From the NCBI GenBank assembly GCA_921293015.1, contig OV121093.1, positions 434,001 to 498,000 on the forward strand: 64,000 nucleotides of DNA, written 5' to 3'. Below, in pieces: positions 1 through 64,000 of the stretch (the first letter of the stretch is position 1; every line of letters starts with the position of its first letter). Source of the DNA: Phorcus lineatus (lineage: Eukaryota; Mollusca; Gastropoda; Trochida; Trochidae). The notes below the pieces were generated by a model. It saw nothing but the letters and a program-made list of their open reading frames with translations, was not told where the DNA came from and searched no databases. The position numbers and the translations under genes are program-made.

Positions 1-1309
1 AGTAGAGTACGTACCAGTTAAAGCATCCAGCAGTAGAGTACGTACCAGTTAAAGCATACAGCAGTAGAGTACGTAACAGTTAAAGCATAAAGCAGTAGAG
101 TACGTGCCAGTTAAAGCATAAAGCAGTAGAGTACGTAGCAGTTAAAGCATACAGCAGTAGAGTACGTACCAGTTAAAGCATATAGCAGTAGAGTACGTAC
201 CAGTTAAAGCATACAGCAGTAGAGTACGTACCAGTTAAAGCATAAAGCAGTAGAGTACGTACCAGTTAAAGCATAAAGCAGTAGAGTACGTACCAGTTAA
301 AGCATATAGCAGTAGAGTACGTAGCAGTTAAAGCATAAAGCAGTAGAGTACGTACCAGTTAAAGCATACAGCAGTAGAGTACGTACCAGTTAAAGCATAT
401 AGCAGTAGAGTACGTGCCAGTTAAAGCATACAGCAGTAGAGTACGTACCAGTTAAAGCATACAGCAGTAGAGTACGTACCAGTTAAAGCATATAGCAGTA
501 GAGTACGTGCCAGTTAAAGCATAAAGCAGTAGAGTACGTACCAGTTAAAGCATAAAGCAGTAGAGTACGTAACAGTTAAAGCATAAAGCAGTAGAGTACG
601 TACCAGTTAAAGCATAAAGCAGTAGAGTACGTATCAGTTAAAGCATAAAGCAGTAGAGTACGTATCAGTTAAAGCATACAGCAGTAGAGTACGTAACAGT
701 TAAAGCATAAAGCAGTAGAGTCCGTATCAGTTAAAGCATACAGCAGTAGAGTACGTACCAGTTAAAGCATAAAGCAGTAGAGTACGTATCAGTTAAAGCA
801 TAAAGCAGTAGAGTACGTAACAGTTAAAGCATAAAGCAGTAGAGTACGTATCAGTTAAAGCATAAAGCAGTAGAGTACGTAACAGTTAAAGCATAAAGCA
901 GTAGAGTACGTAACAGTTAAAGCATAAAGCAGTAGAGTACGTATCAGTTAAAGCATAAAGCATTAGAGTACGTGCCAGTTAAAGCATAAAGCAGTAGAGT
1001 ACGTACCAGTTAAAGCATAAAGCAGTAGAGTACGTACCAGTTAAAGCATACAGCAGTAGAGTACGTACCAGTTAAAGCATTAAGCAGTAGAGTACGTACC
1101 AGTTAAAGCATAAAGCAGTAGAGTACGTACCAGTTAAAGCATATAGCAGTAGAGTACGTAGCAGTTAAAGCATAAAGCAGTAGAGTACGTACCAGTTAAA
1201 GCATACAGCAGTAGAGTACGTACCAGTTAAAGCATATAGCAGTAGAGTACGTACCAGTTAAAGCATAAAGCAGTAGAGTACGTAGCAGTTAAAGCATACA
1301 GCAGTAGAG

Positions 1310-2741
1310 TACGTACCAGTTAAAGCATATAGCAGTAGAGTACGTGCCAGTTAAAGCATAAAGCAGTAGAGTACGTACCAGTTAAAGCATAAAGCAGTAG
1401 AGTACGTAACAGTTAAAGCATAAAGCAGTAGAGTACGTACCAGTTAAAGCATAAAGCAGTAGAGTACGTACCAGTTAAAGCATAAAGCAGTAGAGTACGT
1501 ACCAGTTAAAGCATCCAGCAGTAGAGTACGTACCAGTTAAAGCATACAGCAGTAGAGTACGTAACAGTTAAAGCATAAAGCAGTAGAGTACGTGCCAGTT
1601 AAAGCATAAAGCAGTAGAGTACGTACCAGTTAAAGCATAAAGCAGTAGAGTACGTACCAGTTAAAGCATACAGCAGTAGAGTACGTAACAGTTAAAGCAT
1701 AAAGAAGTAGAGTACGTGCCAGTTAAAGCATACAGCAGTAGAGTACGTACCAGTTAAAGCATATAGCAGTAGAGTACGTAACAGTTAAAGCATAAAGAAG
1801 TAGAGTACGTGCCAGTTAAAGTATAAAGCAGTAGAGTACGTACCAGTTAAAGCATAAAGCAGTAGAGTACGTACCAGTTAAAGCATAAAGCAGTAGAGTA
1901 CGTACCAGTTAAAGCATACAGCAGTAGAGTACGTACCAGTTAAAGCATACAGCAGTAGAGTACGTAACAGTTAAAGCATAAAGCAGTAGAGTACGTGCCA
2001 GTTAAAGCATAAAGCAGTAGAGTACGTAGCAGTTAAAGCATACAGCAGTAGAGTACGTACCAGTTAAAGCATATAGCAGTAGAGTACGTACCAGTTAAAG
2101 CATACAGCAGTAGAGTACGTACCAGTTAAAGCATAAAGCAGTAGAGTACGTACCAGTTAAAGCATAAAGCAGTAGAGTACGTACCAGTTAAAGCATAAAG
2201 CAGTAGAGTACGTGCCAGTTAAAGCATAAAGCAGTAGAGTACGTACCAGTTAAAGCATAAAGCAGTAGAGTACGTACCAGTTAAAGCATACAGCAGTAGA
2301 GTACGTAACAGTTAAAGCATAAAGAAGTAGAGTACGTGCCAGTTAAAGTATAAAGCAGTAGAGTACGTACCAGTTAAAGCATAAAGCAGTAGAGTACGTA
2401 CCAGTTAAAGCATACAGCAGTAGAGTACGTAACAGTTAAAGCATAAAGAAGTAGAGTACGTGCCAGTTAAAGTATAAAGCAGTAGAGTACGTACCAGTTA
2501 AAGCATAAAGCAGTAGAGTACGTACCAGTTAAAGCATAAAGCAGTAGAGTACGTAACAGTTAAAGCATAAAGCAGTAGAGTACGTAGCAGTTAAAGCATA
2601 TAGCAGTAGAGTACGTGCCAGTTAAAGCATAAAGCAGTAGAGTACGTACCAGTTAAAGCATAAAGCAGTAGAGTACGTACCAGTTAAAGCATAAAGCAGT
2701 AGAGTACGTACCAGTTAAAGTATAAAGCAGTAGAGTACGTA
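1310..2741 (+). repeat. 1.4-kb direct repeat, copy 1 (partner at +6,420)
   Basis: Bases from about 1310 to 2741 match 7730-9161 at a constant offset of 6,420 bp. I noticed a single difference (catacagc against catccagc near 1918/8338). The stretch is rich in GTAAC followed by AAAGAAGTAG (C31A) and GTGCC monomers with C24T. It lies inside the 3.1-kb repeat and so also recurs at +13,288. Confidence 0.9.
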
Positions 2742-2852
2742 CCAGTTAAAGCATACAGCAGTAGAGTACGTAGCAGTTAAAGCATAAAGCAGTAGAGTAC
2801 GTACCAGTTAAAGCATACAGCAGTAGAGTACGTACCAGTTAAAGCATATAGC

Positions 2853-3577
2853 TGTAGAGTACGTGCCAGTTAAAGCATAAAGCAGTAGAGTACGTAGCAG
2901 TTAAAGCATACAGCAGTAGAGTACGTACCAGTTAAAGCATATAGCAGTAGAGTACGTGCCAGTTAAAGCATAAAGCAGTAGAGTACGTACCAGTTAAAGC
3001 ATAAAGCAGTAGAGTACGTGCCGCATAAAGCAGTAGAGTACGTACCAGTTAAAGTATAAAGCAGTAGAGTACGTACCAGTTAAAGCATACAGCAGTAGAG
3101 TACGTAGCAGTTAAAGCATACAGCAGTAGAGTACGTACCAGTTAAAGCATAAAACAGTAGAGTACGTAACAGTTAAAGCATAAAGCAGTAGAGTACGTAC
3201 CAGTTAAAGCATATAGCTGTAGAGTACGTGCCAGTTAAAGCATAAAGCAGTAGAGTACGTAGCAGTTAAAGCATACAGCAGTAGAGTACGTACCAGTTAA
3301 AGCATATAGCAGTAGAGTACGTGCCAGTTAAAGCATAAAGCAGTAGAGTACGTACCAGTTAAAGCATAAAGCAGTAGAGTACGTGCCGCATAAAGCAGTA
3401 GAGTACGTACCAGTTAAAGTATAAAGCAGTAGAGTACGTACCAGTTAAAGCATACAGCAGTAGAGTACGTAGCAGTTAAAGCATACAGCAGTAGAGTACG
3501 TACCAGTTAAAGCATAAAACAGTAGAGTACGTACCAGTTAAAGCATAAAGCAGTAGAGTACGTACCAGTTAAAGCAT
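2853..3577 (+). repeat. 365-bp HOR, two tandem copies
   Basis: A unit of eleven 31-bp monomers plus one 24-bp monomer is repeated in tandem. The A1T monomer (gcTgtag) lies at 2853 and 3218, and the short monomer at 3021 and 3386, each 365 bp apart. The same pair appears at 16141/16506 as part of the +13,288 repeat, and in the 29-kb region (short monomers at 29118 and 29483, A1T at 28950 and 29315). Confidence 0.9.
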
Positions 3578-5550
3578 ACAGCAGTAGAGTACGTACCAGT
3601 TAAAGCATATAGCAGTAGAGTACGTATCAGTTAAAGCATAAAGCAGTAGAGTACGTATCAGTTAAAGCATAAAGCAGTAGAGTACGTATCAGTTAAAGCA
3701 TAAAGCAGTAGAGTACGTATCAGTTAAAGCATACAGCAGTAGAGTACGTAACAGTTAAAGCATAAAGCAGTAGAGTACGTATCAGTTAAAGCATAAAGCA
3801 GTAGAGTACGTACCAGTTAAAGCATATAGCAGTAGAGTACGTAGCAGTTAAAGCATAAAGCAGTAGAGTACGTATCAGTTAAAGTATAAAGCAGTAGAGT
3901 ACGTACCAGTTAAAGCATAAAGCAGTAGAGTACGTACCAGTTAAAGCATATAGCAGTAGAGTACGTGCCAGTTAAAGCATAAAGCAGTAGAGTACGTACC
4001 AGTTAAAGCATGTAGCAGTAGAGTACGTACCAGTTAAAGCATACAGCAGTAGAGTACGTACCAGTTAAAGCATAAAGCAGTAGAGTACGTACCAGTTAAA
4101 GCATAAAGCAGTAGAGTACGTACCAGTTAAAGTATAAAGCAGTAGAGTACGTACCAGTTAAAGCATACAGCAGTAGAATACGTAGCAGTTAAAGCATAAA
4201 GCAGTAGAGTACGTACCAGTTAAAGCATACAGCAGTAGAGTACGTAGCAGTTAAAGCATAAAGCAGTAGAGTACGTACCAGTTAAAGCATACAGCAGTAG
4301 AGTACGTACCAGTTAAAGCATATAGCAGTAGAGTACGTGCCAGTTAAAGCATACAGCAGTAGAGTACGTAGCAGTTAAAGCATACAGCAGTAGAGTACGT
4401 ACCAGTTAAAGCATAAAACAGTAGAGTACGTACCAGTTAAAGCATAAAGCAGTAGAGTACGTACCAGTTAAAGCATCCAGCAGTAGAGTACGTACCAGTT
4501 AAAGCATACAGCAGTAGAGTACGTAACAGTTAAAGCATAAAGCAGTAGAGTACGTGCCAGTTAAAGCATAAAGCAGTAGAGTACGTACCAGTTAAAGCAT
4601 AAAGCAGTAGAGTACGTACCAGTTAAAGCATACAGCAGTAGAGTACGTAACAGTTAAAGCATAAAGAAGTAGAGTACGTGCCAGTTAAAGTATAAAGCAG
4701 TAGAGTACGTACCAGTTAAAGCATAAAGCAGTAGAGTACGTACCAGTTAAAGCATAAAGCAGTAGAGTACGTAACAGTTAAAGCATAAAGCAGTAGAGTA
4801 CGTAGCAGTTAAAGCATATAGCAGTAGAGTACGTGCCAGTTAAAGCATAAAGCAGTAGAGTACGTACCAGTTAAAGCATAAAGCAGTAGAGTACGTACCA
4901 GTTAAAGCATAAAGCAGTAGAGTACGTACCAGTTAAAGTATAAAGCAGTAGAGTACGTACCAGTTAAAGCATACAGCAGTAGAGTACGTAGCAGTTAAAG
5001 CATAAAGCAGTAGAGTACGTAACAGTTAAAGCATACAGCAGTAGAGTACGTACCAGTTAAAGCATATAGCTGTAGAGTACGTGCCAGTTAAAGCATAAAG
5101 CAGTAGAGTACGTAGCAGTTAAAGCATACAGCAGTAGAGTACGTACCAGTTAAAGCATATAGCAGTAGAGTACGTGCCAGTTAAAGCATAAAGCAGTAGA
5201 GTACGTACCAGTTAAAGCATAAAGCAGTAGAGTACGTGCCGCATAAAGCAGTAGAGTACGTACCAGTTAAAGCATAAAGCAGTAGAGTACGTACCAGTTA
5301 AAGCATACAGCAGTAGAGTACGTACCAGTTAAAGCATACAGCAGTAGAGTACGTACCAGTTAAAGCATAAAACAGTAGAGTACGTACCAGTTAAAGCATA
5401 AAGCAGTAGAGTACGTACCAGTTAAAGCATAAAGCAGTAGAGTACGTACCAGTTAAAGCATACAGCAGTAGAGTACGTAACAGTTAAAGCATAAAGCAGT
5501 AGAGTACGTGCCAGTTAAAGCATAAAGCAGTAGAGTACGTACCAGTTAAA

Positions 5551-6093
5551 TCATACAGCAGTAGAGTACGTACCAGTTAAAGCATACAGCAGTAGAGTAC
5601 GTACCAGTTAAAGCATAAAGCAGTAGAGTACGTATCAGTTAAAGCATAAAGCAGTAGAGTACGTAACAGTTAAAGCATAAAGCAGTAGAGTACGTATCAG
5701 TTAAAGCATAAAGCAGTAGAGTACGTACCAGTTAAAGCATATAGCAGTAGAGTACGTAGCAGTTAAAGCATAAAGCAGTAGAGTACGTAGCAGTTAAAGT
5801 ATAAAGCAGTAGAGTACGTACCAGTTAAAGCATAAAGCAGTAGAGTACGTACCAGTTAAAGCATATAGCAGTAGAGTACGTGCCAGTTAAAGCATAAAGC
5901 AGTAGAGTACGTACCAGTTAAAGCATGTAGCAGTAGAGTACGTACCAGTTAAAGCATACAGCAGTAGAGTACGTACCAGTTAAAGCATAAAGCAGTAGAG
6001 TACGTACCAGTTAAAGCATAAAGCAGTAGAGTACGTACCAGTTAAAGTATAAAGCAGTAGAGTACGTACCAGTTAAAGCATACAGCAGTAGAA
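5551..6093 (+). repeat. Short cassette, form S1
   Basis: This is measured from the A22T base (ttaaaTcat) at 5551 to the G7A base (tagaAtacg) at 6093, 542 bp. Compared with the long cassette it lacks nine consecutive monomers, from the GTACC-catacagc before the GTAAC/GAGTCC pair through the GTATC-catacagc monomer. It therefore has no GAGTCC/CAATT monomer. The next long-range copy is at 19180-19722, 13,629 bp away. Confidence 0.85.
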
Positions 6094-7729
6094 TACGTAG
6101 CAGTTAAAGCATAAAGCAGTAGAGTACGTACCAGTTAAAGCATACAGCAGTAGAGTACGTAGCAGTTAAAGCATAAAGCAGTAGAGTACGTACCAGTTAA
6201 AGCATACAGCAGTAGAGTACGTACCAGTTAAAGCATATAGCAGTAGAGTACGTGCCAGTTAAAGCATACAGCAGTAGAGTACGTAGCAGTTAAAGCATAC
6301 AGCAGTAGAGTACGTACCAGTTAAAGCATAAAGCAGTAGAGTACGTACCAGTTAAAGCATACAGCAGTAGAGTACGTAACAGTTAAAGCATAAAGAAGTA
6401 GAGTACGTGCCAGTTAAAGTATAAAGCAGTAGAGTACGTACCAGTTAAAGCATAAAGCAGTAGAGTACGTACCAGTTAAAGCATAAAGCAGTAGAGTACG
6501 TAACAGTTAAAGCATAAAGCAGTAGAGTACGTAGCAGTTAAAGCATATAGCAGTAGAGTACGTGCCAGTTAAAGCATAAAGCAGTAGAGTACGTACCAGT
6601 TAAAGCATACAGCAGTAGAGTACGTACCAGTTAAAGCATAAAGCAGTAGAGTACGTACCAGTTAAAGTATAAAGCAGTAGAGTACGTACCAGTTAAAGCA
6701 TACAGCAGTAGAGTACGTAGCAGTTAAAGCATAAAGCAGTAGAGTACGTAACAGTTAAAGCATACAGCAGTAGAGTACGTACCAGTTAAAGCATATAGCT
6801 GTAGAGTACGTGCCAGTTAAAGCATAAAGCAGTAGAGTACGTAGCAGTTAAAGCATACAGCAGTAGAGTACGTACCAGTTAAAGCATATAGCAGTAGAGT
6901 ACGTGCCAGTTAAAGCATAAAGCAGTAGAGTACGTACCAGTTAAAGCATAAAGCAGTAGAGTACGTGCCGCATAAAGCAGTAGAGTACGTACCAGTTAAA
7001 GTATAAAGCAGTAGAGTACGTACCAGTTAAAGCATACAGCAGTAGAGTACGTAGCAGTTAAAGCATACAGCAGTAGAGTACGTACCAGTTAAAGCATAAA
7101 ACAGTAGAGTACGTACCAGTTAAAGCATAAAGCAGTAGAGTACGTACCAGTTAAAGCATAAAGCAGTAGAGTACGTACCAGTTAAAGCATACAGCAGTAG
7201 AGTACGTAACAGTTAAAGCATAAAGCAGTAGAGTACGTGCCAGTTAAAGCATAAAGCAGTAGAGTACGTACCAGTTAAATCATACAGCAGTAGAGTACGT
7301 ACCAGTTAAAGCATACAGCAGTAGAGTACGTACCAGTTAAAGCATAAAGCAGTAGAGTACGTATCAGTTAAAGCATAAAGCAGTAGAGTACGTACCAGTT
7401 AAAGCATACAGCAGTAGAGTACGTAACAGTTAAAGCATAAAGCAGTAGAGTCCGTATCAATTAAAGCATAAAGCAGTAGAGTACGTAACAGTTAAAGCAT
7501 ACAGCAGTAGAGTACGTACCAGTTAAAGCATATAGCAGTAGAGTACGTATCAGTTAAAGCATAAAGCAGTAGAGTACGTAGCAGTTAAAGCATAAAGCAG
7601 TAGAGTACGTATCAGTTAAAGCATAAAGCAGTAGAGTACGTATCAGTTAAAGCATACAGCAGTAGAGTACGTAACAGTTAAAGCATAAAGCAGTAGAGTA
7701 CGTATCAGTTAAAGCATAAAGCAGTAGAG

Positions 7730-9161
7730 TACGTGCCAGTTAAAGCATATAGCAGTAGAGTACGTGCCAGTTAAAGCATAAAGCAGTAGAGTACGTACCA
7801 GTTAAAGCATAAAGCAGTAGAGTACGTAACAGTTAAAGCATAAAGCAGTAGAGTACGTACCAGTTAAAGCATAAAGCAGTAGAGTACGTACCAGTTAAAG
7901 CATAAAGCAGTAGAGTACGTACCAGTTAAAGCATCCAGCAGTAGAGTACGTACCAGTTAAAGCATACAGCAGTAGAGTACGTAACAGTTAAAGCATAAAG
8001 CAGTAGAGTACGTGCCAGTTAAAGCATAAAGCAGTAGAGTACGTACCAGTTAAAGCATAAAGCAGTAGAGTACGTACCAGTTAAAGCATACAGCAGTAGA
8101 GTACGTAACAGTTAAAGCATAAAGAAGTAGAGTACGTGCCAGTTAAAGCATACAGCAGTAGAGTACGTACCAGTTAAAGCATATAGCAGTAGAGTACGTA
8201 ACAGTTAAAGCATAAAGAAGTAGAGTACGTGCCAGTTAAAGTATAAAGCAGTAGAGTACGTACCAGTTAAAGCATAAAGCAGTAGAGTACGTACCAGTTA
8301 AAGCATAAAGCAGTAGAGTACGTACCAGTTAAAGCATCCAGCAGTAGAGTACGTACCAGTTAAAGCATACAGCAGTAGAGTACGTAACAGTTAAAGCATA
8401 AAGCAGTAGAGTACGTGCCAGTTAAAGCATAAAGCAGTAGAGTACGTAGCAGTTAAAGCATACAGCAGTAGAGTACGTACCAGTTAAAGCATATAGCAGT
8501 AGAGTACGTACCAGTTAAAGCATACAGCAGTAGAGTACGTACCAGTTAAAGCATAAAGCAGTAGAGTACGTACCAGTTAAAGCATAAAGCAGTAGAGTAC
8601 GTACCAGTTAAAGCATAAAGCAGTAGAGTACGTGCCAGTTAAAGCATAAAGCAGTAGAGTACGTACCAGTTAAAGCATAAAGCAGTAGAGTACGTACCAG
8701 TTAAAGCATACAGCAGTAGAGTACGTAACAGTTAAAGCATAAAGAAGTAGAGTACGTGCCAGTTAAAGTATAAAGCAGTAGAGTACGTACCAGTTAAAGC
8801 ATAAAGCAGTAGAGTACGTACCAGTTAAAGCATACAGCAGTAGAGTACGTAACAGTTAAAGCATAAAGAAGTAGAGTACGTGCCAGTTAAAGTATAAAGC
8901 AGTAGAGTACGTACCAGTTAAAGCATAAAGCAGTAGAGTACGTACCAGTTAAAGCATAAAGCAGTAGAGTACGTAACAGTTAAAGCATAAAGCAGTAGAG
9001 TACGTAGCAGTTAAAGCATATAGCAGTAGAGTACGTGCCAGTTAAAGCATAAAGCAGTAGAGTACGTACCAGTTAAAGCATAAAGCAGTAGAGTACGTAC
9101 CAGTTAAAGCATAAAGCAGTAGAGTACGTACCAGTTAAAGTATAAAGCAGTAGAGTACGTA
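7730..9161 (+). repeat. 1.4-kb direct repeat, copy 2 (partner at -6,420)
   Basis: This matches 1310-2741 at an offset of 6,420 bp. On the left it is joined to a cassette that starts at 7280 and is cut off near 7735. On the right the match stops where GTACC is replaced by GTAAC at about 9161, which leads into a second, partial tandem copy of the block. Confidence 0.9.
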
Positions 9162-10245
9162 ACAGTTAAAGCATAAAGAAGTAGAGTACGTGCCAGTTAA
9201 AGTATAAAGCAGTAGAGTACGTACCAGTTAAAGCATAAAGCAGTAGAGTACGTACCAGTTAAAGCATAAAGCAGTAGAGTACGTACCAGTTAAAGCATAA
9301 AGCAGTAGAGTACGTACCAGTTAAAGCATCCAGCAGTAGAGTACGTACCAGTTAAAGCATACAGCAGTAGAGTACGTAACAGTTAAAGCATAAAGCAGTA
9401 GAGTACGTGCCAGTTAAAGCATAAAGCAGTAGAGTACGTACCAGTTAAAGCATAAAGCAGTAGAGTACGTACCAGTTAAAGCATACAGCAGTAGAGTACG
9501 TAACAGTTAAAGCATAAAGAAGTAGAGTACGTGCCAGTTAAAGCATACAGCAGTAGAGTACGTACCAGTTAAAGCATATAGCAGTAGAGTACGTAACAGT
9601 TAAAGCATAAAGAAGTAGAGTACGTGCCAGTTAAAGTATAAAGCAGTAGAGTACGTACCAGTTAAAGCATAAAGCAGTAGAGTACGTACCAGTTAAAGCA
9701 TAAAGCAGTAGAGTACGTACCAGTTAAAGCATCCAGCAGTAGAGTACGTACCAGTTAAAGCATACAGCAGTAGAGTACGTAACAGTTAAAGCATAAAGCA
9801 GTAGAGTACGTGCCAGTTAAAGCATAAAGCAGTAGAGTACGTAGCAGTTAAAGCATACAGCAGTAGAGTACGTACCAGTTAAAGCATATAGCAGTAGAGT
9901 ACGTACCAGTTAAAGCATACAGCAGTAGAGTACGTACCAGTTAAAGCATAAAGCAGTAGAGTACGTACCAGTTAAAGCATAAAGCAGTAGAGTACGTACC
10001 AGTTAAAGCATAAAGCAGTAGAGTACGTGCCAGTTAAAGCATAAAGCAGTAGAGTACGTACCAGTTAAAGCATAAAGCAGTAGAGTACGTACCAGTTAAA
10101 GCATACAGCAGTAGAGTACGTAACAGTTAAAGCATAAAGAAGTAGAGTACGTGCCAGTTAAAGTATAAAGCAGTAGAGTACGTACCAGTTAAAGCATAAA
10201 GCAGTAGAGTACGTACCAGTTAAAGCATACAGCAGTAGAGTACGT
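7932..10245 (+). repeat. Tandem duplication of a 1,395-bp (45-monomer) block
   Basis: The CATCC monomer at 7932 and its whole downstream monomer order recur from 9327, exactly 45 monomers later. The second copy follows the first until about 10245, where GTAAC becomes GTACC, so it is about 0.9 kb long. This duplication is absent from the related material at 1.5-2.7 kb and at 14.8-16.0 kb. Confidence 0.85.
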
Positions 10246-10565
10246 ACCAGTTAAAGCATAAAGCAGTAGAGTACGTACCAGTTAAAGCATAAAGCAGTAG
10301 AGTACGTACCAGTTAAAGCATAAAGCAGTAGAGTACGTAGCAGTTAAAGCATACAGCAGTAGAGTACGTACCAGTTAAAGCATAAAACAGTAGAGTACGT
10401 ACCAGTTAAAGCATAAAGCAGTAGAGTACGTACCAGTTAAAGCATAAAGCAGTAGAGTACGTACCAGTTAAAGCATACAGCAGTAGAGTACGTAACAGTT
10501 AAAGCATAAAGCAGTAGAGTACGTGCCAGTTAAAGCATAAAGCAGTAGAGTACGTACCAGTTAAA

Positions 10566-11387
10566 TCATACAGCAGTAGAGTACGTACCAGTTAAAGCAT
10601 ACAGCAGTAGAGTACGTACCAGTTAAAGCATAAAGCAGTAGAGTACGTATCAGTTAAAGCATAAAGCAGTAGAGTACGTACCAGTTAAAGCATACAGCAG
10701 TAGAGTACGTAACAGTTAAAGCATAAAGCAGTAGAGTCCGTATCAATTAAAGCATAAAGCAGTAGAGTACGTAACAGTTAAAGCATACAGCAGTAGAGTA
10801 CGTACCAGTTAAAGCATATAGCAGTAGAGTACGTATCAGTTAAAGCATAAAGCAGTAGAGTACGTAGCAGTTAAAGCATAAAGCAGTAGAGTACGTATCA
10901 GTTAAAGCATAAAGCAGTAGAGTACGTATCAGTTAAAGCATACAGCAGTAGAGTACGTAACAGTTAAAGCATAAAGCAGTAGAGTACGTATCAGTTAAAG
11001 CATAAAGCAGTAGAGTACGTACCAGTTAAAGCATATAGCAGTAGAGTACGTAGCAGTTAAAGCATAAAGCAGTAGAGTACGTATCAGTTAAAGTATAAAG
11101 CAGTAGAGTACGTACCAGTTAAAGCATAAAGCAGTAGAGTACGTACCAGTTAAAGCATATAGCAGTAGAGTACGTGCCAGTTAAAGCATAAAGCAGTAGA
11201 GTACGTACCAGTTAAAGCATGTAGCAGTAGAGTACGTACCAGTTAAAGCATACAGCAGTAGAGTACGTACCAGTTAAAGCATAAAGCAGTAGAGTACGTA
11301 CCAGTTAAAGCATAAAGCAGTAGAGTACGTACCAGTTAAAGTATAAAGCAGTAGAGTACGTACCAGTTAAAGCATACAGCAGTAGAA
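10566..11387 (+). repeat. Long cassette (821 bp)
   Basis: It runs from the A22T base at 10566 to the G7A base at 11387. It contains the double-mutant monomer GAGTCCGTATCAATT at 10738 and the catGTagc monomer near 11219. It recurs at +6,420 as 16986-17807, although that copy lacks the double mutant. Confidence 0.88.
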
Positions 11388-12447
11388 TACGTAGCAGTTA
11401 AAGCATAAAGCAGTAGAGTACGTACCAGTTAAAGCATACAGCAGTAGAGTACGTAGCAGTTAAAGCATAAAGCAGTAGAGTACGTACCAGTTAAAGCATA
11501 CAGCAGTAGAGTACGTACCAGTTAAAGCATATAGCAGTAGAGTACGTGCCAGTTAAAGCATACAGCAGTAGAGTACGTAGCAGTTAAAGCATACAGCAGT
11601 AGAGTACGTACCAGTTAAAGCATAAAACAGTAGAGTACGTACCAGTTAAAGCATAAAGCAGTAGAGTACGTACCAGTTAAAGCATCCAGCAGTAGAGTAC
11701 GTACCAGTTAAAGCATACAGCAGTAGAGTACGTAACAGTTAAAGCATAAAGCAGTAGAGTACGTGCCAGTTAAAGCATAAAGCAGTAGAGTACGTACCAG
11801 TTAAAGCATAAAGCAGTAGAGTACGTACCAGTTAAAGCATACAGCAGTAGAGTACGTAACAGTTAAAGCATAAAGAAGTAGAGTACGTGCCAGTTAAAGT
11901 ATAAAGCAGTAGAGTACGTACCAGTTAAAGCATAAAGCAGTAGAGTACGTACCAGTTAAAGCATAAAGCAGTAGAGTACGTAACAGTTAAAGCATAAAGC
12001 AGTAGAGTACGTAGCAGTTAAAGCATATAGCAGTAGAGTACGTGCCAGTTAAAGCATAAAGCAGTAGAGTACGTACCAGTTAAAGCATAAAGCAGTAGAG
12101 TACGTACCAGTTAAAGCATAAAGCAGTAGAGTACGTACCAGTTAAAGTATAAAGCAGTAGAGTACGTACCAGTTAAAGCATACAGCAGTAGAGTACGTAG
12201 CAGTTAAAGCATAAAGCAGTAGAGTACGTAACAGTTAAAGCATACAGCAGTAGAGTACGTACCAGTTAAAGCATATAGCTGTAGAGTACGTGCCAGTTAA
12301 AGCATAAAGCAGTAGAGTACGTAGCAGTTAAAGCATACAGCAGTAGAGTACGTACCAGTTAAAGCATATAGCAGTAGAGTACGTGCCAGTTAAAGCATAA
12401 AGCAGTAGAGTACGTACCAGTTAAAGCATAAAGCAGTAGAGTACGTG

Positions 12448-12780
12448 CCGCATAAAGCAGTAGAGTACGTACCAGTTAAAGTATAAAGCAGTAGAGTACG
12501 TACCAGTTAAAGCATACAGCAGTAGAGTACGTAGCAGTTAAAGCATACAGCAGTAGAGTACGTACCAGTTAAAGCATAAAACAGTAGAGTACGTACCAGT
12601 TAAAGCATAAAGCAGTAGAGTACGTACCAGTTAAAGCATAAAGCAGTAGAGTACGTGCCGCATAAAGCAGTAGAGTACGTACCAGTTAAAGTATAAAGCA
12701 GTAGAGTACGTACCAGTTAAAGCATACAGCAGTAGAGTACGTAGCAGTTAAAGCATACAGCAGTAGAGTACGTAGCAGTT
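12448..12780 (+). repeat. 210-bp HOR fragment with paired short monomers
   Basis: Short monomers at 12448 and 12658 are 210 bp apart (six full plus one short). An identical spacing occurs at 22791/23001. The 365-bp spacing seen at 3.0, 16.3 and 29.1 kb is five monomers (155 bp) longer, so the two spacings are length alleles of one duplication. Confidence 0.8.
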
Positions 12781-13717
12781 AAAGCATAAAACAGTAGAGT
12801 ACGTACCAGTTAAAGCATAAAGCAGTAGAGTACGTACCAGTTAAAGCATCCAGCAGTAGAGTACGTACCAGTTAAAGCATACAGCAGTAGAGTACGTAAC
12901 AGTTAAAGCATAAAGCAGTAGAGTACGTGCCAGTTAAAGCATAAAGCAGTAGAGTACGTACCAGTTAAATCATACAGCAGTAGAGTACGTACCAGTTAAA
13001 GCATACAGCAGTAGAGTACGTACCAGTTAATGCATAAAGCAGTAGAGTACGTATCAGTTAAAGCATAAAGCAGTAGAGTACGTAACAGTTAAAGCATACA
13101 GCAGTAGAGTACGTAACAGTTAAAGCATAAAGCAGTAGAGTACGTAACAGTTAAAGCATACAGCAGTAGAGTACGTACCAGTTAAAGCATACAGCAGTAG
13201 AGTACGTACCAGTTAAAGCATATAGCAGTAGAGTACGTATCAGTTAAAGCATAAAGCAGTAGAGTACGTATCAGTTAAAGCATAAAGCAGTAGAGTACGT
13301 ATCAGTTAAAGCATAAAGCAGTAGAGTACGTATCAGTTAAAGCATACAGCAGTAGAGTACGTAACAGTTAAAGCATAAAGCAGTAGAGTACGTATCAGTT
13401 AAAGCATAAAGCAGTAGAGTACGTACCAGTTAAAGCATATAGCAGTAGAGTACGTAGCAGTTAAAGCATAAAGCAGTAGAGTACGTATCAGTTAAAGTAT
13501 AAAGCAGTAGAGTACGTACCAGTTAAAGCATAAAGCAGTAGAGTACGTACCAGTTAAAGCATATAGCAGTAGAGTACGTGCCAGTTAAAGCATAAAGCAG
13601 TAGAGTACGTATCAGTTAAAGCATACAGCAGTAGAGTACGTAACAGTTAAAGCATAAAGCAGTAGAGTACGTATCAGTTAAAGCATAAAGCAGTAGAGTA
13701 CGTACCAGTTAAAGCAT

Positions 13718-16700
13718 ACAGCAGTAGAGTACGTAGCAGTTAAAGCATACAGCAGTAGAGTACGTACCAGTTAAAGCATATAGCAGTAGAGTACGTGCCA
13801 GTTAAAGCATAAAGCAGTAGAGTACGTACCAGTTAAAGCATAAAGCAGTAGAGTACGTAACAGTTAAAGCATAAAGCAGTAGAGTACGTACCAGTTAAAG
13901 CATAAAGCAGTAGAGTACGTATCAGTTAAAGCATAAAGCAGTAGAGTACGTATCAGTTAAAGCATACAGCAGTAGAGTACGTAACAGTTAAAGCATAAAG
14001 CAGTAGAGTCCGTATCAGTTAAAGCATACAGCAGTAGAGTACGTAACAGTTAAAGCATAAAGCAGTAGAGTACGTATCAGTTAAAGCATAAAGCAGTAGA
14101 GTACGTAACAGTTAAAGCATAAAGCAGTAGAGTACGTATCAGTTAAAGCATAAAGCAGTAGAGTACGTAACAGTTAAAGCATAAAGCAGTAGAGTACGTA
14201 ACAGTTAAAGCATAAAGCAGTAGAGTACGTATCAGTTAAAGCATAAAGCATTAGAGTACGTGCCAGTTAAAGCATAAAGCAGTAGAGTACGTACCAGTTA
14301 AAGCATAAAGCAGTAGAGTACGTACCAGTTAAAGCATACAGCAGTAGAGTACGTACCAGTTAAAGCATTAAGCAGTAGAGTACGTACCAGTTAAAGCATA
14401 AAGCAGTAGAGTACGTACCAGTTAAAGCATATAGCAGTAGAGTACGTAGCAGTTAAAGCATAAAGCAGTAGAGTACGTACCAGTTAAAGCATACAGCAGT
14501 AGAGTACGTACCAGTTAAAGCATATAGCAGTAGAGTACGTGCCAGTTAAAGCATACAGCAGTAGAGTACGTAGCAGTTAAAGCATACAGCAGTAGAGTAC
14601 GTACCAGTTAAAGCATATAGCAGTAGAGTACGTGCCAGTTAAAGCATAAAGCAGTAGAGTACGTACCAGTTAAAGCATAAAGCAGTAGAGTACGTACCAG
14701 TTAAAGCATAAAGCAGTAGAGTACGTACCAGTTAAAGCATAAAGCAGTAGAGTACGTACCAGTTAAAGCATAAAGCAGTAGAGTACGTACCAGTTAAAGC
14801 ATCCAGCAGTAGAGTACGTACCAGTTAAAGCATACAGCAGTAGAGTACGTAACAGTTAAAGCATAAAGCAGTAGAGTACGTGCCAGTTAAAGCATAAAGC
14901 AGTAGAGTACGTACCAGTTAAAGCATAAAGCAGTAGAGTACGTACCAGTTAAAGCATACAGCAGTAGAGTACGTAACAGTTAAAGCATAAAGAAGTAGAG
15001 TACGTGCCAGTTAAAGCATACAGCAGTAGAGTACGTACCAGTTAAAGCATATAGCAGTAGAGTACGTAACAGTTAAAGCATAAAGAAGTAGAGTACGTGC
15101 CAGTTAAAGTATAAAGCAGTAGAGTACGTACCAGTTAAAGCATAAAGCAGTAGAGTACGTACCAGTTAAAGCATAAAGCAGTAGAGTACGTACCAGTTAA
15201 AGCATCCAGCAGTAGAGTACGTACCAGTTAAAGCATACAGCAGTAGAGTACGTAACAGTTAAAGCATAAAGCAGTAGAGTACGTGCCAGTTAAAGCATAA
15301 AGCAGTAGAGTACGTAGCAGTTAAAGCATACAGCAGTAGAGTACGTACCAGTTAAAGCATATAGCAGTAGAGTACGTACCAGTTAAAGCATACAGCAGTA
15401 GAGTACGTACCAGTTAAAGCATAAAGCAGTAGAGTACGTACCAGTTAAAGCATAAAGCAGTAGAGTACGTACCAGTTAAAGCATAAAGCAGTAGAGTACG
15501 TGCCAGTTAAAGCATAAAGCAGTAGAGTACGTACCAGTTAAAGCATAAAGCAGTAGAGTACGTACCAGTTAAAGCATACAGCAGTAGAGTACGTAACAGT
15601 TAAAGCATAAAGAAGTAGAGTACGTGCCAGTTAAAGTATAAAGCAGTAGAGTACGTACCAGTTAAAGCATAAAGCAGTAGAGTACGTACCAGTTAAAGCA
15701 TACAGCAGTAGAGTACGTAACAGTTAAAGCATAAAGAAGTAGAGTACGTGCCAGTTAAAGCATACAGCAGTAGAGTACGTACCAGTTAAAGCATACAGCA
15801 GTAGAGTACGTACCAGTTAAAGCATAAAGCAGTAGAGTACGTAACAGTTAAAGCATACAGCAGTAGAGTACGTACCAGTTAAAGCATATAGCAGTAGAGT
15901 ACGTGCCAGTTAAAGCATAAAGCAGTAGAGTACGTACCAGTTAAAGCATAAAGCAGTAGAGTACGTACCAGTTAAAGCATAAAGCAGTAGAGTACGTACC
16001 AGTTAAAGTATAAAGCAGTAGAGTACGTACCAGTTAAAGCATACAGCAGTAGAGTACGTAGCAGTTAAAGCATAAAGCAGTAGAGTACGTAACAGTTAAA
16101 GCATACAGCAGTAGAGTACGTACCAGTTAAAGCATATAGCTGTAGAGTACGTGCCAGTTAAAGCATAAAGCAGTAGAGTACGTAGCAGTTAAAGCATACA
16201 GCAGTAGAGTACGTACCAGTTAAAGCATATAGCAGTAGAGTACGTGCCAGTTAAAGCATAAAGCAGTAGAGTACGTACCAGTTAAAGCATAAAGCAGTAG
16301 AGTACGTGCCGCATAAAGCAGTAGAGTACGTACCAGTTAAAGTATAAAGCAGTAGAGTACGTACCAGTTAAAGCATACAGCAGTAGAGTACGTAGCAGTT
16401 AAAGCATACAGCAGTAGAGTACGTACCAGTTAAAGCATAAAACAGTAGAGTACGTAACAGTTAAAGCATAAAGCAGTAGAGTACGTACCAGTTAAAGCAT
16501 ATAGCTGTAGAGTACGTGCCAGTTAAAGCATAAAGCAGTAGAGTACGTAGCAGTTAAAGCATACAGCAGTAGAGTACGTACCAGTTAAAGCATATAGCAG
16601 TAGAGTACGTGCCAGTTAAAGCATAAAGCAGTAGAGTACGTACCAGTTAAAGCATAAAGCAGTAGAGTACGTGCCGCATAAAGCAGTAGAGTACGTACCA

Positions 16701-16865
16701 GTTAAAGTATAAAGCAGTAGAGTACGTACCAGTTAAAGCATACAGCAGTAGAGTACGTAGCAGTTAAAGCATACAGCAGTAGAGTACGTACCAGTTAAAG
16801 CATAAAACAGTAGAGTACGTACCAGTTAAAGCATAAAGCAGTAGAGTACGTACCAGTTAAAGCAT
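13718..16865 (+). repeat. 3.1-kb direct repeat, copy 2 (partner at -13,288)
   Basis: This is the downstream copy of 430-3577, carrying the same ordered set of rare monomer variants, including both 24-bp monomers and both A1T monomers. On its left it abuts a truncated cassette that stops matching its relatives near 13,600. On its right it passes into the tandem 6.3-kb super-units. It looks like a block of left-edge material copied between cassette blocks, so the 6.3-kb periodicity is interrupted from about 12.7 to 16.8 kb. Confidence 0.88.
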
Positions 16866-16985
16866 CCAGCAGTAGAGTACGTACCAGTTAAAGCATACAG
16901 CAGTAGAGTACGTAACAGTTAAAGCATAAAGCAGTAGAGTACGTGCCAGTTAAAGCATAAAGCAGTAGAGTACGTACCAGTTAAA

Positions 16986-17807
16986 TCATACAGCAGTAGA
17001 GTACGTACCAGTTAAAGCATACAGCAGTAGAGTACGTACCAGTTAATGCATAAAGCAGTAGAGTACGTATCAGTTAAAGCATAAAGCAGTAGAGTACGTA
17101 ACAGTTAAAGCATACAGCAGTAGAGTACGTAACAGTTAAAGCATAAAGCAGTAGAGTACGTAACAGTTAAAGCATACAGCAGTAGAGTACGTACCAGTTA
17201 AAGCATACAGCAGTAGAGTACGTACCAGTTAAAGCATATAGCAGTAGAGTACGTATCAGTTAAAGCATAAAGCAGTAGAGTACGTATCAGTTAAAGCATA
17301 AAGCAGTAGAGTACGTATCAGTTAAAGCATAAAGCAGTAGAGTACGTATCAGTTAAAGCATACAGCAGTAGAGTACGTAACAGTTAAAGCATAAAGCAGT
17401 AGAGTACGTATCAGTTAAAGCATAAAGCAGTAGAGTACGTACCAGTTAAAGCATATAGCAGTAGAGTACGTAGCAGTTAAAGCATAAAGCAGTAGAGTAC
17501 GTATCAGTTAAAGTATAAAGCAGTAGAGTACGTACCAGTTAAAGCATAAAGCAGTAGAGTACGTACCAGTTAAAGCATATAGCAGTAGAGTACGTTCCAG
17601 TTAAAGCATAAAGCAGTAGAGTACGTACCAGTTAAAGCATGTAGCAGTAGAGTACGTACCAGTTAAAGCATACAGCAGTAGAGTACGTACCAGTTAAAGC
17701 ATAAAGCAGTAGAGTACGTACCAGTTAAAGCATAAAGCAGTAGAGTACGTACCAGTTAAAGTATAAAGCAGTAGAGTACGTACCAGTTAAAGCATACAGC
17801 AGTAGAA
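16986..17807 (+). repeat. Long cassette, TTAATG haplotype
   Basis: An 821-bp cassette with the TTAATG marker (A22T also present at its start) at 17047. It has GTAAC in place of the GAGTCC/CAATT monomer, and a private GTTCC at 17596. A closely similar stretch lies 4,016 bp upstream (12780-13600), which is truncated before its G7A monomer. Confidence 0.85.
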
Positions 17808-19179
17808 TACGTAGCAGTTAAAGCATAAAGCAGTAGAGTACGTACCAGTTAAAGCATACAGCAGTAGAGTACGTAGCAGTTAAAGCATAAAGCAGTAGAG
17901 TACGTACCAGTTAAAGCATACAGCAGTAGAGTACGTACCAGTTAAAGCATATAGCAGTAGAGTACGTGCCAGTTAAAGCATACAGCAGTAGAGTACGTAG
18001 CAGTTAAAGCATACAGCAGTAGAGTACGTACCAGTTAAAGCATAAAACAGTAGAGTACGTACCAGTTAAAGCATAAAGCAGTAGAGTACGTACCAGTTAA
18101 AGCATCCAGCAGTAGAGTACGTACCAGTTAAAGCATACAGCAGTAGAGTACGTAACAGTTAAAGCATAAAGCAGTAGAGTACGTACCAGTTAAAGCATAA
18201 AGCAGTAGAGTACGTACCAGTTAAAGCATAAAGCAGTAGAGTACGTACCAGTTAAAGCATACAGCAGTAGAGTACGTAACAGTTAAAGCATAAAGCAGTA
18301 GAGTACGTGCCAGTTAAAGTATAAAGCAGTAGAGTACGTACCAGTTAAAGCATAAAGCAGTAGAGTACGTACCAGTTAAAGCATAAAGCAGTAGAGTACG
18401 TAACAGTTAAAGCATAAAGCAGTAGAGTACGTAGCAGTTAAAGCATATAGCAGTAGAGTACGTGCCAGTTAAAGCATAAAGCAGTAGAGTACGTACCAGT
18501 TAAAGCATAAAGCAGTAGAGTACGTACCAGTTAAAGCATAAAGCAGTAGAGTACGTACCAGTTAAAGTATAAAGCAGTAGAGTACGTACCAGTTAAAGCA
18601 TACAGCAGTAGAGTACGTACCAGTTAAAGCATAAAGCAGTAGAGTACGTAACAGTTAAAGCATACAGCAGTAGAGTACGTACCAGTTAAAGCATATAGCT
18701 GTAGAGTACGTGCCAGTTAAAGCATAAAGCAGTAGAGTACGTAGCAGTTAAAGCATACAGCAGTAGAGTACGTACCAGTTAAAGCATATAGCAGTAGAGT
18801 ACGTGCCAGTTAAAGCATAAAGCAGTAGAGTACGTACCAGTTAAAGCATAAAGCAGTAGAGTACGTGCCGCATAAAGCAGTAGAGTACGTACCAGTTAAA
18901 GTATAAAGCAGTAGAGTACGTACCAGTTAAAGCATACAGCAGTAGAGTACGTAGCAGTTAAAGCATACAGCAGTAGAGTACGTACCAGTTAAAGCATAAA
19001 GCAGTAGAGTACGTACCAGTTAAAGCATAAAGCAGTAGAGTACGTACCAGTTAAAGCATAAAGCAGTAGAGTACGTACCAGTTAAAGCATACAGCAGTAG
19101 AGTACGTAACAGTTAAAGCATAAAGCAGTAGAGTACGTGCCAGTTAAAGCATAAAGCAGTAGAGTACGTACCAGTTAAA

Positions 19180-19722
19180 TCATACAGCAGTAGAGTACGT
19201 ACCAGTTAAAGCATACAGCAGTAGAGTACGTACCAGTTAAAGCATAAAGCAGTAGAGTACGTATCAGTTAAAGCATAAAGCAGTAGAGTACGTAACAGTT
19301 AAAGCATAAAGCAGTAGAGTACGTATCAGTTAAAGCATAAAGCAGTAGAGTACGTACCAGTTAAAGCATATAGCAGTAGAGTACGTAGCAGTTAAAGCAT
19401 AAAGCAGTAGAGTACGTAGCAGTTAAAGTATAAAGCAGTAGAGTACGTACCAGTTAAAGCATAAAGCAGTAGAGTACGTACCAGTTAAAGCATATAGCAG
19501 TAGAGTACGTGCCAGTTAAAGCATAAAGCAGTAGAGTACGTACCAGTTAAAGCATGTAGCAGTAGAGTACGTACCAGTTAAAGCATACAGCAGTAGAGTA
19601 CGTACCAGTTAAAGCATAAAGCAGTAGAGTACGTACCAGTTAAAGCATAAAGCAGTAGAGTACGTACCAGTTAAAGCATACAGCAGTAGAGTACGTACCA
19701 GTTAAAGCATACAGCAGTAGAA
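19180..19722 (+). repeat. Short cassette, form S1
   Basis: 542 bp between marker bases, with the same nine-monomer loss and junction (GTATC-cataaagc then GTAAC-cataaagc) as at 5551-6093. It is the middle cassette of super-HOR copy A. Confidence 0.85.
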
Positions 19723-20908
19723 TACGTAGCAGTTAAAGCATAAAGCAGTAGAGTACGTACCAGTTAAAGCATACAGCAGTAGAGTACGTAGCAGTTAAAG
19801 CATAAAGCAGTAGAGTACGTACCAGTTAAAGCATACAGCAGTAGAGTACGTACCAGTTAAAGCATATAGCAGTAGAGTACGTGCCAGTTAAAGCATACAG
19901 CAGTAGAGTACGTAGCAGTTAAAGCATACAGCAGTAGAGTACGTACCAGTTAAAGCATAAAGCAGTAGAGTACGTACCAGTTAAAGCATACAGCAGTAGA
20001 GTACGTAACAGTTAAAGCATAAAGAAGTAGAGTACGTGCCAGTTAAAGTATAAAGCAGTAGAGTACGTACCAGTTAAAGCATAAAGCAGTAGAGTACGTA
20101 CCAGTTAAAGCATAAAGCAGTAGAGTACGTAACAGTTAAAGCATAAAGCAGTAGAGTACGTAGCAGTTAAAGCATATAGCAGTAGAGTACGTGCCAGTTA
20201 AAGCATAAAGCAGTAGAGTACGTACCAGTTAAAGCATAAAGCAGTAGAGTACGTACCAGTTAAAGCATAAAGCAGTAGAGTACGTACCAGTTAAAGTATA
20301 AAGCAGTAGAGTACGTACCAGTTAAAGCATACAGCAGTAGAGTACGTAGCAGTTAAAGCATAAAGCAGTAGAGTACGTAACAGTTAAAGCATACAGCAGT
20401 AGAGTACGTACCAGTTAAAGCATATAGCTGTAGAGTACGTGCCAGTTAAAGCATAAAGCAGTAGAGTACGTAGCAGTTAAAGCATACAGCAGTAGAGTAC
20501 GTACCAGTTAAAGCATATAGCAGTAGAGTACGTGCCAGTTAAAGCATAAAGCAGTAGAGTACGTACCAGTTAAAGCATAAAGCAGTAGAGTACGTGCCGC
20601 ATAAAGCAGTAGAGTACGTACCAGTTAAAGTATAAAGCAGTAGAGTACGTACCAGTTAAAGCATACAGCAGTAGAGTACGTAGCAGTTAAAGCATACAGC
20701 AGTAGAGTACGTACCAGTTAAAGCATAAAACAGTAGAGTACGTACCAGTTAAAGCATAAAGCAGTAGAGTACGTACCAGTTAAAGCATAAAGCAGTAGAG
20801 TACGTACCAGTTAAAGCATACAGCAGTAGAGTACGTAACAGTTAAAGCATAAAGCAGTAGAGTACGTGCCAGTTAAAGCATAAAGCAGTAGAGTACGTAC
20901 CAGTTAAA

Positions 20909-21730
20909 TCATACAGCAGTAGAGTACGTACCAGTTAAAGCATACAGCAGTAGAGTACGTACCAGTTAAAGCATAAAGCAGTAGAGTACGTATCAGTTAA
21001 AGCATAAAGCAGTAGAGTACGTACCAGTTAAAGCATAAAGCAGTAGAGTACGTAACAGTTAAAGCATAAAGCAGTAGAGTCCGTATCAATTAAAGCATAA
21101 AGCAGTAGAGTACGTAACAGTTAAAGCATACAGCAGTAGAGTACGTACCAGTTAAAGCATATAGCAGTAGAGTACGTATCAGTTAAAGCATAAAGCAGTA
21201 GAGTACGTAGCAGTTAAAGCATAAAGCAGTAGAGTACGTATCAGTTAAAGCATAAAGCAGTAGAGTACGTATCAGTTAAAGCATACAGCAGTAGAGTACG
21301 TAACAGTTAAAGCATAAAGCAGTAGAGTACGTATCAGTTAAAGCATAAAGCAGTAGAGTACGTACCAGTTAAAGCATATAGCAGTAGAGTACGTAGCAGT
21401 TAAAGCATAAAGCAGTAGAGTACGTATCAGTTAAAGTATAAAGCAGTAGAGTACGTACCAGTTAAAGCATAAAGCAGTAGAGTACGTACCAGTTAAAGCA
21501 TATAGCAGTAGAGTACGTGCCAGTTAAAGCATAAAGCAGTAGAGTACGTACCAGTTAAAGCATGTAGCAGTAGAGTACGTACCAGTTAAAGCATACAGCA
21601 GTAGAGTACGTACCAGTTAAAGCATAAAGCAGTAGAGTACGTACCAGTTAAAGCATAAAGCAGTAGAGTACGTACCAGTTAAAGTATAAAGCAGTAGAGT
21701 ACGTACCAGTTAAAGCATACAGCAGTAGAA
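20909..21730 (+). repeat. Long cassette, GAGTCC/CAATT haplotype
   Basis: 821 bp, with the double-mutant monomer at 21081 (172 bp after A22T) and catGTagc near 21564. It is the third cassette of super-HOR copy A; its partner is at 27236-28057. Confidence 0.85.
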
Positions 21731-23312
21731 TACGTAGCAGTTAAAGCATAAAGCAGTAGAGTACGTACCAGTTAAAGCATACAGCAGTAGAGTACGTAGC
21801 AGTTAAAGCATAAAGCAGTAGAGTACGTACCAGTTAAAGCATACAGCAGTAGAGTACGTACCAGTTAAAGCATATAGCAGTAGAGTACGTGCCAGTTAAA
21901 GCATACAGCAGTAGAGTACGTAGCAGTTAAAGCATACAGCAGTAGAGTACGTACCAGTTAAAGCATAAAACAGTAGAGTACGTACCAGTTAAAGCATAAA
22001 GCAGTAGAGTACGTACCAGTTAAAGCATCCAGCAGTAGAGTACGTACCAGTTAAAGCATACAGCAGTAGAGTACGTAACAGTTAAAGCATAAAGCAGTAG
22101 AGTACGTGCCAGTTAAAGCATAAAGCAGTAGAGTACGTACCAGTTAAAGCATAAAGCAGTAGAGTACGTACCAGTTAAAGCATACAGCAGTAGAGTACGT
22201 AACAGTTAAAGCATAAAGAAGTAGAGTACGTGCCAGTTAAAGTATAAAGCAGTAGAGTACGTACCAGTTAAAGCATAAAGCAGTAGAGTACGTACCAGTT
22301 AAAGCATAAAGCAGTAGAGTACGTAACAGTTAAAGCATAAAGCAGTAGAGTACGTAGCAGTTAAAGCATATAGCAGTAGAGTACGTGCCAGTTAAAGCAT
22401 AAAGCAGTAGAGTACGTACCAGTTAAAGCATAAAGCAGTAGAGTACGTACCAGTTAAAGCATAAAGCAGTAGAGTACGTACCAGTTAAAGTATAAAGCAG
22501 TAGAGTACGTACCAGTTAAAGCATACAGCAGTAGAGTACGTAGCAGTTAAAGCATAAAGCAGTAGAGTACGTAACAGTTAAAGCATACAGCAGTAGAGTA
22601 CGTACCAGTTAAAGCATATAGCTGTAGAGTACGTGCCAGTTAAAGCATAAAGCAGTAGAGTACGTAGCAGTTAAAGCATACAGCAGTAGAGTACGTACCA
22701 GTTAAAGCATATAGCAGTAGAGTACGTGCCAGTTAAAGCATAAAGCAGTAGAGTACGTACCAGTTAAAGCATAAAGCAGTAGAGTACGTGCCGCATAAAG
22801 CAGTAGAGTACGTACCAGTTAAAGTATAAAGCAGTAGAGTACGTACCAGTTAAAGCATACAGCAGTAGAGTACGTAGCAGTTAAAGCATACAGCAGTAGA
22901 GTACGTACCAGTTAAAGCATAAAACAGTAGAGTACGTACCAGTTAAAGCATAAAGCAGTAGAGTACGTACCAGTTAAAGCATAAAGCAGTAGAGTACGTG
23001 CCGCATAAAGCAGTAGAGTACGTACCAGTTAAAGTATAAAGCAGTAGAGTACGTACCAGTTAAAGCATACAGCAGTAGAGTACGTAGCAGTTAAAGCATA
23101 CAGCAGTAGAGTACGTACCAGTTAAAGCATAAAACAGTAGAGTACGTACCAGTTAAAGCATAAAGCAGTAGAGTACGTACCAGTTAAAGCATCCAGCAGT
23201 AGAGTACGTACCAGTTAAAGCATACAGCAGTAGAGTACGTAACAGTTAAAGCATAAAGCAGTAGAGTACGTGCCAGTTAAAGCATAAAGCAGTAGAGTAC
23301 GTACCAGTTAAA

Positions 23313-24134
23313 TCATACAGCAGTAGAGTACGTACCAGTTAAAGCATACAGCAGTAGAGTACGTACCAGTTAATGCATAAAGCAGTAGAGTACGTATCAG
23401 TTAAAGCATAAAGCAGTAGAGTACGTAACAGTTAAAGCATACAGCAGTAGAGTACGTAACAGTTAAAGCATAAAGCAGTAGAGTACGTACCAGTTAAAGC
23501 ATACAGCAGTAGAGTACGTACCAGTTAAAGCATACAGCAGTAGAGTACGTACCAGTTAAAGCATATAGCAGTAGAGTACGTATCAGTTAAAGCATAAAGC
23601 AGTAGAGTACGTATCAGTTAAAGCATAAAGCAGTAGAGTACGTATCAGTTAAAGCATAAAGCAGTAGAGTACGTATCAGTTAAAGCATACAGCAGTAGAG
23701 TACGTAACAGTTAAAGCATAAAGCAGTAGAGTACGTATCAGTTAAAGCATAAAGCAGTAGAGTACGTACCAGTTAAAGCATATAGCAGTAGAGTACGTAG
23801 CAGTTAAAGCATAAAGCAGTAGAGTACGTATCAGTTAAAGTATAAAGCAGTAGAGTACGTACCAGTTAAAGCATAAAGCAGTAGAGTACGTACCAGTTAA
23901 AGCATATAGCAGTAGAGTACGTGCCAGTTAAAGCATAAAGCAGTAGAGTACGTACCAGTTAAAGCATATAGCAGTAGAGTACGTACCAGTTAAAGCATAC
24001 AGCAGTAGAGTACGTACCAGTTAAAGCATAAAGCAGTAGAGTACGTACCAGTTAAAGCATAAAGCAGTAGAGTACGTACCAGTTAAAGTATAAAGCAGTA
24101 GAGTACGTACCAGTTAAAGCATACAGCAGTAGAA
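23313..24134 (+). repeat. Long cassette, TTAATG haplotype
   Basis: The +6,327 partner of 16986-17807, with TTAATG at 23374. It differs in having GTACC for GTAAC near 23490, GTGCC for GTTCC, and catATagc where other copies have catGTagc. Confidence 0.85.
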
Positions 24135-25506
24135 TACGTAGCAGTTAAAGCATAAAGCAGTAGAGTACGTACCAGTTAAAGCATACAGCAGTAGAGTACG
24201 TAGCAGTTAAAGCATAAAGCAGTAGAGTACGTACCAGTTAAAGCATACAGCAGTAGAGTACGTACCAGTTAAAGCATATAGCAGTAGAGTACGTGCCAGT
24301 TAAAGCATACAGCAGTAGAGTACGTAGCAGTTAAAGCATACAGCAGTAGAGTACGTACCAGTTAAAGCATAAAACAGTAGAGTACGTACCAGTTAAAGCA
24401 TAAAGCAGTAGAGTACGTACCAGTTAAAGCATCCAGCAGTAGAGTACGTACCAGTTAAAGCATACAGCAGTAGAGTACGTAACAGTTAAAGCATAAAGCA
24501 GTAGAGTACGTGCCAGTTAAAGCATAAAGCAGTAGAGTACGTACCAGTTAAAGCATAAAGCAGTAGAGTACGTACCAGTTAAAGCATACAGCAGTAGAGT
24601 ACGTAACAGTTAAAGCATAAAGAAGTAGAGTACGTGCCAGTTAAAGTATAAAGCAGTAGAGTACGTACCAGTTAAAGCATAAAGCAGTAGAGTACGTACC
24701 AGTTAAAGCATAAAGCAGTAGAGTACGTAACAGTTAAAGCATAAAGCAGTAGAGTACGTAGCAGTTAAAGCATATAGCAGTAGAGTACGTACCAGTTAAA
24801 GCATAAAGCAGTAGAGTACGTACCAGTTAAAGCATAAAGCAGTAGAGTACGTACCAGTTAAAGCATAAAGCAGTAGAGTACGTACCAGTTAAAGTATAAA
24901 GCAGTAGAGTACGTACCAGTTAAAGCATACAGCAGTAGAGTACGTAGCAGTTAAAGCATAAAGCAGTAGAGTACGTAACAGTTAAAGCATACAGCAGTAG
25001 AGTACGTACCAGTTAAAGCATATAGCTGTAGAGTACGTGCCAGTTAAAGCATAAAGCAGTAGAGTACGTAGCAGTTAAAGCATACAGCAGTAGAGTACGT
25101 ACCAGTTAAAGCATATAGCAGTAGAGTACGTGCCAGTTAAAGCATAAAGCAGTAGAGTACGTACCAGTTAAAGCATAAAGCAGTAGAGTACGTGCCGCAT
25201 AAAGCAGTAGAGTACGTACCAGTTAAAGTATAAAGCAGTAGAGTACGTACCAGTTAAAGCATACAGCAGTAGAGTACGTAGCAGTTAAAGCATACAGCAG
25301 TAGAGTACGTACCAGTTAAAGCATAAAGCAGTAGAGTACGTACCAGTTAAAGCATAAAGCAGTAGAGTACGTACCAGTTAAAGCATAAAGCAGTAGAGTA
25401 CGTACCAGTTAAAGCATACAGCAGTAGAGTACGTAACAGTTAAAGCATAAAGCAGTAGAGTACGTGCCAGTTAAAGCATAAAGCAGTAGAGTACGTACCA
25501 GTTAAA

Positions 25507-26049
25507 TCATACAGCAGTAGAGTACGTACCAGTTAAAGCATACAGCAGTAGAGTACGTACCAGTTAAAGCATAAAGCAGTAGAGTACGTATCAGTTAAAG
25601 CATAAAGCAGTAGAGTACGTAACAGTTAAAGCATAAAGCAGTAGAGTACGTATCAGTTAAAGCATAAAGCAGTAGAGTACGTACCAGTTAAAGCATATAG
25701 CAGTAGAGTACGTAGCAGTTAAAGCATAAAGCAGTAGAGTACGTAGCAGTTAAAGTATAAAGCAGTAGAGTACGTACCAGTTAAAGCATAAAGCAGTAGA
25801 GTACGTACCAGTTAAAGCATATAGCAGTAGAGTACGTGCCAGTTAAAGCATAAAGCAGTAGAGTACGTACCAGTTAAAGCATGTAGCAGTAGAGTACGTA
25901 CCAGTTAAAGCATACAGCAGTAGAGTACGTACCAGTTAAAGCATAAAGCAGTAGAGTACGTACCAGTTAAAGCATAAAGCAGTAGAGTACGTACCAGTTA
26001 AAGTATAAAGCAGTAGAGTACGTACCAGTTAAAGCATACAGCAGTAGAA
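25507..26049 (+). repeat. Short cassette, form S1
   Basis: 542 bp; the +6,327 partner of 19180-19722 with the same nine-monomer deletion. Confidence 0.85.
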
Positions 26050-27235
26050 TACGTAGCAGTTAAAGCATAAAGCAGTAGAGTACGTACCAGTTAAAGCATA
26101 CAGCAGTAGAGTACGTAGCAGTTAAAGCATAAAGCAGTAGAGTACGTACCAGTTAAAGCATACAGCAGTAGAGTACGTACCAGTTAAAGCATATAGCAGT
26201 AGAGTACGTGCCAGTTAAAGCATACAGCAGTAGAGTACGTAGCAGTTAAAGCATACAGCAGTAGAGTACGTACCAGTTAAAGCATAAAGCAGTAGAGTAC
26301 GTACCAGTTAAAGCATACAGCAGTAGAGTACGTAACAGTTAAAGCATAAAGAAGTAGAGTACGTGCCAGTTAAAGTATAAAGCAGTAGAGTACGTACCAG
26401 TTAAAGCATAAAGCAGTAGAGTACGTACCAGTTAAAGCATATAGCAGTAGAGGACGTAACAGTTAAAGCATAAAGCAGTAGAGTACGTAGCAGTTAAAGC
26501 ATACAGCAGTAGAGTACGTGCCAGTTAAAGCATAAAGCAGTAGAGTACGTACCAGTTAAAGCATAAAGCAGTAGAGTACGTACCAGTTAAAGCATAAAGC
26601 AGTAGAGTACGTACCAGTTAAAGTATAAAGCAGTAGAGTACGTACCAGTTAAAGCATACAGCAGTAGAGTACGTAGCAGTTAAAGCATAAAGCAGTAGAG
26701 TACGTAACAGTTAAAGCATACAGCAGTAGAGTACGTACCAGTTAAAGCATATAGCTGTAGAGTACGTGCCAGTTAAAGCATAAAGCAGTAGAGTACGTAG
26801 CAGTTAAAGCATACAGCAGTAGAGTACGTACCAGTTAAAGCATATAGCAGTAGAGTACGTGCCAGTTAAAGCATAAAGCAGTAGAGTACGTACCAGTTAA
26901 AGCATAAAGCAGTAGAGTACGTGCCGCATAAAGCAGTAGAGTACGTACCAGTTAAAGTATAAAGCAGTAGAGTACGTACCAGTTAAAGCATACAGCAGTA
27001 GAGTACGTAGCAGTTAAAGCATACAGCAGTAGAGTACGTACCAGTTAAAGCATAAAACAGTAGAGTACGTACCAGTTAAAGCATAAAGCAGTAGAGTACG
27101 TACCAGTTAAAGCATAAAGCAGTAGAGTACGTACCAGTTAAAGCATACAGCAGTAGAGTACGTAACAGTTAAAGCATAAAGCAGTAGAGTACGTGCCAGT
27201 TAAAGCATAAAGCAGTAGAGTACGTACCAGTTAAA

Positions 27236-28057
27236 TCATACAGCAGTAGAGTACGTACCAGTTAAAGCATACAGCAGTAGAGTACGTACCAGTTAAAGCA
27301 TAAAGCAGTAGAGTACGTACCAGTTAAAGCATAAAGCAGTAGAGTACGTACCAGTTAAAGCATACAGCAGTAGAGTACGTAACAGTTAAAGCATAAAGCA
27401 GTAGAGTCCGTATCAATTAAAGCATAAAGCAGTAGAGTACGTAACAGTTAAAGCATACAGCAGTAGAGTACGTACCAGTTAAAGCATAAAGCAGTAGAGT
27501 ACGTATCAGTTAAAGCATAAAGCAGTAGAGTACGTAGCAGTTAAAGCATAAAGCAGTAGAGTACGTATCAGTTAAAGCATAAAGCAGTAGAGTACGTATC
27601 AGTTAAAGCATACAGCAGTAGAGTACGTAACAGTTAAAGCATAAAGCAGTAGAGTACGTATCAGTTAAAGCATAAAGCAGTAGAGTACGTACCAGTTAAA
27701 GCATATAGCAGTAGAGTACGTAGCAGTTAAAGCATAAAGCAGTAGAGTACGTATCAGTTAAAGTATAAAGCAGTAGAGTACGTACCAGTTAAAGCATAAA
27801 GCAGTAGAGTACGTACCAGTTAAAGCATATAGCAGTAGAGTACGTGCCAGTTAAAGCATAAAGCAGTAGAGTACGTACCAGTTAAAGCATGTAGCAGTAG
27901 AGTACGTACCAGTTAAAGCATACAGCAGTAGAGTACGTACCAGTTAAAGCATAAAGCAGTAGAGTACGTACCAGTTAAAGCATAAAGCAGTAGAGTACGT
28001 ACCAGTTAAAGCATAAAGCAGTAGAGTACGTACCAGTTAAAGCATACAGCAGTAGAA
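27236..28057 (+). repeat. Long cassette, GAGTCC/CAATT haplotype
   Basis: The +6,327 partner of 20909-21730; the double-mutant monomer is at 27408. The C24T monomer seen just before G7A in most copies is C24 here (gcataaagc near 28017). Confidence 0.85.
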
Positions 28058-29794
28058 TACGTAGCAGTTAAAGCATAAAGCAGTAGAGTACGTACCAGTT
28101 AAAGCATACAGCAGTAGAGTACGTAGCAGTTAAAGCATAAAGCAGTAGAGTACGTACCAGTTAAAGCATACAGCAGTAGAGTACGTACCAGTTAAAGCAT
28201 ATAGCAGTAGAGTACGTGCCAGTTAAAGCATACAGCAGTAGAGTACGTAGCAGTTAAAGCATACAGCAGTAGAGTACGTACCAGTTAAAGCATAAAACAG
28301 TAGAGTACGTACCAGTTAAAGCATAAAGCAGTAGAGTACGTACCAGTTAAAGCATCCAGCAGTAGAGTACGTACCAGTTAAAGCATACAGCAGTAGAGTA
28401 CGTAACAGTTAAAGCATAAAGCAGTAGAGTACGTGCCAGTTAAAGCATAAAGCAGTAGAGTACGTACCAGTTAAAGCATAAAGCAGTAGAGTACGTACCA
28501 GTTAAAGCATACAGCAGTAGAGTACGTAACAGTTAAAGCATAAAGAAGTAGAGTACGTGCCAGTTAAAGTATAAAGCAGTAGAGTACGTACCAGTTAAAG
28601 CATAAAGCAGTAGAGTACGTACCAGTTAAAGCATAAAGCAGTAGAGTACGTAACAGTTAAAGCATAAAGCAGTAGAGTACGTAGCAGTTAAAGCATATAG
28701 CAGTAGAGTACGTGCCAGTTAAAGCATAAAGCAGTAGAGTACGTACCAGTTAAAGCATAAAGCAGTAGAGTACGTACCAGTTAAAGCATAAAGCAGTAGA
28801 GTACGTACCAGTTAAAGTATAAAGCAGTAGAGTACGTACCAGTTAAAGCATACAGCAGTAGAGTACGTAGCAGTTAAAGCATAAAGCAGTAGAGTACGTA
28901 ACAGTTAAAGCATACAGCAGTAGAGTACGTACCAGTTAAAGCATATAGCTGTAGAGTACGTGCCAGTTAAAGCATAAAGCAGTAGAGTACGTAGCAGTTA
29001 AAGCATACAGCAGTAGAGTACGTACCAGTTAAAGCATATAGCAGTAGAGTACGTGCCAGTTAAAGCATAAAGCAGTAGAGTACGTACCAGTTAAAGCATA
29101 AAGCAGTAGAGTACGTGCCGCATAAAGCAGTAGAGTACGTACCAGTTAAAGTATAAAGCAGTAGAGTACGTACCAGTTAAAGCATACAGCAGTAGAGTAC
29201 GTAGCAGTTAAAGCATACAGCAGTAGAGTACGTACCAGTTAAAGCATAAAACAGTAGAGTACGTACCAGTTAAAGCATAAAGCAGTAGAGTACGTACCAG
29301 TTAAAGCATATAGCTGTAGAGTACGTGCCAGTTAAAGCATAAAGCAGTAGAGTACGTAGCAGTTAAAGCATACAGCAGTAGAGTACGTACCAGTTAAAGC
29401 ATATAGCAGTAGAGTACGTGCCAGTTAAAGCATAAAGCAGTAGAGTACGTACCAGTTAAAGCATAAAGCAGTAGAGTACGTGCCGCATAAAGCAGTAGAG
29501 TACGTACCAGTTAAAGTATAAAGCAGTAGAGTACGTACCAGTTAAAGCATACAGCAGTAGAGTACGTAGCAGTTAAAGCATACAGCAGTAGAGTACGTAC
29601 CAGTTAAAGCATAAAACAGTAGAGTACGTACCAGTTAAAGCATAAAGCAGTAGAGTACGTACCAGTTAAAGCATCCAGCAGTAGAGTACGTACCAGTTAA
29701 AGCATACAGCAGTAGAGTACGTAACAGTTAAAGCATAAAGCAGTAGAGTACGTGCCAGTTAAAGCATAAAGCAGTAGAGTACGTACCAGTTAAA

Positions 29795-30616
29795 TCATAC
29801 AGCAGTAGAGTACGTACCAGTTAAAGCATACAGCAGTAGAGTACGTACCAGTTAATGCATAAAGCAGTAGAGTACGTATCAGTTAAAGCATAAAGCAGTA
29901 GAGTACGTACCAGTTAAAGCATACAGCAGTAGAGTACGTAACAGTTAAAGCATAAAGCAGTAGAGTCCGTATCAATTAAAGCATAAAGCAGTAGAGTACG
30001 TAACAGTTAAAGCATACAGCAGTAGAGTACGTACCAGTTAAAGCATATAGCAGTAGAGTACGTATCAGTTAAAGCATAAAGCAGTAGAGTACGTAGCAGT
30101 TAAAGCATAAAGCAGTAGAGTACGTATCAGTTAAAGCATAAAGCAGTAGAGTACGTATCAGTTAAAGCATACAGCAGTAGAGTACGTAGCAGTTAAAGCA
30201 TAAAGCAGTAGAGTACGTATCAGTTAAAGCATAAAGCAGTAGAGTACGTACCAGTTAAAGCATATAGCAGTAGAGTACGTAGCAGTTAAAGCATAAAGCA
30301 GTAGAGTACGTATCAGTTAAAGTATAAAGCAGTAGAGTACGTACCAGTTAAAGCATAAAGCAGTAGAGTACGTACCAGTTAAAGCATATAGCAGTAGAGT
30401 ACGTGCCAGTTAAAGCATAAAGCAGTAGAGTACGTACCAGTTAAAGCATGTAGCAGTAGAGTACGTACCAGTTAAAGCATACAGCAGTAGAGTACGTACC
30501 AGTTAAAGCATAAAGCAGTAGAGTACGTACCAGTTAAAGCATAAAGCAGTAGAGTACGTACCAGTTAAAGTATAAAGCAGTAGAGTACGTACCAGTTAAA
30601 GCATACAGCAGTAGAA
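29795..30616 (+). repeat. Long cassette, mixed haplotype
   Basis: 821 bp. It carries both TTAATG (29856) and GAGTCC/CAATT (29967), which are on separate cassettes in super-HOR copies A and B. It is an apparent recombinant of the two haplotypes. Confidence 0.82.
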
Positions 30617-31204
30617 TACGTAGCAGTTAAAGCATACAGCAGTAGAGTACGTACCAGTTAAAGCATACAGCAGTAGAGTACGTAGCAGTTAAAGCATAAA
30701 GCAGTAGAGTACGTACCAGTTAAAGCATACAGCAGTAGAGTACGTAGCAGTTAAAGCATATAGCAGTAGAGTACGTGCCAGTTAAAGCATACAGCAGTAG
30801 AGTACGTAGCAGTTAAAGCATACAGCAGTAGAGTACGTACCAGTTAAAGCATAAAACAGTAGAGTACGTACCAGTTAAAGCATAAAGCAGTAGAGTACGT
30901 ACCAGTTAAAGCATCCAGCAGTAGAGTACGTACCAGTTAAAGCATACAGCAGTAGAGTACGTAACAGTTAAAGCATAAAGCAGTAGAGTACGTGCCAGTT
31001 AAAGCATAAAGCAGTAGAGTACGTACCAGTTAAAGCATAAAGCAGTAGAGTACGTACCAGTTAAAGCATACAGCAGTAGAGTACGTAACAGTTAAAGCAT
31101 AAAGAAGTAGAGTACGTGCCAGTTAAAGTATAAAGCAGTAGAGTACGTACCAGTTAAAGCATAAAGCAGTAGAGTACGTACCAGTTAAAGCATAAAGCAG
31201 TAGA

Positions 31205-31312
31205 GTACGTAACAGTTAAAGCATAAAGCAGTAGAGTACGTAGCAGTTAAAGCATAAAGCAGTAGAGTACGTAACAGTTAAAGCATAAAGCAGTAGAGTA
31301 CGTAGCAGTTAA
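31205..31312 (+). repeat. 62-bp (two-monomer) tandem duplication
   Basis: A GTAAC monomer followed by a GTAGC monomer appears twice in succession, where related blocks (for example near 24.7 and 28.65 kb) have the pair once. It accounts for the change of offset from 6,482 to 6,544. Confidence 0.8.
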
Positions 31313-32136
31313 AGCATATAGCAGTAGAGTACGTGCCAGTTAAAGCATAAAGCAGTAGAGTACGTACCAGTTAAAGCATAAAGCAGTAGAGTACGTACCA
31401 GTTAAAGCATAAAGCAGTAGAGTACGTACCAGTTAAAGTATAAAGCAGTAGAGTACGTACCAGTTAAAGCATACAGCAGTAGAGTACGTAGCAGTTAAAG
31501 CATAAAGCAGTAGAGTACGTAACAGTTAAAGCATACAGCAGTAGAGTACGTACCAGTTAAAGCATATAGCTGTAGAGTACGTGCCAGTTAAAGCATAAAG
31601 CAGTAGAGTACGTAGCAGTTAAAGCATACAGCAGTAGAGTACGTACCAGTTAAAGCATATAGCAGTAGAGTACGTGCCAGTTAAAGCATAAAGCAGTAGA
31701 GTACGTACCAGTTAAAGCATAAAGCAGTAGAGTACGTGCCGCATAAAGCAGTAGAGTACGTACCAGTTAAAGTATAAAGCAGTAGAGTACGTACCAGTTA
31801 AAGCATAAAGCAGTAGAGTACGTGCCGCATAAAGCAGTAGAGTACGTACCAGTTAAAGTATAAAGCAGTAGAGTACGTACCAGTTAAAGCATACAGCAGT
31901 AGAGTACGTAGCAGTTAAAGCATACAGCAGTAGAGTACGTACCAGTTAAAGCATAAAACAGTAGAGTACGTACCAGTTAAAGCATAAAGCAGTAGAGTAC
32001 GTACCAGTTAAAGCATCCAGCAGTAGAGTACGTACCAGTTAAAGCATACAGCAGTAGAGTACGTAACAGTTAAAGCATAAAGCAGTAGAGTACGTGCCAG
32101 TTAAAGCATAAAGCAGTAGAGTACGTACCAGTTAAA

Positions 32137-32958
32137 TCATACAGCAGTAGAGTACGTACCAGTTAAAGCATACAGCAGTAGAGTACGTACCAGTTAATGC
32201 ATAAAGCAGTAGAGTACGTATCAGTTAAAGCATAAAGCAGTAGAGTACGTACCAGTTAAAGCATACAGCAGTAGAGTACGTAACAGTTAAAGCATAAAGC
32301 AGTAGAGTCCGTATCAATTAAAGCATAAAGCAGTAGAGTACGTAACAGTTAAAGCATACAGCAGTAGAGTACGTACCAGTTAAAGCATATAGCAGTAGAG
32401 TACGTATCAGTTAAAGCATAAAGCAGTAGAGTACGTAGCAGTTAAAGCATAAAGCAGTAGAGTACGTATCAGTTAAAGCATAAAGCAGTAGAGTACGTAT
32501 CAGTTAAAGCATACAGCAGTAGAGTACGTAACAGTTAAAGCATAAAGCAGTAGAGTACGTATCAGTTAAAGCATAAAGCAGTAGAGTACGTACCAGTTAA
32601 AGCATATAGCAGTAGAGTACGTAGCAGTTAAAGCATAAAGCAGTAGAGTACGTATCAGTTAAAGTATAAAGCAGTAGAGTACGTACCAGTTAAAGCATAA
32701 AGCAGTAGAGTACGTACCAGTTAAAGCATATAGCAGTAGAGTACGTGCCAGTTAAAGCATAAAGCAGTAGAGTACGTACCAGTTAAAGCATGTAGCAGTA
32801 GAGTACGTACCAGTTAAAGCATACAGCAGTAGAGTACGTACCAGTTAAAGCATAAAGCAGTAGAGTACGTACCAGTTAAAGCATAAAGCAGTAGAGTACG
32901 TACCAGTTAAAGTATAAAGCAGTAGAGTACGTACCAGTTAAAGCATACAGCAGTAGAA
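32137..32958 (+). repeat. Long cassette, mixed haplotype
   Basis: 821 bp, with TTAATG at 32198 and GAGTCC/CAATT at 32309, the same combination as the cassette 2,342 bp upstream, so probably its direct duplicate. Confidence 0.82.
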
Positions 32959-34020
32959 TACGTAGCAGTTAAAGCATAAAGCAGTAGAGTACGTACCAGT
33001 TAAAGCATACAGCAGTAGAGTACGTAGCAGTTAAAGCATAAAGCAGTAGAGTACGTACCAGTTAAAGCATACAGCAGTAGAGTACGTACCAGTTAAAGCA
33101 TACAGCAGTAGAGTACGTAACAGTTAAAGCATAAAGAAGTAGAGTACGTGCCAGTTAAAGTATAAAGCAGTAGAGTACGTACCAGTTAAAGCATAAAGCA
33201 GTAGAGTACGTACCAGTTAAAGCATAAAGCAGTAGAGTACGTAACAGTTAAAGCATAAAGCAGTAGAGTACGTAGCAGTTAAAGCATATAGCAGTAGAGT
33301 ACGTGCCAGTTAAAGCATAAAGCAGTAGAGTACGTACCAGTTAAAGCATAAAGCAGTAGAGTACGTACCAGTTAAAGCATAAAGCAGTAGAGTACGTACC
33401 AGTTAAAGTATAAAGCAGTAGAGTACGTACCAGTTAAAGCATACAGCAGTAGAGTACGTAGCAGTTAAAGCATAAAGCAGTAGAGTACGTAACAGTTAAA
33501 GCATACAGCAGTAGAGTACGTACCAGTTAAAGCATATAGCTGTAGAGTACGTGCCAGTTAAAGCATAAAGCAGTAGAGTACGTAGCAGTTAAAGCATACA
33601 GCAGTAGAGTACGTACCAGTTAAAGCATATAGCAGTAGAGTACGTGCCAGTTAAAGCATAAAGCAGTAGAGTACGTACCAGTTAAAGCATAAAGCAGTAG
33701 AGTACGTGCCGCATAAAGCAGTAGAGTACGTACCAGTTAAAGTATAAAGCAGTAGAGTACGTACCAGTTAAAGCATACAGCAGTAGAGTACGTAGCAGTT
33801 AAAGCATAAAGCAGTAGAGTACGTACCAGTTAAAGCATAAAACAGTAGAGTACGTACCAGTTAAAGCATAAAGCAGTAGAGTACGTACCAGTTAAAGCAT
33901 CCAGCAGTAGAGTACGTACCAGTTAAAGCATACAGCAGTAGAGTACGTAACAGTTAAAGCATAAAGCAGTAGAGTACGTGCCAGTTAAAGCATAAAGCAG
34001 TAGAGTACGTACCAGTTAAA

Positions 34021-34563
34021 TCATACAGCAGTAGAGTACGTACCAGTTAAAGCATACAGCAGTAGAGTACGTACCAGTTAAAGCATAAAGCAGTAGAGTA
34101 CGTATCAGTTAAAGCATAAAGCAGTAGAGTACGTACCAGTTAAAGCATACAGCAGTAGAGTACGTAACAGTTAAAGCATAAAGCAGTAGAGTCCGTATCA
34201 ATTAAAGCATAAAGCAGTAGAGTACGTAACAGTTAAAGCATACAGCAGTAGAGTACGTATCAGTTAAAGTATAAAGCAGTAGAGTACGTACCAGTTAAAG
34301 CATAAAGCAGTAGAGTACGTACCAGTTAAAGCATATAGCAGTAGAGTACGTGCCAGTTAAAGCATAAAGCAGTAGAGTACGTACCAGTTAAAGCATGTAG
34401 CAGTAGAGTACGTACCAGTTAAAGCATACAGCAGTAGAGTACGTACCAGTTAAAGCATAAAGCAGTAGAGTACGTACCAGTTAAAGCATAAAGCAGTAGA
34501 GTACGTACCAGTTAAAGTATAAAGCAGTAGAGTACGTACCAGTTAAAGCATACAGCAGTAGAA
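34021..34563 (+). repeat. Short cassette, form S2
   Basis: 542 bp. It keeps GAGTCC/CAATT (34193) but jumps from GTAAC-catacagc directly to GTATC with C24T, so the nine monomers from the first GTACC-catatagc through GTAGC-cataaagc are missing. The breakpoints differ from S1 although the length lost is the same. Confidence 0.85.
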
Positions 34564-34959
34564 TACGTAGCAGTTAAAGCATAAAGCAGTAGAGTACGTA
34601 CCAGTTAAAGCATACAGCAGTAGAGTACGTAGCAGTTAAAGCATAAAGCAGTAGAGTACGTACCAGTTAAAGCATACAGCAGTAGAGTACGTACCAGTTA
34701 AAGCATATAGCAGTAGAGTACGTGCCAGTTAAAGCATACAGCAGTAGAGTACGTATCAGTTAAAGCATACAGCAGTAGAGTACGTACCAGTTAAAGCATA
34801 AAACAGTAGAGTACGTACCAGTTAAAGCATAAAGCAGTAGAGTACGTACCAGTTAAAGCATCCAGCAGTAGAGTACGTACCAGTTAAAGCATACAGCAGT
34901 AGAGTACGTAACAGTTAAAGCATAAAGCAGTAGAGTACGTGCCAGTTAAAGCATAAAGC

Positions 34960-35710
34960 AGTAGAGTACGTATCAGTTAAAGCATAAAGCAGTAGAGTAC
35001 GTACCAGTTAAAGCATACAGCAGTAGAGTACGTAACAGTTAAAGCATAAAGCAGTAGAGTCCGTATCAATTAAAGCATAAAGCAGTAGAGTACGTAACAG
35101 TTAAAGCATACAGCAGTAGAGTACGTACCAGTTAAAGCATATAGCAGTAGAGTACGTATCAGTTAAAGCATAAAGCAGTAGAGTACGTAGCAGTTAAAGC
35201 ATAAAGCAGTAGAGTACGTATCAGTTAAAGCATAAAGCAGTAGAGTACGTATCAGTTAAAGCATACAGCAGTAGAGTACGTAACAGTTAAAGCATAAAGC
35301 AGTAGAGTACGTATCAGTTAAAGCATAAAGCAGTAGAGTACGTACCAGTTAAAGCATATAGCAGTAGAGTACGTAGCAGTTAAAGCATAAAGCAGTAGAG
35401 TACGTATCAGTTAAAGTATAAAGCAGTAGAGTACGTACCAGTTAAAGCATAAAGCAGTAGAGTACGTACCAGTTAAAGCATATAGCAGTAGAGTACGTGC
35501 CAGTTAAAGCATAAAGCAGTAGAGTACGTACCAGTTAAAGCATGTAGCAGTAGAGTACGTACCAGTTAAAGCATACAGCAGTAGAGTACGTACCAGTTAA
35601 AGCATAAAGCAGTAGAGTACGTACCAGTTAAAGCATAAAGCAGTAGAGTACGTACCAGTTAAAGTATAAAGCAGTAGAGTACGTACCAGTTAAAGCATAC
35701 AGCAGTAGAA
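34960..35710 (+). repeat. Long cassette lacking its left marker
   Basis: GAGTCC/CAATT is at 35061 and G7A at 35710, the long-form spacing, but the A22T and the preceding monomers are replaced by a junction with GTGCC-cataaagc near 34,960. It lies between two S2 cassettes; G7A bases at 34563 and 35710 are 1,147 bp (37 monomers) apart. Confidence 0.75.
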
Positions 35711-36586
35711 TACGTAGCAGTTAAAGCATAAAGCAGTAGAGTACGTACCAGTTAAAGCATACAGCAGTAGAGTACGTAGCAGTTAAAGCATAAAGCAGTA
35801 GAGTACGTACCAGTTAAAGCATACAGCAGTAGAGTACGTACCAGTTAAAGCATACAGCAGTAGAGTACGTAACAGTTAAAGCATAAAGAAGTAGAGTACG
35901 TACCAGTTAAAGCATAAAGCAGTAGAGTACGTACCAGTTAAAGCATAAAGCAGTAGAGTACGTACCAGTTAAAGTATAAAGCAGTAGAGTACGTACCAGT
36001 TAAAGCATACAGCAGTAGAGTACGTAGCAGTTAAAGCATAAAGCAGTAGAGTACGTAACAGTTAAAGCATACAGCAGTAGAGTACGTACCAGTTAAAGCA
36101 TATAGCTGTAGAGTACGTGCCAGTTAAAGCATAAAGCAGTAGAGTACGTAGCAGTTAAAGCATACAGCAGTAGAGTACGTACCAGTTAAAGCATATAGCA
36201 GTAGAGTACGTGCCAGTTAAAGCATAAAGCAGTAGAGTACGTACCAGTTAAAGCATAAAGCAGTAGAGTACGTGCCGCATAAAGCAGTAGAGTACGTACC
36301 AGTTAAAGTATAAAGCAGTAGAGTACGTACCAGTTAAAGCATACAGCAGTAGAGTACGTAGCAGTTAAAGCATACAGCAGTAGAGTACGTACCAGTTAAA
36401 GCATAAAACAGTAGAGTACGTACCAGTTAAAGCATAAAGCAGTAGAGTACGTACCAGTTAAAGCATCCAGCAGTAGAGTACGTACCAGTTAAAGCATACA
36501 GCAGTAGAGTACGTAACAGTTAAAGCATAAAGCAGTAGAGTACGTGCCAGTTAAAGCATAAAGCAGTAGAGTACGTACCAGTTAAA

Positions 36587-37129
36587 TCATACAGCAGTAG
36601 AGTACGTACCAGTTAAAGCATACAGCAGTAGAGTACGTACCAGTTAAAGCATAAAGCAGTAGAGTACGTATCAGTTAAAGCATAAAGCAGTAGAGTACGT
36701 ACCAGTTAAAGCATACAGCAGTAGAGTACGTAACAGTTAAAGCATAAAGCAGTAGAGTCCGTATCAATTAAAGCATAAAGCAGTAGAGTACGTAACAGTT
36801 AAAGCATACAGCAGTAGAGTACGTATCAGTTAAAGTATAAAGCAGTAGAGTACGTACCAGTTAAAGCATAAAGCAGTAGAGTACGTACCAGTTAAAGCAT
36901 ATAGCAGTAGAGTACGTGCCAGTTAAAGCATAAAGCAGTAGAGTACGTACCAGTTAAAGCATGTAGCAGTAGAGTACGTACCAGTTAAAGCATACAGCAG
37001 TAGAGTACGTACCAGTTAAAGCATAAAGCAGTAGAGTACGTACCAGTTAAAGCATAAAGCAGTAGAGTACGTACCAGTTAAAGTATAAAGCAGTAGAGTA
37101 CGTACCAGTTAAAGCATACAGCAGTAGAA
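36587..37129 (+). repeat. Short cassette, form S2
   Basis: 542 bp; GAGTCC/CAATT at 36759 and the same junction as at 34.2 kb. Confidence 0.85.
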
Positions 37130-39183
37130 TACGTAGCAGTTAAAGCATAAAGCAGTAGAGTACGTACCAGTTAAAGCATACAGCAGTAGAGTACGTAGCA
37201 GTTAAAGCATAAAGCAGTAGAGTACGTACCAGTTAAAGCATACAGCAGTAGAGTACGTACCAGTTAAAGCATATAGCAGTAGAGTACGTGCCAGTTAAAG
37301 CATACAGCAGTAGAGTACGTAGCAGTTAAAGCATACAGCAGTAGAGTACGTACCAGTTAAAGCATAAAACAGTAGAGTACGTACCAGTTAAAGCATAAAG
37401 CAGTAGAGTACGTACCAGTTAAAGCATCCAGCAGTAGAGTACGTACCAGTTAAAGCATACAGCAGTAGAGTACGTAACAGTTAAAGCATAAAGCAGTAGA
37501 GTACGTGCCAGTTAAAGCATAAAGCAGTAGAGTACGTACCAGTTAAAGCATAAAGCAGTAGAGTACGTACCAGTTAAAGCATACAGCAGTAGAGTACGTA
37601 ACAGTTAAAGCATAAAGAAGTAGAGTACGTGCCAGTTAAAGTATAAAGCAGTAGAGTACGTACCAGTTAAAGCATAAAGCAGTAGAGTACGTACCAGTTA
37701 AAGCATAAAGCAGTAGAGTACGTAACAGTTAAAGCATAAAGCAGTAGAGTACGTAGCAGTTAAAGCATATAGCAGTAGAGTACGTGCCAGTTAAAGCATA
37801 AAGCAGTAGAGTACGTAACAGTTAAAGCATAAAGCAGTAGAGTACGTACCAGTTAAAGCATAAAGCAGTAGAGTACGTACCAGTTAAAGTATAAAGCAGT
37901 AGAGTACGTACCAGTTAAAGCATACAGCAGTAGAGTACGTACCAGTTAAAGCATAAAGCAGTAGAGTACGTAACAGTTAAAGCATACAGCAGTAGAGTAC
38001 GTACCAGTTAAAGCATATAGCTGTAGAGTACGTGCCAGTTAAAGCATAAAGCAGTAGAGTACGTAGCAGTTAAAGCATACAGCAGTAGAGTACGTAACAG
38101 TTAAAGCATAAAGAAGTAGAGTACGTGCCAGTAAAAGTATAAAGCAGTAGAGTACGTACCAGTTAAAGCATAAAGCAGTAGAGTACGTACCAGTTAAAGC
38201 ATAAAGCAGTAGAGTACGTAACAGTTAAAGCATAAAGCAGTAGAGTACGTAGCAGTTAAAGCATACAGCAGTAGAGTACGTAACAGTTAAAGCATAAAGA
38301 AGTAGAGTACGTGCCAGTTAAAGTATAAAGCAGTAGAGTACGTACCAGTTAAAGCATAAAGCAGTAGAGTACGTACCAGTTAAAGCATAAAGCAGTAGAG
38401 TACGTAACAGTTAAAGCATAAAGCAGTAGAGTACGTAGCAGTTAAAGCATATAGCAGTAGAGTACGTGCCAGTTAAAGCATAAAGCAGTAGAGTACGTAC
38501 CAGTTAAAGCATAAAGCAGTAGAGTACGTACCAGTTAAAGCATAAAGCAGTAGAGTACGTACCAGTTAAAGTATAAAGCAGTAGAGTACGTACCAGTTAA
38601 AGCATACAGCAGTAGAGTACGTAGCAGTTAAAGCATAAAGCAGTAGAGTACGTAACAGTTAAAGCATACAGCAGTAGAGTACGTACCAGTTAAAGCATAT
38701 AGCTGTAGAGTACGTGCCAGTTAAAGCATAAAGCAGTAGAGTACGTAGCAGTTAAAGCATACAGCAGTAGAGTACGTACCAGTTAAAGCATATAGCAGTA
38801 GAGTACGTGCCAGTTAAAGCATAAAGCAGTAGAGTACGTACCAGTTAAAGCATAAAGCAGTAGAGTACGTGCCGCATAAAGCAGTAGAGTACGTACCAGT
38901 TAAAGTATAAAGCAGTAGAGTACGTACCAGTTAAAGCATACAGCAGTAGAGTACGTAGCAGTTAAAGCATACAGCAGTAGAGTACGTACCAGTTAAAGCA
39001 TAAAACAGTAGAGTACGTACCAGTTAAAGCATAAAGCAGTAGAGTACGTACCAGTTAAAGCATCCAGCAGTAGAGTACGTACCAGTTAAAGCATACAGCA
39101 GTAGAGTACGTAACAGTTAAAGCATAAAGCAGTAGAGTACGTGCCAGTTAAAGCATAAAGCAGTAGAGTACGTACCAGTTAAA

Positions 39184-39726
39184 TCATACAGCAGTAGAGT
39201 ACGTACCAGTTAAAGCATACAGCAGTAGAGTACGTACCAGTTAAAGCATAAAGCAGTAGAGTACGTATCAGTTAAAGCATAAAGCAGTAGAGTACGTACC
39301 AGTTAAAGCATACAGCAGTAGAGTACGTAACAGTTAAAGCATAAAGCAGTAGAGTCCGTATCAATTAAAGCATAAAGCAGTAGAGTACGTAACAGTTAAA
39401 GCATACAGCAGTAGAGTACGTATCAGTTAAAGCATAAAGCAGTAGAGTACGTACCAGTTAAAGCATAAAGCAGTAGAGTACGTACCAGTTAAAGCATATA
39501 GCAGTAGAGTACGTGCCAGTTAAAGCATAAAGCAGTAGAGTACGTACCAGTTAAAGCATGTAGCAGTAGAGTACGTACCAGTTAAAGCATACAGCAGTAG
39601 AGTACGTACCAGTTAAAGCATAAAGCAGTAGAGTACGTACCAGTTAAAGCATAAAGCAGTAGAGTACGTACCAGTTAAAGTATAAAGCAGTAGAGTACGT
39701 ACCAGTTAAAGCATACAGCAGTAGAA
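39184..39726 (+). repeat. Short cassette, form S2
   Basis: 542 bp; the S2 junction with C24 restored after GTATC. It is the last cassette before the right-hand domain and is followed at once by a 124-bp duplication of its G7A end. Confidence 0.83.
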
Positions 39727-39965
39727 TACGTAGCAGTTAAAGCATAAAGCAGTAGAGTACGTACCAGTTAAAGCATACAGCAGTAGAGTACGTAGCAGTT
39801 AAAGCATAAAGCAGTAGAGTACGTACCAGTTAAAGCATACAGCAGTAGAATACGTAGCAGTTAAAGCATAAAGCAGTAGAGTACGTACCAGTTAAAGCAT
39901 ACAGCAGTAGAGTACGTAGCAGTTAAAGCATAAAGCAGTAGAGTACGTACCAGTTAAAGCATACA
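39715..39965 (+). repeat. 124-bp (four-monomer) tandem duplication
   Basis: The G7A monomer and the three after it (GTACC-catacagc, GTAGC, GTACC-catacagc) occur twice in a row, with G7A bases at 39726 and 39850. Confidence 0.88.
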
Positions 39966-41430
39966 GCAGTAGAGTACGTACCAGTTAAAGCATATAGCAG
40001 TAGAGTACGTGCCAGTTAAAGCATACAGCAGTAGAGTACGTAGCAGTTAAAGCATACAGCAGTAGAGTACGTACCAGTTAAAGCATAAAACAGTAGAGTA
40101 CGTACCAGTTAAAGCATAAAGCAGTAGAGTACGTACCAGTTAAAGCATCCAGCAGTAGAGTACGTACCAGTTAAAGCATACAGCAGTAGAGTACGTAACA
40201 GTTAAAGCATAAAGCAGTAGAGTACGTGCCAGTTAAAGCATAAAGCAGTAGAGTACGTACCAGTTAAAGCATAAAGCAGTAGAGTACGTACCAGTTAAAG
40301 CATACAGCAGTAGAGTACGTAACAGTTAAAGCATAAAGCAGTAGAGTACGTAGCAGTTAAAGCATATAGCAGTAGAGTACGTGCCAGTTAAAGCATAAAG
40401 CAGTAGAGTACGTAACAGTTAAAGCATAAAGCAGTAGAGTACGTACCAGTTAAAGCATAAAGCAGTAGAGTACGTACCAGTTAAAGTATAAAGCAGTAGA
40501 GTACGTACCAGTTAAAGCATACAGCAGTAGAGTACGTAGCAGTTAAAGCATAAAGCAGTAGAGTACGTAACAGTTAAAGCATACAGCAGTAGAGTACGTA
40601 CCAGTTAAAGCATATAGCTGTAGAGTACGTGCCAGTTAAAGCATAAAGCAGTAGAGTACGTAGCAGTTAAAGCATAAAGCAGTAGAGTACGTAACAGTTA
40701 AAGCATAAAGAAGTAGAGTACGTGCCAGTAAAAGTATAAAGCAGTAGAGTACGTACCAGTTAAAGCATAAAGCAGTAGAGTACGTACCAGTTAAAGCATA
40801 AAGCAGTAGAGTACGTAACAGTTAAAGCATAAAGCAGTAGAGTACGTAGCAGTTAAAGCATAAAGCAGTAGAGTACGTACCAGTTAAAGCATAAAGCAGT
40901 AGAGTACGTAGCAGTTAAAGCATACAGCAGTAGAGTACGTACCAGTTAAAGCATAAAGCAGTAGAGTACGTACCAGTTAAAGCATAAAGCAGTAGAGTAC
41001 GTAACAGTTAAAGCATAAAGCAGTAGAGTACGTAGCAGTTAAAGCATATAGCAGTAGAGTACGTGCCAGTTAAAGCATAAAGCAGTAGAGTACGTACCAG
41101 TTAAAGCATAAAGCAGTAGAGTACGTACCAGTTAAAGCATAAAGCAGTAGAGTACGTACCAGTTAAAGCATAAAGCAGTAGAGTACGTACCAGTTAAAGC
41201 ATAAAGCAGTAGAGTACGTACCAGTTAAAGCATAAAGCAGTAGAGTACGTACCAGTTAAAGTATAAAGCAGTAGAGTACGTACCAGTTAAAGCATACAGC
41301 AGTAGAGTACGTAGCAGTTAAAGCATAAAGCAGTAGAGTACGTAACAGTTAAAGCATACAGCAGTAGAGTACGTAGCAGTTAAAGCATATAGCTGTAGAG
41401 TACGTGCCAGTTAAAGCATAAAGCAGTAGA

Positions 41431-42980
41431 GTACGTAGCAGTTAAAGCATACAGCAGTAGAGTACGTACCAGTTAAAGCATATAGCAGTAGAGTACGTGC
41501 CAGTTAAAGCATAAAGCAGTAGAGTACGTACCAGTTAAAGCATAAAGCAGTAGAGTACGTGCCAGTTAAAGCATAAAGCAGTAGAGTACGTACCAGTTAA
41601 AGTATAAAGCAGTAGAGTACGTACCAGTTAAAGCATACAGCAGTAGAGTACGTAGCAGTTAAAGCATAAAGCAGTAGAGTACGTACCAGTTAAAGCATAA
41701 AACAGTAGAGTACGTACCAGTTAAAGCATAAAGCAGTAGAGTACGTAGCAGTTAAAGCATACAGCAGTAGAGTACGTACCAGTTAAAGCATATAGCAGTA
41801 GAGTACGTGCCAGTTAAAGCATAAAGCAGTAGAGTACGTACCAGTTAAAGCATAAAGCAGTAGAGTACGTGCCAGTTAAAGCATAAAGCAGTAGAGTACG
41901 TACCAGTTAAAGTATAAAGCAGTAGAGTACGTACCAGTTAAAGCATACAGCAGTAGAGTACGTAGCAGTTAAAGCATACAGCAGTAGAGTACGTACCAGT
42001 TAAAGCATAAAACAGTAGAGTACGTACCAGTTAAAGCATAAAGCAGTAGAGTACGTAGCAGTTAAAGCATACAGCAGTAGAGTACGTACCAGTTAAAGCA
42101 TATAGCAGTAGAGTACGTGCCAGTTAAAGCATAAAGCAGTAGAGTACGTACCAGTTAAAGCATAAAGCAGTAGAGTACGTGCCAGTTAAAGCATAAAGCA
42201 GTAGAGTACGTACCAGTTAAAGTATAAAGCAGTAGAGTACGTACCAGTTAAAGCATACAGCAGTAGAGTACGTACCAGTTAAAGCATAAAGCAGTAGAGT
42301 ACGTACCAGTTAAAGCATAAAACAGTAGAGTACGTACCAGTTAAAGCATAAAGCAGTAGAGTACGTAGCAGTTAAAGCATACAGCAGTAGAGTACGTACC
42401 AGTTAAAGCATATAGCAGTAGAGTACGTGCCAGTTAAAGCATAAAGCAGTAGAGTACGTACCAGTTAAAGCATAAAGCAGTAGAGTACGTGCCAGTTAAA
42501 GCATAAAGCAGTAGAGTACGTACCAGTTAAAGTATAAAGCAGTAGAGTACGTACCAGTTAAAGCATACAGCAGTAGAGTACGTAGCAGTTAAAGCATACA
42601 GCAGTAGAGTACGTACCAGTTAAAGCATAAAACAGTAGAGTACGTACCAGTTAAAGCATAAAGCAGTAGAGTACGTAGCAGTTAAAGCATACAGCAGTAG
42701 AGTACGTACCAGTTAAAGCATATAGCAGTAGAGTACGTGCCAGTTAAAGCATAAAGCAGTAGAGTACGTACCAGTTAAAGCATAAAGCAGTAGAGTACGT
42801 ACCAGTTAAAGCATAAAGCAGTAGAGTACGTACCAGTTAAAGTATAAAGCAGTAGAGTACGTACCAGTTAAAGCATACAGCAGTAGAGTACGTAGCAGTT
42901 AAAGCATACAGCAGTAGAGTACGTACCAGTTAAAGCATAAAACAGTAGAGTACGTACCAGTTAAAGCATAAAGCAGTAGA
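41431..42980 (+). repeat. 310-bp HOR (10-mer), five tandem copies
   Basis: The G30A monomer (ataaaAc) recurs at 41702, 42012, 42322, 42632 and 42942, exactly 310 bp apart. Each unit opens with GTAGC-catacagc, GTACC-catatagc and GTGCC, and contains the full-length GTGCC monomer that is 24 bp long in the left domain, followed by the GTACC monomer with C24T. Small differences between copies are swaps of GTAGC/GTACC and catacagc/cataaagc. It is the longest regular HOR run in the window. Confidence 0.93.
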
Positions 42981-43213
42981 GTACGTACCAGTTAAAGCAT
43001 ACAGCAGTAGAGTACGTACCAGTTAAAGCATAAAACAGTAGAGTACGTACCAGTTAAAGCATAAAGCAGTAGAGTACGTACCAGTTAAAGCATCCAGCAG
43101 TAGAGTACGTACCAGTTAAAGCATACAGCAGTAGAGTACGTAACAGTTAAAGCATAAAGCAGTAGAGTACGTACCAGTTAAAGCATAAAGCAGTAGAGTA
43201 CGTACCAGTTAAA

Positions 43214-44035
43214 TCATACAGCAGTAGAGTACGTACCAGTTAAAGCATACAGCAGTAGAGTACGTACCAGTTAAAGCATAAAGCAGTAGAGTACGTATCA
43301 GTTAAAGCATAAAGCAGTAGAGTACGTACCAGTTAAAGCATACAGCAGTAGAGTACGTAACAGTTAAAGCATAAAGCAGTAGAGTCCGTATCAATTAAAG
43401 CATAAAGCAGTAGAGTACGTAACAGTTAAAGCATACAGCAGTAGAGTACGTACCATTTAAAGCATATAGCAGTAGAGTACGTATCAGATAAAGCATAAAG
43501 CAGTAGAGTACGTAGCAGTTAAAGCATAAAGCAGTAGAGTACGTATCAGTTAAAGCATAAAGCAGTAGAGTACGTATCAGTTAAAGCATACAGCAGTAGA
43601 GTACGTAACAGTTAAAGCATAAAGCAGTAGAGTACGTACCAGTTAAAGCATAAAGCAGTAGAGTACGTACCAGTTAAAGCATATAGCAGTAGAGTACGTA
43701 GCAGTTAAAGCATAAAGCAGTAGAGTACGTATCAGTTAAAGTATAAAGCAGTAGAGTACGTACCAGTTAAAGCATAAAGCAGTAGAGTACGTACCAGTTA
43801 AAGCATATAGCAGTAGAGTACGTGCCAGTTAAAGCATAAAGCAGTAGAGTACGTACCAGTTAAAGCATGTAGCAGTAGAGTACGTACCAGTTAAAGCATA
43901 AAGCAGTAGAGTACGTACCAGTTAAAGCATAAAGCAGTAGAGTACGTACCAGTTAAAGCATAAAGCAGTAGAGTACGTACCAGTTAAAGTATAAAGCAGT
44001 AGAGTACGTACCAGTTAAAGCATACAGCAGTAGAA
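43214..44035 (+). repeat. Long cassette, G17T haplotype
   Basis: 821 bp, with GAGTCC/CAATT at 43386, G17T (caTttaaag) at 43456 and T18A (cagAtaaag) at 43488. This is the first of five right-hand cassettes carrying G17T, which I do not see to the left. Confidence 0.88.
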
Positions 44036-45260
44036 TACGTAGCAGTTAAAGCATAAAGCAGTAGAGTACGTACCAGTTAAAGCATACAGCAGTAGAGTAC
44101 GTAGCAGTTAAAGCATAAAGCAGTAGAGTACGTACCAGTTAAAGTATAAAGCAGTAGAGTACGTACCAGTTAAAGCATAAAGCAGTAGAGTACGTACCAG
44201 TTAAAGCATACAGCAGTAGAGTACGTGCCAGTTAAAGCATAAAGCAGTAGAGTACGTACCAGTTAAAGCATAAAGCAGTAGAGTACGTACCAGTTAAAGC
44301 ATACAGCAGTAGAGTACGTACCAGTTAAAGCATAAAGCAGTAGAGTACGTACCAGTTAAAGCATAAAGCAGTAGAGTACGTACCAGTTAAAGTATAAAGC
44401 AGTAGAGTACGTACCAGTTAAAGCATACAGCAGTAGAATACGTAGCAGTTAAAGCATAAAGCAGTAGAGTACGTGCCAGTTAAAGCATACAGCAGTAGAG
44501 TACGTAGCAGTTAAAGCATAAAGCAGTAGAGTACGTACCAGTTAAAGCATAAAGCAGTAGAGTACGTACCAGTTAAAGTATATAGCAGTAGAGTACGTGC
44601 CAGTTAAAGCATACAGCAGTAGAGTACGTAGCAGTTAAAGCATACAGCAGTAGAGTACGTACCAGTTAAAGCATAAAACAGTAGAGTACGTACCAGTTAA
44701 AGCATAAAGCAGTAGAGTACGTACCAGTTAAAGCATCCAGCAGTAGAGTACGTACCAGTTAAAGCATAAAGCAGTAGAGTACGTACCAGTTAAAGTATAA
44801 AGCAGTAGAGTACGTACCAGTTAAAGCATACAGCAGTAGAATACGTAGCAGTTAAAGCATAAAGCAGTAGAGTACGTACCAGTTAAAGCATACAGCAGTA
44901 GAGTACGTAGCAGTTAAAGCATAAAGCAGTAGAGTACGTATCAGTTAAAGTATAAAGCAGTAGAGTACGTACCAGTTAAAGCATAAAGCAGTAGAGTACG
45001 TACCAGTTAAAGCATATAGCAGTAGAGTACGTGCCAGTTAAAGCATAAAGCAGTAGAGTACGTACCAGTTAAAGCATGTAGCAGTAGAGTACGTACCAGT
45101 TAAAGCATACAGCAGTAGAGTACGTACCAGTTAAAGCATAAAGCAGTAGAGTACGTACCAGTTAAAGCATAAAGCAGTAGAGTACGTACCAGTTAAAGTA
45201 TAAAGCAGTAGAGTACGTACCAGTTAAAGCATACAGCAGTAGAATACGTAGCAGTTAAAG
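44020..45260 (+). repeat. 403-bp HOR (13-mer), first run
   Basis: G7A bases lie at 44035, 44438, 44841 and 45244, spaced 403 bp. The intervening monomer order is not identical in each step: the first interval ends in a GTACC/GTGCC series, the second includes G30A and CATCC, and the third includes catGTagc. The equal spacing thus joins different blocks of the same length. Confidence 0.85.
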
Positions 45261-45972
45261 CATAAAGCAGTAGAGTACGTACCAGTTAAAGCATACAGCA
45301 GTAGAGTACGTAGCAGTTAAAGCATAAAGCAGTAGAGTACGTACCAGTTAAAGCATAAAGCAGTAGAGTACGTACCAGTTAAAGTATATAGCAGTAGAGT
45401 ACGTGCCAGTTAAAGCATACAGCAGTAGAGTACGTAGCAGTTAAAGCATACAGCAGTAGAGTACGTACCAGTTAAAGCATAAAACAGTAGAGTACGTACC
45501 AGTTAAAGCATAAAGCAGTAGAGTACGTACCAGTTAAAGCATCCAGCAGTAGAGTACGTACCAGTTAAAGCATAAAGCAGTAGAGTACGTATCAGTTAAA
45601 GCATAAAGCAGTAGAGTACGTACCAGTTAAAGCATATAGCAGTAGAGTACGTAGCAGTTAAAGCATAAAGCAGTAGAGTACGTATCAGTTAAAGTATAAA
45701 GCAGTAGAGTACGTACCAGTTAAAGCATAAAGCAGTAGAGTACGTACCAGTTAAAGCATATAGCAGTAGAGTACGTGCCAGTTAAAGCATAAAGCAGTAG
45801 AGTACGTACCAGTTAAAGCATGTAGCAGTAGAGTACGTACCAGTTAAAGCATACAGCAGTAGAGTACGTACCAGTTAAAGCATAAAGCAGTAGAGTACGT
45901 ACCAGTTAAAGCATAAAGCAGTAGAGTACGTACCAGTTAAAGTATAAAGCAGTAGAGTACGTACCAGTTAAA

Positions 45973-47213
45973 GCATACAGCAGTAGAATACGTAGCAGTT
46001 AAAGCATAAAGCAGTAGAGTACGTACCAGTTAAAGCATACAGCAGTAGAGTACGTAGCAGTTAAAGCATAAAGCAGTAGAGTACGTATCAGTTAAAGCAT
46101 AAAGCAGTAGAGTACGTACCAGTTAAAGCATAAAGCAGTAGAGTACGTACCAGTTAAAGCATATAGCAGTAGAGTACGTGCCAGTTAAAGCATAAAGCAG
46201 TAGAGTACGTACCAGTTAAAGCATGTAGCAGTAGAGTACGTACCAGTTAAAGCATACAGCAGTAGAGTACGTACCAGTTAAAGCATAAAGCAGTAGAGTA
46301 CGTACCAGTTAAAGCATAAAGCAGTAGAGTACGTACCAGTTAAAGTATAAAGCAGTAGAGTACGTACCAGTTAAAGCATACAGCAGTAGAATACGTAGCA
46401 GTTAAAGCATAAAGCAGTAGAGTACGTGCCAGTTAAAGCATACAGCAGTAGAGTACGTAGCAGTTAAAGCATAAAGCAGTAGAGTACGTACCAGTTAAAG
46501 CATAAAGCAGTAGAGTACGTACCAGTTAAAGTATATAGCAGTAGAGTACGTGCCAGTTAAAGCATACAGCAGTAGAGTACGTAGCAGTTAAAGCATACAG
46601 CAGTAGAGTACGTACCAGTTAAAGCATAAAACAGTAGAGTACGTACCAGTTAAAGCATAAAGCAGTAGAGTACGTACCAGTTAAAGCATCCAGCAGTAGA
46701 GTACGTACCAGTTAAAGCATAAAGCAGTAGAGTACGTACCAGTTAAAGTATAAAGCAGTAGAGTACGTACCAGTTAAAGCATACAGCAGTAGAATACGTA
46801 GCAGTTAAAGCATAAAGCAGTAGAGTACGTACCAGTTAAAGCATACAGCAGTAGAGTACGTAGCAGTTAAAGCATAAAGCAGTAGAGTACGTATCAGTTA
46901 AAGTATAAAGCAGTAGAGTACGTACCAGTTAAAGCATAAAGCAGTAGAGTACGTACCAGTTAAAGCATATAGCAGTAGAGTACGTGCCAGTTAAAGCATA
47001 AAGCAGTAGAGTACGTACCAGTTAAAGCATGTAGCAGTAGAGTACGTACCAGTTAAAGCATACAGCAGTAGAGTACGTACCAGTTAAAGCATAAAGCAGT
47101 AGAGTACGTACCAGTTAAAGCATAAAGCAGTAGAGTACGTACCAGTTAAAGTATAAAGCAGTAGAGTACGTACCAGTTAAAGCATACAGCAGTAGAATAC
47201 GTAGCAGTTAAAG
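45973..47213 (+). repeat. 403-bp HOR (13-mer), second run
   Basis: G7A bases at 45988, 46391, 46794 and 47197, spaced 403 bp. This is the copy of the first run made by the 1,953-bp duplication, with the same alternation of interval types. Confidence 0.85.
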
Positions 47214-48390
47214 CATAAAGCAGTAGAGTACGTACCAGTTAAAGCATACAGCAGTAGAGTACGTAGCAGTTAAAGCATAAAGCAGTAGAGTACGTACCAG
47301 TTAAAGCATAAAGCAGTAGAGTACGTACCAGTTAAAGTATATAGCAGTAGAGTACGTGCCAGTTAAAGCATACAGCAGTAGAGTACGTAGCAGTTAAAGC
47401 ATACAGCAGTAGAGTACGTACCAGTTAAAGCATAAAACAGTAGAGTACGTACCAGTTAAAGCATAAAGCAGTAGAGTACGTACCAGTTAAAGCATCCAGC
47501 AGTAGAGTACGTACCAGTTAAAGCATAAAGCAGTAGAGTACGTACCAGTTAAAGCATAAAGCAGTAGAGTACGTACCAGTTAAAGCATACAGCAGTAGAG
47601 TACGTAGCAGTTAAAGCATAAAGCAGTAGAGTACGTAACAGTTAAAGCATACAGCAGTAGAGTACGTACCAGTTAAAGCATATAGCTGTAGAGTACGTGC
47701 CAGTTAAAGCATAAAGCAGTAGAGTACGTAGCAGTTAAAGCATACAGCAGTAGAGTACGTACCAGTTAAAGCATATAGCAGTAGAGTACGTACCAGTTAA
47801 AGCATATAGCAGTAGAGTACGTGCCAGTTAAAGCATACAGCAGTAGAGTACGTAGCAGTTAAAGCATAAAACAGTAGAGTACGTACCAGTTAAAGCATAA
47901 AGCAGTAGAGTACGTACCAGTTAAAGCATCCAGCAGTAGAGTACGTACCAGTTAAAGCATACAGCAGTAGAGTACGTACCAGTTAAAGCATACAGCAGTA
48001 GAGTACGTACCAGTTAAAGCATACAGCAGTAGAGTACGTGCCAGTTAAAGCATAAAGCAGTAGAGTACGTACCAGTTAAAGCATACAGCAGTAGAGTACG
48101 TACCAGTTAAAGCATAAAGCAGTAGAGTACGTACCAGTTAAAGCATAAAGCAGTAGAGTACGTACCAGTTAAAGCATACAGCAGTAGAGTACGTACCAGT
48201 TAAAGCATAAAACAGTAGAGTACGTACCAGTTAAAGCATAAAGCAGTAGAGTACGTACCAGTTAAAGCATCCAGCAGTAGAGTACGTACCAGTTAAAGCA
48301 TACAGCAGTAGAGTACGTAACAGTTAAAGCATAAAGCAGTAGAGTACGTGCCAGTTAAAGCATAAAGCAGTAGAGTACGTACCAGTTAAA

Positions 48391-49212
48391 TCATACAGCA
48401 GTAGAGTACGTACCAGTTAAAGCATACAGCAGTAGAGTACGTACCAGTTAAAGCATAAAGCAGTAGAGTACGTATCAGTTAAAGCATAAAGCAGTAGAGT
48501 ACGTACCAGTTAAAGCATACAGCAGTAGAGTACGTAACAGTTAAAGCATAAAGCAGTAGAGTCCGTATCAATTAAAGCATAAAGCAGTAGAGTACGTAAC
48601 AGTTAAAGCATACAGCAGTAGAGTACGTACCATTTAAAGCATATAGCAGTAGAGTACGTATCAGTTAAAGCATAAAGCAGTAGAGTACGTAGCAGTTAAA
48701 GCATAAAGCAGTAGAGTACGTATCAGTTAAAGCATAAAGCAGTAGAGTACGTATCAGTTAAAGCATACAGCAGTAGAGTACGTAACAGTTAAAGCATAAA
48801 GCAGTAGAGTACGTATCAGTTAAAGCATAAAGCAGTAGAGTACGTACCAGTTAAAGCATATAGCAGTAGAGTACGTAGCAGTTAAAGCATAAAGCAGTAG
48901 AGTACGTATCAGTTAAAGTATAAAGCAGTAGAGTACGTACCAGTTAAAGCATAAAGCAGTAGAGTACGTACCAGTTAAAGCATATAGCAGTAGAGTACGT
49001 GCCAGTTAAAGCATAAAGCAGTAGAGTACGTACCAGTTAAAGCATGTAGCAGTAGAGTACGTACCAGTTAAAGCATACAGCAGTAGAGTACGTACCAGTT
49101 AAAGCATAAAGCAGTAGAGTACGTACCAGTTAAAGCATAAAGCAGTAGAGTACGTACCAGTTAAAGTATAAAGCAGTAGAGTACGTACCAGTTAAAGCAT
49201 ACAGCAGTAGAA
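48391..49212 (+). repeat. Long cassette, G17T haplotype
   Basis: 821 bp at +5,177 from 43214; GAGTCC/CAATT at 48563 and G17T at 48633. T18A is absent. Confidence 0.87.
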
Positions 49213-49589
49213 TACGTAGCAGTTAAAGCATAAAGCAGTAGAGTACGTACCAGTTAAAGCATACAGCAGTAGAGTACGTAGCAGTTAAAGCATAAAGCAG
49301 TAGAGTACGTACCAGTTAAAGCATAAAGCAGTAGAGTACGTACCAGTTAAAGTATATAGCAGTAGAGTACGTGCCAGTTAAAGCATACAGCAGTAGAGTA
49401 CGTAGCAGTTAAAGCATACAGCAGTAGAGTACGTACCAGTTAAAGCATAAAACAGTAGAGTACGTACCAGTTAAAGCATAAAGCAGTAGAGTACGTACCA
49501 GTTAAAGCATCCAGCAGTAGAGTACGTACCAGTTAAAGCATAAAGCAGTAGAGTACGTACCAGTTAAAGTATAAAGCAGTAGAGTACGT

Positions 49590-50640
49590 ACCAGTTAAAG
49601 CATACAGCAGTAGAGTACGTAGCAGTTAAAGCATAAAGCAGTAGAGTACGTAACAGTTAAAGCATACAGCAGTAGAGTACGTACCAGTTAAAGCATATAG
49701 CTGTAGAGTACGTGCCAGTTAAAGCATAAAGCAGTAGAGTACGTAGCAGTTAAAGCATACAGCAGTAGAGTACGTACCAGTTAAAGCATATAGCAGTAGA
49801 GTACGTACCAGTTAAAGCATATAGCAGTAGAGTACGTGCCAGTTAAAGCATACAGCAGTAGAGTACGTAGCAGTTAAAGCATAAAACAGTAGAGTACGTA
49901 CCAGTTAAAGCATACAGCAGTAGAGTACGTAGCAGTTAAAGCATAAAGCAGTAGAGTACGTACCAGTTAAAGCATAAAGCAGTAGAGTACGTACCAGTTA
50001 AAGTATATAGCAGTAGAGTACGTGCCAGTTAAAGCATACAGCAGTAGAGTACGTAGCAGTTAAAGCATACAGCAGTAGAGTACGTACCAGTTAAAGCATA
50101 AAACAGTAGAGTACGTACCAGTTAAAGCATAAAGCAGTAGAGTACGTACCAGTTAAAGCATCCAGCAGTAGAGTACGTACCAGTTAAAGCATAAAGCAGT
50201 AGAGTACGTACCAGTTAAAGTATAAAGCAGTAGAGTACGTACCAGTTAAAGCATACAGCAGTAGAGTACGTAGCAGTTAAAGCATAAAGCAGTAGAGTAC
50301 GTAACAGTTAAAGCATACAGCAGTAGAGTACGTACCAGTTAAAGCATATAGCTGTAGAGTACGTGCCAGTTAAAGCATAAAGCAGTAGAGTACGTAGCAG
50401 TTAAAGCATACAGCAGTAGAGTACGTACCAGTTAAAGCATATAGCAGTAGAGTACGTACCAGTTAAAGCATATAGCAGTAGAGTACGTGCCAGTTAAAGC
50501 ATACAGCAGTAGAGTACGTAGCAGTTAAAGCATAAAACAGTAGAGTACGTACCAGTTAAAGCATAAAGCAGTAGAGTACGTACCAGTTAAAGCATCCAGC
50601 AGTAGAGTACGTACCAGTTAAAGCATACAGCAGTAGAGTA
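49590..50640 (+). repeat. Tandem block around A1T monomers (about 650 bp)
   Basis: The series GTAAC-catacagc, GTACC-catatagc, A1T-GTGCC, GTAGC, two catatagc monomers, GTGCC, GTAGC, G30A occurs near 49.65-49.9 kb and again near 50.3-50.55 kb, with A1T bases close to 49702 and 50353 (21 monomers, 651 bp). Related copies lie near 47.69, 54.66, 56.46 and 61.17 kb. Confidence 0.75.
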
Positions 50641-52365
50641 CGTACCAGTTAAAGCATACAGCAGTAGAGTACGTGCCAGTTAAAGCATAAAGCAGTAGAG
50701 TACGTACCAGTTAAAGCATAAAGCAGTAGAGTACGTACCAGTTAAAGCATACAGCAGTAGAGTACGTAACAGTTAAAGCATAAAGCAGTAGAGTACGTGC
50801 CAGTTAAAGCATAAAGCAGTAGAGTACGTACCAGTTAAAGCATAAAGCAGTAGAGTACGTACCAGTTAAAGCATACAGCAGTAGAGTACGTAACAGTTAA
50901 AGCATAAAGAAGTAGAGTACGTGCCAGTTAAAGTATAAAGCAGTAGAGTACGTACCAGTTAAAGCATAAAGCAGTAGAGTACGTACCAGTTAAAGCATAA
51001 AGCAGTAGAGTACGTAACAGTTAAAGCATAAAGCAGTAGAGTACGTAGCAGTTAAAGCATATAGCAGTAGAGTACGTGCCAGTTAAAGCATAAAGCAGTA
51101 GAGTACGTAACAGTTAAAGCATAAAGCAGTAGAGTACGTACCAGTTAAAGCATAAAGCAGTAGAGTACGTACCAGTTAAAGTATAAAGCAGTAGAGTACG
51201 TACCAGTTAAAGCATACAGCAGTAGAGTACGTAGCAGTTAAAGCATAAAGCAGTAGAGTACGTAACAGTTAAAGCATACAGCAGTAGAGTACGTACCAGT
51301 TAAAGCATATAGCTGTAGAGTACGTGCCAGTTAAAGCATAAAGCAGCAGAGTACGTAGCAGTTAAAGCATACAGCAGTAGAGTACGTAACAGTTAAAGCA
51401 TAAAGAAGTAGAGTACGTGCCAGTAAAAGTATAAAGCAGTAGAGTACGTACCAGTTAAAGCATAAAGCAGTAGAGTACGTACCAGTTAAAGCATAAAGCA
51501 GTAGAGTACGTAACAGTTAAAGCATAAAGCAGTAGAGTACGTAGCAGTTAAAGCATAAAGCAGTAGAGTACGTACCAGTTAAAGCATAAAGCAGTAGAGT
51601 ACGTAGCAGTTAAAGCATACAGCAGTAGAGTACGTACCAGTTAAAGCATAAAGCAGTAGAGTACGTACCAGTTAAAGCATAAAGCAGTAGAGTACGTACC
51701 AGTTAAAGTATAAAGCAGTAGAGTACGTACCAGTTAAAGCATACAGCAGTAGAGTACGTAGCAGTTAAAGCATAAAGCAGTAGAGTACGTAACAGTTAAA
51801 GCATACAGCAGTAGAGTACGTAGCAGTTAAAGCATATAGCTGTAGAGTACGTGCCAGTTAAAGCATAAAGCAGTAGAGTACGTAGCAGTTAAAGCATACA
51901 GCAGTAGAGTACGTACCAGTTAAAGCATATAGCAGTAGAGTACGTGCCAGTTAAAGCATAAAGCAGTAGAGTACGTACCAGTTAAAGCATAAAGCAGTAG
52001 AGTACGTGCCAGTTAAAGCATAAAGCAGTAGAGTACGTACCAGTTAAAGTATAAAGCAGTAGAGTACGTACCAGTTAAAGCATACAGCAGTAGAGTACGT
52101 AGCAGTTAAAGCATACAGCAGTAGAGTACGTACCAGTTAAAGCATATAGCAGTAGAGTACGTGCCAGTTAAAGCATAAAGCAGTAGAGTACGTACCAGTT
52201 AAAGCATAAAGCAGTAGAGTACGTGCCAGTTAAAGCATAAAGCAGTAGAGTACGTACCAGTTAAAGTATAAAGCAGTAGAGTACGTACCAGTTAAAGCAT
52301 ACAGCAGTAGAGTACGTAGCAGTTAAAGCATACAGCAGTAGAGTACGTACCAGTTAAAGCATAAA

Positions 52366-52690
52366 ACAGTAGAGTACGTACCAGTTAAAGCATAAAGCAG
52401 TAGAGTACGTAGCAGTTAAAGCATACAGCAGTAGAGTACGTACCAGTTAAAGCATATAGCAGTAGAGTACGTGCCAGTTAAAGCATAAAGCAGTAGAGTA
52501 CGTACCAGTTAAAGCATAAAGCAGTAGAGTACGTGCCAGTTAAAGCATAAAGCAGTAGAGTACGTACCAGTTAAAGCATAAAGCAGTAGAGTACGTACCA
52601 GTTAAAGCATACAGCAGTAGAGTACGTAGCAGTTAAAGCATACAGCAGTAGAGTACGTACCAGTTAAAGCATAAAACAGTAGAGTACGTA
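52366..52690 (+). repeat. 310-bp HOR interval
   Basis: G30A bases at 52366 and 52676 are 310 bp apart, with the same internal order as the five-copy array at 41.4-43.0 kb. The unit just upstream (51.9-52.13 kb) is shortened, because it lacks the G30A monomer and its neighbours. Confidence 0.8.
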
Positions 52691-52947
52691 CCAGTTAAAG
52701 CATAAAGCAGTAGAGTACGTACCAGTTAAAGCATACAGCAGTAGAGTACGTACCAGTTAAAGCATAAAACAGTAGAGTACGTACCAGTTAAAGCATAAAG
52801 CAGTAGAGTACGTACCAGTTAAAGCATCCAGCAGTAGAGTACGTACCAGTTAAAGCATACAGCAGTAGAGTACGTAACAGTTAAAGCATAAAGCAGTAGA
52901 GTACGTGCCAGTTAAAGCATAAAGCAGTAGAGTACGTACCAGTTAAA

Positions 52948-53769
52948 TCATACAGCAGTAGAGTACGTACCAGTTAAAGCATACAGCAGTAGAGTACGTA
53001 CCAGTTAAAGCATAAAGCAGTAGAGTACGTACCAGTTAAAGCATAAAGCAGTAGAGTACGTACCAGTTAAAGCATACAGCAGTAGAGTACGTAACAGTTA
53101 AAGCATAAAGCAGTAGAGTCCGTATCAATTAAAGCATAAAGCAGTAGAGTACGTAACAGTTAAAGCATACAGCAGTAGAGTACGTACCATTTAAAGCATA
53201 TAGCAGTAGAGTACGTATCAGATAAAGCATAAAGCAGTAGAGTACGTAGCAGTTAAAGCATAAAGCAGTAGAGTACGTATCAGTTAAAGCATAAAGCAGT
53301 AGAGTACGTATCAGTTAAAGCATACAGCAGTAGAGTACGTAACAGTTAAAGCATAAAGCAGTAGAGTACGTATCAGTTAAAGCATAAAGCAGTAGAGTAC
53401 GTACCAGTTAAAGCATATAGCAGTAGAGTACGTAGCAGTTAAAGCATAAAGCAGTAGAGTACGTATCAGTTAAAGTATAAAGCAGTAGAGTACGTACCAG
53501 TTAAAGCATAAAGCAGTAGAGTACGTACCAGTTAAAGCATATAGCAGTAGAGTACGTGCCAGTTAAAGCATAAAGCAGTAGAGTACGTACCAGTTAAAGC
53601 ATGTAGCAGTAGAGTACGTACCAGTTAAAGCATACAGCAGTAGAGTACGTACCAGTTAAAGCATAAAGCAGTAGAGTACGTACCAGTTAAAGCATAAAGC
53701 AGTAGAGTACGTACCAGTTAAAGTATAAAGCAGTAGAGTACGTACCAGTTAAAGCATACAGCAGTAGAA
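52948..53769 (+). repeat. Long cassette, G17T + T18A haplotype
   Basis: 821 bp at +4,557 from 48391; GAGTCC/CAATT at 53120, G17T at 53190 and T18A at 53222. T18A links it to the cassette at 43214 (+9,734) rather than to the nearer one at 48391. Confidence 0.87.
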
Positions 53770-54190
53770 TACGTAGCAGTTAAAGCATAAAGCAGTAGAG
53801 TACGTACCAGTTAAAGCATACAGCAGTAGAGTACGTAGCAGTTAAAGCATAAAGCAGTAGAGTACGTAGCAGTTAAAGCATAAAGCAGTAGAGTACGTAC
53901 CAGTTAAAGCATAAAGCAGTAGAGTACGTACCAGTTAAAGCATATAGCAGTAGAGTACGTGCCAGTTAAAGCATAAAGCAGTAGAGTACGTACCAGTTAA
54001 AGCATGTAGCAGTAGAGTACGTACCAGTTAAAGCATACAGCAGTAGAGTACGTACCAGTTAAAGCATAAAGCAGTAGAGTACGTACCAGTTAAAGCATAA
54101 AGCAGTAGAGTACGTACCAGTTAAAGTATAAAGCAGTAGAGTACGTACCAGTTAAAGCATACAGCAGTAGAATACGTAGCAGTTAAAGCA
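53754..54190 (+). repeat. 403-bp HOR interval
   Basis: G7A bases at 53769 and 54172 are 403 bp apart, with the catGTagc-containing interval type between them. Confidence 0.82.
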
Positions 54191-55365
54191 TAAAGCAGTA
54201 GAGTACGTACCAGTTAAAGCATACAGCAGTAGAGTACGTAGCAGTTAAAGCATAAAGCAGTAGAGTACGTACCAGTTAAAGCATAAAGCAGTAGAGTACG
54301 TACCAGTTAAAGTATATAGCAGTAGAGTACGTGCCAGTTAAAGCATACAGCAGTAGAGTACGTACCAGTTAAAGCATAAAGCAGTAGAGTACGTACCAGT
54401 TAAAGCATAAAGCAGTAGAGTACGTACCAGTTAAAGCATAAAGCAGTAGAGTACGTACCAGTTAAAGCATCCAGCAGTAGAGTACGTACCAGTTAAAGCA
54501 TAAAGCAGTAGAGTACGTACCAGTTAAAGTATAAAGCAGTAGAGTACGTACCAGTTAAAGCATACAGCAGTAGAGTACGTAGCAGTTAAAGCATAAAGCA
54601 GTAGAGTACGTAACAGTTAAAGCATACAGCAGTAGAGTACGTACCAGTTAAAGCATATAGCTGTAGAGTACGTGCCAGTTAAAGCATAAAGCAGTAGAGT
54701 ACGTAGCAGTTAAAGCATACAGCAGTAGAGTACGTACCAGTTAAAGCATAAAGCAGTAGAGTACGTACCAGTTAAAGCATATAGCAGTAGAGTACGTGCC
54801 AGTTAAAGCATACAGCAGTAGAGTACGTAGCAGTTAAAGCATAAAACAGTAGAGTACGTACCAGTTAAAGCATAAAGCAGTAGAGTACGTACCAGTTAAA
54901 GCATCCAGCAGTAGAGTACGTACCAGTTAAAGCATACAGCAGTAGAGTACGTACCAGTTAAAGCATACAGCAGTAGAGTACGTACCAGTTAAAGCATACA
55001 GCAGTAGAGTACGTGCCAGTTAAAGCATAAAGCAGTAGAGTACGTACCAGTTAAAGCATACAGCAGTAGAGTACGTACCAGTTAAAGCATAAAACAGTAG
55101 AGTACGTACCAGTTAAAGCATAAAGCAGTAGAGTACGTACCAGTTAAAGCATACAGCAGTAGAGTACGTACCAGTTAAAGCATAAAACAGTAGAGTACGT
55201 ACCAGTTAAAGCATAAAGCAGTAGAGTACGTACCAGTTAAAGCATCCAGCAGTAGAGTACGTACCAGTTAAAGCATACAGCAGTAGAGTACGTAACAGTT
55301 AAAGCATAAAGCAGTAGAGTACGTGCCAGTTAAAGCATAAAGCAGTAGAGTACGTACCAGTTAAA

Positions 55366-55970
55366 TCATACAGCAGTAGAGTACGTACCAGTTAAAGCAT
55401 GTAGCAGTAGAGTACGTACCAGTTAAAGCATACAGCAGTAGAGTACGTACCAGTTAAAGCATAAAGCAGTAGAGTACGTACCAGTTAAAGCATAAAGCAG
55501 TAGAGTACGTACCAGTTAAAGTATAAAGCAGTAGAGTACGTACCAGTTAAAGCATACAGCAGTAGAATACGTAGCAGTTAAAGCATAAAGCAGTAGAGTA
55601 CGTACCAGTTAAAGCATACAGCAGTAGAGTACGTAGCAGTTAAAGCATAAAGCAGTAGAGTACGTATCAGTTAAAGTATAAAGCAGTAGAGTACGTACCA
55701 GTTAAAGCATAAAGCAGTAGAGTACGTACCAGTTAAAGCATATAGCAGTAGAGTACGTGCCAGTTAAAGCATAAAGCAGTAGAGTACGTACCAGTTAAAG
55801 CATGTAGCAGTAGAGTACGTACCAGTTAAAGCATACAGCAGTAGAGTACGTACCAGTTAAAGCATAAAGCAGTAGAGTACGTACCAGTTAAAGCATAAAG
55901 CAGTAGAGTACGTACCAGTTAAAGTATAAAGCAGTAGAGTACGTACCAGTTAAAGCATACAGCAGTAGAA
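55366..55970 (+). repeat. Truncated cassette followed by a 403-bp interval
   Basis: A22T at 55366 is only 201 bp from G7A at 55567. The monomers between A22T and catGTagc are missing (20 fewer monomers than the long form). A second G7A follows 403 bp later at 55970. Confidence 0.8.
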
Positions 55971-57159
55971 TACGTAGCAGTTAAAGCATAAAGCAGTAGA
56001 GTACGTACCAGTTAAAGCATACAGCAGTAGAGTACGTAGCAGTTAAAGCATAAAGCAGTAGAGTACGTACCAGTTAAAGCATAAAGCAGTAGAGTACGTA
56101 CCAGTTAAAGTATATAGCAGTAGAGTACGTGCCAGTTAAAGCATACAGCAGTAGAGTACGTAGCAGTTAAAGCATACAGCAGTAGAGTACGTACCAGTTA
56201 AAGCATAAAACAGTAGAGTACGTACCAGTTAAAGCATAAAGCAGTAGAGTACGTACCAGTTAAAGCATCCAGCAGTAGAGTACGTACCAGTTAAAGCATA
56301 AAGCAGTAGAGTACGTACCAGTTAAAGTATAAAGCAGTAGAGTACGTACCAGTTAAAGCATACAGCAGTAGAGTACGTAGCAGTTAAAGCATAAAGCAGT
56401 AGAGTACGTAACAGTTAAAGCATACAGCAGTAGAGTACGTACCAGTTAAAGCATATAGCTGTAGAGTACGTGCCAGTTAAAGCATAAAGCAGTAGAGTAC
56501 GTAGCAGTTAAAGCATAAAGCAGTAGAGTACGTACCAGTTAAAGCATATAGCAGTAGAGTACGTACCAGTTAAAGCATATAGCAGTAGAGTACGTGCCAG
56601 TTAAAGCATACAGCAGTAGAGTACGTAGCAGTTAAAGCATAAAACAGTAGAGTACGTACCAGTTAAAGCATAAAGCAGTAGAGTACGTACCAGTTAAAGC
56701 ATCCAGCAGTAGAGTACGTACCAGTTAAAGCATACAGCAGTAGAGTACGTACCAGTTAAAGCATACAGCAGTAGAGTACGTACCAGTTAAAGCATACAGC
56801 AGTAGAGTACGTGCCAGTTAAAGCATAAAGCAGTAGAGTACGTACCAGTTAAAGCATACAGCAGTAGAGTACGTACCAGTTAAAGCATAAAACAGTAGAG
56901 TACGTACCAGTTAAAGCATAAAGCAGTAGAGTACGTACCAGTTAAAGCATACAGCAGTAGAGTACGTACCAGTTAAAGCATAAAACAGTAGAGTACGTAC
57001 CAGTTAAAGCATAAAGCAGTAGAGTACGTACCAGTTAAAGCATCCAGCAGTAGAGTACGTACCAGTTAAAGCATACAGCAGTAGAGTACGTAACAGTTAA
57101 AGCATAAAGCAGTAGAGTACGTGCCAGTTAAAGCATAAAGCAGTAGAGTACGTACCAGT

Positions 57160-59590
57160 TAAATCATACAGCAGTAGAGTACGTACCAGTTAAAGCATAC
57201 AGCAGTAGAGTACGTACCAGTTAAAGCATACAGCAGTAGAGTACGTACCAGTTAAAGCATAAAACAGTAGAGTACGTAACAGTTAAAGCATAAAGAAGTA
57301 GAGTACGTGCCAGTTAAAGTATAAAGCAGTAGAGTACGTGCCAGTTAAAGCATAAAGCAGTAGAGTACGTACCAGTTAAAGCATAAAGCAGTAGAGTACG
57401 TAACAGTTAAAGCATAAAGCAGTAGAGTACGTAGCAGTTAAAGCATATAGCAGTAGAGTACGTGCCAGTTAAAGCATAAAGCAGTAGAGTACGTAACAGT
57501 TAAAGCATAAAGCAGTAGAGTACGTACCAGTTAAAGCATAAAGCAGTAGAGTACGTACCAGTTAAAGTATAAAGCAGTAGAGTACGTACCAGTTAAAGCA
57601 TACAGCAGTAGAGTACGTAGCAGTTAAAGCATAAAGCAGTAGAGTACGTACCAGTTAAAGCATAAAACAGTAGAGTACGTACCAGTTAAAGCATAAAGCA
57701 GTAGAGTACGTAGCAGTTAAAGCATACAGCAGTAGAGTACGTACCAGTTAAAGCATATAGCAGTAGAGTACGTGCCAGTTAAAGCATAAAGCAGTAGAGT
57801 ACGTACCAGTTAAAGCATAAAGCAGTAGAGTACGTGCCAGTTAAAGCATAAAGCAGTAGAGTACGTACCAGTTAAAGTATAAAGCAGTAGAGTACGTACC
57901 AGTTAAAGCATACAGCAGTAGAGTACGTAGCAGTTAAAGCATACAGCAGTAGAGTACGTACCAGTTAAAGCATAAAACAGTAGAGTACGTACCAGTTAAA
58001 GCATAAAGCAGTAGAGTACGTAGCAGTTAAAGCATACAGCAGTAGAGTACGTACCAGTTAAAGCATATAGCAGTAGAGTACGTGCCAGTTAAAGCATAAA
58101 GCAGTAGAGTACGTACCAGTTAAAGCATAAAGCAGTAGAGTACGTGCCAGTTAAAGCATAAAGCAGTAGAGTACGTACCAGTTAAAGTATAAAGCAGTAG
58201 AGTACGTACCAGTTAAAGCATACAGCAGTAGAGTACGTAGCAGTTAAAGCATACAGCAGTAGAGTACGTACCAGTTAAAGCATAAAACAGTAGAGTACGT
58301 ACCAGTTAAAGCATAAAGCAGTAGAGTACGTACCAGTTAAAGCATCCAGCAGTAGAGTACGTACCAGTTAAAGCATACAGCAGTAGAGTACGTAACAGTT
58401 AAAGCATAAAGCAGTAGAGTACGTGCCAGTTAAAGCATAAAGCAGTAGAGTACGTACCAGTTAAATCATACAGCAGTAGAGTACGTACCAGTTAAAGCAT
58501 ACAGCAGTAGAGTACGTACCAGTTAAAGCATACAGCAGTAGAGTACGTACCAGTTAAAGCATAAAACAGTAGAGTACGTAACAGTTAAAGCATAAAGAAG
58601 TAGAGTACGTGCCAGTTAAAGTATAAAGCAGTAGAGTACGTGCCAGTTAAAGCATAAAGCAGTAGAGTACGTACCAGTTAAAGCATAAAGCAGTAGAGTA
58701 CGTAACAGTTAAAGCATAAAGCAGTAGAGTACGTAGCAGTTAAAGCATATAGCAGTAGAGTACGTGCCAGTTAAAGCATAAAGCAGTAGAGTACGTAACA
58801 GTTAAAGCATAAAGCAGTAGAGTACGTACCAGTTAAAGCATAAAGCAGTAGAGTACGTACCAGTTAAAGTATAAAGCAGTAGAGTACGTACCAGTTAAAG
58901 CATACAGCAGTAGAGTACGTAGCAGTTAAAGCATAAAGCAGTAGAGTACGTACCAGTTAAAGCATAAAACAGTAGAGTACGTACCAGTTAAAGCATAAAG
59001 CAGTAGAGTACGTAGCAGTTAAAGCATACAGCAGTAGAGTACGTACCAGTTAAAGCATATAGCAGTAGAGTACGTGCCAGTTAAAGCATAAAGCAGTAGA
59101 GTACGTACCAGTTAAAGCATAAAGCAGTAGAGTACGTGCCAGTTAAAGCATAAAGCAGTAGAGTACGTACCAGTTAAAGTATAAAGCAGTAGAGTACGTA
59201 CCAGTTAAAGCATACAGCAGTAGAGTACGTAGCAGTTAAAGCATACAGCAGTAGAGTACGTACCAGTTAAAGCATAAAACAGTAGAGTACGTACCAGTTA
59301 AAGCATAAAGCAGTAGAGTACGTACCAGTTAAAGCATACAGCAGTAGAGTACGTACCAGTTAAAGCATATAGCAGTAGAGTACGTGCCAGTTAAAGCATA
59401 AAGCAGTAGAGTACGTACCAGTTAAAGCATAAAGCAGTAGAGTACGTGCCAGTTAAAGCATAAAGCAGTAGAGTACGTACCAGTTAAAGCATAAAGCAGT
59501 AGAGTACGTACCAGTTAAAGCATACAGCAGTAGAGTACGTAGCAGTTAAAGCATACAGCAGTAGAGTACGTACCAGTTAAAGCATAAAAC
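57160..59590 (+). repeat. Duplicated 1.3-kb block with A22T and 310-bp units
   Basis: The series from the A22T monomer (57166) through GTACC-catacagc, G30A, GTAAC, C31A, GTGCC and on into the 310-bp units recurs from the A22T monomer at 58466, about 1.3 kb (42 monomers) downstream. Both copies have A22T followed by G30A and C31A without the rest of the cassette, a junction not seen in the left half. Confidence 0.78.
57655..58335 (+). repeat. 310-bp HOR, two full intervals
   Basis: G30A bases at 57667, 57977 and 58287, with the GTAGC-catacagc to C24T order of the 41.4-kb array. Confidence 0.87.
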
Positions 59591-59620
59591 AGTAGAGTAC
59601 GTACCAGTTAAAGCATAAAG
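58960..59620 (+). repeat. 310-bp HOR, two full intervals
   Basis: G30A bases at 58969, 59279 and 59589. In the last interval C24T is reverted to C24 and GTAGC-catacagc at the unit start is GTACC. Confidence 0.87.
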
Positions 59621-59860
59621 CAGTAGAGTACGTACCAGTTAAAGCATACAGCAGTAGAGTACGTACCAGTTAAAGCATAAAGCAGTAGAGTACGTACCAG
59701 TTAAAGCATAAAGCAGTAGAGTACGTACCAGTTAAAGCATCCAGCAGTAGAGTACGTACCAGTTAAAGCATACAGCAGTAGAGTACGTAACAGTTAAAGC
59801 ATAAAGCAGTAGAGTACGTGCCAGTTAAAGCATAAAGCAGTAGAGTACGTACCAGTTAAA

Positions 59861-60682
59861 TCATACAGCAGTAGAGTACGTACCAGTTAAAGCATACAGC
59901 AGTAGAGTACGTACCAGTTAAAGCATAAAGCAGTAGAGTACGTATCAGTTAAAGCATAAAGCAGTAGAGTACGTACCAGTTAAAGCATACAGCAGTAGAG
60001 TACGTAACAGTTAAAGCATAAAGCAGTAGAGTCCGTATCAATTAAAGCATAAAGCAGTAGAGTACGTAACAGTTAAAGCATACAGCAGTAGAGTACGTAC
60101 CATTTAAAGCATATAGCAGTAGAGTACGTATCAGTTAAAGCATAAAGCAGTAGAGTACGTAGCAGTTAAAGCATAAAGCAGTAGAGTACGTATCAGTTAA
60201 AGCATAAAGCAGTAGAGTACGTATCAGTTAAAGCATACAGCAGTAGAGTACGTAACAGTTAAAGCATAAAGCAGTAGAGTACGTATCAGTTAAAGCATAA
60301 AGCAGTAGAGTACGTACCAGTTAAAGCATATAGCAGTAGAGTACGTAGCAGTTAAAGCATAAAGCAGTAGAGTACGTATCAGTTAAAGTATAAAGCAGTA
60401 GAGTACGTACCAGTTAAAGCATAAAGCAGTAGAGTACGTACCAGTTAAAGCATATAGCAGTAGAGTACGTGCCAGTTAAAGCATAAAGCAGTAGAGTACG
60501 TACCAGTTAAAGCATATAGCAGTAGAGTACGTACCAGTTAAAGCATACAGCAGTAGAGTACGTACCAGTTAAAGCATAAAGCAGTAGAGTACGTACCAGT
60601 TAAAGCATAAAGCAGTAGAGTACGTACCAGTTAAAGCATAAAGCAGTAGAGTACGTACCAGTTAAAGCATACAGCAGTAGAA
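59861..60682 (+). repeat. Long cassette, G17T haplotype
   Basis: 821 bp at +6,913 from 52948; GAGTCC/CAATT at 60033 and G17T at 60103. The catGTagc monomer is catATagc here, as in the cassette at 23313. Confidence 0.86.
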
Positions 60683-61939
60683 TACGTAGCAGTTAAAGCA
60701 TAAAGCAGTAGAGTACGTACCAGTTAAAGCATACAGCAGTAGAGTACGTACCAGTTAAAGCATAAAGCAGTAGAGTACGTACCAGTTAAAGCATAAAGCA
60801 GTAGAGTACGTACCAGTTAAAGTATATAGCAGTAGAGTACGTGCCAGTTAAAGCATACAGCAGTAGAGTACGTAGCAGTTAAAGCATACAGCAGTAGAGT
60901 ACGTACCAGTTAAAGCATAAAACAGTAGAGTACGTACCAGTTAAAGCATAAAGCAGTAGAGTACGTACCAGTTAAAGCATACAGCAGTAGAGTACGTACC
61001 AGTTAAAGCATAAAGCAGTAGAGTACGTACCAGTTAAAGTATAAAGCAGTAGAGTACGTACCAGTTAAAGCATACAGCAGTAGAGTACGTAGCAGTTAAA
61101 GCATAAAGCAGTAGAGTACGTAACAGTTAAAGCATACAGCAGTAGAGTACGTACCAGTTAAAGCATATAGCTGTAGAGTACGTGCCAGTTAAAGCATAAA
61201 GCAGTAGAGTACGTAGCAGTTAAAGCATACAGCAGTAGAGTACGTACCAGTTAAAGCATATAGCAGTAGAGTACGTACCAGTTAAAGCATATAGCAGTAG
61301 AGTACGTGCCAGTTAAAGCATACAGCAGTAGAGTACGTAGCAGTTAAAGCATACAGCAGTAGAGTACGTACCAGTTAAAGCATAAAACAGTAGAGTACGT
61401 ACCAGTTAAAGCATAAAGCAGTAGAGTACGTACCAGTTAAAGCATCCAGCAGTAGAGTACGTACCAGTTAAAGCATACAGCAGTAGAGTACGTAACAGTT
61501 AAAGCATAAAGCAGTAGAGTACGTGCCAGTTAAAGCATAAAGCAGTAGAGTACGTACCAGTTAAAGCATAAAGCAGTAGAGTACGTACCAGTTAAAGCAT
61601 ACAGCAGTAGAGTACGTAACAGTTAAAGCATAAAGCAGTAGAGTACGTACCAGTTAAAGCATAAAGCAGTAGAGTACGTACCAGTTAAAGTATAAAGCAG
61701 TAGAGTACGTACCAGTTAAAGCATACAGCAGTAGAGTACGTAGCAGTTAAAGCATAAAGCAGTAGAGTACGTAACAGTTAAAGCATACAGCAGTAGAGTA
61801 CGTACCAGTTAAAGCATATAGCTGTAGAGTACGTGCCAGTTAAAGCATAAAGCAGTAGAGTACGTACCAGTTAAATCATACAGCAGTAGAGTACGTACCA
61901 GTTAAAGCATACAGCAGTAGAGTACGTACCAGTTAAAGC

Positions 61940-62600
61940 ATAAAACAGTAGAGTACGTACCAGTTAAAGCATAAAGCAGTAGAGTACGTAGCAGTTAAAG
62001 CATACAGCAGTAGAGTACGTACCAGTTAAAGCATATAGCAGTAGAGTACGTGCCAGTTAAAGCATAAAGCAGTAGAGTACGTACCAGTTAAAGCATAAAG
62101 CAGTAGAGTACGTGCCAGTTAAAGCATAAAGCAGTAGAGTACGTACCAGTTAAAGTATAAAGCAGTAGAGTACGTACCAGTTAAAGCATACAGCAGTAGA
62201 GTACGTAGCAGTTAAAGCATACAGCAGTAGAGTACGTACCAGTTAAAGCATAAAACAGTAGAGTACGTACCAGTTAAAGCATAAAGCAGTAGAGTACGTA
62301 GCAGTTAAAGCATACAGCAGTAGAGTACGTACCAGTTAAAGCATATAGCAGTAGAGTACGTGCCAGTTAAAGCATAAAGCAGTAGAGTACGTACCAGTTA
62401 AAGCATAAAGCAGTAGAGTACGTGCCAGTTAAAGCATAAAGCAGTAGAGTACGTACCAGTTAAAGCATAAAGCAGTAGAGTACGTACCAGTTAAAGCATA
62501 CAGCAGTAGAGTACGTAGCAGTTAAAGCATACAGCAGTAGAGTACGTACCAGTTAAAGCATAAAACAGTAGAGTACGTACCAGTTAAAGCATAAAGCAGT
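61940..62600 (+). repeat. 310-bp HOR, two full intervals
   Basis: G30A bases at 61945, 62255 and 62565, same unit order as at 41.4 kb. In the second interval the C24T monomer is C24. Confidence 0.86.
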
Positions 62601-62836
62601 AGAGTACGTACCAGTTAAAGCATACAGCAGTAGAGTACGTACCAGTTAAAGCATAAAACAGTAGAGTACGTACCAGTTAAAGCATAAAGCAGTAGAGTAC
62701 GTACCAGTTAAAGCATCCAGCAGTAGAGTACGTACCAGTTAAAGCATACAGCAGTAGAGTACGTAACAGTTAAAGCATAAAGCAGTAGAGTACGTGCCAG
62801 TTAAAGCATAAAGCAGTAGAGTACGTACCAGTTAAA

Positions 62837-63658
62837 TCATACAGCAGTAGAGTACGTACCAGTTAAAGCATACAGCAGTAGAGTACGTACCAGTTAAAGC
62901 ATAAAGCAGTAGAGTACGTATCAGTTAAAGCATAAAGCAGTAGAGTACGTACCAGTTAAAGCATACAGCAGTAGAGTACGTACCAGTTAAAGCATAAAGC
63001 AGTAGAGTCCGTATCAGTTAAAGCATAAAGCAGTAGAGTACGTACCAGTTAAAGCATACAGCAGTAGAGTACGTACCATTTAAAGCATATAGCAGTAGAG
63101 TACGTATCAGTTAAAGCATAAAGCAGTAGAGTACGTAGCAGTTAAAGCATAAAGCAGTAGAGTACGTATCAGTTAAAGCATAAAGCAGTAGAGTACGTAT
63201 CAGTTAAAGCATACAGCAGTAGAGTACGTAACAGTTAAAGCATAAAGCAGTAGAGTACGTACCAGTTAAAGCATAAAGCAGTAGAGTACGTACCAGTTAA
63301 AGCATATAGCAGTAGAGTACGTAGCAGTTAAAGCATAAAGCAGTAGAGTACGTATCAGTTAAAGTATAAAGCAGTAGAGTACGTACCAGTTAAAGCATAA
63401 AGCAGTAGAGTACGTACCAGTTAAAGCATATAGCAGTAGAGTACGTGCCAGTTAAAGCATAAAGCAGTAGAGTACGTACCAGTTAAAGCATGTAGCAGTA
63501 GAGTACGTACCAGTTAAAGCATACAGCAGTAGAGTACGTACCAGTTAAAGCATAAAGCAGTAGAGTACGTACCAGTTAAAGCATAAAGCAGTAGAGTACG
63601 TACCAGTTAAAGTATAAAGCAGTAGAGTACGTACCAGTTAAAGCATACAGCAGTAGAA
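62837..63658 (+). repeat. Long cassette, G17T haplotype, CAATT absent
   Basis: 821 bp at +2,976 from 59861. The GAGTCC change is present at 63009 but is followed by CAGTT rather than CAATT, separating two changes that are linked in most other cassettes. G17T is at 63079. Confidence 0.86.
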
Positions 63659-64000
63659 TACGTAGCAGTTAAAGCATAAAGCAGTAGAGTACGTACCAGT
63701 TAAAGCATACAGCAGTAGAGTACGTAGCAGTTAAAGCATAAAGCAGTAGAGTACGTACCAGTTAAAGCATAAAGCAGTAGAGTACGTACCAGTTAAAGTA
63801 TATAGCAGTAGAGTACGTGCCAGTTAAAGCATACAGCAGTAGAGTACGTAGCAGTTAAAGCATACAGCAGTAGAGTACGTACCAGTTAAAGCATAAAACA
63901 GTAGAGTACGTACCAGTTAAAGCATAAAGCAGTAGAGTACGTACCAGTTAAAGCATCCAGCAGTAGAGTACGTACCAGTTAAAGCATAAAGCAGTAGAGT

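Follow-up and report, generated by a model that had tools for sequence, protein, structure and literature searches.

The unit of human alpha satellite is 171 bp long. As described in PMC8122249, its largest HOR contains 34 units, and minisatellite arrays average 0.5–30 kb. Hierarchical organisation of shorter units has three precedents in published accounts. The 0.8–1 kb monomers of deer satellite I are built of a 31-bp subrepeat (PMC7288315, PMC2760882), carrot CentDc forms HORs of four 39–40-bp monomers (PMC8259371), and in Chionographis japonica the 23/28-bp units of the CENH3 satellite Chio1/Chio2 form an HOR cluster (PMC10264360). Given these accounts, the statement in a preliminary description of the DNA analysed here, that a hierarchy is unusual for units of this length, is not supported. 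In Chamaelirium, HORs of the 60-bp Chama unit are reported to be maintained over hundreds of kilobases (PMC12722358). Centromeric tandem repeats with AT-rich units of 29 or ~30 bp are described for chromosomes 1, 2, 6 and 7 of Trypanosoma brucei (PMC1868937), in arrays reported to be much larger than first estimated (PMC3292466).

Here, we analysed a stretch of 64,000 nucleotides, referred to below as the window, which is filled by a tandem array of a 31-bp unit. With cervid/bovid satellite I (bovine 1.715) the array shares a 31-bp basic unit, which in deer is arranged in higher-order monomers of ~0.8–1 kb. However, deer satellite I has 54% GC in the table rows of PMC7288315, compared with 39% in the window; judged by composition, a kinship is unlikely. 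CentDc resembles the array in that short units form an HOR, but as described this HOR typically contains four units (~159 bp), whereas 10 of the 25 block spacings determined here span 62–84 units. Likeness to Chio, as it is described, extends to the shortness of the unit, the presence of a still shorter variant formed by deletion, an HOR cluster and an 8-bp dyad pairing neighbouring units, although Chio has other unit lengths and mixed orientations and the present array a single one. The 9-bp motif described as common to Chio and Chama has 0 occurrences on either strand of the window.

The T. brucei repeats, compared by description (PMC1868937), likewise have an AT-rich tandem unit of ~30 bp; they are 66% AT in two table rows and degenerate on chromosome 1, against 31 bp and 61% AT in the window. 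Because the T. brucei arrays are described as much larger than first estimated, size is no distinction between them and the present array. As reported for human alpha satellite (PMC8122249), adjacent units are more divergent than successive blocks. The longer blocks of the window exceed, in number of units, those comparators for which a figure is given (4 in CentDc, ~20 in deer satellite I and at most 34 in alpha satellite); in base pairs their size (1.9–2.6 kb) is ordinary. Alpha satellite further differs in its 171-bp unit and in HORs of at most 34 units, and its sequence was compared at the CENP-B box alone.

Results

Array and unit composition

TRF gave one main row for the whole window (1–64000), with 2069.3 copies of period 31, a match rate of 93% and an indel rate of 0%. 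Its 12 short, overlapping rows with period 24 are local re-readings of the 31-bp array. The array keeps a single orientation throughout, has no interruptions and extends past both window ends, so that its size is at least 64 kb. Segmentation produced 2,068 complete units, of which 2,047 measure 31 bp and 21 measure 24 bp. The 39 bases left over at the right window edge were excluded from later unit counts. Distances between 9-base anchors were multiples of 31, with exceptions only at the 24-bp units. The complete units belong to 40 distinct types, of which six are singletons, and adjacent units are ~93.7% identical. GC content is ~39% (AT 61%), with a composition that is nearly flat along the window and an almost constant strand skew. 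Coordinates of the array and its main features are collected in Table 1.

Table 1. Positions of the array and of its main features in the window
Feature	Position	Strand	Basis
31-bp tandem array, consensus AGTAGAGTACGTACCAGTTAAAGCATAAAGC	1..64000	+	TRF main row, segmentation, anchor distances
24-bp unit, first of 21 identical (7-bp deletion)	3008..3031	+	Segmentation list
Super-block partial copy, 135 units	3552..7722	+	Unit alignment
Super-block copy 1, 205 units, 6,327 bp	16630..22956	+	Ungapped unit alignment to copy 2
Super-block copy 2, 205 units, directly adjoins copy 1	22957..29283	+	Ungapped unit alignment
Three consecutive HOR blocks, 62 / 65 / 78 units (1,915 / 2,008 / 2,404 bp)	17522..23848	+	Anchor spacing
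310-bp (10-unit) cassette, four tandem copies starting at 41704, 42014, 42324 and 42634	41704..42943	+	Cassette search

Invariant positions of the monomer numbered 13, compared with 12.0 expected when 25 derived alleles are placed randomly; no selective constraint on the 31-bp unit was shown. The consensus unit contains one CG (positions 10–11), which is intact in 2,047 of 2,047 31-bp units; the observed/expected ratio of CpG is 0.88, and the derived alleles comprise 8 transitions and 17 transversions, without an excess of transitions. With regard to host methylation, these data hint at a genome without strong CpG decay, with the proviso that the alleles are few and that recent copying could mask decay. 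By eye, consensus positions 18–31 contain the near-duplicate 7-mers TTAAAGC and ATAAAGC, and 31 equals 24 + 7.

The 24-bp units are letter-for-letter identical and lack the same 7 bases. All 21 are preceded by a unit of type 'a', and in 16 cases the five-unit context is identical as well; the simplest reading is one deletion that was spread via block copying. Inspection by eye also showed that the deletion removes AGTTAAA, a loss that differs from simple slippage from one of the above 7-mers to the other. These units are restricted to the left ~39 kb of the window. A change of dialect is seen at ~38000–41000, between the last 24-bp unit, starting at 38859, and the 310-bp cassettes, of which 11 copies were found, all right of 41.7 kb. 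The 24-bp units on the left and the cassettes on the right suggest one array with two amplification histories.

Nested and irregular block organisation

Recurring words of 10, 15 and 20 units include 91.6%, 81.1% and 68.2% of the units, respectively. By comparison, 20 shuffles of unit order placed 0% of units in recurring words of any of these lengths, and 20 first-order Markov strings that kept the neighbour frequencies placed means of 0.9%, 0% and 0%. The longest exact recurrence of unit order covers 67 units. The two adjoining super-block copies differ in 15 of 205 units and at 16 nucleotides, corresponding to 99.75% identity with a denominator of 6,355 that scores every unit as 31 bp (true length, 6,327), and the partial copy is 99.74% identical to stretches starting at 17181 and 23508. 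Of 666 block pairs, the 45 longest showed identities of 99.1–99.9%, in agreement with the high homogeneity proposed earlier, and block copies are in this sample more alike than adjacent units (93.7%). As a long head-to-tail array of one unit in which blocks are more alike than neighbours, the window qualifies as satellite DNA with block-level (higher-order) organisation.

Block lengths were followed with an anchor of 11 units, tolerating at most two differing units, whose 26 occurrences gave 25 spacings. Between 17.5 and 30.3 kb the spacings were 62-65-78 and then 62-65-83 units, and blocks of 62 + 65 + 78 units sum to one super-block period. Over the whole window, 10 of the 25 spacings were 62–84 units (1.9–2.6 kb), nine were shorter and six longer, with a range of 13–208. 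Tandem copies of the cassette agree within one unit, the search having allowed at most one differing unit. When unit order was matched with itself at shifts of 1–1199 units, the best match was 18% (shift 205), compared with 9.4% by chance. Regular HOR organisation like that of alpha satellite was rejected, because one period is not kept: spacings vary from 13 to 208 units and the best shift matches 18%. The nested levels of the preliminary description, namely the 31-bp monomer, the 310-bp cassette, HOR-like blocks and the 205-unit super-block, were all recovered. The hierarchy is real yet irregular: block copies and truncated blocks form a mosaic, with no single regular HOR.

Base changes between block copies

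Three or more homologues within good blocks were available for 1,594 of the 2,068 units, and 1,503 of these had a 70% majority type. Of the 1,503 units, 61 deviated from the majority of their homologues. The deviant belonged to a type with two or more occurrences in 57 of 61 cases, and 52 of 61 had turned into a type established elsewhere, two types (five units) found only among deviants being set aside; a random single mutation would hit an established type 6.5% of the time (over 1,486 units). Among the 69 changed nucleotides, 47 were changed toward the monomer consensus, 13 away from it and 9 in neither direction, whereas random mutation is expected to place 1.2% of changes toward the consensus. 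The sign test of 47 versus 13 gave 1.2e-5, an optimistic P-value because block copies have inherited some of the deviants in common. If units exchanged bases without bias, counts toward and away from the consensus should be equal, and the 47:13 excess disagrees with this prediction. Frequencies of the changed base were 0.62 in adjacent units and 0.59 in the whole array, and local templating of base changes was not seen.

All three of these features, that is, the prevalence of types seen at least twice or established elsewhere, the direction of base changes and the lack of preference for adjacent units, also fit the possibility that part of the fine structure is an assembly artefact, with rare variants overwritten by the common base through consensus over-correction and block copies perhaps collapsed or misjoined. 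We regard this as a real possibility, somewhat short of an even chance. Over-correction at the base level cannot make the block order, the 24-bp variant or the tandem pair of 205 units, and biased gene conversion with random donors predicts an identical base-level pattern. The excess toward the consensus reflects either biased homogenisation or over-correction in the assembly, two readings that sequence does not separate. An artefact of this kind would be compatible with a satellite, a centromere or a VNTR.

Searches in sequence collections and literature

A coding minisatellite was rejected, the longest stop-to-stop frame wholly inside the window having 61 codons. Rfam gave no match in positions 1–6000, the stretch scanned. 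BLAST with the low-complexity filter on matched neither 3 kb of the window to plasmids nor 6 kb of it to phages, and for these parts a plasmid or phage repeat was rejected. Exact motif matches occurred in viral contigs (seven) and prokaryote contigs (one); in these eight loci the best 31-mer agreed with the consensus at 22 of 31 positions and the next-best 31-mers at no more than 19 of 31 (among the three best per strand), so that the matches are isolated and due to chance. Twelve monomer strings were absent from the main texts of 5.39 million openly licensed PMC papers, where phrase searches for 31-bp satellites, monomers or tandem repeats found no matching report and a search by combined terms led to a single paper, on human cells. 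Within these main texts and the sequence collections searched (plasmids and phages for the parts given above, viral and prokaryote contigs for motifs), the array is unrecognised, as previously proposed. It may represent an undescribed satellite family, with deer satellite I and the T. brucei repeats compared by description only.

Discussion

The window contains a 31-bp array with a small variant alphabet, block copies in conserved register and a 24-bp variant of a single sequence. We consider it very probable that this is satellite DNA from a eukaryotic chromosome, in an array that is young and under active homogenisation. The terms eukaryotic and chromosomal are based on the size of the array and on the lack of matches in the collections searched for plasmids, phages, viruses and prokaryotes, which may not include the genome from which the window comes. 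In the proposed origin, a 31-bp unit would have diversified into ~40 variants, and strings of variants would then have been copied as blocks of 10, ~60–80 and 205 units. Nested copying at several scales would generate the hierarchy. Such copying would take place in homology-dependent events that keep the 31-bp register, which may be unequal sister-chromatid exchange or break-induced re-replication. The host would be eukaryotic, and the copying probably recent and at a heterochromatic, possibly centromeric, position.

Outside the 24-bp units the register is kept and no part-units occur at block junctions, as expected if misaligned units or blocks were exchanged by homology rather than by end joining. 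Extra homology at block breakpoints was not shown: facing units at 35 junctions, including several copies of one event, differ on average by 1.66 and 1.83 bases, compared with 1.86 bases for random non-identical unit pairs without the 24-bp unit and 2.03 with this unit scored as 9. The 47:13 excess toward the consensus counts against the proposed origin, as unbiased exchange does not predict it. A further point against this origin is that the assembly could hold collapsed or over-corrected repeats.

A functional centromere core would carry CENP-A/CENH3 on the array, and its block turnover would be the usual centromere-driven homogenisation. In the accounts available, CENH3-bound Chama arrays are homogeneous, single-orientation HORs without inserted elements (PMC12722358), CENH3 is enriched on satellites with units of 23/28 bp in Chio (PMC10264360) and 60 bp in Chama (PMC12722358), and three Vicia faba satellites of 44–50 bp are termed centromeric (PMC5895790). 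Moreover, the unit contains an 8-bp palindrome through which adjacent units can pair as a hairpin in a folded dimer, comparable with the description of Chio (PMC10264360). However, no more than 1,182 of the 2,068 units carry this palindrome intact, and 9.6% of shuffled 31-mers contain an 8-bp palindrome; on these two counts, the palindrome as a selected feature is unsupported. The CENP-B box is absent, with at best 5 of 9 essential bases on the + strand and 6 of 9 on the − strand. Many centromeres have no CENP-B box, and arrays similar to this one also occur in subtelomeric regions, in knobs of heterochromatin and on sex chromosomes. A centromeric role is plausible, and we hold a functional core to be possible, at slightly under even probability.

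About evenly balanced is the probability of a non-centromeric heterochromatin block or large VNTR, located at a subtelomere, knob or sex chromosome, in which the same block copying would proceed without a kinetochore. Structure alone cannot tell such a block from a centromere, and irregular block lengths with many nested duplications fit VNTR-like growth as well. On the other hand, telomere motifs of three types, sought as two-copy runs, occur on neither strand of the window, and an uninterrupted length of at least 64 kb is large for a VNTR, given the average of 0.5–30 kb for minisatellite arrays (PMC8122249).

A more specific combination, an undescribed centromeric satellite of 31-bp units with unusually long multi-level blocks of 60–80 units, in which majority-ward homogenisation of single bases, with donors from the whole array instead of adjacent units, outpaces mutation, appears improbable. 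If true, it would give a direct record of biased conversion within a satellite. A possibly undescribed family may also supply a chromosome marker for the host. Moreover, provided that raw reads confirm the base differences, the small and readable variant alphabet would offer a clean test bed for block duplication versus conversion versus mutation.
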